This document shows positions 1 to 64,000 of a DNA stretch of 64,000 nucleotides, in pieces (within the stretch, counting starts at the first letter, position 1; each line of letters starts with the position of its first letter). The notes beneath the pieces were generated by a model that was given only the letters and a program-made list of their open reading frames with translations, searched no databases and had not been told where the DNA came from. Source of the stretch: Beroe forskalii (lineage: Eukaryota; Ctenophora; Nuda; Beroida; Beroidae); assembly GCA_011033025.1 (NCBI GenBank), contig WFMF01000020.1:620001-684000 (forward strand). Reading direction: 5' to 3'. A program made the position numbers and the translations under genes.

Positions 1-383
1 GGAGCCTAGTCATTATCTATGACAATGACGTCACCCAGAAAAATATAATTAAGCGCATCTAGCGCTTTAAGCAGTGAGGTTAGGGTTTTGTTTAGGGTCA
101 GGATTTGTTAGGTTTAGGGTAAGGATTAAGGTTAGGGTTTTGGTTAAAGCAATGGTTAGGTTTAGGATACAGAAAAATTGACGTTTCGATCTGTGACGTC
201 ACTCAGAGCCATTTACATGGGAGACATACCAAAAATCTAAACGTCAATTTTTCTGTATCCTAAACTTAACCATTGCCCTTACCAAAACCCTAAATCGTGA
301 CCCTAACCCAAGTCCTTAAAGCGCTAGGTGCGCTTAACTATATTTTTCTGACTGACGTCTTTATCATAGATAATGAAGAGCCC
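1..383. mobile_element. Foldback/MITE with TTAGGG-like interior
   Basis: Positions 5-70 (TCATTATCTATGA, GACGTCA, CAGAAAAATATA, AGCGCTTTAA) return in reverse complement at 315-380. A nested inverted pair (CAGAAAAATTGACGTTT) lies at 170-262. The stem interior contains degenerate TTAGGG/TTAGGT. The left end may begin outside the window. Confidence 0.7.
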
Positions 384-640
384 AGAGTTATATGGGACAC
401 TAGCCCTTAACCAGGGCCCTGGTTTCGTGCACTGAGTGCGCGGTGCGGCAAGCGCTAAACCAGGTGTCATATCGACTTCCCCTAACCAGAGGTGTCGATA
501 CGCTTCCCGCGCCGCGCAACCAGGGCCCTGATAGTGATAGGGCAACCAGCGCTCTGGTTTCGCGCACGGCGCCCCTGATTAGGGGAAGGCGCCACTGAAT
601 GGCCCCTTCCGCGCGCACAGCCTGTATTTTTAAAAGAAAT
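384..640. other. GC-rich palindromic stretch
   Basis: Contains repeated inverted CCAGGGCCCTGG and GCGCGAAACCAG-like pieces; no gene seen. Confidence 0.35.
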
Positions 641-654
641 ATAAGGCAGACAAC

Positions 655-1025
655 GTCTGGCAGTGATTCCAATGGTGCCATTTAAATGGCACCATACCCA
701 TTAGTGGCACCATTGGAATTATTGCAATCGTCATCGCAATTATATCATTATCACCATTGGCGCCATTTTATTTTTTAATGGTTCCAGTGAGCAGTGGCGC
801 CAATAGAATCATTGGTCATGGTGCAAAAGGTAGTAAATAGAACCAATGGCACCATTTATAAATGGTGCCAAGTCCAATGGCACCATTGGTCCCAATATGA
901 ATAAGTCCAATGGCGCCAAATCAAATGTTTCATTGGTGCCAATGGCATCATTGTCGCTATTTAAAATTAAATGACACCATTGCTCATGCTACCATTGGTG
1001 CCAATGGCACCATTGTTACCATCGC
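655..1025. repeat. TGGCACCATTGGTGCCA satellite
   Basis: Irregular repetition of the palindromic core ATGGTGCCAATGGCACCAT on both strands, with about 15 partial copies. Confidence 0.8.
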
Positions 1026-1225
1026 CATTAGACTTTAGAGGGGAGATCGCCAACAATTAGAAACTCCCCAATTAACAAAATTCAGTTAAACATCGTTCAT
1101 CTGGCCAGTGAATACTGGAGATATATAATATCAATATCACAGTGATTTAATTACATGAATTCACGTTTAATTATATACTGATACAAATTTAGATAACAAT
1201 ACATGAGGCTCATGAATATGAATAT

Positions 1226-1391
1226 GACTATGTCTATGTGGGCTGTACAACATTTCATTTTCATCCAAAGACACTTCATCTCCCTCACCCTGTCCTGACC
1301 CCAACCAATACCATTGGTTGGGGTCAGGACAGGTGAGAGATGAAGTGTCTTGGGATGAAATGTTGTACAGCCCACATAGACATATAGTCAT
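1226..1391. mobile_element. Near-perfect 166-bp palindrome
   Basis: ATGTCTATGTGGGCTGTACA to CCAACCAAT on the left is matched by its reverse complement on the right around a tiny loop near 1309. The arms contain CACTTCATCTC and CATTTCAT, a motif shared with other foldbacks in this window. Confidence 0.8.
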
Positions 1392-2038
1392 AGCCCAAAC
1401 CGTGACACTAACATTTAACACTAACTCTCACCCGGACCCTTACTTTTGCATAGTGATATAGTAGACATATTGCGAGAAAAAACATGAGATGAAATGTCCG
1501 TTCCCCCTATGTCAATGTGCATACAATTAAAATTAAATCTATGTTAATCAAAAAGATTAAAGAAATGCGCTAAACTTGAAGTTGAATTTGAAAGAATTTT
1601 GTTTACATAAGTTCGGGCATAATGATTTGTTGATTTAGGCTTAAACTTCAAGGGCGAGGATCAAAAAATAGTAAAGCATCATAAAAATGCATCATAATGT
1701 CCTGCACTCATCTATCATCTTGATCTATTTCAATGAATTTTACATTCTTAAAGTAAAACGTTCAACCAAAGTAAAAGACTGCTTCCGGCTAGAAAACCCA
1801 TGATGAATGCCTGCTTTTGTTATTGTATTTTGCGGTAGCAGATCGCTCTAAGTCTATTGACGGAGGGCTTGACGCACAATTATGCTGTACTTTTCGATAG
1901 AGTTTTAATCAAAAGCCGGCAAAAGGGGCAGTAAATTTGCGCATCTTTACCATACCAAGCCCTTCGTCGTTATTGAGTGAACTGGAGTCTGCACACATAT
2001 TCGCGTTAAAATGAAAATCATATTCATTAAACATTCTT
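1392..2038. other. AT-rich spacer without recognisable gene
   Basis: Only a single GATGAAATGTCCGTTCCCC motif at about 1490 stands out. Confidence 0.5.
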
Positions 2039-2042
2039 TAGT

Positions 2043-2488
2043 TACCTTATCAGATATAATTATCACGGACATTACTGTCACCCTGAGCACCTCAGCTTGA
2101 ATATTCATCTCCGTGAAAATTTAGTCCGTGATTTTCGTAGGTCCGTGAAAATAAAGTCCAGCATTTCCTCTTAAAATTTCTCCGGTACAGCACAAATTTG
2201 TTGACTTCATAGTTCATCTCTTTAAACGCACAAATGATAAATTCTTCATGAAACTATACTTCTTTTCCATACTTAGTAACTGCAATATGGAAATTTATCA
2301 TTATCATTATCGAAAATATTGAAAAATCTCAAATTCAATATTCAGATCGTGGAAGAAAATGGGGAAAATCGAGCCGGAAATTTCGAATTTTTGTTGAAAA
2401 TTTCAAGTGGCAGGATCAAGCGTGATAATGATATTAATGTCCGCGTGAAGTTTTAGGTCCGTGATAAGAATGTCCGATAAGGTAAATA
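2043..2488. mobile_element. MITE with TACCTTATC termini
   Basis: TACCTTATCAGATATAATTA at the left and the reverse complement of TACCTTATCGGACATTCTTA at the right, both followed by TCACGGAC. GTCCGTGA motifs recur inside. Confidence 0.6.
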
Positions 2489-2569
2489 CTTGAGTGAATT
2501 TCATTTCCTGATCTCAATCTGCAAATTGGCTTTATGTCGAGGTTCGACGCTCCTCTCAAAATTATTAAG

Positions 2570-2965
2570 GCATCTGCATCGTTGACCATCGATCGATCAA
2601 ACCGATCGATTGACAAACGCCAGAAAAGGCCCGCACACTATACAGTGTACACGCGCGGCTGTGCCGGACGTTATTATGTTATTATTGTAACCCATATGTG
2701 TGCAGACCGCTCGATTGAAAAAGGCCTCGATAAAGAAGCGCGAAATTGTGTGCTTTTGACGGAATTTATATAGAAAGTTGAAGCGCGCAGAGGAAATCCG
2801 CGAGTCTTTATCGAGACTTCTGTCAATCGATCGGTATGCACACATATGCGTAATTTTGAAAATGTTAAATTTTTAGTTTTACGATGACGTTCGCGCACAG
2901 CCGTGCGTGTCGATGCGCGAGCACTTGAGCGCGTTTTTGAATCGATCAATGGACACCAATGCCAC
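2570..2965. mobile_element. Imperfect 0.4-kb foldback
   Basis: CATATGTGTGCAGACCGCTC to CGATAAAG at 2692-2742 pairs with 2807-2850 in reverse complement, and GCACAGCC/GGCTGTGC pair further out. No coding potential. Confidence 0.55.
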
Positions 2966-3230
2966 CGCACCTAAACATGTTGCATCAAGGTAAATAGTAG
3001 GTACAAAGACATAAAAAGTTTAAACAAATATAATTAGAGTTTATCTTTCTGATTTCACCATCATACTATTCATACCATCACTTTACTAATACTATTACTA
3101 AATTTCAATTTCAAACAATTGTTGTTTTCCAAAGGGAAATGTCAAAGCTTCCAAGTTCCGAATTCCCGGATATTCCATTGATGAGAGAGTTCAAGGGGCA
3201 AGTGGTATCTATAACTCATGATCAGTACCC
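2966..3230. other. 3' flank of the dynein gene
   Basis: AT-rich sequence. Apart from a probable very short 3' UTR next to the stop codon, nothing is recognised. Confidence 0.5.
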
Positions 3231-3236
3231 TTTATT
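3231..3236 (-). promoter_or_regulatory. AATAAA polyadenylation signal overlapping the dynein stop codon
   Basis: The last codons AAA-TAA followed by AGG create a canonical AATAAA across the stop codon. I see no other AATAAA in the next 200 bases downstream, so the 3' UTR may be only 10-30 nt long. Inferred from sequence only. Confidence 0.45.
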
Positions 3237-3645
3237 TGATATCGCACAGGAGGGCTACACCTCGCATGATCCACTTCTCATCATTGGCTGTGCCGTGCCT
3301 CAGCTGCACGGTAGCTATGAAGGTTAGGTCAGTGCGCCGCGGTTTCTTGTATATCGGACACTCGTAGAGCTTTGAATCGGCCGGGGGCACGGAGTTCTCC
3401 GCGAATATCCGGATGACGGGTAGGGGGGTGGACATGACTTTGGGGGGCGACTCCACCAGCCGGGAGTTCCTGCGGTCCCACCCGGCGCCGTCCAGGAAGA
3501 GACCGTGCACGAAGACGCCCTCCGGGGGCGGCGCCGAGATGTCGTCCTTCGTGTGCTTCGTCATCTCGTTATTGAGCACCACGCCGTCCAGCGCCCAGCC
3601 CTTGTGGGCGCGCGTTACTTCCTGCCTCATCGCCGTCAGGAAACC
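3232..3645 (-). CDS. Dynein exon e18: terminal exon with stop codon
   Basis: 137 codons plus TAA. It starts [20 protein letters not shown] after CCCCCTCTCAG, and ends GVALLCDIK. The family C-terminus is matched throughout ([35 protein letters not shown]). The intron before it is filled with about 49 copies of this exon's own acceptor and first codons. Confidence 0.94.
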
Positions 3646-6600
3646 CTGAGAGGGGGTGCTAGGTTAGGTTCTGTGGGAGCGTTACTTCCTGTCTCATCGC
3701 TGTCAGGAAACCCTGAGAGGGGGTGCTAGGTTAGGTTCTGTGGGAGCGTTACTTCCTGTCTCATCGCTGTCAGGAAACCCTGAGAGGGGGTGCTAGGTTA
3801 GGTTCTGTGGGGGAGCGTTAAAACGTTTTCCTGAACTTTCTCATCCTTTGAAAATCAGGATTACCCTGATGGAGGGGGTGTCAGGGGGGGGGGGAAGGTT
3901 GGTTCTGTGAGCGTTACTTCCTGTCTCATCGCTGTCAGGAAACCCTGAGAGGGGGTGCTAGGTTAGGTTCTGTGGGAGCGTTACTTCCTGTCTCATCGCT
4001 GTCAGGAAACCCTGAGAGGGGGTGCTAGGTTAGGTTCTGTGGGAGCGTTACTTCCTGTCTCATCGCTGTCAGGAAACCCTGAGAGGGGTGTTCGGTTAGG
4101 TTCTGTGGGAGCGTTACTTCCTGTCTCATCGCTGTCAGGAAACCCTGAGAGGGGGTGCTAGGTTAGGTTCTGTGGGAGCGTTACTTCCTGTCTCATCGCT
4201 GTCAGGAAACCCTGAGAGGGGGTGTTCGGTTAGGTTCTGTGGGAGCGTTACTTCCTGTCTCATCGCTGTCAGGAAACCCTGAGAGGGGGTGCTAGGTTAG
4301 GTTCTGTGGGAGCGTTACTTCCTGTCTCATCGCTGTCAGGAAACCCTGAGAGGGGTGCTAGGTTAGGTTCTGTGGGAGCGTTACTTCCTGTCTCATCGCT
4401 GTCAGGAAACCCTGAGAGAGGGGGTGTCTCAGGTTAGGGGGGTTCTGTGGGAGCGTTACTTCCTGTCTCATCGCTGTCAGGAAACCCTGAGAGGGGGTGT
4501 TCGGTTAGGTTCTGTGGGAGCGTTACTTCCTGTCTCATCGCTGTCAGGAAACCCTGAGGGGGGGTGTTCGGTTAGGTTCTGTGGGAGCGTTACTTCCTGT
4601 CTCATCGCTGTCAGGAAACCCTGAGAGGGGGTGCTAGGTTAGGTTCTGTGGGAGCGTTACTTCCTGTCTCATCGCTGTCAGGAAACCCTGAGAGGGGTGC
4701 TAGGTTAGGTTCTGTGGGAGCGTTACTTCCTGTCTCATCGCTGTCAGGAAACCCTGAGAGGGGGTGCTAGGTTAGGTTCTGTGGGAGCGTTACTTCCTGT
4801 CTCATCGCTGTCAGGAAACCCTGAGGGGGGTGCTAGGTTAGGTTCTGTGGGAGCGTTACTTCCTGTCTCATCGCTGTCATCGTCAGGAAACCCTGAGGGG
4901 GCTAGGTTAGGTTCTGTCGGGGAAACCCGTTACTTCCTGTCTCATCGCTGTCAGGAAACCCTGAGAGGGGGTGCTAGGTTAGGTTCTGTGGGAGCGTTAC
5001 TTCCTGTCTCATCGCTGTCAGGAAACCCTGAGAGGGGGTGCTAGGTTAGGTTCTGTGGGAGCGTTACTTCCTGTCTCATCGCTGTCAGGAAACCCTGAGA
5101 GGGGGTGTTCGGTTAGGTTCTGTGGGAGCGTTACTTCCTGTCTCATCGCTGTCAGGATACCCTGAGAGGGGGTGCTAGGTTAGGTTCTGTGAGAGCGTTA
5201 CTTCCTGTCTCATCGCCGTCAGGAAATCCTGAGAGGGGATGTTAGGTTAGGTTCTGTGGGAGCGTTACTTCCTGTCTCATCGCCGTCAGGATACCCTGAG
5301 AGGGGTGCTAGGTTAGGTTCTGTGGGAGCGTTACTTCCTGTCTCATCGCTGTCAGGAAACCCTGAGAGGGGGTGCTAGGTTAGGTTCTGTGGGAGCGTTA
5401 CTTCCTGTCTCATCGCTGTCAGGAAACCCTGAGAGAGGGGGTGCTAGGTTAGGTTCTGTGGGAGCGTTACTTCCTGTCTCATCGCTGTCAGGAAACCCTG
5501 AGAGGGGGTGCTAGGTTAGGTTCTGTGGGAGCGTTACTTCCTGTCTCATCGCCGTCAGGAAACCCTGAGAGGGGGTGCTAGGTTAGGTTCTGTGGGAGCG
5601 TTACTTCCTGTCTCATCGCTGTCAGGAAACCCTGAGAGGGGGTGCTAGGTTAGGTTCTGTGGGAGCGTTACTTCCTGTCTCATCGCTGTCAGGAAACCCT
5701 GAGAGGGGGTGCTAGGTTAGGTTCTGTGGGAGCGTTACTTCCTGTCTCATCGCTGTCAGGAAACCCTGAGAGGGGGTGCTAGGTTAGGTTCTGTGGGAGC
5801 GTTACTTCCTGTCTCATCGCCGTCAGGAAACCCTGAGAGGGGGTGTTCGGTTAGGTTCTGTGGGCGCGTTACTTCCTGTCTCATCGCTGTCAGGAAACCC
5901 TGAGAGGGGGTGCTAGGTTAGGTTCTGTGGGAGCGTTACTTCCTGTCTCATCGCTGTCAGGAAACCCTGAGAGGGGGGTGCTAGGTTAGGTTCTGTGGGA
6001 GCGTTACTTCCTGTCTCATCGCCGTCAGGAAACCCTGAGAGGGGGGTGCTAGGTTAGGTTCTGTGGGAGCGTTACTTCCTGTCTCATCGCCGTCAGGAAA
6101 CCCTGAGAGGGGGTGCTAGGTTAGGTTCTGTGGGAGCGTTACTTCCTGTCTCATCGCTGTCAGGAAATCATGAGGGGGGTGTTCGGTTAGGTTCTGTGGG
6201 AGCGTTACTTCCTGTCTCATCGCTGACAGGAAACCCTGAGAGGGGGTGTTAGGTTAGGTTCTGTGGGAGCGTTACTTCCTGTCTCATCGCTGTCAGGAAA
6301 CCCTGAGAGGGGGTGCTAGGTTAGGTTCTGTGGGAGCGTTACTTCCTGCCTCATCGCTGTCAGGATACCCTGAGAGGGGGTGCTAGGTTAGGTTCTGTGG
6401 GAGCGTTACTTCCTGTCTCATCGCTGTCAGGAAACCCTGAGAGGGGGTGCTAGGTTAGGTTCTGTGGGAGCGTTACTTCCTGTCTCATCGCCGTCAGGAA
6501 ACCCTGAGAGGGGGTGCTAGGTTAGGTTCTGTGGGAGCGTTACTTCCTGCCTCATCGCCGTCAGGAAACCCTGAGAGGGGGTGCTAGGTTAGGTTCTGTG

Positions 6601-9600
6601 GGAGCGTTACTTCCTGTCTCATCGCTGTCAGGATACCCTGAGAGGGGGTGCTAGGTTAGGTTCTGTGAGAGCGTTACTTCCTGTCTCATCGCTGTCAGGA
6701 AACCCTGAGAGGGGGTGTTCGGTTAGGTTCTGTGGGAGCGTTACTTCCTGTCTCATCGCCGTCAGGAAACCCTGAGAGGGGGTGCTAGGTTAGGTTCTGT
6801 GGGTGCGTTACTTCCTGCCTCATCGCTGTCAGGATACCCTGAGAGGGGGTGCTAGGTTAGGTTCTGTGGGAGCGTTACTTCCTGTCTCATCGCTGTCAGG
6901 AAACCCTGAGAGGGGGTGCTAGGTTAGGTTCTGTGGCTAATACTGGGCATTTATTATCATAGAAGTATAGCACCAGCCGAACGGCCGACAATGTAACATG
7001 ATAAATTATCATAATATCATAATCATACGAAGATTTTATAGTCACCTGAGGATTGAAGAACCCAGTCATCCAGAAGACATTAGGTCTGCCGTAGAAGCAC
7101 CAAGAGTGGAACTGTGCGTTACGCTCGATGAGTTCCGTGAACCAGAAGCCGATAGTGCTGCTGTCCCAGCTGATCCGGCTCCAGAACGGCGGCACTTTGG
7201 CATCGTAGATATTATCCAGCGCTTCCCGGAGCTTCTCGCTCATGATAATCGTCCCTTCGATTGCTAACTTCAGATCTGTTAGTGTGGTTCTTACACACGT
7301 TATCACCCGTTGCATCCGATCTATCTCTTGCTTGAGGAAGATGTTCATGGAGGACAGTGCTCCCATTTCATTGATTTTCTCCTTCACTTGGTGCGCCACG
7401 TAGTCTTGTGGTAGTTTCGAGAGCATGTCGTCTGCCATCTTGAAGACGATGCTCTCCCTGGTTTCCCCCATCCCGGCGCTGCTCTCCTTGGGCTGGATGT
7501 TGAGGATGGTGTCGAGTATGTCCCGTGCTGTCTTAGCCTGGTAGGTGATGTTAGCGTTGGGGTGCAGCCCCAGTACCTCCGGGGAGTCCACCGGGGGGAG
7601 CTTCTCAATGAAGTCCAGGTGCTGCTGGACCGTCTTACACGCGGGGATGGTGTAAGGCTTCCCTGCCTCCGCGTTACTCCCGCTAGGACAGAAGAACTGG
7701 AAGCCCTGCGCGAACATCTCATCCCTGAACCACGCCTTGCAGAAGGTCTTGAGCAGTCTCTTGTCCATGTCGTCTGTCACCCTGCCCCCGTACTGCACCT
7801 CCCCTATCATGTACCGCACCGTGCTCCAGTTCACTCCGTGCCGCGGATCCATGTCATCCAGATGGTTCTGCAGGAACTGGATCGAAGCAGCCAGGTCCGC
7901 CTGATTGAACTCGTACGGGATGTTCCAGCCCAGCGGACCGAACTTCCGCCGCTCCTGCACCACCGTGTGCAGCATTGCTACTGTGTACAGCATGGGCTTC
8001 CACTGGGGCATGTTGGTGATGTCCAGCTGGTCTTGGGTCACGCCGTTGTAGGTCCTCTTGACCCCCGCCTTGACCCCCTGCGGGGGCTCGTTGGTGTACT
8101 TGAGTCCCACCTGGAGGAGATTTATGGGGAAGTGAGGGTGCCCCTCCGTCGTGAGCCACAGTCTGAACGTCTCGTGGACAGGGCCAGGGGGCTCCGTGAT
8201 GGTTTGCAGCAACTCGTCCATGAAGTTGAGGCCCAAGTGGCAGTTCTGAAGCAGGACCCAGCCCCCGTGGGTCATTGACTGAGTGAGGAGGCGTCGGGCG
8301 TGTATCTCCTGTCCTTGGCCCATGGACACCGGCTTGCAGTCAACTTTCAGCTTTTTGGCAAGTGTGTCAATCTGAGCGCTAGGGTCGGAGCCCATGCTGA
8401 GGAAGCAGATAAGGGGAGTCTTAGGGTCGCTCTCTCCCCACATGGCCTCGAAGTTCAGGATCACTCCGTCAGCGAACTTCTGCCCCAGTGCGTCCACAAC
8501 GAAAGTCCGGGCCTGGGCCAGGGTGCGGTCCGGGCACCAGGATCTGACCAGGAGCAGCCTCTTGAAGATGTCCAGAGAGTTCTGGTATCCGTCAGGAATG
8601 TTTCCTTCCTCCGGCGCGTCACTGTCATACCACTGCTTCCACTGCTTCTCATTCCGCCTGAGGGCAGGAGGTTTGTGAAGGAAATCATGAACAATGGAAG
8701 ATAACGAGGAATGTATGGTCAGCAGCTGATCTAGTAAGGAGCAACGATGATTTGGCTTTTTGGAAATTCGTTGAAAGAACTTGGGTATTTTGTTACATTT
8801 TTGAAACGATCCATAATTGCAACGTGATCTTAAACCGAATAATCAATATTGGGTGAGGCCTACAGCGATAACTATTTTAAATTTTTGAAGCGCCAACTCA
8901 CGTGACTTGGGAGAGAATTTCAGAAAACTGGGGAATCTTGGAGAGTTCCACGAGATTGAGCCATGTCATGTCTGATATCCAGTTACTCTTCGGCTTAGGA
9001 GGGCATGTCTTGAGGTCCAAGGCTGCACCACCTGCAGAAGGGAAACCGAAAAGTAGAAACAAACTGGAGAAACCCCAAAGAATATAAAACTTCATATTCT
9101 TCAATGCTCATCACATAATACATCATATCAGTGAACAGCATTACATTAGAATCACGATTCTAAAGGTTTAAAGCAGCCATCCATCACGCATCTCTCCCCC
9201 TTCTCCCCGTACCTTTGATGAAAGTCATGAACTCGTTGGGTTTGATCCTATTGCTCTGGAGGCATATCTTGAGGGTTAGTAGAAGGGTGTAGAGGAACTT
9301 GTGCTCCTCGTACAAGCCCCGCACTTGGTACTTCCACACTTCATACGTCAGGTAGTCGATGATGTTAGTGATCCGCTTACTCGTGATCGGAGACTTGTCA
9401 GACCTGGATTACGAGAATAGTGTTGAGAAAACGGGTAAAAGTGGTGAAATTGTGCGCGGCTGAAGATGGAACAAAGGAACATGACTCCTCACATTCCCTC
9501 ACGGGGAGACAAGGGTAAAGGTTCCAGTTAAGTATATCAACTGTCAAGTTGTTTATGTTGTAGAGGACAGATATCTGGAGGTCCTGAAGGGAACTGCAAG

Positions 9601-12600
9601 ATCCCTGATAAACTGCAAAGTTTCTCAAAATTAAGGATTTATTGAGTTGCTAGATCAATTCCGAAAAACCCATCAAAAAATTGTCATAACATGCATTTGA
9701 GAATAAAAAAGACTAGGACCAATGAACCTTCAATTCATCATGAAGTAATAAGGAAGGCGCCCATTATAATTGGACATGTTTGGTTGGAACATTTCACGCG
9801 TACATCATTATCTAATCTGCATATAATCTCGATATTGCTATAAAAATATCATGGGGACTGGGGAGTCATATGATTAATTGGACCAGGGTTTTATGTTGTG
9901 CCGCAAAAACATTCTGAATAGCTGAATAGCTGAATGTTCTGTAGTTTTAGTCACGCTCGTGCAGCTTTCTATCAAACCGCAACAGTTTTATAATTGCTAC
10001 ATTTTCAATACTGCTTCACAAACAGGTAGCAATTCGCTTAAAGCAAATCAATTTGATAAATTTAGAACTATTTCACTCGAATTTTATGCTTTGACCCTAA
10101 TCATCGTGATTCGGGTTCAGTAAACAAACAGCGGTGGCAAGAATTAAAACCTAAGTACTGCGATAGGATATGTCATTGAAATCAAATCAAGGCCCTTGAT
10201 TCAAGGGCCTCATAGACTGATTGGAATCTAATCAACGCGTGTAATTGGGTTCCAATTAACGCGCGTGATTCGGATTGTAAGCCAGTAAACAAGACAGGTC
10301 CTCAGGACTATAATATAACAAGTTTAATACACAGCTCACTTTTCCATGGAGTCATCGAACAGCGCCAGGAATTGGCGGATGCTGGTCTGGTACATCACGT
10401 TCACGTAGCTCATCTCCACGATAAGGAAGTAGAGGATGCTGCCCCGGCAGGCTACCGGTCGGAACTCCTCCCTGGCAGAGTTGATCTTAACTTCCGTTTC
10501 TGCTGCAGTCACCAACTTGTGTTTCACCTGTAGAGAAGAGGAGGTAAGGGGAGTGAAGACACAGGGAGAGGAGTTGAAGGGGGGGGATAACTGGGGTATT
10601 TCAATTTCAACGCACTGTTATTACTATCACAAAAACCGTTCGGTGGTTGGCGTAGTAAGACCCTTCTCGAGGGAGGGTGGAAGGGATGGTGTGAAGGGTA
10701 CAGAAACACATACAGAGAACTGACAGAGAGGCATTTCATGATATCATGAAATTTCATGATATGTTTGAAGTTATCTAACTTATTATTTCCCTTGTTTACA
10801 TCTTATGACTGAGTAACCAACCTCCTCGGAAGTGATCTTGGTGACATTGAGCACTTCGATGAGTGATTCGTCGTCAACGAGCGGACCCTGAATGCTGGTT
10901 AGCTTGAAGAGGAGGTTCTCTTCTAGCTCATCCATCTTCCGTTTGTTGGAAGTTACATCCTGGAATGAGATGGGGGTTAGTATCATGAGGAGAGTCATGA
11001 TAATTACCTGGAAAAGGGTGGGTATGAGTCATGAGGAGGGTCATGGACAGCTCTCGCAGGGTCAAGTGCCAATGAATTGACAACTGATCCCAAGAGAAAA
11101 GCACTCTGCTGAATTGCTTGACAGCAACGCTACTGGGTAGATCAGAAGTAGTAGTTCGTACCTCTATCAAGTTAGTCCTCTCCTTCTCGAGCTCTCCCTT
11201 CTCCTTCAGGATGACAATACCCAGCAACTGGTCCTCCAGACCTTTCAGGGTCACCGTGAAGTCGATGATGCTGGTCCGGGCTGAGATCTCGGGCGTGTAC
11301 GCAGGGTTAGCTAGCTTTGTCGTGATGTAGATACGGAACCCAGACATTACGTCTAACTCTTTGTCTCCCACTTTCACCTGGTAGGAGGAGGAAGCATTAC
11401 TTCTCAAAACGGACTGATGTAGTGCACACTTATTAGAAATATAGTGTAGGATTCAGGTCAATGTCAGAAGTATGATTTCGAATGGTTGATGAGAAGGACT
11501 GGTTCACTAAAAATGTTTACTAGACATGTTTGGAAGGGCACATCATAAACCAGGTTACAAACCTTCAGAGTTTTTCCACTCTTGATAAAGTTCTTCTCCA
11601 GGACATTGTCCAGAACTGGGTCGAGCTCCTCGGCTGCGGCAATACTTGCCTCAGTATTCATATATAGCTTTAATAAAACTGGCAACTTTATTCATATTTT
11701 TGTTGAAATTGAACACATCTGGATTAGGTACTGCACTGGCATATGGCATCCCTAATAAGATGAAAAGATACCACGTTACTCACCAACATCCTCAATCATG
11801 AGAGGCCTCCCCTGCGAGAGACAATCCTCCAGATGACTTCGGAAGTACTTGTGGTTCAGGGAGGTCACCTGAACGTGTTCACAGTTAGTGGGTTCACCTG
11901 TTTGTTGGATTAGAAAATTAGAAATGATACTTCATATAATCACAACTCATCATAAAGTTCAATGAAAGTTAAATCAGCTTCAGCCATTCGCAAGAATCTC
12001 AGGCATGTCATCTGCATTAGGGCATTGTATCATGTCGTACAAGAGCTTCAAACTAATCAGTATGAGGTCTGCAATAGTTCATGCACCCGAAGTATCAAGA
12101 CGACTGGCAATGGATTCACCTTACGAGGAATATGTATATGGTGAGAAATTTGGGATATAAATGAAAAATCATTTTATTTTCTCACTACCAAAACTTTTCT
12201 TTCCCATGATGATGGTGCTAGATTTGCAGATTTTTGATAAAAATAACCACCAAAGAAAAATGTTTAACACTGCTGTCACCGGTCATGCATATTCCTCGTA
12301 AGCTCGTAAGATGGCTTGATTGGAAGGCAAACCGTGATTTCAATGTTTCTTCTTCTGCTAAATGTTAAACAGCTTGGATAAATCATGAAGATCAATCTGC
12401 CAGTTGTGCGTGAGTGAGATTTAATGCTTCAATTAAGGATAGAAGAGCTTAGAAATCTTATCTTTATATTTAGAATCATACTCCCCGCATAGGAACATAA
12501 TGTGATAGTGCTGTTTTTAATTTGTCAAGAGATAACAGTCGGGGTGCAAAAGTTAATAAATTCTCAGATAACAGCAGTAATGTCATTGTAAAGATTCTAA

Positions 12601-15600
12601 TCAGTCACCGCACCCCTCGTATGCGGCTTCATGACAAGCGTTTAAACCCGTCACATGATGTACAGAGCTAATCATAACTAATAAGGCGCACGTGCGGGGT
12701 AACTGATGAATGTTCAATGTCTTTCAGGGAACGCATACTGTATATTCTTCAATGATTATATTCGTTTATTAGCAAACTTTGTTATTATATTTTAATGATC
12801 TATGATTTCTACTTTCCTAGTAGGCATTTGAACTATGACTATGTGAGTATGTATCCCTAATCTCAGCAATAAGATAAGAACAAAGGGTTTAAACTTTTAA
12901 ACCGAATTTAAAACCTATTTTCTCAATCTTCAAGATGTAACTACAGTGCTGATTGTCTCAGATTTTTGATGCAAGGCTGATTTTTGGTGCTAATTTTCCC
13001 GAATTTCCGGTGCTACTTTCCCGAATTTTCAGTGCTAAGGACACTGGGATAACGGAACTCCAAGTTGAATTAATCATTTAGTGAATGCAGTACATGAGAG
13101 GTGATTCAGCGATCTATGAATAGATTTTCAGCATAAATCATGAGCGAAAGACTGCAGCTCATGTCATTAAGACATGTCTGTACTCCATGCTTCAAAATGA
13201 ATCATACAGCCCCTGATTTGATTGTTTCACAAAACTTACGCTGAAATCTTTGCTACTTTTCCCTTCACTCTACGGGTGTAACGGTGAATTCATTCCGTTG
13301 AAATTAGATACAATATTCTAATATTGCTTATTAAAAATTGTAACATTCATTAATTCATAAATGGTCCTATCTATCAATCTATGTTGAGCTGAAGACACCT
13401 TTGCTAGTAGTCTGTGCGCAGGTAGCGACGAGTCGCCAATTAGAACAACGTTTCTCTTCGAAAAACGACAAAAGAGTCAAAATTTCTCTTAAAACTTGCA
13501 TGGAATCAATAGAGGAAAGTCTCAGCTATCCAGAGATATAAAGATCATCTGGGAACTCCAATCACAACCTTCGCAATGTCCCATGATGTACAAATGTTGA
13601 AAAACGTCGTTTTCCAATTGCGCATGAACATTGATTGATTGACGAGCTTGTGAGGCCTAATTCAAAAAAAGGAGATGCACTTTTAGTGTAGAATAGATTT
13701 ATCTAGGCATTACAAAAAACCCCATGTCGATAACTCAAAAAATGTAGGAGCCTTAGGGGTTGCCAGTCAATTGTTGGAAAAAAAGCACACAGTTGTGCTA
13801 TTTCGTGGGGTGGACAAGCGTGGGGTGGACAACGCGCGCGCGATTTGAAACACCAGACTCTTGTTTGCCAAAATAGTGAGAGACCCTTGTCCACCCCACC
13901 GTCGTTAACAGTGATACCATTTCAGATTTCCTGCAACTGTGGCAACCGGCAGTGATTTGATAAGGACCAACTAAACTTATTCTTGTTTCAACAGAAGTAC
14001 TGGTGACATTGACAATCAGTATAAAATCATAGTAGATGCTTTTTGTCAATTTCATTTTAAAGTTATGTAATAAATGAGTACTAACAAGTTATCATATAAT
14101 ATGTACATATACAGCACACGTCATCACTGGATGGTGATGCAGTGAACTTACAATGTAATGTACAGTGTACACCCTTTAGTATGCATTAAACAGTGTGGCG
14201 GTACTTCAGTACAACACTCATGTTTTTCACAAAACTCAATAGCAGGGTGTAAATCTCGTGATTGTACACAACTGATTATGCGATGTTATTATGAAAAGTA
14301 ACATTTCCAGGCAGGGGTACCGATGAGCCAATGGGACTTCAACAGCAACGCAGTGATGAAGGTACATTCAAGGCATTTCGCATGAACAAGATTACTTACA
14401 GAGCAGGTTATACACTACACTCTGTATAAGGTGAGAGAATGTATACCTATATACAAGCATGCTGATCACATGATTATGTCCCGCATATCGTAGGTATATA
14501 ATATAGATCACATTATATACTATGTAAATATATGGACCAATTCCATATGGGTAAACTGGTAGGCAATGGCAGAATGTCTGCATGTACAATTATATACACG
14601 TTACACATTGCCGGTCGCATGATATTATCAGGTGATACATTTGAAGCTGTGGCGTGTAGTGTGTCAGTGTACGTCATAAATGTATGGTGATGTAAAGAAA
14701 GAATGGAATTGGTACAGGACATTTTACTGTACATGTTTCGGTGCATGTAGTAGCGGGGAACGGACATTTCATCTCACAACACTTCATCTCAGGACACTTT
14801 ATCTCGCGATATGTCAGCTCTACGCAAAGGTTAGGGTCTGGGTTTGGGTAAGGGTTATGGTTAGGGTCAGGACAGGGAGATGAAGTGTCCTGAGATGAAA
14901 TGTCCTGAGATGAGATGTCGCCCATCCGTAGTAGCTTAGTAGCAGTGCGCTGTTTCTGAATCTCATGACAACTGGTATTTCGAAATTTTTAGTTCTTTCT
15001 GAGTTGACTCAATTATAAGCAGTTTAATGAAGCTCGAGTAATTTGAAAACTGCTTCTAATTGAGTCTACTCAGAAAGAACTAAAAATTTTGAAATATCTG
15101 TTTCGGTACTTCAATACAACATTCACGCTGTACATAAATCACAATATGATGTTTTCCACGTAATTGTATACATGGATCACATCAAAATTTGATCGTACTA
15201 ACCTCTTGAACCCAATTTTCGTCGATTTGAACTTCAAAATCTATCTTGAAATGAACCAATATCGACCCCCTACTGACCCCCTGGTGAACCCCCACTGACC
15301 CCATGGTGAACCCCTTTACTGACCCCCATTTGTGCCATTTCTAACCAAAATGCGACCAATTTTATCAATGAAATTTGGCACATTTTTGATAAGCTGCACT
15401 CGCAGATATGAAAATATTCAAAATTGAGTTAAATTCTTCGGGGTTCATCGTGGTTGTTAAATTTTACCCTTTTACTCCGTCAACTCGGTATTATTAAACA
15501 GCACTTGATCTGTCCTGTAGTTTGTAGTTAAATCAATGTGTGATCAATGTGTGATCAAAATGCAATATCATATTGTGGTTTGTGTACAGCGTGAATGTTG

Positions 15601-18600
15601 TTCTGAAGTACTGACACACTTTCATAAATTGTCACTGTAAAATGTAGGTACATCATGTTCATTGCATCGCCATCCATTGATGACGTACACACTACATACT
15701 TTGGAAGTCAGTACCACGATTGTACCATGTGACAAGCACTGTGTGTATAATTGTACATGCAGACATTCTGCCATCGCCTACCAGTTTGCCAATATGGAAT
15801 TGGTCCATATATTTACATCATGTATTATGTGATATATATCACAGGGTACGCCAAAAGTCTTGACCCCTTTTACTTTTTTGATCATTCGAAAAATACGGCA
15901 AATATTTCGATTCTGTAAAAATATTCTCTAAATATAACCAAAGAATGGCGGATTCTGAGATTTTTAGGTTGCTATGACATCCATAGCAACCACAGGGGTT
16001 CCCATAGCAACCGACCTAAAAATTGAAGATTTTTTGACATTTAGATCCAGGCCACATTTTCTGTTTTGATTACTCATCATACAGGATAGATATTTCCATT
16101 TTTGTGTAAAGTTTCAGTAATCATGATTCATGACCAGTCAACGCTGAATTTCGAGATTTCAGGTTGCTATGACCTTCATAGCAACCACACGAGTTTCCAT
16201 AGCAACCGAACTCAAAATGGAAAAATCTAGGTCTTTTAAGAAATAAAACTCGCTAATTGCCATTCATTTCAATGCTATTGTTGATAGAAAGAGTACTAAA
16301 CAACACAAAATGTTCCAATACAGTTAATCTAGCTCAATAGGGGTTCAATGCATGTTGGATGTAGTCTCCTTGGGTGGAATTTGGGGCTGATTTAAGTGAA
16401 AATCCTTGCATTTTAATACGGTTGCTATGGAAACTCGTGTGGTTGCTAAGAAAGTGAATAGCAACCTGAAAATCTCGAAATTCAGCGTTGACTGGTCATA
16501 ATTACTGAAACTTTTCACAAAATCGAAATATCTATCCTGTATGACGAGTAATCAAAAGAGAAATTGTGGCCTAGATCTAAATGTCAAAAATACCAAAATC
16601 TTCAATTTTTAGGTCGGTTGCTATAGGAACTCGTGTGGTTGCTATGGATGTATATACCTATGATATGCGGGACAAAACCATGTGATCAGCTTGCTTGTAT
16701 ATAGATATAATACATTTGCTCACCTTATACAGAGTGTATTGTACAGCCTGCTCTGTACCTAATCTTGTTCATGTGAAATGCCTTGAATGTACCTTCATCA
16801 CTGCGTTGCTGTTGAAGTCCCATTGGCTCATCGGTACCCCTGCCTGGAAATGTTACTTTCTATAATTACATCGCATAATCAGTTGTGTACAATCACGAGA
16901 TTTACACCCTGCTGTTGAGTTTTTTGAAAAACATGAATGTTGTATTGAAGTACCGCCACACTGTTTAATGTACTAAAGGGTGTACACTGTACATTACATT
17001 ATAAGTTCACTGCATCATCATCCAGTGATGACGTGTGCTGTATATGTACATATTATATGATAACTTGTTAGTACTCATTTATAACATAACTTTAAAATGA
17101 AATTGACAAAAAGCATCTACTCTTGAAACAAGAATAAGTTTGTTGGTCCTTATCAAATCACTGCCGGTTGCCACAGTTGCAGGAAATCTGAAATGGTATC
17201 ACTGTTAACGACGGTGGGGTGGACAAGGGTCTCTCGCTATTTTGGCAAACAAGAGTCTGGTGTTTCAAATCGCGCGCGCGCGTTGTCCACCCCACGCTTG
17301 TCGACCCCACGAAATAGCACAACTGTGTGCTTTTTTCCAACAATTGACTGGCAACCCCTAAGGCTCCTACATTTTTTGAGTTATCGACATGGGGTTTTTT
17401 GTAATGCCTAGATAAATCTATTCTACACTAAAAGTGCATCTCCTTTTTTGAATTAGGCCTCACAAGCTCGTCAATCAATCAATGTTCATGCGCAATTGGA
17501 AAACGACGTTTTTCAACATTTGTACATCATGGGACATTGCGAAGGTTGTGATTGGAGTTCCCAGATGATCTTTATATCTCTGGATAGCTGAGACTTTCCT
17601 CTATTGATTCCATGCAAGTTTTAAGAGAAATTTTGACTCTTTTGTCGTTTTTCGAAGAGAAACGTTGTTCTAATTGGCGACTCGTCGCTACCTGCGCACA
17701 GACTACTAGCAAAGGTGTCCACCCCACGTGCGCAGGGTGGTAAAGCACAAGCAACAGAGAAATCAGGAAATTTCATTGCAATATAATTAGGTGAAGGCAT
17801 TAAGTTAAACCGGTCACCAGATCAGCGGTTGAAAACTGTAAAATTGTTCCGGCCCAAGTGCTGGTGCCATTGGAAGTCAACAAAACTTACGAATTACCAT
17901 ATAGAACAATGATTGAAAAATATTGCACTATATCATAGGATTCTAAGCGAAGTAAAAGAAAGAACCTGTGGATCGATGATGAGTGGGTAGCGGGTAGCTT
18001 TCGTACAGATGATTCCATTCTGAATGCTCAGCTCGTCACTTGGCAAACCTTGCAGGTTCCATTCTGATATCTGAAAATCAAAACATATGAGAAATGCAGT
18101 TTAACATCAAGCTAAAAAACTGATTTAATGGAGAATAGACATTTCAAAAAATTAAGATAAAATTTTGACATGATGATGTCTAGGTTAGGAGTGTAAGTTT
18201 ACCGATGTCTTATCAGCTAGCATGCTGATGAGGTCTAGGTTGGCAGTGTAAGTTTACCGATGTCTTATCAGCTAGCATGCTGATGAGGTCTAGGTTAGGG
18301 GTGTAAGTTTACCGATGTCTTATCAGCTAGCATGCTGATGAGGTCTAGGTTAGGGGTGTAAGTTTACCGATGTCTTATCAGCTAGCATGCTGATGAGGTC
18401 TAGGTTAAAGGGGTGTAAGTTTACCGATGTCTTATCAGCTAGCATGCTGATGAGGTCTAGGTTAGGGGTGTGAGTTTACCGATGTCTTATCAGCTAGCAT
18501 GCTGTTGGGGTCTAGGTTAGGGGTGTAAGTTTACCGACGTCTTATCAGTTAGCATGCTGATGAGGTCTAGGTAAGGGTCTAGGTTGGGGGGTGTAAGTTT

Positions 18601-21600
18601 ACTGATGACCGTTTACGATCTTATCAGCTAGCATGCTGATGAGGTCTAGGTTAGGGGTGTAAGTTTACCGATGTCTTATCAGCTAGCATGCTGATGAGGT
18701 CTAGGTTAGGGGTGTAAGTTTACCGATGTCTTATCAGCTAGCATGCTGATGAGGTCTAGATTGGTGGTGTAAGTTTACCGATGTCTTATCAGCTAGCATG
18801 CTGATGAGGTCTAGGTTAAAGGGGTGTAAGTTTACCGATGTCTTATCAGCTAGCATGCTGATGAGGTCTAGGTTAGGGGTGTAAGTTTACCGATGTCTTA
18901 TCAGCTAGCATGCTGATGAGGTCTAGGTTGGGGGTGTAAGTTTACCGATGTCTTATCAGCTAGCATGCTGATGAGGTCTAGGTTAGGGGTGTAAGTTTAC
19001 CGATGTCTTATCAGCTAGCATGCTGATGAGGTCTAGGTTAGGGGTGTAAGTTTACCGATGTCTTATCAGCTAGCATGCTGATGAGGTCTAGGTTAGGGGT
19101 GTAAGTTTACCGATGTCTTATCAGCTAGCATGCTGATGAGGTCTAGGTTAGGGGTGTAAGTTTACCGATGTCTTATCTGCTAGCATGCTGATGAGGTCTA
19201 GGTTGGGAGTGTAAGTTTACCGATGTCTTATCAGCTAGCATGCTGATGAGGTCTAGGTTGGGAGTGTAAGTTTACCGATGTCTTATCAGCTAGCATGCTG
19301 ATGAGGTCTAGGTTAGAGTGTAAGTTTACCGATGTCTTATCAGCTAGCATGCTGATGAGGTCTAGGTTGGGGTGTAAGTTTACCGATGTCTTATCAGCTA
19401 GCATGCTGATGAGGTCTAGGTTGGGGGTGTAAGTTTACCGATGTCTTATCAGCTAGCATGCTGATGAGGTCTAGGTTGGGGGTGTAAGTTTATCGATGTC
19501 TTATCAGCTAGCATGCTGATGAGGTCTAGGTTGGGGGTGTAAGTTTACCGATGTCTTATCAGCTAGCATGCTGATGAGGTCTAGGTTAGGGGTGTAAGTT
19601 TACCGATGTCTTATCAGCTAGCATGCTGATGAGGTCTAGGTTAGGGGTGTAAGTTTACCGATGTCTTATCAGCTAGCATGCTGATGAGGTCTAGGTTAGG
19701 GGTGTAAGTTTACTGATGTCTTATCAGCTAGCATGCTGATGAGGTCTAGGTTGGGGTGTAAGTTACCGATGTCTTATCAGCTAGCATGCTGATGAGGTCT
19801 TGCTTTTTCTGATGTTTTATCAGCTAGCATGCTGATGAGGTCTAAGTTGGGGGTGTAGGGGATACTCCGGCTTTTGTTCTCGTTCTGCCAGTTCTTGAGG
19901 AGGAGTTGTCGGTATTCCTGGTTGAAAGGCCCGCAGTAGGAGAGGAAACCCGTTGCCATGAGCACGTCACCCACCAACCTGAGAGGGCGTACAGAGGTCA
20001 GGAAATTCAGAGCGATTGCGGGATAGTTTCAAATAATTCTCGATCTGTTTCACAGCATTGGTGTAATTTTATGAAATCAATTCCTGAACTGATAAAGAGC
20101 ATCAGATCATGGTGACCTGATACTATATAGACAGGGATCTATAAAGGTCTTGTAAGAGTGAATGTTAGATTTTCAAAAAGCAGTGAGTCTCATGGTCAGG
20201 AGTAGAAGTACCCAATGTCTAGTCATCATCTGCCCTATATGAGTAGAACAGAATCGGTTCGCTTTTCTATTTTTTACTCATTTATCAATTAAGTAATGAG
20301 AAAATTGATGAATTGTTGGCAAAAAAGGTCGCTTTCGAAAAGTTCTTGCTTTTAAAAGCTCAAAGATTCGCGAACATATATTGCTAAACTATTAAAGACA
20401 CGAGTCGTTAATGATTTTATTGCTAACTTATATATCACACACCATGAGTAATAGCTTTCTTTGAACCACTTACCCATTGATAATGAGTGCATTTATTATC
20501 ATTCGAGTGTTTAAAATTAAACGTTCTCTCGCATTTTAAATGAAATTATAAACGTCTGCTTTATCATTTTTAATAGAAATCCCGCTAGTCCATAAAATTT
20601 TTAAGAGGCACAATATTCGGCTCTATAATGGGATTTCTAAGTTCTATCTCACAAAATTATAATTATAGCCAGTCCAATGTACCAATTTAAAAACATTTGT
20701 TTTGCACGAGCAGGCGCGCAAGCGCTCCCAGGGTCACAACCGACAAAATTCTGACATTCTACAAAAAAATTGAAGATCAGTTAGAATTCATTGTCAATTT
20801 AACTGTAACCATTCCGACCCATTTCTATCCCGAAGTTTGAAATCCCCTGAGATGAAGTCCTACCTGCCCAGTCCCGCACTCACCTCTCTATCTGAGCTTT
20901 GAACTCCTTGCTCTGCTCCGTCCACCTGACCTTCTCCCCTCCCAGCCCGTCAATAAGTGTCTTAGCAGCCACCATCCTCCTCTTACATGTGGCGGCGTCG
21001 TTCATCAGGTCCTCCTTTTCTCTCATGGCATCATCGTACAGCTTCATAACCTAGCAGGAGGGCAAGGGAGTTAGTGTGTGTGTGGATAGTAGAGCAAATC
21101 ATTGATAACTGATCATTTCACTGTTTACACACAAAATACTCGGTGAATTGTGGTCCTTACAGTACCCCTGATAACATGACAACAAATGCGTGTAATTAGC
21201 AACATAATGCATCATGAGTTGGTCACCTTGTCAAGCTCTGCTTGTTTGGCGTCCAGCTGGGCCTGTGCCTGGTTCATAGACTCAGTGGCGTCCTCCAGCC
21301 GCCTCTCTTGGACTGCTAGGTTAGCCTTGAGAGGAAGCACCTCCTTGTTGATACTATAGTAGGAACTCATTGCTTTAGTCCAGGAGCAGAGTCCAGCCAC
21401 ATTGCCACACACCTGAACAGTTTATGTGAAGTATTGTCACATTGCCACACACCTGAACAGTTAATGTGAAGTCTTGCCACATACCTGAACTGACAGTGTG
21501 AAGTCGTGCCTCACACCAGCAGAAGTCTTGCCTCACACCAGCAGAACAAACAGGAAAGAGCATGAGCAGGGACGTGACTGTCTCAATGTTCATTACAAGG

Positions 21601-24600
21601 CTCATTTTCGTCACCTCATACAGTATCCCAGACGACGTGGCAATAAAGTGTCACCCCCCAATAAGGCAGTGACAGATATGAGATATTGACGACACGTCTA
21701 GCATCTAACCTTCTTAGCCACTTCCAGGGTGTAATCAGGCATCTCGAAGTAGGGCTGCAGCAACTCAACCACTTCATCGTTGATGGTGTCCTTGTTGAAG
21801 TTCTGAAGGCACTGGAGGAAGTTGCCTCCACTCAGCATCTTCAGAGACTGAGACCAGGAGGGCTTGACGCAGGGTCTGTCAGGGTCCATGTCTACACTCT
21901 CCATGGGCCGGCCCAGGAGCAGCAGCACGCAGTCAGATATCCTCATGATAAGGTGCGGGGGCTTAGGCAGCTTCCTCACTGTGGCGATGTCTGACGGCTT
22001 AATCGTCTGAGAGAATGGGTGGTTACAGCTGAAAGACAGATAAATACCAAGATAAAAGTGATAGCTCAATAATATGATAACACATGACATTTGAACTTTT
22101 GAATTATCGAAATAGGTATCGATGAATCAGTTTTAGCTTCAAATTAATGTCTTCTTGTTAAGTTGTTATTAATGCTTTAATGCATGTTGCAGAGATGCAA
22201 ACTGCGTTGATTGCTTCTTGCAATCATCCTCCCATTGTAGCGACAATCTTACCAGTAACGCGTTTTCTGCCTCAATAAGAGCAGGCTTAGCAGCCTCTAA
22301 CTTCTCTTCTGCGATGGCTTTGTCGCTTGAAATGCTGTCGAATATGGCTTGTGCCTTGTCCTTCTTCTTTTGAACCTCCTGTTTCGCTACCTCGGCAGCC
22401 TCAGCCTGGACTGCCACATCAGCCAGTACTTTCTCCGCTTTTTCGGAGGAGACAGCAAGTTCCTTCTCCTTGCCCACCAGCTCCACAGAGAGCAAGGCTA
22501 CTGACTCACTCGCCTCGTTCAACTTGTCTAGACCTGTGTGGGAGATGCTCAGCGTGGGTTACATCAAGATTAAAGAAGGGATATTTTCAGCTTTTACATT
22601 CTCAGCTTCGAAGGACCTACCGTATGTACTAGAACATTAAAGCATTACACCAAGATAAATTTACAGAGATGACAGAGCAAGTCAATACCATCGGTTTACT
22701 GCATTAGACTTGCAGGATATAAAAACAATGACTGTCAAACTTAGACCCCTTCCAAAGTGACAGATGTCCGAGTAGATGCTGAGTGATCGCATGATGGGAA
22801 CTACCAATTCCTCCGACAGTGGAACAATGTTAGAACATGTTGGTGTTTCACATATTTTCATATCACATTTGATCGATGAAGTAAGTCCAATCAAGTTCAA
22901 AGGAGAATTTCACCCTGGACAAGCCTTCAGTGTGTCAATTTTAATAGGTTTCGTGTATCGATTTGTGGGGGGTACCAAGGGGTAATTATCGAAATATAGC
23001 ATAACACTCGATCCCATTCAAAGAAATGGGTACACAAGATGATAATGGGATGTTCCACAGGATGATCACAATAGTTATTGTTGGATTTTGACAGTACGGA
23101 GCATGATTATCTAACGGTTCTCGTGGGAATATAAGTTCACGAGACTACAGGAGAGCAAATGCTTCGCATAGTTCCCACAGAGAATCCGAGTTCAATCTAT
23201 AATCCGGATTAATCTATAATTCGTAAATTACGGGTTACATGAAGACTCTGACAGGTTTTACCTGTGTTCATGCGCTGAGCCATGTCGTTCTTCTGCTTGC
23301 ACTTCTCAGTGTAGATCTCCTTGTAGTTAGCTATGAAGGACAGGTAGCTCTTGGGGGTGACATGGGTCGATCTCCTGAACCTCTCGAAGTAGTTAACACA
23401 AGCCTCAGCCACCCCGTCGTGGATATACCCCATGGAGTAGACTATCTGTTCCTTGGTTTCATCAGCACACAGCATCTCAAAGCTGGAGAGGAAGTGTTTG
23501 GCTACAGCGATCAGGGCGTCTTTAGGCCACCTCGCAAACCAGTCCATGGTACAGCCTGATATCAACCCGGGGAACTTGAGCGCTCGATTCCTGAACTTCT
23601 CACCGACCTGAAATGAAAATAGTTGAGAGATTTTCATTCAGATCTACTTTTCACAAGATAATAATAGATACTGTGATGATAAACCAGGACATCAGCTTTT
23701 CCATCGCCTAATTTGGACATTAAACCCAAAACATAGCTGCCCTAAACCTCAACGTTGGTAGATTGATCCCCCATGTTTCACTTTGCAACAGTATAAGTGT
23801 CAGACTGGAGTCACTTTCACCTTGCAACACTCTCTGTAAGTGAAGAAGTGACAGACTTGAGTTTGTACTGACCGGTGAGGTCTAAGTAAGTGAAGAAGTG
23901 ACTGTTCAGACTGACCGGTGAGGTCTAAGCAAGTGAAGAAGTGACTGTTCAGACTGACCGGCGAGGTCTAAGTAAGTGAAGGAGTGACTGTTCAGACTGA
24001 CCGGTGAGGTCTAAGCAAGTGAAGATGTGACTGTTCAGACTGACAGGTGAGGTCTACGTAAGTGAAGAAGTGACTGTTCAGACTGACCGGTGAGGTCTAA
24101 GTAAGTGAAGAAGTGACTGTTCAGACTGACCAGTGAGGTCTAAGTAAGTGAAGAAGTGACTGCTCAGACTGACCGGTGAGGTCTAAGCAAGTGAAGAAGT
24201 GACTGTTCAGACTGACCGGTGAGGTCTAAGTAAGTGAAGAAGTGACTGTTCAGACTGACCGGTGAGGTCTAAGTAAGTGAAGAAGTGACTGTTCAGACTG
24301 ACCGGTGAGGTCTAAGTAAGTGAAGAAGTGACTGTTCAGACTGACCGGTGAGGTCTAAGTAAGTGAAGAAGTGACTGTTCAGACTGACCGGTGAGGTCTA
24401 AGTAAGTGAAGTAGTGACCGTTCAGACTGACCGGTGAGGTCTAAGTAAGTGAAGGAGTGACTGTTCAGACTGACCGGTGAGGTCTAAGTAAGTGAAGAAG
24501 TGACTGTTCAGACTGACCGGTGAGGTCTGAGTAAGTGAAGAAGTGACTGTTCAGACTGACCGGTGAGGTCTGCCTAAGTGAAGAAGTGACTGTTCAGACT

Positions 24601-26595
24601 GACCAGTGAGGTCTAAGTAAGTGAAGAAGTGACTGTTCAGACTGACCGGTGAGGTCTGAGTAAGTGAAGAAGTGACTGTTCAGACTGACCGGTGAGGTCT
24701 GAGTAAGTGAAGAAGTGACAGACTTGAGTTTGTACTGACTGGTGAGGTCTGAGTAAGTGAAGAAGTGACTGTTCAGACTGACCGGTGAGAAGCAGAGGAC
24801 GATGTGGAGGTTGTTCCTGGCCCTGGAGAGGAAGTACTCGTAGAGGTTCTCTGGGGTGGGTGGGTGTCTGGGGGCCTCCTTCTTCATTACCGGGATCAGC
24901 TCCTGCAATATCTCATCCATCTCGTCCCGGGGAAACAGGTTGGACACCTGGGCAATTAATAGGAACGTGCTAGTAAGTTACTAGGCAAGAAAGTTAGTAT
25001 GTGTTTCTTAAATCTTGACTGAGAGATACCGCACAACAGCTTTCTGACATTAAAAAAATCTAAAGAAAGTATCCCATAATCCAAATAGGCGAGACCTTTC
25101 ATTATGTGATAACTACTTCACTAATGAAATATGTTTCAGCGCCCCTAGAAGTTCTAAATTTAATACATAACTCATAAGAGCATGAGACGTCTAAGGTTCA
25201 GTTAGTGAGTTAGTGTCAGGGTTTGGTTAAGGTTTTGGTAACTAAAAGATTAATAATTTGATCTGTGACGAACTCACAGAGCCGTTTATACCACGAGTCG
25301 TAGATAATAAATTAAGAGGTGTCCGAAGTGGAATGTTTGAACCAAAACCAACCAGTTCGTTGAAATTCAATTTCACAGAAATGCAATAATCATGTTGTGA
25401 ACTACAAAAAACTATTCGACTCAATCACCTCCCACTAACTAACTAATTAAACCCTACTAGTATATTCAATATTGAAATTCAATTTCACATAAATTCAATA
25501 TGTTGAGAACTATAAAACCAGTTCGAAAGCTTGATTCCTCACTCACCTCCCCACAAGAAAGGATGTTGTTGAGGTACTCCAGGAAGCCCTCCTCCTTGAT
25601 ATCGTTGTCAGTGAAGATGAAGCTCATGGGAACGCCCTGGAGCCCTGTGTTTCTGTACAGGATCTTCAGGTCGTCCATCAGGTTGCTGTTGTTGTAGGAC
25701 CTCGTTAGCGTTATCTGGAACGTTCGGAAGCCAGCAATAAAGGAAGCTAGTTTGGTGAGCGACTGTTTGCCAGACCCACCGACCCCCACCAGTAAGGCGT
25801 TGCCCCTGGGGGTCTGCAGAATCCTGGATATCTTGACCAGGTGAGTCATGGCGTCGTTGAAGAAGACCAGGTCTAGGGGTGCCCCTCGCACACTCTCGTT
25901 GTACTGCTCCATGAAGCCGATCAGACGCTGCTCCAGCTGGGAGAACGAAGCGATCGCCTCGTAGATCGAAGGAGCATCAAAATCAGCGTCCTCGGGCTCG
26001 TCCCCCGTTACATCAGGGGCATCCCGTAGGAAGCTGACAAACCACTCGTCCTGAGACACGTGGGGCACATACTCCGGTCCGAGGTCCTCCTCCACCAAGC
26101 TCTGTACCATCTTCTTAAACCAGACCAGGTCTTCAGGGTTAGTGAACCGGTCAGCTATCACTCGGGTACCCTCGTGCTGCCACAGCTTGAGGATGGTTGC
26201 TTCACTGGACGCAACCTCGGGAATACACTTCAACATTCCCTCCCAAATCCTGCTCAAGTCACGGAGATTGAAGATGTAGTGGAACTTGGCAGGAGTAGGT
26301 AACATCTTGATCTTGGTGTTCTGCCAAAGGCGTCGTGTCAACGGAATAACTCGTTCCACGAACTTGACCACTTCCTCGTTAAACCCTCGTTCGGAACAGT
26401 AGTACCCGCACCCGATCGTCTTGAAGATCTTGTCCATGCTGGCGTTGGAGGGCAGGCAGCAGTTGAAGATGCTGAAATGGCGCTTGAGCCGCTGGGGGAT
26501 GTCGTTGCGGCCACCGCCCGGCTGGATCATGGCAGCCATGAAGAACATGTCCGTGATGGTGGTGAAGTCCCCGATCTTTTCCAGACTGTAGAATC
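3232..26595 (-). CDS. Axonemal outer-arm dynein heavy chain, DNAH5/DNAH8-type, 3' part of gene (18 exons)
   Basis: Joined minus-strand exons: 26595-25547, 24947-24783, 23607-23262, 22533-22253, 22006-21710, 21412-21227, 21050-20884, 19978-19804, 18070-17966, 11868-11784, 11633-11563, 11377-11162, 10959-10822, 10527-10340, 9403-9213, 9031-8902, 8657-7046, 3645-3232. All phases agree, giving about 1937 residues ending in GVALLCDIK and a TAA stop. Seen in order: end of AAA3 (PGGGRND), AAA4 with P-loop GVGGSGKQS and FIFTD Walker B, coiled-coil stalk around the microtubule-binding tip, AAA5, AAA6 and the C-terminal domain ([20 protein letters not shown]). By family knowledge this ATP-driven motor forms part of ciliary outer dynein arms. 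The family is about 4600 residues, so the N-terminal tail, linker and AAA1-AAA3 are absent from the window. Oddities: the donor of the exon ending at 19804 is not GT, about 17 family residues between 17966 and 11868 are not found, and several introns hold arrays built from splice junctions. DNAH5 and DNAH8 cannot be told apart here. Confidence 0.93.
3600..6935 (-). repeat. 67-bp minisatellite carrying the terminal-exon splice acceptor (about 49 copies)
   Basis: On the minus strand each unit reads CTAGCACCCCCTCTCAG then GGTTTCCTGACAGCGATGAG and on to GAAGTAACGC, i.e. pyrimidine tract, AG, and the first 11 codons ([11 protein letters not shown]) of the real last exon at 3645. The array fills nearly all of the last intron. 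After the copied codons each unit reads LPQNLT and TAG, so use of a decoy acceptor would end the protein early. Most variation between exon and array copies (ACG/ACA, AGG/AGA) is synonymous. One irregular unit lies at about 3815-3905. Confidence 0.95.
7046..8657 (-). CDS. Dynein exon e17: AAA6 and most of the C-terminal domain
   Basis: A long uninterrupted exon of 537 codons. Landmarks: [134 protein letters not shown] and ending MTGFFNPQ. Acceptor CCCTCAG at 8659-8658; donor CAG|GTGACT at 7045. GC-rich compared with the AT-rich introns. Confidence 0.95.
8902..9031 (-). CDS. Dynein exon e16: AAA6
   Basis: [12 protein letters not shown], then [20 protein letters not shown]. Acceptor CTGCAG; donor AC|GTGAGT splits a Thr codon. 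Confidence 0.9.
9213..9403 (-). CDS. Dynein exon e15: start of AAA6 region
   Basis: 63 codons including [20 protein letters not shown] and [16 protein letters not shown], ending FMTFIK with a split Gly. Acceptor ATCCAG; donor AAAG|GTACGG. Confidence 0.9.
9404..10339. other. Dynein intron between e14 and e15
   Basis: No coding sequence or element recognised; AT-rich. Confidence 0.55.
10340..10527 (-). CDS. Dynein exon e14: AAA5-AAA6
   Basis: It reads [20 protein letters not shown], then [13 protein letters not shown] and [18 protein letters not shown]. Acceptor CTACAG; donor AA|GTGAGC splits a Lys codon. Confidence 0.9.
10822..10959 (-). CDS. Dynein exon e13: AAA5-AAA6 linker
   Basis: 46 codons: [20 protein letters not shown] through [13 protein letters not shown]. 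Acceptor TTCCAG; donor GAG|GTTGGT. A second, diverged copy of the acceptor region lies 48 bp upstream. Confidence 0.9.
10955..11055 (-). repeat. Diverged two-copy duplication around the e13 acceptor
   Basis: Minus-strand CTCCTCATGATACTAACCC to CATTCCAG at the real acceptor is echoed 48 bp upstream by CTCCTCATGACTCATACCC to CTTTTCCAG|GTAATT. Confidence 0.6.
11162..11377 (-). CDS. Dynein exon e12: AAA5 core
   Basis: 72 codons, [31 protein letters not shown] and [17 protein letters not shown]. Acceptor CTACCAG; donor GAG|GTACGA. The usual position LLGRVIL reads LLGIVIL. Confidence 0.91.
11563..11633 (-). CDS. Dynein exon e11: AAA5
   Basis: A small 71-bp exon: split Ala, then [23 protein letters not shown]. 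Acceptor GCCGCAG; donor AAG|GTTTGT. It matches the highly conserved [16 protein letters not shown] segment. Confidence 0.9.
11784..11868 (-). CDS. Dynein exon e10: AAA5
   Basis: 28 codons plus 1 nt: [28 protein letters not shown] (conserved LEDxLSxGRPLxIED). Acceptor GTTCAG; donor G|GTGAGT. Confidence 0.9.
11869..13393. other. Dynein intron portion left of foldback copy A
   Basis: AT-rich intron sequence. I looked here for the missing AAA5 exon (residues like GKxWIKNKE) on the minus strand and did not find it. A weak short repeat TTTTCCCGAATTT occurs near 12990-13035. Confidence 0.55.
13394..17739. mobile_element. Large foldback element, copy A (4.35 kb, intronic)
   Basis: The left arm from 13394 is repeated in reverse complement ending at 17739, with arms of about 1.1 kb. 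The interior contains further inverted repeats, including a hairpin of CCATAGCAACC motifs at 15850-16650. The right terminus is the full family end (reverse of CACCCTGCGCACGTGGGGTG); the left one lacks about 16 bp. No transposase is encoded. The motif GTGGGGTGGACA recurs several times in each arm. Copies B (43162) and C (60673) are the same family. Confidence 0.88.
17740..17965. other. Intron remnant between copy A and exon e9
   Basis: Nothing recognisable. Confidence 0.5.
17966..18070 (-). CDS. Dynein exon e9: AAA5
   Basis: 35 codons beginning [20 protein letters not shown] and ending IIDPQ. Acceptor TTTTCAG; donor CAG|GTTCTT. In relatives this is followed by about 17 residues resembling TQGKxWIKNKE that I cannot find in the next intron. 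Confidence 0.9.
18180..19800 (-). repeat. 55-bp minisatellite carrying the e8 exon end and donor (about 29 copies)
   Basis: Minus-strand unit: CTCATCAGCATGCTAGCTG, ATAAGACATCG, then GTAAACTTACACCCC. The first 30 bases encode [10 protein letters not shown], the end of exon e8, followed by a GT donor. The copies sit directly downstream of the true exon. Units vary mainly in the short GGGG stretch, and one irregular unit is near 18580-18625. Confidence 0.94.
19804..19978 (-). CDS. Dynein exon e8: start of AAA5, with an abnormal donor
   Basis: It starts [20 protein letters not shown] and ends [13 protein letters not shown] followed by EK if a GC donor AAA|GCAAGA at 19803 is used. That is the only donor-like site that keeps the frame into the next exon; there is no GT before an in-frame TGA. 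All downstream array copies keep TCG|GTAAAC instead. The start is certain (CTCAG acceptor); the end is inferred. Confidence 0.8.
19979..20883. other. Dynein intron between e7 and e8
   Basis: AT-rich intron; I see no gene, repeat array or transposon terminus in it. Confidence 0.6.
20884..21050 (-). CDS. Dynein exon e7: CC2/strut
   Basis: 55 codons plus 2 nt: [44 protein letters not shown]. Acceptor GCTAG at 21052-21051; donor AG|GTGAGT at 20883. It contains the WTEQSKEF strut motif common to axonemal heavy chains. Confidence 0.9.
21227..21412 (-). CDS. Dynein exon e6: stalk coiled coil CC2 start
   Basis: 62 codons, [15 protein letters not shown] through [13 protein letters not shown] to AELDK, the descending stalk helix. 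Its acceptor TTCAG|GTGTGTGGC is duplicated upstream with a 40-bp period (see repeat at 21399-21545). Confidence 0.91.
21399..21545 (-). repeat. Short tandem duplication of the e6 acceptor (2 good and about 3 decayed copies)
   Basis: The junction CTGTTCAG|GTGTGTGGCAATGTG occurs at the true exon start (21412) and again exactly 40 bp upstream, followed by progressively decayed versions to about 21545. It is a small-scale version of the large arrays in the same gene. Confidence 0.85.
21710..22006 (-). CDS. Dynein exon e5: microtubule-binding domain
   Basis: 99 codons starting [20 protein letters not shown], with [12 protein letters not shown] and [20 protein letters not shown], the diagnostic core of the dynein microtubule-binding tip. 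Acceptor TCTCAG; donor AAG|GTTAGA. Confidence 0.92.
22253..22533 (-). CDS. Dynein exon e4: stalk coiled coil CC1
   Basis: 93 codons rich in Glu, Lys and Ala with heptad character ([20 protein letters not shown] to [11 protein letters not shown]). This is the ascending stalk helix that leads to the microtubule-binding tip. Donor CTG|GTAAGA. Confidence 0.9.
22534..23261. other. Dynein intron between e3 and e4
   Basis: Ordinary AT-rich intronic sequence with no recognisable element. Confidence 0.6.
23262..23607 (-). CDS. Dynein exon e3: AAA4 C-terminal part and link to stalk
   Basis: It starts [19 protein letters not shown], includes the conserved [10 protein letters not shown] and [11 protein letters not shown] segments, and ends MNT plus a split Gly. 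Acceptor TTTCAG; donor ACAG|GTAAAA. Confidence 0.92.
23826..24786 (-). repeat. 43-bp minisatellite carrying the e2 donor (about 21 copies)
   Basis: Minus-strand unit contains CTCACCG|GTCAGTCTGAA and CAGTCACTTCTTCACTTAC. The true exon ends TTCTCACCG|GTCAGTC, so each unit repeats the last 6 or 7 exonic bases and the donor. Two longer variant units containing GTACAAACTCAAGTC occur near each end. Confidence 0.93.
24783..24947 (-). CDS. Dynein exon e2: AAA4 continuation
   Basis: It has 55 codons, [20 protein letters not shown] to LHIVLCFSP, flanked by GCCCAG acceptor and CCG|GTCAGT donor. The donor is the seed of the 43-bp minisatellite that fills the start of the next intron. Confidence 0.92.
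25185..25310. mobile_element. Half-copy of the foldback element seen at 1-383, in the e1-e2 intron
   Basis: GATCTGTGACG, a CAGAGCC motif and the TTAGTGTCAGGGTTTGGTTA-like stretch match positions 80-235. Only one side of the foldback is recognisable. The rest of this 600-bp intron holds the e1 donor duplication. Confidence 0.4.
25320..25555 (-). repeat. Diverged two-copy duplication around the e1 donor
   Basis: The true donor GTGGGGAG|GTGAGTGAGG at 25547 has a counterpart GTGGGAG|GTGATTGAGT at 25429, followed in both by related sequence through GAAATTGAATTTCAA. The offset is about 118 bp. Confidence 0.65.
25547..26595 (-). CDS. Dynein exon e1: end of AAA3 and AAA4 P-loop/Walker B
   Basis: This is the most upstream recognisable exon (349 codons after a split Gly codon). 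Acceptor CCCCAG|GA at 26597-26596; donor GGGGAG|GTGAGT at 25546. It begins [18 protein letters not shown], includes the AAA3 segment [16 protein letters not shown], then AAA4 with [16 protein letters not shown] (Walker A) and FIFTDNDI (Walker B). The intact P-loop argues that this was a functional AAA4. A young LTR element lies only 30 bp upstream of its acceptor. Confidence 0.93.
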
Positions 26596-26629
26596 CTGGG
26601 GTGAGGCGGGAGGGTTACAGGTTTATAGG

Positions 26630-27005
26630 TGTACACAATGGCTTAATCAGAATTAGACGTACGGGGAAGCAGGTGTTCACTTGTGGGTAATTAGTGTTAA
26701 AACATGGTTTTATCAGTTTTGTGGACACGGTTTCTGGGTTTCTTGGTTTTATGTTTTAGTATTTCAGGGATTCTTTAGGTAAGATAAGGGAGAGAACGCG
26801 GTTGCACGGTCTTGTGATTTATAGTTTTTCTCAGTTCTTAAAGCATTAACTTCCTGTACGTTGCTCTTGAAGGAATATTAATTGCCTAGAACACCAGTGT
26901 CTCATTCTGTCTCCTCGCAAGCTCCTGAGCCCAATTGATCCCCTGTAATCCTTCCCCTGACAACACCCTTCCCCTGTACACACAACCATCTCTTTTTTGT
27001 GTACA
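26630..27005 (+). repeat. 5' LTR of a non-autonomous LTR retrotransposon
   Basis: 376 bp, beginning TGTACACAATGG and ending TTTTTTGTGTACA. It is a nearly identical direct repeat of 28793-29168, with only about 2 differences seen. Confidence 0.92.
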
Positions 27006-28792
27006 ATGGCGCGAAGGAGACCTACCTACGTGGAGCACACAGAGGAGCTACGCAGAGGTGCAGAATGCTGAGTGACAGGCGAGAAGAGTAGCAGGACAAA
27101 GGATTGGGAGAAAATACAAGTAGGAGATAGGAGGAAATGCAGTCGCAGTAAAGGTTGTTTTGTTCAAAAGATGGTTTTGGGCTTGAAGGAGATATACGAT
27201 GTCGTGATACAGAAGACGAAACTGCAAGGCAGATACGGAGGGATAAGGATATCAATTTTGGAATTGGAACTCAGATGAAGATGGCTAGGTGAAAAAGCTG
27301 ATTGCTATTGCTGTGGTCCGTTGGGTGCAAGACGCCTATAACTGATAGAGTTTAGTGGAAGATGATGGAAGAAACACTTATCATGTTAGGAAGCTCTGTT
27401 TGGATTCAAGAGAAGTGTACTATGAAGAAGTGATTGGGAAGAGGGATGAGCTCCTTATAATCTCAGTCACTAACAGGAGGCAGTGGGTCCGCAAGGATCT
27501 GGGGGCACGCAAAATCATTCTATAGTGCTGGAGAGATACTGAAGGGCTCCCGTGTCTAGCGAAGCATGAATTAACATGATACTGTGGCACCTCCTAGTCG
27601 GCCGTGTTGTCGGGCTACCTGGGTTAGATGGTCACCCCCAGGCAAGTGGCACACGGTGGTACGTGGACGACAGTCCTCACCTAAGCTGATGTAAACCCAG
27701 GCTTCAACCCCGATGATTAGGGATGTAATGGCGGATTGGGATATTTATTTGGTTCCGGGGTAAACTGAGAGATATTATGAAATGATATGAAACTTTGGGG
27801 GTTTACATCAGTGAACAGGCAAGGCAAGTGAAAACGGTCAAAGTTCATTGTTGTGAAAGCAAGTCCACTTTGGATCAGACCGTCGGTGGAGACCAGGTGT
27901 GCCAACACCATGCACTGGTATCTCTGTCGCTACAGACTGGGTCACTTGCCGGTAGGATCACAATGCTATAAAACCCTTGTGTTCTACAAGGTTGCGTGTC
28001 CTGCTCAATGTACAGTCGGGCCTACATAAGCTAAAAGCGACCTGGTCAGTAGGGCCAAACAGTTAGTAAGCGAGTGTAGCTGTTGTGATCGAAGGAATTG
28101 AAAATTGATCTTCGGGAACCAGCAGACAGTACTGCGTCATACTTTCTCAAAATATGCGTACTGTGGAAATGGGGTCGGCTCTGATTGCACCCGCCTTAGG
28201 GATTTAGGAATTAAGTATTTGGAATTAAGGCAGGCGGGAGATCGAAGACCAGAAGTGAGCAGATTGTATGAGAAGAAATACGGAGTGTTTAATTAAAGTT
28301 TTAGCAGAAAAATTAAGGAATAATATCAAGTGAAGAAATATACAGAATAACGTATGATCTGAAGGAAAATGTATTCAGAGAACATTTTGAAGGACTGCAA
28401 AGAGAGAAGACGAGCTGATAGGGGTGGAAACATCATCGGATACTTTACTCCTGATGTACAGTGGATAGTCAAGGGAACAAGACTGCGGACGTCCAGGTGT
28501 CCCGATGACGTAAGTTTCATCACATCTTCATTATTGAGTTGGAGAGAAATGGGAGAACATGAGAAGAAATACATGTTTATTAACAGTAACGTGAATGGGT
28601 CACAATTGATTTAAAAGTGATTTCAATTCATGCTAATCATGAAGTTCATGATAATGATAATCAACTAATCAATGATTGATCCAGATGAAATGAAAAATTG
28701 TGTTTCGAAGGTGGTAGATATTGGGAAGCATGATTCTTTTAGTCAAGAAAACCCGTTTGTCTGGTTCTAATTTAGCTATTTTGAAAAGGTTG

Positions 28793-29168
28793 TGTACACA
28801 ATGGCTTAATCAGAATTAGACGTACGGGGAAGCAGGTGTTCACTTGTGGGTAATTAGTGTTAAAACATGGTTTTATCAGTTTTGTGGACACGGTTTCTGG
28901 GTTTCTTGGTTTTATGTTTTAGTATTTCAGGGATTCTTTAGGTAAGATAAGGGAGAGAACGCGGTTGCACGGTCTTGTGATTTATAGTTTTTCTCAGTTC
29001 TTAAAGCATTAACTTCCTGTACGTTGCTCTTGAAGGAATATTAATTGCCTAGAACACCAGTGTCTCATTCTGTCTCCTCGCAAACTCCTGAGCCCAATTG
29101 ATCCCCTGTAATCCTTCCCCTGACAACACCCTTCCCCTGTACACACAACCATATCTTTTTTGTGTACA
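28793..29168 (+). repeat. 3' LTR of the same element
   Basis: 376 bp, TG...CA ends. Differences from the 5' LTR are GCAAGCTCC/GCAAACTCC and CCATCTC/CCATATC. Confidence 0.92.
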
Positions 29169-29172
29169 TAGG

Positions 29173-30400
29173 TATTGAAAAAAATTAAGAAACGTTAAAT
29201 TTGAAAAAGGTTCAGGTTGAACCAGCCAGTCCGCCAAATATTTGTGTGTACCATTTTGTGTGCACCATTTTGGCGATGTGTAACTAGTCAAGCAAGTTAT
29301 TTGCTAGTTTTTGAGATTGTGGAAGTGACTGGTGCTGTTGTCAGGTATTCATTATCATATGACATATATTGTCGAACTTAGCCACATAGTTATTTGGATA
29401 CAAAAATGCGAATCTTCAAATTCATCTTCCGACAATATTATAAGATTAGCACTAAATACGTTTCATTGTTTACGTGACGCAAATTCACGACTTTCATAAC
29501 AAATTAATATGCTATGAATTTGACATGAATTCGATGGGAGGATGCAGACATCAAACATTGTTTATCATATTATGAAGTTTGAGCAATGATTGTGCAGTCT
29601 GCTTGAGATGCTAAATAGTATACTGCGTGAATTATGTAGAGTATGCCATGTTCAATAACCTAGACAATAATAAATTGCCGATAATTTTAAATCCTTTCGT
29701 TCTACTGATCTTTCCATAGATAATAAAAAGAAGTCAAAATGCGAATTGTTTCCCAGTGAGTTATGGGAAATTTTCTATTTTGGTTTTATGTCATTAAAAT
29801 AATATGATAATACTGTCATTTGACATCCAAGAGTTAGATAAAATGCACCATCCTCATTGAAGTCATGGCTTGATCGAATAAATATAATTTTATGACAGAA
29901 ACTTGCTTCATTTATAATTGCCGCCAACAATATTCTAATATTAATGGTTTTAATGCGGATGCATTATCCAACTTTATAAGTTCTCATACCAAAATTCTGA
30001 ATCATCGCGATTTAAGATGTCATGTTTCAAAGTGACAAATTGTAACACAGTTAATTTGACCAAAGGTAAATCGTCGAAACCACTAATATTAAAATTGGGG
30101 AAATCGATTATTATTACTTGTCATTCTCAACACTATTTAAGATGCCAGAGCAATGATTTACTTTCTCATTGCTCTGGGGGACATTTAAAGCCCACAATAT
30201 TGCTCCCGTTTATCTCGATTGAAAATTGGGATTGATAGTCATGAAATTTTCGATCAAATCACTGCAAAAAATTCTGAAAATCGCCATTCAATTCGTCCAT
30301 TTTTTCTTGGCTAATTAATTCTCAGAGCACTCTTACTGTTCATTTCCATGAGCTGCCTCACAATCTCAAAGTGATTTGATCGCCCACCGCTGAATTTGAG
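29173..30400. other. AT-rich DNA without recognisable features
   Basis: No exon, terminus or tandem array recognised. Confidence 0.5.
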
Positions 30401-30404
30401 TCTG

Positions 30405-31238
30405 ACGATTTAGTGACGACGGTCGACCAGAGTCCGAGCCGCCTCGAGTCAAGTCGTCGAGCCGTCGCGAGTCAAGTCGTCGAGTCAAGTATAAAGTCAA
30501 ATTGTCGAGTCAAGTCGTCGAGTCAAGTCGTCGAGTCAAGTCATCGAGTCAAGTCGTCGAGTCAAAAGCCAAGTCAAGTAATCGCAGGTCCGTCGATCTG
30601 TCGTCGAGTCAAGTCGTCGAGTCGTCGTCGAGTCAAGTCGTCGAGTCACGTCGTCGAGCCGCCGTCAATCGAGTCGTCGTCGGGGCCGTCGTCGAGCCGG
30701 CGTCGTCGAGTCGTTCGTCGAGCCGTCGTCGAGTCGTCGAGTCAAGTCGTCGAGTCAAGTCGAGTCAAGTCGTCGAGTCATGTCGAGTCAAGTCGAGTCA
30801 AGTCGAGTCAAGTCGAGTCAATTCGTGGAGTGAAGTCATCGAGTGAAGTCGTCGATTCAAGTCGTCGAGTCAAGTCATCGAGTCAAGTCGTCGAGTCAAG
30901 TCGTCGAGTGAAGTCGTCGAATCAAGTCGTCGAGTCGAGTCGTCGAGTCAAGTCGTCGAGTCAAGTCGTCGAGTCAAGTCGTCGAGTCAAGTCGTCGAGT
31001 CAAGTCGTCGAGTCAAGTCGTCGAGTCAAGTCGTCGAGTCAAGTCGTCGAGTCGAGTCAAGTCGTCGAGTCAAGTCGTCGAGTCAAGTCGTCGAGTCAAG
31101 TCGTCGAGTCAAGTCGAGTCATGTCGAGTCAAGTCGAGTCAATTCGTGGAGTGAAGTCATCGAGTGAAGTCGTCGATTCAAGTCGTCGAGTCACTTCATC
31201 GAGTCAAGTCTTCGAGTCAAGTCGTCGAGTCAAGTCTT
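30405..31238. repeat. 13-bp satellite GTCGTCGAGTCAA
   Basis: About 60 copies of GTCGTCGAGTCAA, with contracted (GAGTCAAGTC) and degenerate units. Because 13 is not a multiple of 3 and no frame of the unit has a stop, a 275-codon open frame of Ser/Val/Arg/Lys appears; this is a by-product. Confidence 0.93.
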
Positions 31239-31239
31239 A

Positions 31240-32700
31240 ATGATAAGTGTCTAGCAAATAGCTGTATATAATATGCAGCTATTTACCCAATTGTTTTCAA
31301 GTTAGATTTTAGGAATGATTTAAATTTCTGGAATCATCAGGAGTTGTTTACAGTAGTAGTAGAAGGCTTGAAGTTCAAGCAGCAATGATTTTTTCTTTGA
31401 TTTTCATTCAACTCTGTTCACAGTGAAGCATCAAAAATGACCTAATTTTCACTTATTTCGAAAAAAATAAAACTTTTTAGAAGTTTGTTTGTTAAAATAA
31501 GCCAAAAGGGGGAGAGCCCCCAATATTCCTTCCAAGCTCAATTCAGGATATACTTGATGCCTTCAATAGCTTATTTTACACCCAGTATGGCTACTTTTTT
31601 GAGAATGCCTCCTAGAAAAAGGGTCCAAATAGTGTCATATATGACACTTTTTGCAATTTCTATGACCCTATCATTTAAGTGCGACAACTTTCAATAAAAT
31701 TAATTTGTGTCACTGAAAAACTTATTAGTTGTCCACAAGAGCCCTGTGAGACGTTTGGAAACTTCCATAGAGGCAATCATGCTAATATTATTGAGATAAT
31801 GGCCAATTTTCATGAAGACCTCTGAAAATTTAGTATTTTTGCCTGAAAAAGCTTAAATTTAATTGGTAGAATTGCTAGGAGAGCCTCTGAATATTATCTA
31901 AACGTTTTCTACGAAACAACAGCTTTGAAATAGAACCAAACTCATAAATAATGTACAAAGCTGGGCTGAGATATAGCTAAATTGATATGGCATATTTTCT
32001 GAAGGCTCAAATCACTTTTTCTTATCAGAAAGGCTCAGAACCATGTTTAGATTCTAAAGTGAATCTTCAAATCAAAACCTAGGAAGTTACAAATGATATT
32101 CAACAATTATCACCTGAAAAAGTCTTATAAAGTTATAACGAGACATTTAAGCCAATTTGTTTCAAAAAAGAGTCATATTTGACACATTTTGTAAAAAGTC
32201 AACCTGCTGTTGGATCAATAATAGCTTTAAGCATCGAAAAATGATTACAATACCATACAAAGTTGGTTAACTATCCATTGGAACCGTGCTGGATGGCTGT
32301 CAGTCTGTTTTATAGTTGTTATTCATAGAATTAAAGAAAATGATCGTAGTTCACTATATATTTTGCCTTATAATAGATATGATTTAAATTGGAATGAGCT
32401 TAAAAATTGCACAGTATATAAGTTTATTCAGTACTGAACCCTATTGAACAAAATTTTATACACGTAGATAAAAATAGATACTAAAATGACTCTATTTAAC
32501 AGTTTGCACAAAAAGTGTCATATATGACACTATTTAGTAATATTTGGTACTCATGAAGGATTAGACTGGAGAACTCGGGACTGCTTTAAGACGTGTTCCA
32601 AATAATTGGTCATACTCTTATCTATGCAGGGAAGGTACAATACCTATACCTATCCAGAGGAAATGAGTTCAGATTTTCAGCAAAAATAGGAAATCTGTAA
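31240..32700. other. AT-rich region with two GTGTCATATATGACAC palindromes
   Basis: The same 16-bp palindrome occurs near 31634 and 32516, plus a related TCATATTTGACACA near 32170. No coding sequence is recognised; it may be upstream sequence of the Penelope-like fragment or an unrelated element. Confidence 0.45.
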
Positions 32701-33791
32701 ATAGACATCACCTATGAGGTTAACCCCATTACTGAGTTCAGCCAGTTCTTGGATATCCAGTATAAGTTTGTAGGAGGTAAGTTGATAACAGATCTGTTCA
32801 GGAAACCCACTGATGCTAACAGATATCTCGAGTTTTCTAGTTACCATCCACGCCACACCTTCAGGAGTATAGTCTTTTCACAGGCACTCCGTTATAGAAG
32901 GATTGTCAATGATGAGGTACTTTTAAACAAGAGATTATCTGAGCTCAGTGGTTTCTTTGAGCAATCATCTTACCCAACAAACCTGGTTAAAGAAGTGATG
33001 CATGAGGTAAGGGCTAAACCAAGGGTGCTAGGCTATAAGTCAGATAGCCAGTCAACCTCCGTCTTCACACCATGGATCATTACATATGGCTCTGGTTTTG
33101 AGGAGGCAAAAACAAAGGTGAAGGAAGTTAACAAGATCATTGTTAATTCTCGCACATGGAGGGAAATTGATCCCAGTAAGGTCCCCAAGTTCCAGGTTGT
33201 TGCAAGAAGGGCACCAAATTTAAAAGACACTCTCTTCAAAATGAAGAATTTGGCACTGGCCAATGAGTTATGTACCACTGAGCCGTGCACAAAGCCGGGT
33301 GAGAAGAAGAAAGGAAGACCTTGCCAAACATGTAAACTAACAGGTGGCAGGTCAATGGTTACTAACAATGATAGATCCATTAAAACCCAAGGGGGCAACT
33401 GTAAGACAAGGAACATTATATACTGTATTCTGCTCAATGCAAAATATGTGATAAAAACAATGTTTATGTTGGTAAGACAGTTACATCTTTAAGTGAGAGG
33501 GTCAATGGTCATAGGAGTAGTTTTAATGAGATTCTTAAGTGTGTAAAGAAAGGCAACAAAGTTTGTCTTAGTAAACCAGGTGATATTGATGATGAAAATG
33601 TTTTAGGCGCACACCTCTACACAGTCCATGGTAAAAAAGATTTAAAGGATTTCAACTGTTCATTTATTTTTGATATTCTATGCGTTTCATCTCCAGATAG
33701 CATTAGGAAATCTGAACAATTTTATATAAATAAACTGAATTCATTATATCCGTTTGGAATGAATAACATAAAATCCATTTCTGGTACTTGA
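32701..33791 (+). pseudogene. Penelope-like element fragment: end of RT plus GIY-YIG endonuclease
   Basis: The frame open from 32701 encodes the last RT block (FLDIQYKFVGG, DLFRKPTDANRYLEF, HPRHTFRSIVFSQALRYRR) and a Cys-containing linker (GRPCQTCK). A frameshift near 33433 is needed to continue into CKICDKNNVYVGKTVTSLSE and VNGHRSSF, the GIY-YIG core, ending SISGT and TGA at 33789-33791. The 5' part of RT is missing, so it is inactive. This architecture is diagnostic of GIY-YIG Penelope-like elements. Confidence 0.85.
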
Positions 33792-34280
33792 AAATGGTTG
33801 TACATATATTGTAATCCTATATATATTTTTTGCCTTTTTGACTTAATTAGGTATGATATTCCGATATTATGTAGACCCGATTTCAATAGTTAATTTCCAG
33901 GATTTTAATATTTAACTTATTTCTTTTTTTCTCTTTTTCTGACCAATTCACTTCGTAGATTATGTAATAGGTATCACGAAGATGTATGTTGTAACCCCTA
34001 CATACAACTAACTCCTCACGATAGATGGGCCGATTGGAATCTATTCGTACGACACATACGCTTAATAACAATACTAGTTAGGCCTTATCAAACTCATATA
34101 TCCAGTCAAAACGGTCATTGATCTAATGCAGGTTCTCAGTTATCTTGTTAACTTGTCAATTCAGCCTTTCACTTATTATCTCATAAGGCAAGATTGCAAG
34201 AAAGGAGTCGTCCTACAAGGCAAGCAACGCGTTAAAAGGGTGTAATAAGGTATTTCAATAGCACCATGAAATGAGGATAA
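33792..34280. other. Flank of the Penelope-like fragment
   Basis: AT-rich; no termini identified. Confidence 0.4.
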
Positions 34281-34378
34281 GACCTGTCGTGTTAGAGTCC
34301 CCTGAACGGACTCTAGCTCGACACGGACCCTAGCACGACAGCGTGTCGTGGTAGAGTCCGTGTCGTGCTAGAGTCCGT
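34281..34378. repeat. Snap-back repeat of GTGTCGTGCTAGAGTCCG
   Basis: Four copies of the 15-18 base motif in alternating orientation: CTGTCGTGTTAGAGTCC, ACGGACTCTAGCTCGACAC, CGGACCCTAGCACGACA, GTGTCGTGGTAGAGTCCG and GTGTCGTGCTAGAGTCCG. It abuts the LINE fragment that follows. Confidence 0.7.
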
Positions 34379-34383
34379 TTACC

Positions 34384-35625
34384 CAATTAGTGCCATTTAC
34401 GCATGACCTTGTCACTGGCCTCAATGAAAAAGCAAAGATGGATATAATTTACTTTGATTTTGCTAAGGCCTTTGATAGTGTTTCTCATGACCTGATTCTT
34501 AAGAAGTTTAAAATAGATGGCCTTATGCTACGTTTCATAAAGTCTTATCTTCAGGACCGGCAGCAGGAAGTTATTGTAGGAGGTTTCAAGTCAGGAGTCC
34601 TACCTGTCAAGTCAGGTGTACCACAGGGCTCTATTTTAGGCCCCTTGTTGTTTGTTATCTTCATAAATGACATGTTTAATTGTATTTCAGAAGGCACAAA
34701 CATCACTCTTTATGCAGATATGGAGGGAAATATATCTCTCAGAGGATCATTTCGCACTTCAAAGGGATATTGATAATCTAAATGATTGGTCCATAGCTAA
34801 TAAAATGAAATTCCACCCTTCTAAATGTAAGGCTCTATCTGTTACTAATCAACGAAATATATTGCATAACTTACCGTTCACGATATTCATATACAAACTC
34901 GGTAATGTACTCATTGATTACACTCAGTGTCTCAGTCCCAGGTAGATTTAGGACTTTAGGAGTCACTGTCACAACCAAACTTCACTGGACTGAGCAATGT
35001 GACAAACTCACTAACTCACTAAGCGTGCAAGCTCCAAGCTTGCTCTTCTCATGCGTACATGCCATTTCACATCTAACAAGAGACAAAAACGGGCATTTTA
35101 TCTCACTGTTATTCGATCAATCTTTGAACACCGTTCGGTTATATGGCACCCTATAAGCGAAAATCAGTTAAATAAATTTGAGTCCATTCAAAAGAAGGCC
35201 ACTAAATGGATTAACGGACAACCATTTGATCATTATAGTGAGGCCGTATATGCTGAGAAACTTAAGGAATTAGATATTTTGCCTTTTAAAATCAAATTTG
35301 CTCTGAATGATTTGCTATTGTTTTTTCAAATTATCAATAGATTGATCCCAATTGATTTACCACCCCACTTCTCGATAACTAAGCCTCATGATGTGAGATT
35401 AACAAGAAAAACCTCTGCAATTATTGACAGTACTGATCTAACTCACATCAAATGCAACATAAAACCGCACTGTGATAGCTTTAGAAACAGTTTCTTTTAT
35501 AGGACCATGATGCTCTGGAATGAAATACCATGTGAAATAAGGCAAGATAAATCCTTCTCTGTATTTAAACATAAAGTGCGTAATTTCCTTTTGTCCCGTG
35601 ACCTAGCCCCTAGGCTGGCCTGATT
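34384..35625 (+). pseudogene. 5'-truncated non-LTR retrotransposon (jockey/CR1-like reverse transcriptase)
   Basis: RT blocks in order: IIYFDFAKAFDSVSH, GLMLRFIKSYLQDRQQEV, SGVPQGSILGPLLFVIFIND, then LYAD where the catalytic YADD is broken, DNLNDWSIANKMKFHPSKC, RTLGVTVTTKLHW, and the C-terminal segment FFYRTMMLWNEIPCEIR. At least three frame changes are needed, near 34720, 34935 and 35045. The element is truncated at its 5' end and inactive. Clade assignment is from motif style only. Confidence 0.88.
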
Positions 35626-35639
35626 AAAAACTGATTTAA

Positions 35640-36050
35640 CTGCAGACATAAATGACCCCGGGGAATGTCTAGTCGTCAGTATCATCTTGGGTCACACTAT
35701 GTTCCTAGTTCCCAAGTATGTATTTAATAAATGATATGATCATGCATTTTTGATCTTGCAGCTGTTGCTAGTGCATTTTCCCACGAATAAAGAAACTCGA
35801 TTAAGTAATATCTTCTTAAAATTAATGTCTCTGTTTCAACTTTCAGATTATTTATTAACTTTCTTGGACTAAAACTTAATCTTGTCGATTTAAGTGATGA
35901 ATGCCATAATTATGAGCAATGTTTTTATCAAAAGTTTAATGAATTTAATGATTATATTTTTACAATTCATATTTCACTAACTTATTACTATTTTGATATC
36001 TTCCTTTTTCTATTTGGGCAAATGATTATTCAAATTTTCAATCGCTTGGA
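35640..36050. other. Sequence downstream of the LINE
   Basis: Probably the LINE 3' end followed by AT-rich DNA; no tail recognised. Confidence 0.4.
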
Positions 36051-36054
36051 ACAT

Positions 36055-36230
36055 ATGGCTTCTGGGGGCTGCCGCCCCAGGGCAGACCCCGGCTTACTAT
36101 TTAAGTAATCATATAATTAGTCTGGTGATTATGCTTCGGACAGAGTCGTCGAAAGTAGAGGAAAATTATTGCAAAATCCTATCGAGGCGACATTTTTATT
36201 CGCAGTGAACATCTGGCTACAAAATGGTAT
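36055..36230. repeat. Left flanking repeat of the GGTACCA minisatellite
   Basis: GGCTTCTGGGGGCTGCCGCC, a GGTGATTATRCTT motif and AAATTATTGCAAAATCCTAT recur in the same order at 37340-37510. Confidence 0.65.
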
Positions 36231-36234
36231 TACC

Positions 36235-37250
36235 TACTTTTGTTGTGGTTATTTGGCTTTTCTCTCAAATGGTACCATATCTGTTGACTATTTTTGCCCT
36301 TTTCTGAAATAGTACCATTTTTGTTGACGATTTTCGACCCTCATCTGAAATGGTACCATACTTGTTGACTATTTTTGCCCTTTTCTGAAATAGTACCATT
36401 TTTGTTGACGATTTTCGACCCTCATCTGAAATGGTACCATTTTTGTTGACAATTTTCGACCCTCATCTGAAATGGTACCATACTTGTTGACGATTTTCGG
36501 CCCTTTTCTGAAATCGTACCATATTTGTTGAGGAATTTCAACCCTTTTCTGAAATGGTACCATATTTATTGAGGATTTTAGGCCCATTTCTGAAATGGTA
36601 CCATAATGGTTGAGGATATTTGACCCATTTCTGAAATGGTACCATTTTTGTTGGGGCATTTTGGCCTTTAAATTTTCTGAAAAGGTACAATTTTTTGCTG
36701 CCGAATTTCAACCCTCATCTGGAATGGTACCAAATCAGGAAATTTTGGCCCTTTCCTGAAATGGTATCATTTTTGTTGACAATTTTCGACCCTCATCTGA
36801 ATTGGTACCATATTTGTTGACAATTTTTGGCCCTTTCCTGAAATGCGACCATTTTTGTTGAGGAATTTTGACCTTCATATGAATTGGTACCATATTAGCA
36901 TATTTGTTGACAATTTTTGGCAATTCTCTGAAATGGTACCATTTTTGTTGAGGAATTTCGACCCTTTTCTGAAATGGTACCATTTTTTTGAGGTATTTTG
37001 GCCCTTTTCTGAAATGGTACCTACCATATTTGTTGACGATCTTAAATGGTAACATTTTTGTTGAGGATTTTTGGTACCATTTTTGATGATGATATTTGGC
37101 CTTTTTCTGAAATGGTACCATAAATTTTTGTACGGGTTTTTTGCCCTTTCCTAAAATGGTACCACTTTTGGTGAGCAATTTTGACGTTTTTCTGAAATGG
37201 TACCCTTTTTGTTGAGGATTTTTGGCCATATTTTGAAATGATACCCCCAA
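36235..37250. repeat. About 41-bp minisatellite with GAAATGGTACCAT core
   Basis: Roughly 24 diverged units of CTGAAATGGTACCATTTTTG and TTGAGGATTTTNGNCCC. The longest open frames here are by-products of the array. Confidence 0.85.
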
Positions 37251-37319
37251 AAACCCCAAAGTGGATATGAAAAAAGCCAAATAGGAGTTTAATTTTTCCG
37301 GGTTTAAGGGGTTTTTTCG

Positions 37320-37510
37320 AGGTTGCCCCCCCCAAGAAAATTATTGCAAAAATCCTATTGAGCCGACATTTTCATTCGTTGTGAATGTCTGGCTTCTGGG
37401 GGCTGCCGCCCCCAGACCCCTGCTTACTATCATATTTATCAAATTAGACTGGTGATTATACTTTGGACATGTACGTTGAAAGTAGATAAAAATTATTGCA
37501 AAATCCTATT
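37320..37510. repeat. Right flanking repeat of the GGTACCA minisatellite
   Basis: Contains two AAATTATTGCAAAATCCTAT copies around GGCTTCTGGGGGCTGCCGCC, related to 36055-36230. The minisatellite may lie inside one mobile element. Confidence 0.6.
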
Positions 37511-38437
37511 GGGGCATTTTTATCCACTGCTCAACAGGAATTCATCCGACTTTCAACAGGAATTTATTGAGAGACTCTATACTGTTCTCACAAAAAGGAA
37601 AATTCTAATTTTTGTTAAGCCTAGCCAAGAAAAATCAAAAATTGTGCTTAATTTTGACAGAAGTTTTTCCAAAAAAGTGGGTCTGCTGTCCGGAAAATCC
37701 AGCATCCTGGGGTGGGTCTGTGGCTTCTCACAAAAAAACCTTACTTAAGAAGTTAAGACGACGGTGTTCAAAGAGTGACCGAGAGCAGTAGCCCTAACAT
37801 TTTGTGTATTGTACTGTGTACAATGTACAGTGTACATGTGCAGTATCGACTGCTCCGTCAACGCCCTATTTCTGACGTAAACTGTAAAGAAAACGTGGGA
37901 ACACAATATGATGAAATGAAGGTGCAAACTGCAAAAGGGGTGAAAAGGGGAGGAAACTCAAAAATAGGGCGTCGGAGAAGCAGTCAATACCTGCTGGTGG
38001 TCCCTAGCCCCCCTCTGTACGGTTGGCCGAAACCCCTCCGTTTCTCTTGCCACCTGCTGATGGGACACCCACATCGCAGATGGCAGGGAGACCTTACTAC
38101 TGTAGGGTAACCGCTGACGATTCACAGTTTAGTCTCTTCTGCCTCTCATGTCAATCCTTGAATTTGAAAATCGATATTCAGTAATTTGTTTTATGTTTGT
38201 AGTATACCAATAAACCTCTATAGATAAGACATTGGATTGGCACTCACCAAGTCGGTAAATTCAATTGTCACAAGGGATTTGTTCTAGAGAAGTCACATCC
38301 ACATGATTACTAACCCCCAGGGCCAAAGACACGAAACTATGCCACCAATCAACACTGTTGTGGACAGTACGTTTAGTGTGTGTAAAATTCCTGAATCCTG
38401 TATACCGTGAGAAGAAATTCATGTTTGAACATGTTCC
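37511..38437. other. Unassigned DNA
   Basis: A plus-strand open frame of 111 codons (37775-38110) has no recognisable domain. GTGTACAATGTACAGTGTAC forms a short palindrome near 37815. Confidence 0.4.
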
Positions 38438-40923
38438 TTAGAGCGTTGTTCCTGTTGCAGGAATCTCGCGCGATTGTATCCTGCATAGAACACCGCCTGA
38501 ACCGCGCTTCAGCCGCCGTTGGTAGCCGCGAAAAAGAGCCTCGATGTTCCTGTGCAGACGAGAATCCCGTTCTGCTAGTACTTTAGCTAAGATGGGTGTT
38601 ATATTTTGGTAACCTACACACATTTTACACCCGACAATTTGAATTTCAAGAAGCTTTCTCCTCGAGGAAAATTTCATGACTTCAATTTTCAAAAAGCTTT
38701 CGTTCAAAAAACAGAATATATTAGTTCATTTTTGTTCAACTAATGCTGTATGAAAAGCTGTCAAGGAAGAAAAGTTTTTCAAACGCTTATCAACGTTCCT
38801 TTCAGCTGTTGATTTCGCCCTAACTAGTCAACAATGCCGCCGATAATGCACTCATACTGCAAAATAGAATGCTGATGCCGTTCATCATTTCAAGCATACT
38901 GCATATTACTTCCCAGATCTCAGTACCTCACATGAATTATGGTTCATAATTCGAAATAAGCCCGTTCCAAACAAAAATTTATATCGCTGGTACTTTGAAA
39001 AATTTTAAATATCAGGCACATTAATAAGGATTCACAGGTACCCTGTCGGTCTAATTCTGATCAATCATCACTGATAAGAATGAACAAAATTTCAAAAACA
39101 ACAAATGAAAGGGGAAAGTGAAAACATGGTCTGCAAAACGCGCTGTACTTTCGTCCACTTGATCGAGCTGTTCTTAATTAGCTTATTGTGTACAGTATAA
39201 TACACCAGTGTACACTTGCTTGGAAATTGAAAACCAATCCTTACCTTTAAATTGAATTTCAGTTACACGGTTAGCATCAGTAAAATGTATTTCATTCCTC
39301 TAATTACGTACAGGTAGTTAGAATTACCGATAATTTTGATAGGCATGTATGATACAGATTTTAACTGCTTGAGATGGGGGCTCAAAGTTATTACTAATTG
39401 CGTCATAGGCATTTTAATGACGTTATACCTTATTATCAAAGCTTCAGTCGTCACATTATGAGATGCACAAATTCCGCAAATTATATGTTTGATTGATATC
39501 TTGACTTGTGAGCATTGTAAAAAGTTCAAATTTTCGGGATTAGAAATCATTTTTTGCGCCTGATAGATGAAAAACATCTGTTTTTTCGCGCAATCATCCA
39601 AAACCACTTTTATTTTCCACATGTGTGGTGCGGCTATACACTGCGGTTTGAAATGTGATATACAGGATTTTCCGTTGCAGGATTCAATCCTGCTGCATTG
39701 CAAACAGGATTGAATCCTGCGCAGGATATCCTGCAGACCATTGTATTGTATTGTATTGTATTGTAGGTTCCCCAAACTCGGAAGTAAGGGGGACAGTACC
39801 CTTAAGGGCACTGCCAGCACTGGGGCCACGGGACACCACTTATAGCGACGGCAAGTTGCCACTGGTACCCACTGGGTGCTCTGGCTTTATTGGGAACAGC
39901 ATTTCAGTGACATTGGCTTGGTGAACTTCACTGAGCAATGGGGGTCCGGGTGTTAGGCCAGACAAGCCGCCTTTACTGCTGCACACTACAGTTTGAGTCA
40001 ACTATATCTCTGTCCAAAGCACAGAAAAATAGATTTACTCTCTCTGTCCACATTGCCATGAGTCGGTCAAAAAAAAAAAAGTCATAAAGGTAATTGTTGT
40101 TTTGAAAGCATGAGCTGGGTTGCCTTCGGTAACATATGTGTATTTACTAAGTGGTACGGATTTCATTTTTAAGTGGTGATTATCGAAATGTCAGGACCCT
40201 CCTGCTCTCCTTCCATTATTGTCTTGATTAAACTGGAGTATCGTCGTCTTTTTATTGTTAGTTACTTTGTATGATTTGGTTGAAAAGGATTATCCCGGGT
40301 ATTGGGTTAACCGGTCCTTTTTCCCTTTCGGGAAGAAGGGCCGGGTGAACTGTCTCTATACACGGTTAACGTTCGAGACAGTTCCTGATCTCTAGGGGTT
40401 TATGGATCAGTTTGCATTTTAAGAGAGAAAGTACACTACGGCTGAAAGCTTTAAGAGTTTGGAACCTCACTGGTAGATCTGGAGGATTTTTTAGTTCTCA
40501 TCCGGCTAAAAGCACAAAGAACTATTGACTTTAAGAGGAAAGACTACTGGCTGATACAGCGCTAGTCTGTTAGGTTGCACGTTGTTCTTATACTACAAGA
40601 GCATAAGAAAGTTGGCAGCCTACTTGTTGCTTCTTGGTCTTAACGCACCATCGCTGTAGTATTAGCAAGCTAATCTACAGACTACGGCCTCGGGAGCAGC
40701 AACGAAGCTCCGTTCCAGGGAATCTCACCGATATTCTGATATAGCGGTATGGTGCCCGATACATCAGAACCTGGTCCTGCAGACCATAAAAAATTAAATT
40801 AAAATTCGCGCTGCACAGGAACATCGAAGCAGGATTCGCGCGTGTTTATATGGAACTCCACATGAAGTTTTATGGTCTGCAGGATAATCGCGCAGGATTC
40901 CTGCAACAGGAACAACGCTCTTA
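38438..40923. mobile_element. Harbinger-like DNA transposon, non-autonomous
   Basis: Inverted terminal repeats starting GAGCGTTGTTCCTGTTGCAG at 38441 and ending with its reverse complement at 40920; the first 25 bases are identical. The 3-bp TTA duplicate on both sides fits PIF/Harbinger target preference. CCTGC/GCAGG motifs are frequent near both ends. No transposase is recognisable. A retroposon has inserted at 39742-40774. Confidence 0.8.
39742..40774 (-). mobile_element. Retroposon-like insertion with (AATAC)n tail
   Basis: The 13-bp sequence TCCTGCAGACCAT occurs immediately before (39729-39741) and after (40775-40787) as a target duplication. On the minus strand the insertion ends in CCTACAATACAATACAATAC, a tail typical of SINE/LINE copies. 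About 1.03 kb; no RT is recognised. Its family is unknown to me. Confidence 0.65.
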
Positions 40924-41665
40924 CAAACTGAATTATGTGATAATTCACAGCAATTAAGAAAGCACAAATATTTTCAGACTAACACAATTTGTGAGCAATC
41001 GGGAGCAATATACTGCCGTGATTTGGAAAAAGGAAGTAACTAGCATGAACTTCATTTCGAGATAATCGCACTTTTGTGTTTCACATTTTTTCGACAAGAT
41101 ATAATCGGATAATAATGGAGAAATTTATACTAACTGAAAGATGAATGATCTAAAATTTTCACTAGCTAATTTTCATTTTTATTCAATAATCAGTGCATTC
41201 ACAGTAATGGGTTAATTGCTAATGATTGGAAAGAGATATCGACTAAAACTGCAGTTACTTCCTTCTTCTGGGACATTTGTCAGTTACTTCCTTTTTTCTT
41301 GGAACATTCCACCAAAATATGTCGAGTAAAGGAAGTAACTGCAGAAAAATCATTGAGACAACTGTGTTAAATTAAATGTTTTATTGGTACAGTTGTGATT
41401 ATTTCATGTTTTGAAATGTTAAAACGATTATACAAACACAATAATGTTTACTAAAATACAGTGAAAGATAAAATTGAAATCCCCAACAAAGCTCTTGCTA
41501 TATGGATAGCAACATCCTTTGTGTTGATTAATAAATTGTTAAAAATGAATTACAGGATTACAAAAATGGTTATTTGTCTGATAATTTAAGTATAAAGTTA
41601 TGCCATCCAAAATCAAAGATTCTTCCAAAACTCAAGTCTATCTGCTGGAATCAAGTCTCCCATCT
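40924..41665. other. AT-rich DNA
   Basis: A short repeat AGGAAGTAACTG is seen near 41030, 41280 and 41335; otherwise nothing recognised. Confidence 0.4.
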
Positions 41666-41668
41666 TTG

Positions 41669-42180
41669 CTATGATATCCTCCTTTCTGTCCTGTGCAGTG
41701 CATAGTTACATCGTCCCTTCACTCGAGTTTTACTTAAGAAACAACCTTGTTTCATTTGACTTTTTGCCTTTTTCACCAAAAAATCAGCCTCTAGGAACTC
41801 ATCATCCTTGTGACTTGTCTTGAAGAACATGCTCGTGCTATCCTTCCTGAACTGTACAACATACACATCAGCAAGCAATGGCCTAGTTTTCTTTGAAACT
41901 GCTGATTGAGATAGTCCACTTTTGAAGTCAAAGAAATCACCCTGCTCCATTGGGAAAGCAATGCCAACAGTCCTAAATGCTGCTGCATAGTCATCAAAAT
42001 TGTAAATGCACTTTGCTTTCTTAAATGCCTTCTCTGCTAATGCGTGAAATGAATCAGCCGACATAAACGTATGGCCAGCTTCGAAGTATTTTAGAGTGAT
42101 CCTTTCTAAGACTGCATCATCACTCAGCTCGTTCATAAATGCAGCCAGTGTAGTAAATAGTGTCCAATTTTTATTCTGGG
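41669..42180 (-). CDS. Exon of a transposase-derived protein (DUF7869-like DDE-type fragment)
   Basis: 170 codons, open to a stop, following acceptor CTGTTCAG|CC at 42182-42181. The sequence AQNKNWTLFTTLAAFMNEL, YFEAGHTFMSADSFHALAEK, FDFKSGLSQSAVSKK, RPLLADVYVVQFRKDSTSM resembles the DNCSxQNKN...GHTxMxxDSxH block found in many invertebrate transposon-derived proteins. The preceding exon (expected to end DNCS) was not found. The open frame is intact over its length, so it could be a recent element or a domesticated gene. Family assignment is from memory of motif style. Confidence 0.55.
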
Positions 42181-42259
42181 CTGAACAGTAATAGTTCAAT
42201 AGTTTTATAGCTCCACTATAATAATAGACAAATATGATATACCTACTGATATACACACA

Positions 42260-42610
42260 TTGATGAATACATGAATATTATAAATTCTATACATTATGCA
42301 TGAATTAATTCAAAATGCATGATGTACAATATAAAGCTACGTGTATATATAATGTTTATTAGGAGGCAAGGAAACGAGCCAATCACCATGTAGAGGGGCT
42401 TGCTACCCTCTTGCAACATTTAACTTATACCTAATAGCTCTGTTTACATGGTTACTGCAACAGATATATTGATTACAATAATGGTAACAAAAAATAAATC
42501 ACATGACATTTCCACGTAATTCATGACAATCCCTAATAAGTATAAAATAAAGTATAAAATTACAGTACAGCAGTGAGCAGTCAGCAAACAATGATAAAAA
42601 GTACAAGCCC
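42260..42610. other. Unassigned AT-rich DNA
   Basis: No feature recognised. Confidence 0.4.
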
Positions 42611-42619
42611 ATTAAGTTA

Positions 42620-43161
42620 CCCGTCCCTTTTGAGGATTTTTTTGTCCCTTTTGAGGAAAATTTTTGTCCCTTTTGAGGAAAAATTGATTTTTTCCTCAAA
42701 AGGGACGAATTTTTCCTCAAAAGGGACATTTTTTACTCAAAAGGGACATTGCAATCCTCAAAGAGGACATGTCCCTTTTGAGTGATGCATTTTTTTAATT
42801 TTTCATCCCTCAAAAGGGACAGATGGTCGAATCGCTCAAAAAGGACAATAAGTCCCTTTTGAGAATTGTGCCTTTTGAGGAAAATCAACGTTCTAAAATT
42901 CCTCATTGAGGACTTTGAAATCACAAAGTGCATTTTGCTTATTTTTGATAACCAAAACTAACAGTCCCTTTTGAGAGATTTTATAATTTTGCCGAAATAT
43001 TCCTGAAAAGGAAAATCACTCAAAAAGGACATGTCATCAAGGTGCCATTTACAAAACAATTTAAGCCACCTAAAGCCACCCGGGCTGGAAAGTGCCAGAA
43101 TCAGAATCCTCAAAAAGGACTTGATCGATATAATTGATACTAAATAGTAATTTGACTCAAT
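42620..43161. repeat. CTCAAAAGGGAC repeat region, left half
   Basis: The 12-mer CTCAAAAGGGAC and its reverse complement occur about 15 times. The same motif resumes at 51165-51430 on the other side of foldback copy B, which therefore interrupts one pre-existing element. Confidence 0.75.
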
Positions 43162-45480
43162 CACCCTGCGCACGTGGGGTGGACACCTTTGCTAGTAGTC
43201 TGTGCGCAGGTAGCGACGAGTCGCCAATTAGAACAACGTTTCTCTTCGAAAAACGACAAAAGAGTCAAAATTTCTCTTAAAACTTGCATGGAATCAATAG
43301 AGGAAAGTCTCAGCTATCCAGAGATATAAAGATCATCTGGGAACTCCAATCACAACCTTCGCAATGTCCCATGATGTACAAATGTTGAAAAACGTCGTTT
43401 TCCAATTGCGCATGAACATTGATTGATTGACGAGCTTGTGAGGCCTAATTCAAAAAAAGGAGATTTATCTAGGCATTACAAAAAAACCCCATGTCGATAA
43501 CTCAAAAAATGTAGGAGCCTTAGGGGTTGCCAGTCAATTGTTGGAAAAAAGCACACAGTTGTGCTATTTCGTGGGGTGGACAAGCGTGGGGTGGACAACG
43601 CGCGCGCACGATTTAAAACGCCAGACTCTTGTTTGCCAAAATAGCGAGAGACCCTTGTCCACCCCACCGTCGTTAACAGTGATACCATTTCAGATTTCCT
43701 GCAACTGTGGCAACCGGCAGTGATTTGATAAGGACCAACAAACTTATTCTTGTTTCAACAGTAGTACTGGTGACATTGACAACCAGTATAAAATCAGAGT
43801 AGATGCTTTTTTACTTCAGTACAACATTCATGTTTTTCACAAAACTCAATAGCAGGGTGTAAATCTCGTGAATTATGCGATGTAATTATAGAAAGTAACA
43901 TTTTCAGGCAGGGGTACCGATGAGCCAATGGGACTTCAACAGCAACGCAGTGATGAAGGTACATTCAAGGCATTTCACATGAACAAGATTAGGTACAGAG
44001 CAGGCTGTACAATACACTCTGTAAAAGGTGAGCGAATGTATTATATCAATATACAAGCAAGCTGATCACATGGTTTTGTCCCGCATATCATAGGTATATA
44101 CATCCATAGCAACCACACAAGTGCAAGTTCCCATAGCAACCGACCTAAAAATTGAAGATTTTAGGTATTTTTGACATTTAGATCTAGGCCACAATTTCTC
44201 TTTTGATTACTCGTCATACAGGATAGATATTTCGATTTTGTGACAAGTTTCAGTAATTATGACCAGTCAACGCTGAATTTCGAGATTTTCAGGTTGCTAT
44301 TCACTTTCCTAGCAACCACACGAGTTTCCATTATCCATAGCAACCGTATTAAAATGCAAGGATTTTCACTTAAATTAGCCCCAAATTCCACCCAAGGAGA
44401 CTACATCAAACATGCATTGAACCCCTATTGAGCTAGATTAACTGTATTGGAACATTTTGTGTTGTTTACTACTCTTTCTATCAACAATAGCATTGAAATG
44501 AATGGCAATTAGCGAGTTTTATTTCTTAAAAAACCTAGATTTTTCCATTTTGAGTTCGGTTGCTATGGAAACTCGTGTGGTTGCTATGAAGGTCATAGCA
44601 ACCTGAAATCTCAAAATTCAGCGTTGATTGGTCATGAATCATGATTACTGAAACTTTACACAAAATCGAAATATCTATCCTGTATGATGAGTAATCAAAA
44701 CAGAAAATGTGGCCTGGATCTAAATGTCAAAAAATCTTCAACTTTTAGGTCGGTTGCTATGGGAACCCCTGTGGTTGCTATGGATGTCAAAGCAACCTAA
44801 AAATCTCATTCTTTGGTTATATTCAAAGAATATTTTTACAGAATAGAAATATCTGCTGTCTTTTTCGAATGATCAAAAAAGTAAAAGGGGTACCAAGACT
44901 TTTGGCGTACCCTGTGATATATATCACATACTATCACATGGTGTGAATATATGGACCAATTCTATATTGGTGAACTGGTAGGCGATGGCAGAATGTCTGC
45001 ATGTACAATTATACACACAGTGCTGGTCACATGGTACAATCGTGGTACTGACTTCCAAAGTGTGTAGTGTGTACGTCATCAATGGATGGCGATGCAATGA
45101 AGTAATGAACATGATGTACATTTTACAGTGACAATTTATGAAAGTGTGTCAGTACTTCAAAACAACATTCACGCTGTACACAAACCACAATATTATATTG
45201 CATTTTTGATCACACATTGATTTCGAACACTTTTGTTCATTTCGTACCCTTACATTTCTTTATGTGTTAAAGTTGGTCCGTCGTTAATCCGTTGATTTGC
45301 ACCTTCCAGAAATAGTAATTATTTATTTAAATAAACGGACAGCATTGAGCATTAGTTTGTTTATTGCCATTTTCGCTTTTAACCCCTTAATGCCCGGTAG
45401 GTCAGAACCTGGTCCGATTTTGATGAAATTTTGGATTTTGTGTCTAGATGAGGTCGCATAACTTCTACTATCAAAATTTG

Positions 45481-46226
45481 GCAGTATTAACGAAGACCGA
45501 CCGGGATAGGTGGAACCTTGTCGGAACTTAATCGGAACCTAATCGGAACCTAATCGGAACTTTGTCGGAACTTAGTCGGAACCTAGTCGGACCTTGATCA
45601 AAACCTTGTCGGAACTTAGTCGGAACCTAATCGGAACCTTGTCGGAACTTAGTCGGAACCTAATCGGAAATTGAAAACGGAAATTGAAGGCGGAAATTGA
45701 AACAAAAGATTCAAAAACATCAAGATTCAAAAACATCAATTAAATCAATATTAAATCAATACAGTAATAAGCTGCACAGGGCTGGAGGGTCATCTGGCCG
45801 TTGCAGGAGCTGCAGGAGACTGTCTGTTTCAGGACTTGGTGATTGAAGAGGAAGGTCCTGGAGGAGTCTTCTGTTGCGGTGATACCAGTGATCTCCTCGT
45901 GCAGGCTGATCTGTGCTGACTGGAAAGGCATATTGAAACTGATAGTTTAACATCCTCGATCCCTCTATTTATATCAAATTCAGTGTGGTATTAGGTTACG
46001 TTTTGAGATGCAATCAGACCTGCCATCTGATTAGTTGCCCTAATTACAGCTAATTTGGGTTCCGACTAGGTTCCGAGTAAGGTCCGATTAGGTTCCGACT
46101 AAGTTCCGACAAGGTTCCGATTAAGGTCTGACTAGGTTCCGACTAAGTTCCGACAAGGTTCCGACTAAGTTCCGATTAGGTTCCGACAAGGTTCCACTTA
46201 TCCCGGTCGGTCTTCGTTAATACTGC
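45481..46226. repeat. Hairpin of TCGGAACCTA repeats inside the piggyBac-like element
   Basis: GCAGTATTAACGAAGACCGA to repeated TCGGAACYTAGTCGGAAC on the left arm, reverse complement on the right arm ending TTAATACTGC at 46226. Each arm is about 180 bp around a 390-bp loop. Confidence 0.8.
45753..45930 (-). pseudogene. Coding-like GC-rich exon fragment in the hairpin loop
   Basis: Translates as MPFQSAQISLHEEITGITA, then TFLFNHQVLKQTVSCSSCNG QMTL. The xLxxxVxCxxCxxxMxL pattern resembles the N-terminus of MULE/ISXO2-type transposase-derived proteins. It is only about 60 codons and markedly more GC-rich than its surroundings. Assignment is tentative. Confidence 0.3.
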
Positions 46227-49195
46227 CTAAACTAGTCAGCAAGGATTTTTGTTTTGCTGATTGTAAATGAAGAATTGAGAACCATCTATTTCATCCAAAA
46301 TCATATTGATTATTACCAAAAGTTACAATTGCTCATTTTGACTAACACAATTGGAGGAATTGTGTTGTTAAGTTATCTTTTCTTGGGTCTAAACTATAAA
46401 TATAATCTAAGCTTCTGGTACAAAAATCATTGCTTATTCTTATAGAATCGTTAGGCCAATAGATTGATGTTTTTATGCAGCAATGGCCAACGTATATTAG
46501 AATGAAATGACTTATATCAGATGAAATTATTTGATTATGAAAAAGTTCCAGATGCAAAATTTAGCAGCATTTTACTAAAAAATAATGTTTTTAAACTTGA
46601 TGCACCACTAAAACTCTACTCAAATTTTTAGTTGATATCAAAATGGTGACTGCATAGCTTAAATCACAAATAATGTGGGCCTAGTGGTCGCATATGCAAC
46701 CATTTATGAAAGTTTCACATAATTAGTGGTTGCATATGCAACCACTAGGCCAAATCTTGTAGCCTGGTGGTTGCATATATCATATGCAACCACTAGGCCC
46801 CACCTAGCGGTTGCATATGCAACCAGCATAGTTTCAAACATTCTCATGTTCACACTACCTTATTACAGGAAATTAAGTTTACATATAATTAAGCCCTAAG
46901 GTCTCAAAAAGGGCTTAATTTCATGCACCTTAATGACATGTATTCTTAATTTCATGAGGACTATTTTTTCAAGCAAATTTGAACTTAATAAGTTCGAAAA
47001 ATGATTTTTTCAATCAGTATTGATTCAGTATTGCATGATTGCTTTGAATTGATGCCGGATAGAAAGCCACTGGTATTCACATCCTGGTTGACCCCCATTA
47101 TACCTTCAAATCTTCATAGCTGAATTTACATAACATTTAATGTTTTCAAGGCCGTTATGATTATCAACTATTAGGTATGTGGTGTTTTGAAGAAATACAT
47201 TCTATCATCAATTTGATGCACCTGATAAAGTGATAAAGTGATAAAGATTCTCATGATGCTGTGATGACTTATTCTATTGGTTATTTTGTCATAGTAATTA
47301 TTGTTCTGAAAATTTGCCAATTGAAATTAATTGTGTCAGTGGTAATTGGATAAGTAGTAATTCAAACTATCAAAGTGTCAAATGAGGAAATAAAGCCAAA
47401 AATTCGTAACATAATATAAAGTTTTAATCATTTGAATACAAGGCTGCAATTTCTATCTCATGAAAGTTCCATCTCCACAATGATAATTTGGCTGCATGTA
47501 TTTGAGAATGCATTAAATTAGGCTTACATGTAATTAAGCCCGAGGGCCTCAAAAAGGGCTTAATTTCATGTAGCTTAATGACATGTAGGCTCATTTTTCT
47601 GAAGGCGATATTTCCTGTAATAAGGTAATCTCCATTTTAACTTGAAATTACTTTCATGCTGTAGAGCTGCCAATTCTGAATCAGGAACAAAAATTTCCAA
47701 ATCATTTGGGGCAAATTTCAAGTTTTGAGGTGAAGAGCCCTAGCCCTAGAGTAGGTCATTTTTCAAATTTTTAACCCAACTTTGGCAGGTTATACCAGCT
47801 TCATATCAAACTGTAGCCTAGAAATTTCTGTCTCAAATGAAAATTTAAACAATTTCCTACAAAACGCAATATGAACCATTATCCTATCTCAAAATTTGCA
47901 AATTTTATGGGCGATTGAACTTGGTGGTTGCATATGCAACCACTAGGCAATAATGGGTTAATTCGTAGAACTTCCTGCCATTCTTTGTAAAATGTTATTG
48001 GTTATATCAAGTCCATGCCAATTAAGTCATTTTGATATATATATCGTTATCAAATGCATTTCATGAATTAGTGTTGATTCCGGGCATGTGATAGGTGTAA
48101 TAATCTGCCGTTAAATTTCGCACGTCAGTCACATTTATATTTTTTATACCTACCTAACTACAAACTACAAGACAGATCAAGTGCTGTTTAATAATACCGG
48201 GGTGAAAGGGTAAAATTTAACAACCACGATGAACCCCGAATAATTTAACTCGATTTTGAATATTTTCATATCTGCGTTAAAATCTGCGAGTGCAGCTTAT
48301 CAAAAATGTGCCAAATTTCATTGATAAAATTGGTAGCATTTTGGTTAGAAATGGCACAAATGGGGGTCAGTATAGGGGTTCACCATGGGGTCAGTGGGGG
48401 TTCACCAGGGGGTCAGTAGGGGGTCGATATTGGTTCATTTCAAGATAGATTTTGAAGTTCAAATCGACGAAAATTGGGTTCAAGAGGTTAGTACGATCAA
48501 ATTTTGATGTGATCCATGTATACAATTACGTGGAAAACATCATATTGTGATTTATGTACAGCGTGAATGTTGTATTGAAGTACCGAAACAGATATTTCAA
48601 AATTTTTAGTTCTTTCTGCACTGAGTAGACTCAATTAGAAGCAGTTTTCAAATTACTCGAGCTTCATTAAACTGCTTATAATTGAGTCAACTCAGAAAGA
48701 ACTAAAAATTTCGAAATACCAGTTGTCATGAGACTCAGAAACAGCGCACTGCTACTAAGCTACTACGGGTGGGCGACATCTCATCTCAGGACATTTCATC
48801 TCAGGACACTTCATCTCCCTGTCCTGACCCTAACCATAACCCTTACCCAAACCCAGACCCTAACCTTTGCGTAGAGCTGACATATCGCGAGATAAAGTGT
48901 CCTGAGATGAGGTGTCGTGAGATGAAATGTCCGTTCCCCGCTACTACATGCACCGAAACATGTACTGAAAAATTTCCTGTACCAATTCCATTCTTTCATT
49001 ACATCACCATCCATTTATGACGTTCACTGACACACTACACACCACAGCTTCAAATGTATCACCTGATAATATCATGCAACCGGCAATATGTAGCGTGTAT
49101 ATAATTGTACATGCAGCCATTCTGCCATTGCCTACCAGTTCACCCATACGGAATTGGTCCATATATTTACATATTTACATAGTATATAATATAGA

Positions 49196-49339
49196 AGGAG
49201 TAACCTAATACCACATATATGTAGTGAGCGCGAAGCGCGAACTATATATAGACGCATTATTGGCCGAAGCATGAGGCCAATAATGGTTTGTTTTGACGAG
49301 GCGAAGCCGAGTTCAAAACAATGTGGTATTAGGTACTCC
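49196..49339. mobile_element. Structured MITE with three consecutive hairpins
   Basis: Ends GGAGTAACCTAATACCACAT and the reverse complement of GGAGTACCTAATACCACAT. Between them are three small stem-loops: GAGCGCGAAGCGCGA, ATTATTGGCC/GGCCAATAAT, and GAGGCGAAGCC inside TTTTGA/TCAAAA. Confidence 0.75.
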
Positions 49340-50020
49340 TGAGACCTATGGTGATATTACATGGCGAAATTACATAAATTATGTGGTGGAAACTCATAAG
49401 AAATATGAAACATGACGTCCATAGTTGTACTTGTATCAGGCGTCATGGTAAGAATGCTCGCCGGTAATTGCATTTTTGTCGGGCCTCAAGACATGTACTT
49501 GTAGACATATGTCGATGGAATGCATATTGCGATGCCATGTAGCAATTTACCACAGTGAAGCAAGATAACTGCGTCATTTGAACAGCCTGTTGATCATTGG
49601 AGTCTCAAATACCACAAAATTCGAATATCTGCGTTCCAACCAAATTATTCAAATTGAATTGGCACTTGAGGCGGCAGGTATCGTTACTCGTGTAATGGTC
49701 CGCAAACAAATGTAGACAACTCACGTCATAAACTTTCTTATTGAATCTACGACGATGTCATCATTGTAAATACCCTATCAACTCTTGGAAAATCCTATAG
49801 CATGGGGTTATAGGATCCGAACGACTCTAAAAAGATATTTAGGCGACTCACGTCATAAACTTTCATATTGAATCTACGTCGGAGTCATCACTGTAAACAC
49901 AGCTTATAGGGTCGGAAACGACCACATAACATGGGGTTATAGGATCCTTCCCGTCCCTATAATATTGAAATAACCCGATGTATATGGTTGCAAATAAGGG
50001 CTTATGAGCCATGTAATGTG
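49340..50020. other. Insertion in copy B absent from copy A
   Basis: Contains a roughly 110-bp tandem duplication (ACTCACGTCATAAACTTTC, CATGGGGTTATAGGATCC). Otherwise unassigned. Confidence 0.5.
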
Positions 50021-51164
50021 ATCTATATGATATACCTACGATATGCGGGACATAATCATGTGATCAGCATGCTTGTATATACTTATATAGGTATACATTC
50101 TCTCACCTTATACAGAGTGTAGTGTATAACCTGCTCTGTAAGTAATTTTGTTCATGTGAAATGCCTTGAATGTACCTTCATCACCGCGTTACTGTTGAAG
50201 TCCCATTGGCTCATCGGTACCCCTGCCTGGAAATGTTACTTTTCATAATTACATCGCATAATCAGTTGTGTACAATCACGAGATTTACACCCTGCTATTG
50301 AGTTTTGTGAAATACATGAATGTTATACTGAAGTACCGCCACACTGTTTAATGTACTAAAGGGTGTACACTGTACATTACATTATAAGTTCACTGCATCA
50401 CCATCCAGTGATGACGTGTGCTGTATATGTAGGTACATATTATATGATAACTTGTTAGTACTCATTTATAACATAACTTTAAAATGAAATTGACAAAAAG
50501 CATCTACTCTGATTTTATACTGATTGTCAATGTCACCAGTACTACTGTTGAAACAAGAATAAGTTTGTTGGTCCTTATCAAATCACTGCCGGTTGCCACA
50601 GTTGCAGGAAATCTGAAATGGTATCACTGTTAACGACGGTGGGGTGGACAAGGGTCTCTCGCTATTTTGGCAAACAAGAGTCTGGCGTTTTAAATCGCGC
50701 GCGCGTTGTCCACCCCACGCTTGTCCACCCCACGAAATAGCACAACTGTGTGCTTTTTTTCCAACAATTGACTGGCAACCCCTAAGGCTCCTACATTTTT
50801 TGAGTTATCGACATGGGGTTTTTGTAATGCCTAGATAAATCTATTCTACACTGAAAGTGCATCTCCTTTTTGAATTAGGCCTCACAAGCTCGTCAATCAA
50901 TCAATGTTCATGCGCAATTGGAAAACGACGTTTTCAACATTTGTACATCATGGGACATTGCGAAGGTTGTGATTGGAGTTCCCAGATGATCTTTATATCT
51001 CTGGATAGCTGAGACTTTCCTCTATTGATTCCATGCAAGTTTTAAGAGAAATTTTGACTCTTTTGTCGTTTTTCGAAGAGAAACGTTGTTCTAATTGGCG
51101 ACTCGTCGCTACCTGCGCACAGACTACTAGCAAAGGTGTCCACCCCACGTGCGCAGGGTGTCAA

Positions 51165-51430
51165 TAGGGACATGGTTTACTCAAAGGGACATCTTTAAAA
51201 GAGCGTGCTTTCATGGAGTCATCAGAATTAAAAGTACTCAAAGCCGCCTCAAGCCGCCCTTTGCCACCAAATGCCACTAATTCCAACTCACAAAATCCTC
51301 AAAAGGGACAAATTGACACAATCACTTCAAGAGTGATCAATCAGGACAAAGTTCATGAAAGGGACATATTTTATAAAAGTATAAACACCTGTTATTATGG
51401 TTTCAATAAAATCAAAAATTCTCAGGGTAC
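51165..51430. repeat. CTCAAAAGGGAC repeat region, right half
   Basis: AGGGACATGG, CTCAAAGGGACATC and CCTCAAAAGGGAC motifs plus GCCGCC/GCCACC stretches match 42620-43161. Confidence 0.65.
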
Positions 51431-52190
51431 ATGGACAACAGCTAATTCCATTCTTAAAAGCTTTAAGTCTTAACCATTAACCAATACTTCAATCTCAAAA
51501 ATATCTACGGGTGAGGGCAAAGGTTATTGGTAGTCCCTGTCAAACCAAGTGGAAAATACATTTATCAGATGCCATGCTAACAGATGCTTCACTGCTGGAG
51601 TCAGTGGGGCGGTTTTTATGTCGATCACCCTATGGGGTTAATGTGAAACCTTGTAGCAATACCTTTAGGAGGTGCCATAAAGCCATAAACATGGTAACTT
51701 GAGAGTGAGGAAAGAACAGGTCTAAAGAAATGCTACTATAACAATACTATTTAAGACACAGCATGCCATCTTTGAGTCTCTGGAGGCAATTGCAAAGGTC
51801 ACACCTTTGCAACAGGATTCGACCTGCTTCTAGCGAAATACATACAACGCCGCGTAATAACGCGAAATATAGCGTTATATACGTGTAAGTTGTATCTATA
51901 AACAAAGTCGTGGAGGAAGGGACTCATGGAGGAAGGTTGTATCATACATCCGCCGCCGCGTAATAACGCGAATTATAGCGTTACTAGCGTTTGCCCGCGA
52001 AGATTCGCGGAAACAATCAACCTGATACCTTTGGTTCATCTTGTATCTAGCAGCCAACAGCTACTTGCTTCATGACCTCATCTTGGAATTTGTTAAGTAA
52101 TTGGATCACCATTACCGCTTACCGAGGATTACAGATATTCGCGGAAATGCACCGCACAACATACTTTGTAATTTGAGATCACCTATATAG
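51431..52190. other. Unassigned DNA with one copy of the GCCGCGTAATAACGCG unit
   Basis: At 51896-51985 lies one full copy of the unit that is tandemly repeated at 54886-55290. A partial second copy precedes it. Confidence 0.55.
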
Positions 52191-52191
52191 T

Positions 52192-54638
52192 ATTGGGGAA
52201 CCAAGGAGGAAGTAAAATGATTTGCAATGGGAACCCACGTGCTGCAATGGGAACCCACGTGCTGCAATGGGAACCCACGTGACCGCAATTATCCCGCTCC
52301 AGCCTAAGCAACGTCACGTGACTACCACGTTACCGCGCGCATATCATGTAAAACATGCGGCACGCAGGTCACGTGACCGCGCTTGATATTCGATACACCT
52401 CGGGGAAGAGCGGTGCAATGTTATTGTATGATACAGCTAGCATGTAGGATATAGAGTGATGGGGTGCAATGTAAACCTATGATATAATATATGTCTATGT
52501 AAATACAGTGTATCGGAATGTGAGTGCAATGTTAACGTATGTTACACTTACACTGAACATGTCGGTTGATACACAGGAGCGCTCAGCCTTTGCAGCTTTA
52601 CAGAAAAGTGTGCAACAAGCGTACGATGGAGACTGTAGTAAAACAGTAAAGTAATGAATAAATTTAAATGTCAAGAAGTATTGCAAGGAAATTTCATTCA
52701 TTGAAAGACATTCCGACCTCCTCAACTGTCAAATTGTTTAGTGTACGTGCATGTTTTATAGTATGTAGGTACTAGGTACCTATAGTTTACGTTCACTCTA
52801 GTCGCACCAGCGGGGAACGGACATTTCATCTCCCGACACTTCATCTCACGACATTTCATCTCGCGACATTTCATCTCCGACACTTCATCTCAAAGTACGA
52901 CATTTCATTCCCAGGGTTTTATGAAGTACGACGTTTCATCTCCAGGGTGCGACGTTTCATCTCAAAGGGTACGACACTTCATCTCCTACTGTAATTTGAT
53001 TGTACTATGAAGTGTCGCTGTCTGAGATGAAGTGTCGTACCCTTAGATGAAGTGTCGCAGTCTGAGATGAAGTGTCGCAGTCTGAGATGAAGTGTCGCAG
53101 TCTGAGATGAAATGTCGCACCCAGAGATGAAGTGTCGTAGCCTGAGATGAAATGTCGTACCCTGAGATGAAGTGTTGTGCCCTGAGATGAAGTGTCGCAG
53201 TCTGAGATGAAGTGTCGTACCGGGAGATGAAATGTCGCAGTCTCAGATGAAATGTCAAACCCTGAGATGAAGTGTCGTACCATGAGATGAAGTGTCGTAG
53301 TCTGAGATGAAGTGTCGTACCCTGAGATGAAACGTCGTACCCTGAGATGAAGTGTCGCAGTCTGAGATGAAGTTTCGTACCCCTGAGATGAAGTGTCGCA
53401 GTCTGAGATGAAGTGTCAAACTAAGATGAAATGTCGCAGTCTGAGATGAAGTGTCGCGCCCTGAGATGAAGTGTCGTACCCTGAGATGAAGTTTCGTACT
53501 CTGAGATGAAGTGTCGCAGTGTGAGATGAAGTGTCGCAGTCTGAGATGAAATGTCGCACCTTACAGTGCAATCAAGTTACAGTTAGTCTAGATGAAGTGT
53601 CGTACCCTTTGAGATGAAACGTCGCACTCTGAGATGAAATGTCGTACTTCATAGTACAATCAAATTACAGTAGGAGATGAAGTGTCGTATCCTTTGAGAT
53701 GAAACGTCGCACCCTGGAGATGAAATGTCGTACTTTATAGTACAATCAAATTACAGTAGGAGATGAAGTGTCGTACCCTTTGAGATGAAACGTCGCACCC
53801 TGGAGATGAAATGTCGTACTTCATAGTACAATCAAATTACAGTAGGAGATGAAGTGTCGTATCCTTTGAGATGAAACGTCGCACCCTGGAGATGAAACGT
53901 CGTACTTCAAAAAACCCTGGGAATGAAATGTCGTACTTTGAGATGAAGTGTCGGAGATGAAATGTCGCGAGATGAAATGTCGTGAGATGAAGTGTCGGGA
54001 GATGAAATGTCCGTTCCCCGCTGGTGCGACTAGAGTGAACGTAAACTATAGGTACCTAGTACCTATATACTATAAAACATGCAAGTACACTAAACAATTT
54101 GACAGTTGAGGAGGTCGGAATGTCTTTCAATGAATGAAATTTCCTTGTAATACTTCTTGACATTTAAATTTATTCATTACTTTACTGTTTTACTACAGTC
54201 TCCATCGTACGCTTGTTGCACACTTTTCTGTAAAGCTGCAAAGGCTGAGCGCTCCTGTGTATCAACCGACATGTTCAGTGTAAGTGTAACATACGTTAAC
54301 ATTGCACTCACATTCCGATACACTGTATTTACATAGACATATTATATTATATCATAGGTTTACATTGCACCCCATCACTCTATATCCTACATGCTAGCTG
54401 TATCATACAATAACATTGCACCGCTCTTCCCCGAGGTGTATCGAATAAGCGCGGTCACGTGACCTGCGTGCCGCATGTTTACATGATATGCGCGCGGTAA
54501 CGTGGTAGTCACGTGACGTTGCTTAGGCTGGAGCGGGATAATTGCGGTCACGTGGGTTCCCATTGCAGCACGTGGGTTCCCATTGCAGCACGTGGGTTCC
54601 CATTGCAAATCATTTTACTTCCTCCTTGGTTCCCCAAT
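52192..54638. mobile_element. 2.4-kb palindromic element with about 800-bp arms
   Basis: ATTGGGGAACCAAGGAGGAA at 52192 is matched by its reverse complement ending at 54638, and near-identity continues inwards about 800 bp on each side. The inner arms and the spacer consist of GAGATGAAGTGTCG-type repeats. The outer ends hold three copies of GCAATGGGAACCCACGTG. No coding sequence. Confidence 0.88.
52810..54020. repeat. GAGATGAARTGTCGNAGTCT repeat array
   Basis: About 55 copies of a roughly 20-bp unit. Most are in one orientation from 53010; those before 52985 are inverted. The variable base alternates between AAGTGTC and AAATGTC. Confidence 0.9.
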
Positions 54639-54885
54639 TGCCTTTCCATAGCATATATTAGCATTAGTAAACGCATGATATTTATTATGCAAATAAGTAA
54701 TCAACGGATGGTCCAATTCAAATTTTCCTTAAATAGTAATAAGCCCCTTAATTGGGAGAAGATTTTCCCGAAAAAAACGATCAAAAATATCAAATGCACT
54801 TCTTAAATAGTCATTTTACACAGACAGACAGACAGATGCACGAACACTCTGAAATTATTAATATAGATAAACATGTACATTATAA
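54639..54885. other. AT-rich spacer
   Basis: Nothing beyond a short ACAGACAGACAG run. Confidence 0.4.
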
Positions 54886-55290
54886 CTATAAACAAAGTCG
54901 TGGAGGAAGGGACTCATGGAGGAAGGTTGTATCATACATCCGCCGCCGCGTAATAACGCGAATTATAGCGTTATATACATGTACATTATAACTATAAACA
55001 AAGTCGTGGAGGAAGGGACTCATGGAGGAAGGTTGTATCATACATCCGCCGCCGCGTAATAACGCGAATTATAGCGTTATATACGTGTACATTATAACCA
55101 TAAACAAAGTCGTGGAGGAAGGGACTCATATTCATGAAGAAAGGTTGTATCATACATCCGACGCCGCGTAATAACGCGAATTATAGCGTTATATACGTGT
55201 ACATTATAACTATAAACAAAGTCGTGGAGGAAGGGACTCATGAAGAAAGGTTGTATCATACATCCGCCGCCGCGTAATAACGCGAATTAT
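54886..55290. repeat. 107-bp tandem repeat, 4 copies
   Basis: Unit: ATAAACAAAGTCGTGGAGGA, GGGACTCATGGAGGAAGGTT, CCGCCGCCGCGTAATAACGC, GAATTATAGCGTTATATA. A copy also lies at 51896. Confidence 0.85.
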
Positions 55291-55855
55291 TATAACCCTA
55301 ACCACTAACCCTAACTCTAACCACTTACCCTAACCATTAACTCTAACCAATAACCCTAACCACTAATCCTAACTACTAACCCTAACCACTAACCCTTAAC
55401 ACTAACCACTAACCCTAACCCTAACCACTAACCCCAATCTACATAATTTCCAAGGTCCCTAACTGTAACCCAACCACTCAAACTCATCTAACCACTCAAA
55501 CCTTACCCCTAACCACTAACCTCTAACCCTAACCACTTACCCCTAACCCTAACAACTAACCCTAACCCTAAGCACTAACCCCGGGATCTCTAACCCTAAC
55601 CCTAACCCTAACCTAACCACTAACCCAACCACCAACCCTAACCACTAACCCTAACCACTAACCCTAACCACTAACCCTATCCTCAATCCTTAACCCTAAC
55701 CTCAACCTGAACCCCAACCACTAACCCTAAACCCAACCAATTAACCCTTACCTGCTCCTAACCCTAACCCTTACCCTTTACCCTAACCACTAACCTTAAC
55801 CCCAACCACTAACCCTAACCTCAACCCCAACCACTAACCCTAACCCTAACCATAT
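55290..55855. repeat. Degenerate interstitial telomere-like repeat (CCCTAACCACTAA)n
   Basis: Dense CCCTAA (TTAGGG on the other strand) mixed with CCACTAA variants over about 560 bp. Confidence 0.85.
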
Positions 55856-56875
55856 CAACAGATTTATGTGTGTTTGTGTGTATGTCCGTCCTTTTGTTCG
55901 TTCCTGTCTGTTTGTATGTTCGTTTGTTGGTCATTCCTGTCAATTTTACTGTCTGTTTTAGTTGATTCACCCTCCAACACGTTTGGTTTTTTGACAGGGT
56001 CAGTCCGTTCAAGTACCCATTGTTAGCTTGAATTATTGTTCAAGTTGATGCACAACGTACGGAGAGATTAAACCATTAATTAAAAAGAAGGACGCAGGTA
56101 AAGGGTGTTTAAATCCAATTAACTAATTAATTGATTAGTTAATTGATTAGTTAATTACACAACAATTAAAAGGAGAGAAGTAGAGTCAGATTCCAGGGAA
56201 ACATACTAATCAGATAATAGTACAATGCACGTCAAGATTACGTGTCATACAGGCGATAAGGAAACATAGAAACCCGACAGGGGTTTCTATTTTACGGCTT
56301 CACCGTATAATACTTGTCACACAACCCAGGCTCCAATGATATGCTGGAAAGAATGATGACGTCATTATCATGCTTTAACGTGGTGAATTGATGACATTGA
56401 AGTGGCTATGCTCAGTCCACAGCGCGTAATACGTTAATCTACACTCAACACTTGGTGGCGTGGTCAGGAAAGCCGTATCTAATCTGTGGCGGCTAGCTTA
56501 CCGTGGGGAAAATGCAACTACTTATACTTTTTATTAAAAGAAGAAACATTAACTTTACATATTCATATATCCGAAGGAGAACTATTAGCTCTGATTTAGT
56601 ACCGTGCAATTATCAAATTTGTTCCGATATCGGAACAATCAGTATTATGACATTATGTATCGGAACAAATTGTTATATATCGGAACAGCGGTTTATATAT
56701 TGATAAAACTTACCTTTTCTTATTAGGTTATCTTAAGTTAGCTTAATGCTCATGGTTAATATAACAACTTCATGGCATATTTCTAGGTCAGGAAAGCAGT
56801 CCTTATTATAACTGACGCCGTTAGTTTTCTACCTTATTGAACCGTGACATCGCTCATTATTTCAGAGCAGCTCGT
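55856..56875. other. Unassigned DNA with small palindromes
   Basis: TTAATTGATTAGTTAATTGA direct repeats near 56115-56155 and four TATCGGAACA motifs near 56625-56690. No gene recognised. Confidence 0.45.
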
Positions 56876-56879
56876 AGGC

Positions 56880-59800
56880 GGCATGGATCACTGTTTTAAG
56901 AGGTAAAAATAGGGTTTTTTGGAATTTACAGGAAAACTGGCGAATATCATTGCTTCAGTGGTTTCAGGCGCATAATTTATGACCAGATACACCCATGAGA
57001 TATCTACGCCCAATAAGGGGCGAGAAAAGGCAGTTTTTAAGCCGAAAAACGCGATTTTAAACCCTCATAACAGACAGAAAATGGCTGAATTCGGGATTCT
57101 GAAGTATGGTATGTCTTCCTTGGGTCGTCCATGGATGGCGTGTAAATTTTCAGCTCAATCGGCCAAAGCTTTTCGATTTCGGATCTTGGGTGCCTCAGAA
57201 ATGAAGACCGGCCTGGATCACTGTTTTGAGGTAAAATAGGGTTTTTGGATTTTACAGGAAAACAAAGGAAAACTGGCGAATATATAATTGGTTCAGTGGT
57301 TTCAGGCGCATAATTTATGACCAGATACACTTCTATTTGACCACCCATAAGACATCTACGCCCAATAAGGGGCGAAAAAGGCAGTTTTAAATACGAAAAA
57401 CGCGATTTTAACCCCCATAACATACAGAAATGGCTGATTTCGATTCTGAAGTATGGTATGTCTTCCTTAGGTCGTCCATGGATGGCGTGCAAATTTTCAA
57501 GCTCAATCGGCCAAAGCTTTACGATTTCGGATCTTGGGTGCCTCAGAACTTCAGAAATGAAGACAGGCCTGGATCACTGTTTTGAGAGGTAAAATAGGGT
57601 TTTTGATTTTACAGGAAAACAAAGGGAAAACTGGCGAATATCATTGGTTCAGTGGTTTCAGACATAATTTATGACCAGATACACTTCTATTTGACCACCC
57701 ATGAGACATCTACGCCCAATAAGGGCGAAAAAGGCAGTTTTGAAAAACGCGATTTTAACCCCCCATAACAGACAGAAAATGGCTGAATTCGGGATTCTGA
57801 AGTATGGTGTATGTCTTTCTAGGTCGTCCATGGATGGCGTGTAAATTTTCAGCTCAATCGGCCAAAGCTTTTCGATTTCTGATCTTGGGTGCCTCAGAAA
57901 TGAAGAACGTCCTGGATCACTGTTTTGAGAGGTACAAATAGGGTTTTTTGGATTTTACAGGAAAACAAAGGAAAACTGGCAAATATCATTGGTTCAGTGG
58001 TTTCAGGCGCATAATTTATGACCACATACACTTCTATTTGACCACCCATGAGACATCTACGCCCAATAAGGAAGCGAAAAAAGGCAGTTTTAAGCCGAAA
58101 ACGTGCGATTTTAACCCCCATTTCAGACAGAAAATGGAATAATTCGGGATTCTGAAGTATGGTATGTCTTTCTTAGGTCGTCCATGGATGGCGTGTAAAT
58201 TTTCAAAGCTCAATCGGCCAAAGCTTTCGATTTCGGATCTTGGGTGCCTCAGAAATGAAGAACGGCCTGGATCACTGTTTGAGAGGTAAAAATAGGGCTT
58301 TTGGATTTTACAGGAAAACAAAGGAAAACTGGCGAATATCATTGGTTCAGTGGTTTCAGGCGCGTAATTTATGACCAGATACACTTCTATTTGACCACCC
58401 ATGAGACATCTACGCCCAATAAGGGGCGAAAAAGGCAGTTTTTAAGCCGAAAAACGCGATTTTAGACCCCCATAACAGACAGAAAATTGCTGAAGTCGCA
58501 ATTCTGATGTATGGTATGTCTTTCTTAGGTCGTCCATGGATGTATGTGTAATTTTCAGCTCAATCGGCAAAGCTTTTCGATTTCGGATCTTGGTCTCTCG
58601 AAATGAAGACCGGCCTGGATCACTGTTTTGAGAGGTAAAAACAGGGTTTTTTGGATTTTAAAGGAAAACAAAGGAAAACTGGCGAATATCATTGGTTCAG
58701 TGGTTTCAGGCGCATAATTTATGACCAGATAAACTTCTATTTGACCACCCATGAGACATCTACGCCCAATAAGCTAATAAGGGGCGAAAAAGGCAGTTTT
58801 TAAGCCGAAAAACGCGATTTTAACCCCCCATAACAGACAGAAAATGGCCGATTTCGGGATTCTAAAGTATGGTATGTCTTTCTAAGGTCGTCCATGGATG
58901 GCGTGCAAATTTTCAGCTCAATCGGCCGAAGCTTTACGATTTCGGATCTTGGGTGCCTCAGAAATGAAGACCGGCCTGGATCACTGTTTTGAGAGGTAAA
59001 AATAGGGTTTTTTGGATTTTACAGGAAAACAAAGGAAAACTGGCGAATATCATTGGTTCAGTGGTTTCAGGCGCATAATTTATGACCAGATACACTTCTA
59101 TTTGACCACCTATGAGACATCTACGCCCAATAAGGGGCGAAAAAAGGCAGTTTTTAAGCCGAAAAACGCGATTTTAACCCCCATTTCAGACAGAAAATGG
59201 AATAATTCGGGATTCTGAAGTATGGTATGTCTTTCTTAGGTCGTCCATGGATGGCGTGTAAATTTTCAGCTCAATCGGCCAAAGCTTTTCGATTTCGGAT
59301 CTTGGGTGCCTCAGAAATGAAGAACGGCCTGGATCACTGTTTTGAGAGGTAAAAATAGGGCTTTTTGGATCTTACAGGAAAACAAAGGAAAACTGGCGAA
59401 TATCATTGGTTCAGTGGTTTCAGGCGCGTAATTTATGACCAGATACACTTCTATTTGACCACTCATGAGACATCTACGCCCAATAAGGGGCGAAAAAATG
59501 CAGTTTTAAGCCGAAAAACGCGATTTTAAACCCCCATAACAGACAGAAAATTGCTGAAGTCGCGATTCTGAAGTATGGTATGTCTTTCTTAGGTCGTCCA
59601 TGGATGGCGTCTTAATTTTCAGCTCAATCGGCAAAGCTTTTCGATTTCGGATCTTGGGTCTCTCAGAAATGAAGACCGGCCTGGATCACTGTTTTGAGAG
59701 GTAAAATAGGGTTTTTGGATTTTTAAGGAAAACAAAGGAAAACTGGCGAATATCATTGGTTCAGTGGTTTCAGGCGCATAATTTATGACCAGATACACTT

Positions 59801-60275
59801 CTATTTGACCACCCATGAGACATCCACGCCCAATAAGGGGCGAAAAAGGCAGTTTTAAGCCGAAAACGCGATTTTAAACCCCCCATAACAGACAGAAAAT
59901 TGCTGAAGTCGCGATTCTGAAGTATGGTATGTCTTTCTTAGGTCGTCCATGGATGGCGTCTTAATTTTCAGCTCAATCGGCAAAGCTTTTCGATTTCGGA
60001 TCTTGGGTCTCTCAGAAATGAAGACCGGCCTGGATCACTGTTTTGAGAGGTAAAAATAGGGTATTTTGGATTTTAAAGGAAAACAAAGGAAAACTGGTGA
60101 ATATCATTGGTTCAGTGGTTTCAGGCGCATAATTTATGACCAGATACACTTCTATTTGACCACCCATGAGACATCTACGCCCAATAAGGGGCGAAAAAGG
60201 CAGTTCTTAAGCCCAAAAACGCGATTTTAACCCCCCATAACAGGCAGAAAATGGCTGATTTCGGGATTCTGAAGT
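56880..60275. repeat. About 350-bp satellite, 9-10 monomers
   Basis: Monomer landmarks in order: GGATCACTGTTTTGAGAGGT, ACTGGCGAATATCATTGG, ATTTATGACCAGATACAC, GAGACATCTACGCCCAATAA, CGTCCATGGATGGCGTGTAA, CGATTTCGGATCTTGGGT. The start motif recurs near 56886, 57216, 57573, 57916, 58268, 58617, 58979, 59331, 59684 and 60031. Open frames in it are by-products. Confidence 0.92.
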
Positions 60276-60672
60276 AATCGTAATGGATGGTACAGTATTA
60301 TTGAGACTACTGAAGTGATAAATTACAATAACGTATTACGATAAGAAGGATCCTTAATTGAAGTGATACTAGAATTCTTGACAAATTAATAATTTTATAA
60401 TCTTTACTAAAAGTAAACGATGGAGAACATTGCTCACTTCAAGTAATTATAATTTGACAAAATAAGAATTTTAGACTGAGTCGTGACAAGTAAGCCTCGA
60501 AAGTTAATTTGAAATGACCCTAGATCAGAAAGTTAACTTGGTAGTTTGATTTAGTAACGCACATTATAAATATTACCCTTATTTTCAGCACAAAGACAGT
60601 AAATTTGTTTTGTATTTAGAACAAAACAACTCAGATGAAAAGGGAGTCAATTAATCCATACTTCAGCTTAAG
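60276..60672. other. AT-rich spacer
   Basis: No feature recognised between the satellite and copy C. Confidence 0.5.
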
Positions 60673-63600
60673 CACCCTGCGCACGTGGGGTGGACACCTT
60701 TGCTAGTAGTCTGTGCGCAGGTAGCGACGAGTCGCCAATTAGAACAACGTTTCTCTTCGAAAAACGACAAAAAATCAAAATTTCTCTTAAAACTTGCATG
60801 GAATCAATAGAGGAAAGTCTCAGCTATCCAGAGATATAAAGATCATCTGGGAACTCCAATCACAACCTTCGCAATGTCCCATGATGTACAAATGTTGAAA
60901 AACGTCGTTTTCCAATTGCGCGTGAACATTGATTGATTGACGAGCTTGTGAGGCCTAATTCAAAAAAAGGAGATGCACTTTCAGTGTAGAATAGATTTAT
61001 CTAGGCATTACAAAAAACCCCATGTCGATAACTCAAAAAATGTAGGAGCCTTAGGGGTTGCCAGTCAATTGTTGGAAAAAAGCACACAGTTGTGCTATTT
61101 CGTGGGGTGGACAAGCGTGGGGTGGACAACGCGCGCGCGCGATTTAAAACGCCAGACTCTTGTTTGCCAAAATAGCGAGAGACCCTTGTCCACCCCACCG
61201 TCATTAACAGTGATACCATTTCAGATTTCCTGCAACTGTGGCAACCGGCAGTGATTTGATAAGGACCAACAAACTTATTCTTGTTTCAACAGTAGTACTG
61301 GTGACATTGACAATCAGTATAAAATCAGAGTAGATGCTTTTGTCAATTTCATTTTAAAGTTATGTTATAAATGAGTCTAACAAGTTATCATATAATATGT
61401 ACATATACAGCACACGTCATCACTGGATGGTGATGCAGTGAACTTATAATGTAATGTACAGTGTACACCCTTTAGTACAGTGTGGCGGTACTTCAGTACA
61501 ACATTCATGTATTTCACAAAACTCAATAGCAGGGTGTAAATCTCGTGATTGTACACAACTGATTATGCGATGTAATTATGAAAAGTAACATTTCCAGGCA
61601 GGGGTACCGATGAGCCAATGGGACTTCAACAGTAACGCGGTGATGAAGGTACATTCAAGGCATTTCACATGAACAAGATTACTTACAGAGCAGGTTATAC
61701 ACTACACTCTGTATAAGGTGAGAGAATGTATACCCATATACAAGCATGCTGATCACATGATTATGTCCCGCATATCGTAGGTATATAATATAGATCACAT
61801 TATATACTATGTAAATATATGGACCAATTCCATATGGGTAAACTGGTAGGCAATGGCAGAATGTCTGCATGTACAATTATATACACGCTACACATTGCCG
61901 GTCGCATGATATTATCAGGTGATACATTTGAAGCTGTGGTGTGTAGTGTGTCAGTGTACGTCATAAATGGATGGTGATGTAATGAAAGAATGGAATTGGT
62001 ACAGGACATTTTACAGTACATGTTTCGGTGCATGTAGTAGCGGGGAACGGACATTTCATCTCACGACACTTCATCTCAGGACACTTTATCTCGCGATATG
62101 TCAGCTCTACGCAAAGGTTAGGGTCTGGGTTTGGGTAAGGGTTATGGTTAGGGTCAGGACAGGGAGATGAAGTGTCCTGAGATGAAATGTCCTGAGATGA
62201 GATGTCACCCACCCGTAGTAGCTTAGTAGCAGTGCGCTGTTTCTGAGTCTCATGACAACTGGTATTTCGAAATTTTTAGTTCTTTCTGAGTTGACTCAAT
62301 TATAAGCAGTTTAATGAAGCTCGAGTAATTTGAAAACTACAGAGTCTACTCAGAAAGAACTAAAAATTTTGAAATATCTGTTTCGGTACTTCAATACAAC
62401 ATTCAGGCTGTACATAAATCACAATATGATGTTTTCCACGCAATTGTATACATGGATCACATCAAAATTTGATCGTACTAACCTCTTGAACCCAATTTTC
62501 GTCGATTTGAACTTCAAAATCTATCTTAAAATGAACCAATATCGACCCCCACTGACCCCATGGTGAACCCCTATACTGACCCCCATTTGTGCCATTTCTA
62601 ACCAAAATGCTACCAATTTTATCAATGAAATTTGGCACATTTTTGATAAGCTGCACTCGCAGATTTTAACGCAGATATGAAAATATTCAAAATTGAGTTA
62701 AATTCTTCGGGGTTCATCGTGGTTGTTAAATTTTACCCTTTCACCCCGTCAACTCGGTATTATTAAACAGCACTTGATCTGTCCTGTAGTTTGTAGTTAG
62801 GTAGGTATAAAAATATAAATGTGACTGACGTGCGAAATTTAACGGCAGATTATTACATCTATCATATGCCTGGAATCAACACTTCCTGAAATGCATTTGA
62901 TAATGATATATTTATCAAAATGACTTAATTGGCATGGACTTGATATAACCAATAACATTTTACAAAGAATGGCAGGAAGTTCTACGAATTAAAAGCGAAA
63001 ATGGCAATAAACAAACTAATGCTGTCCGTTTATTTAAATAAATAATAACTATTTCTGGAAGGTGCAAATCAACGGATTAACGACGGACCAACTTTAACAC
63101 CTAAAAAAATGTAGGGGTACGAAATGAACAAAAGGGTTCGAAATCAATGTGTGATCAAAATGCAATATCATATTGTGGTTTGTGTACAGCGTGAATGTTG
63201 TTCTGAAGTACTGACACACTTTCATAAATTGTCACTGTAAAATGTACATCATGTTCATTGCATCGCCATCCATTGATGACGTACACACTACACACTTTGG
63301 AAGTCAGTACCACGATTGTACCATGTGACCAGCACTGTGTGTATAATTGTACATGCAGACATTCTGCCATCGCCTACCAGTTTACCAATATAGAATTGGT
63401 CCATATATTTACATCATGTATTATGTGATATATACCACAGGGTACGCCAAAAGTCTTGACCCCTTTTACTTTTTTGATCATTCGAAAAATACGGCAAATA
63501 TTTCGATTCTGTAAAAATATTCTCTAAATATAACCAAAGAATGGCGGATTCTGAGATTTTTAGGTTGCTATGACATCCATAGCAACCACAGGGGTTCCCA

Positions 63601-64000
63601 CAGCAACCGACCTAAAAATTGAAGATTTTTTGACATTTAGATCCAGGCCACATTTTCTGTTTTGATTACTCATCATACAGGATAGATATTTCGATTTTGT
63701 GTAAAGTTTCAGTAATCATGATTCATGACCAGTCAACGCTGAATTTCGAGATTTCAGGTTGCTATGACCTTCATAGCAACCACACGAGTTTCCATAGCAA
63801 CCGAACTCAAAATGGAAAAATCTAGGTTTTTTAAGAAATAAAACTCGCTAATTGCCATTCATTTCAATGCTATTGTTGATAGAAAGAGTAGTAAACAACA
63901 CAAAATGTTCCAATACAGTTAATCTAGCTCAATAGGGGTTCAATGCATGTTCGATGTAGTCTCCTTGGGTGGAATTTGGGGCTAATTTAAGTGAAAATCC
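60673..64000. mobile_element. Large foldback element, copy C (incomplete, continues past window)
   Basis: Starts CACCCTGCGCACGTGGGGTG and follows copy A's order: arm (60673-61800), GATGAARTGTC palindrome (62038-62205), the block of CTGACCCC/GGTGAACCCC repeats, then the CCATAGCAACC hairpin from about 63560. It keeps a segment (62800-63130) that A lacks and lacks the insertions found in B, so it is closest to a complete version. Confidence 0.85.

Follow-up and report, generated by a model that had tools for sequence, protein, structure and literature searches.

Several introns of a dynein heavy chain gene in the ctenophore Beroe forskalii contain tandem copies of their own exon-intron junction, raising the question of whether some process places arrays at splice sites or whether ordinary tandem duplication is simply tolerated there. 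The stretch of DNA analysed, referred to here as the window, comprises 64,000 nucleotides (contig C248, positions 620001-684000) within a 216 Mb assembly, and its host gene is as follows:

3232..26614, minus strand: C-terminal part of a DNAH5/DNAH8-type outer-arm dynein heavy chain gene, from protein matches and the exon map.

Exon models, derived from exact translation and a spliced protein-to-DNA aligner, run from 26581 down to 3235. Among solved chains, the first half of the gene matches dynein axonemal heavy chain 5 best (1382 bits), while the second half matches a 4,730-residue chain labelled by its depositors 'Cilia and flagella associated protein 57' (1588 bits), followed by the same dynein axonemal heavy chain 5 (1573 bits). 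Most of the named relatives are DNAH8 or DNAH5. In a quick tree built from the C-terminal regions of DNAH5/8, with weakly supported deeper forks, the gene falls beside two environmental sequences (90% and 81% identical) within a mostly animal set; a third one, P0003 (97% identical over 73% of the query), was left out of this tree. A relative's 2880-base contig (P0001, 90% identical) is contiguous across the A1 and A5 junctions listed below, which would bear on correct splicing only if that relative has the arrays.

Other elements are also present in the window. A multi-copy element with nested inverted repeats (13394-17743), the outermost arms of which are 276 bp and 100% complementary, sits inside the 6 kb intron between the exons at 17966 and 11835. 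Positions 7000-26600 gave 344 matches and, among those listed, all but contig C955 fall within this element. An interstitial, telomere-like, TAACCC-rich array of about 560 bp lies at 55293-55852 and a satellite-like 353-bp repeat, in 9.3 copies, at 56990-60276. The open frame at 34372-34773 carries a reverse-transcriptase-like motif recognised by eye and is probably a LINE fragment. Rfam and tRNA scans of the window gave no matches.

Six junctions of the dynein gene had been proposed to carry arrays. They are listed here with copy numbers as assembled, which depend on the assembly:

3612..6936, minus strand: A1, acceptor array at 3645, unit of 67 bp, 49 units.
18171..19800, minus strand: A2, donor array with its donor near 19804-19810, unit of 55 bp, about 30 units.
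23867..24789, minus strand: A3, donor array at 24783, unit of 43 bp, 22 units.
21396..21546, minus strand: A4, decayed acceptor array at 21412, unit of 32-40 bp, about 4 copies.
10940..11046, minus strand: A5, weak second copy at acceptor 10960, 37 aligned columns, imperfect.
25410..25570, minus strand: A6, donor 25547, followed in the window by a further copy of 20 columns some 115 bp downstream.

In A1 to A4 the tandem unit spans the exon-intron boundary, with exon edges defined by homology, and includes about 7 to 48 bp of exon, rather than beginning at the exon edge as the sequence-only reading had described. The A1 unit combines about 34 bp of intron 3' end, containing a branch-like CTAAC and the AG, with about 33 bp of exon start, and its intron end reads, in each unit, AACCTAACC, a pyrimidine stretch and CAG. 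This array occupies nearly the whole of a 3.4 kb intron, with one divergent stretch at about 3821-3895, and CCACA is found near both ends of the duplicated segment. The A2 unit consists of 48 bp of exon end and 7 bp of intron start (GTAAACT). Its exon-proximal copy is without the GT (ACATCAGAAAAAGCAAG, 19845-19780), the next downstream GT standing behind an in-frame stop; a GC donor two codons on (AAA/GCAAGA, the slash marking the junction here and below), a defect or a consensus error are each possible. The A3 unit, CTCACCG/GTCAGT..., includes 7 bp of exon, with a longer unit form (GTCAGTACAAACTCAAG...) near both array ends. Unit variants recur along the array in A1 and A2, as expected of an exchanging, homogenising minisatellite. 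The splice dinucleotide, said earlier to be intact in each unit, is so in A3 (GT in 22 of 22), but AG is intact in 48 of 49 units of A1 and GT in 28 of 30 units of A2, the exon-proximal A2 copy being without it.

The shorter cases were compared with 2000 shuffles. The score of A4, with junction sequence TTCAG/GTGTGTGGC, was reached by none of them, while the second copies of A5 and A6 have shuffle P values of 0.005 and 0.0045, respectively. Three long arrays (A1-A3) and one short, decayed array (A4) are thus upheld from the original six, A5 and A6 being weak in the window, and the units of the window arrays measure 32-67 bp instead of the 40-118 bp first given.

Comparison with other copies informs on age and polymorphism. 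Three paralogues share the position of the A1 intron, which in them measures, by exon match coordinates, about 142, 169 and 296 bp vs 3.4 kb in the window. The exon at 26.6-25.5 kb has a 97% identical counterpart on contig C955, which is collinear at 94% beyond a 2.5 kb insert found only in the window. Because of the exon copy and the collinearity on both sides of the insert, C955 is most likely the other haplotype of the window locus.

26630..29168, no strand assigned: multi-copy insert of about 2.5 kb, in the window, absent from collinear C955, probably a recent insertion polymorphism.

In C955 an array of 67-bp units follows donor 25547 (L043 93-2401), exceeding 2.3 kb and continuing past the end of the sequence that was read. 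The array proposed at this donor, represented in the window by a 20-column match only, is a full array in C955, so that two copies of a single locus differ by an entire junction array. Independent births, as originally suggested, are borne out by this difference, by the unrelated units and by the short A1 intron of the three paralogues. The exon end beside the C955 array (L043 1-120) has small insertions relative to the window that appear to break the frame, which suggests consensus errors beside arrays.

With regard to the assembly, contig C1134 (13,339 bases) encodes a divergent COX1 with TGA read as Trp, and AGA reads as Arg at positions which we take to be conserved arginines; ARAGORN found no tRNA on this contig. 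This COX1 is 100% identical over 500 residues to the one of Beroe forskalii, and amphioxus is thereby rejected as the host; a conserved 18S stretch used as a query gave no match. Mitochondrial DNA without tRNAs and with such codon usage is described for ctenophores in the available text of PMC6991124. Since the genome of Beroe ovata is estimated at 94 Mb (PMC11184263, in the part available), the 216 Mb assembly may contain both haplotypes.

Among the other dynein heavy-chain paralogues, some lie in very long open frames (C1024 near 1.42 Mb, 3715 aa; C534 near 84 kb, 3010 aa) and others are split by many introns. Twenty stretches of 10 kb were fetched, 16 around dynein matches and 4 beside the window, and positions refer to the joined stretches. 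Of nine other dynein loci, four hold junction-spanning arrays, eight in total, and a further array precedes a calpain exon, so the arrays are not confined to one dynein gene as had been supposed:

C163, 8133: donor, 26 bp x3.
C163, 10053: donor, 56 bp x1.9.
C163, 13935: acceptor, 59 bp x10.
C277, 13706-14230: acceptor array.
C790, 4809: donor array.
C790, 11278: donor array, with an in-frame stop just before the donor.
C790, 13616: donor array, 1.7 kb.
C248b, 17026 (C248 near 231 kb): acceptor, 51 bp x2.8.
L036, 5460-5653: array preceding a calpain exon, 64 bp x3 (Pfam PF00648, E 4.9e-11).

Locus C441a has interior arrays and no junction-spanning one, no array was found in the examined spans of C321, C194, C469 and C580, and C689 was left out as it has no intron model. 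Unit lengths across the examined cases range from 26 to 73 bp, and 12 units compared with one another, 4 of them from the window, gave no cross match at E<0.01. Ten of the 12 are not multiples of 3, so that splicing at an internal copy would in most cases change the reading frame. Both intron ends carry arrays, with 8 donors and 5 acceptors among 13 including C955 (P 0.58).

The question of whether junctions attract arrays depends on how often chance alone would place them there. Under the null, a duplication (length u) that falls at random within an intron (length L) or over its edges spans a junction with a chance of about 2u/(L+u), the value of L before the array having been estimated by subtraction. 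With introns as short as these, whose median is 231 bp in a filtered set of 49, about a third of random short duplications are expected to span a junction. Arrays with a TRF score of at least 150 and a period of at least 16 number 24, of which 12 are interior and 12 span a junction vs 7.9 expected (P 0.042), an excess of about 1.5 times over random placement. The P value becomes 0.051 when all introns are set to 200 bp, 0.026 when the units kept are those of 20 bp or more (12 of 21 vs 7.6 expected) and 0.012 when they are those of 25 bp or more (12 of 19 vs 7.1). The window alone, picked for its arrays, has 4 of 4 spanning vs 1.85 expected (P 0.03), and the other loci together have 8 of 20 vs 6.0 (P 0.21). 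The exon share of the 12 units, ranging from 0.10 to 0.92, is uniform (KS P 0.98; P 0.94 for 13 units with C955). Births at junctions would cluster the unit ends and the shares are even, therefore a modest junction preference is possible rather than shown. In a separate 30-mer test on 49 introns, filtered by alignment score with four hand-added, no junction enrichment was shown: 0.45% of 12,996 exon 30-mers have a nearby copy, copies occur at 2 of 49 donors and 4 of 49 acceptors, and the 41% among interior intron 30-mers arises because arrays fill introns.

The count of 24 was not blind, with cut-offs (score 150, period 16) set after the array list had been seen, and it includes C790 11278 and C163 10053, both noticed before the stretches were chosen. 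Assignment as spanning or interior, exon shares and pre-array intron lengths were determined by hand, several exon edges are approximate and arrays located in the same intron entered the count as independent events. The spliced aligner called 84 introns, mis-calling A2 (intron 10135-10228 is not believed), and a few others are doubtful. Two TRF blocks of A1 were merged, as were C277 13706-13830 and 13839-14230, and C790 8131-8229 was counted as interior despite touching a doubtful acceptor. Arrays below the cut-offs were omitted, including C248b 14227-14354 (score 107, with its end 3 bp away from an acceptor), and those outside dynein gene spans were uncounted, namely the calpain array, C790 71-361 (a probable acceptor array) and L023 245-508.

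In our judgement the arrays are probably junction minisatellites, or 'mirages', in which tandem duplication is frequent and generic, and is tolerated at junctions since the exon-side copy stays whole. Short tandem duplications would arise at a high rate through slippage or microhomology-guided repair, the CCACA near both segment ends of A1 being suggestive of birth by microhomology. Duplications restricted to an exon would alter the protein and be removed by selection, while a junction-spanning duplication would be harmless, and would survive, because the copy nearest the exon body retains a complete exon and splice site. An established array would then grow, shrink and homogenise like any minisatellite, with splicing expected to use the exon-side copy, as exon definition would favour. 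In acceptor arrays the true site is the last to be transcribed, yet donors (8) do not clearly outnumber acceptors (5), which, in small numbers, fits a choice of the site adjoining the exon body rather than of the first to appear. Two observations count against tolerance, namely the exon-proximal A2 donor without a GT and the in-frame stop at C790 11278, and the window's 4 of 4 and the larger-unit cut-offs count against generic duplication.

Those same placement figures, together with the overall 12 of 24, are what favours treating splice sites, or R-loops and pausing there, as hot spots of breakage or template switching at which duplications are preferentially born. Half of the arrays are nevertheless interior, the exon share is uniform and the excess is reduced to 8 of 20 vs 6.0 outside the window, so that breakage tied to splice sites, one of the causes offered by the sequence-only reading, is not needed to account for arrays at about 1.5 times the random expectation, and we regard it as unlikely. 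A broader proposal, that tandem duplication is actively drawn to junctions, is shared with amphioxus (being either ancient in animals or evolved twice) and drives intron length and new introns genome-wide, is likewise rather unlikely.

The other cause offered earlier was selection maintaining the arrays, redundant sites giving robust splicing or alternative isoforms. The high retention of AG and GT in A1, A2 and A3 points in this direction, yet the AG columns of A1 (1.00 and 0.98) are conserved no better than its mean column (0.979), the predominance of units that are not multiples of 3 speaks against useful internal sites, and A2 has lost its exon-proximal GT while inner GTs persist, which makes such selection very improbable. 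In favour of mis-assembly creating or inflating the units are the apparently frame-breaking insertions in the C955 exon and the stop before the C790 donor (11278), which make consensus errors near arrays possible, but arrays occur on several contigs, have unrelated units and share unit variants internally, and the counterpart structure in amphioxus is backed, in the available text of PMC3087553 and PMC3902484, by RT-PCR, trace data and re-sequencing; an artefact is accordingly given little credence. Multiplication of a mobile, introner-like element by insertion at splice sites would be in keeping with the many introns affected, but every array repeats its own exon, the 12 units lack cross similarity and the A1 intron position is common to three paralogues as a short intron, leaving hardly any probability for this account.

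Tolerated junction minisatellites also bear comparison with known systems. Introner elements affect many introns of one genome; here no near-identical sequence recurs among the arrays, the 12 units being without cross match, and an introner element is rejected. In the Rogers model, introns are gained via tandem duplication of an AGGT-bearing segment (cited in PMC3087553, in the part available), and gain by tandem genomic duplication is described for potato RdRp in the available text of PMC4974935. As in such gain, a short tandem duplication puts extra splice sites into a gene, but the Beroe arrays lengthen existing introns, and the A1 position already holds a short intron in three paralogues. 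The literature searched, which missed most subscription papers and preprints, yielded no report of mirages in ctenophores. The main text of the B. ovata genome paper, as available (PMC11184263), has no words beginning 'tandem', 'intron' or 'splice', and the available part of the Hormiphora genome paper gives 13% tandem repeats without junction-array structure.

The closest counterpart is found in amphioxus, where mirages are reported in Adh3, BflGb6 and BflGb9 (PMC3087553), with PGBD5 and troponin C added by PMC3902484. According to the available text of both papers, units are locus-specific (10-72 bp in Adh3, 150-160 bp in the globins), AG or GT is found in many but not all units, lengths differ between haplotypes and homogenisation occurs inside clusters. 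The Beroe arrays share with them a boundary-spanning unit, occurrence at both intron ends, locus specificity of the unit and, if C955 is the other haplotype, a length difference between haplotypes at donor 25547. They differ in belonging to a ctenophore and in affecting several introns of one gene at once. Copy numbers of 22-49 in A1-A3 compare with 2-7 in the globin and PGBD5 mirages of amphioxus, as given in the accessible portions of the sources, and somatic length instability is reported for amphioxus Adh3. The view that no standard repeat class behaves in this manner is superseded by this shared structure.

Ctenophores are frequently regarded as the sister lineage of other animals. With up to 49 near-identical splice sites next to a single genuine one, the arrays provide a natural test of the spliceosome's exon-side choice, the presence or absence of an array between two copies of one locus allows a within-species comparison, and the geometric null, under which short introns make junction-spanning duplications common, serves as a control for any claim of splice-targeted duplication. 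The Beroe junction arrays are of the same kind as the amphioxus mirages, in a new phylum and in several genes, and as mirages in the literature searched are from amphioxus only, they show the phenomenon beyond lancelets.
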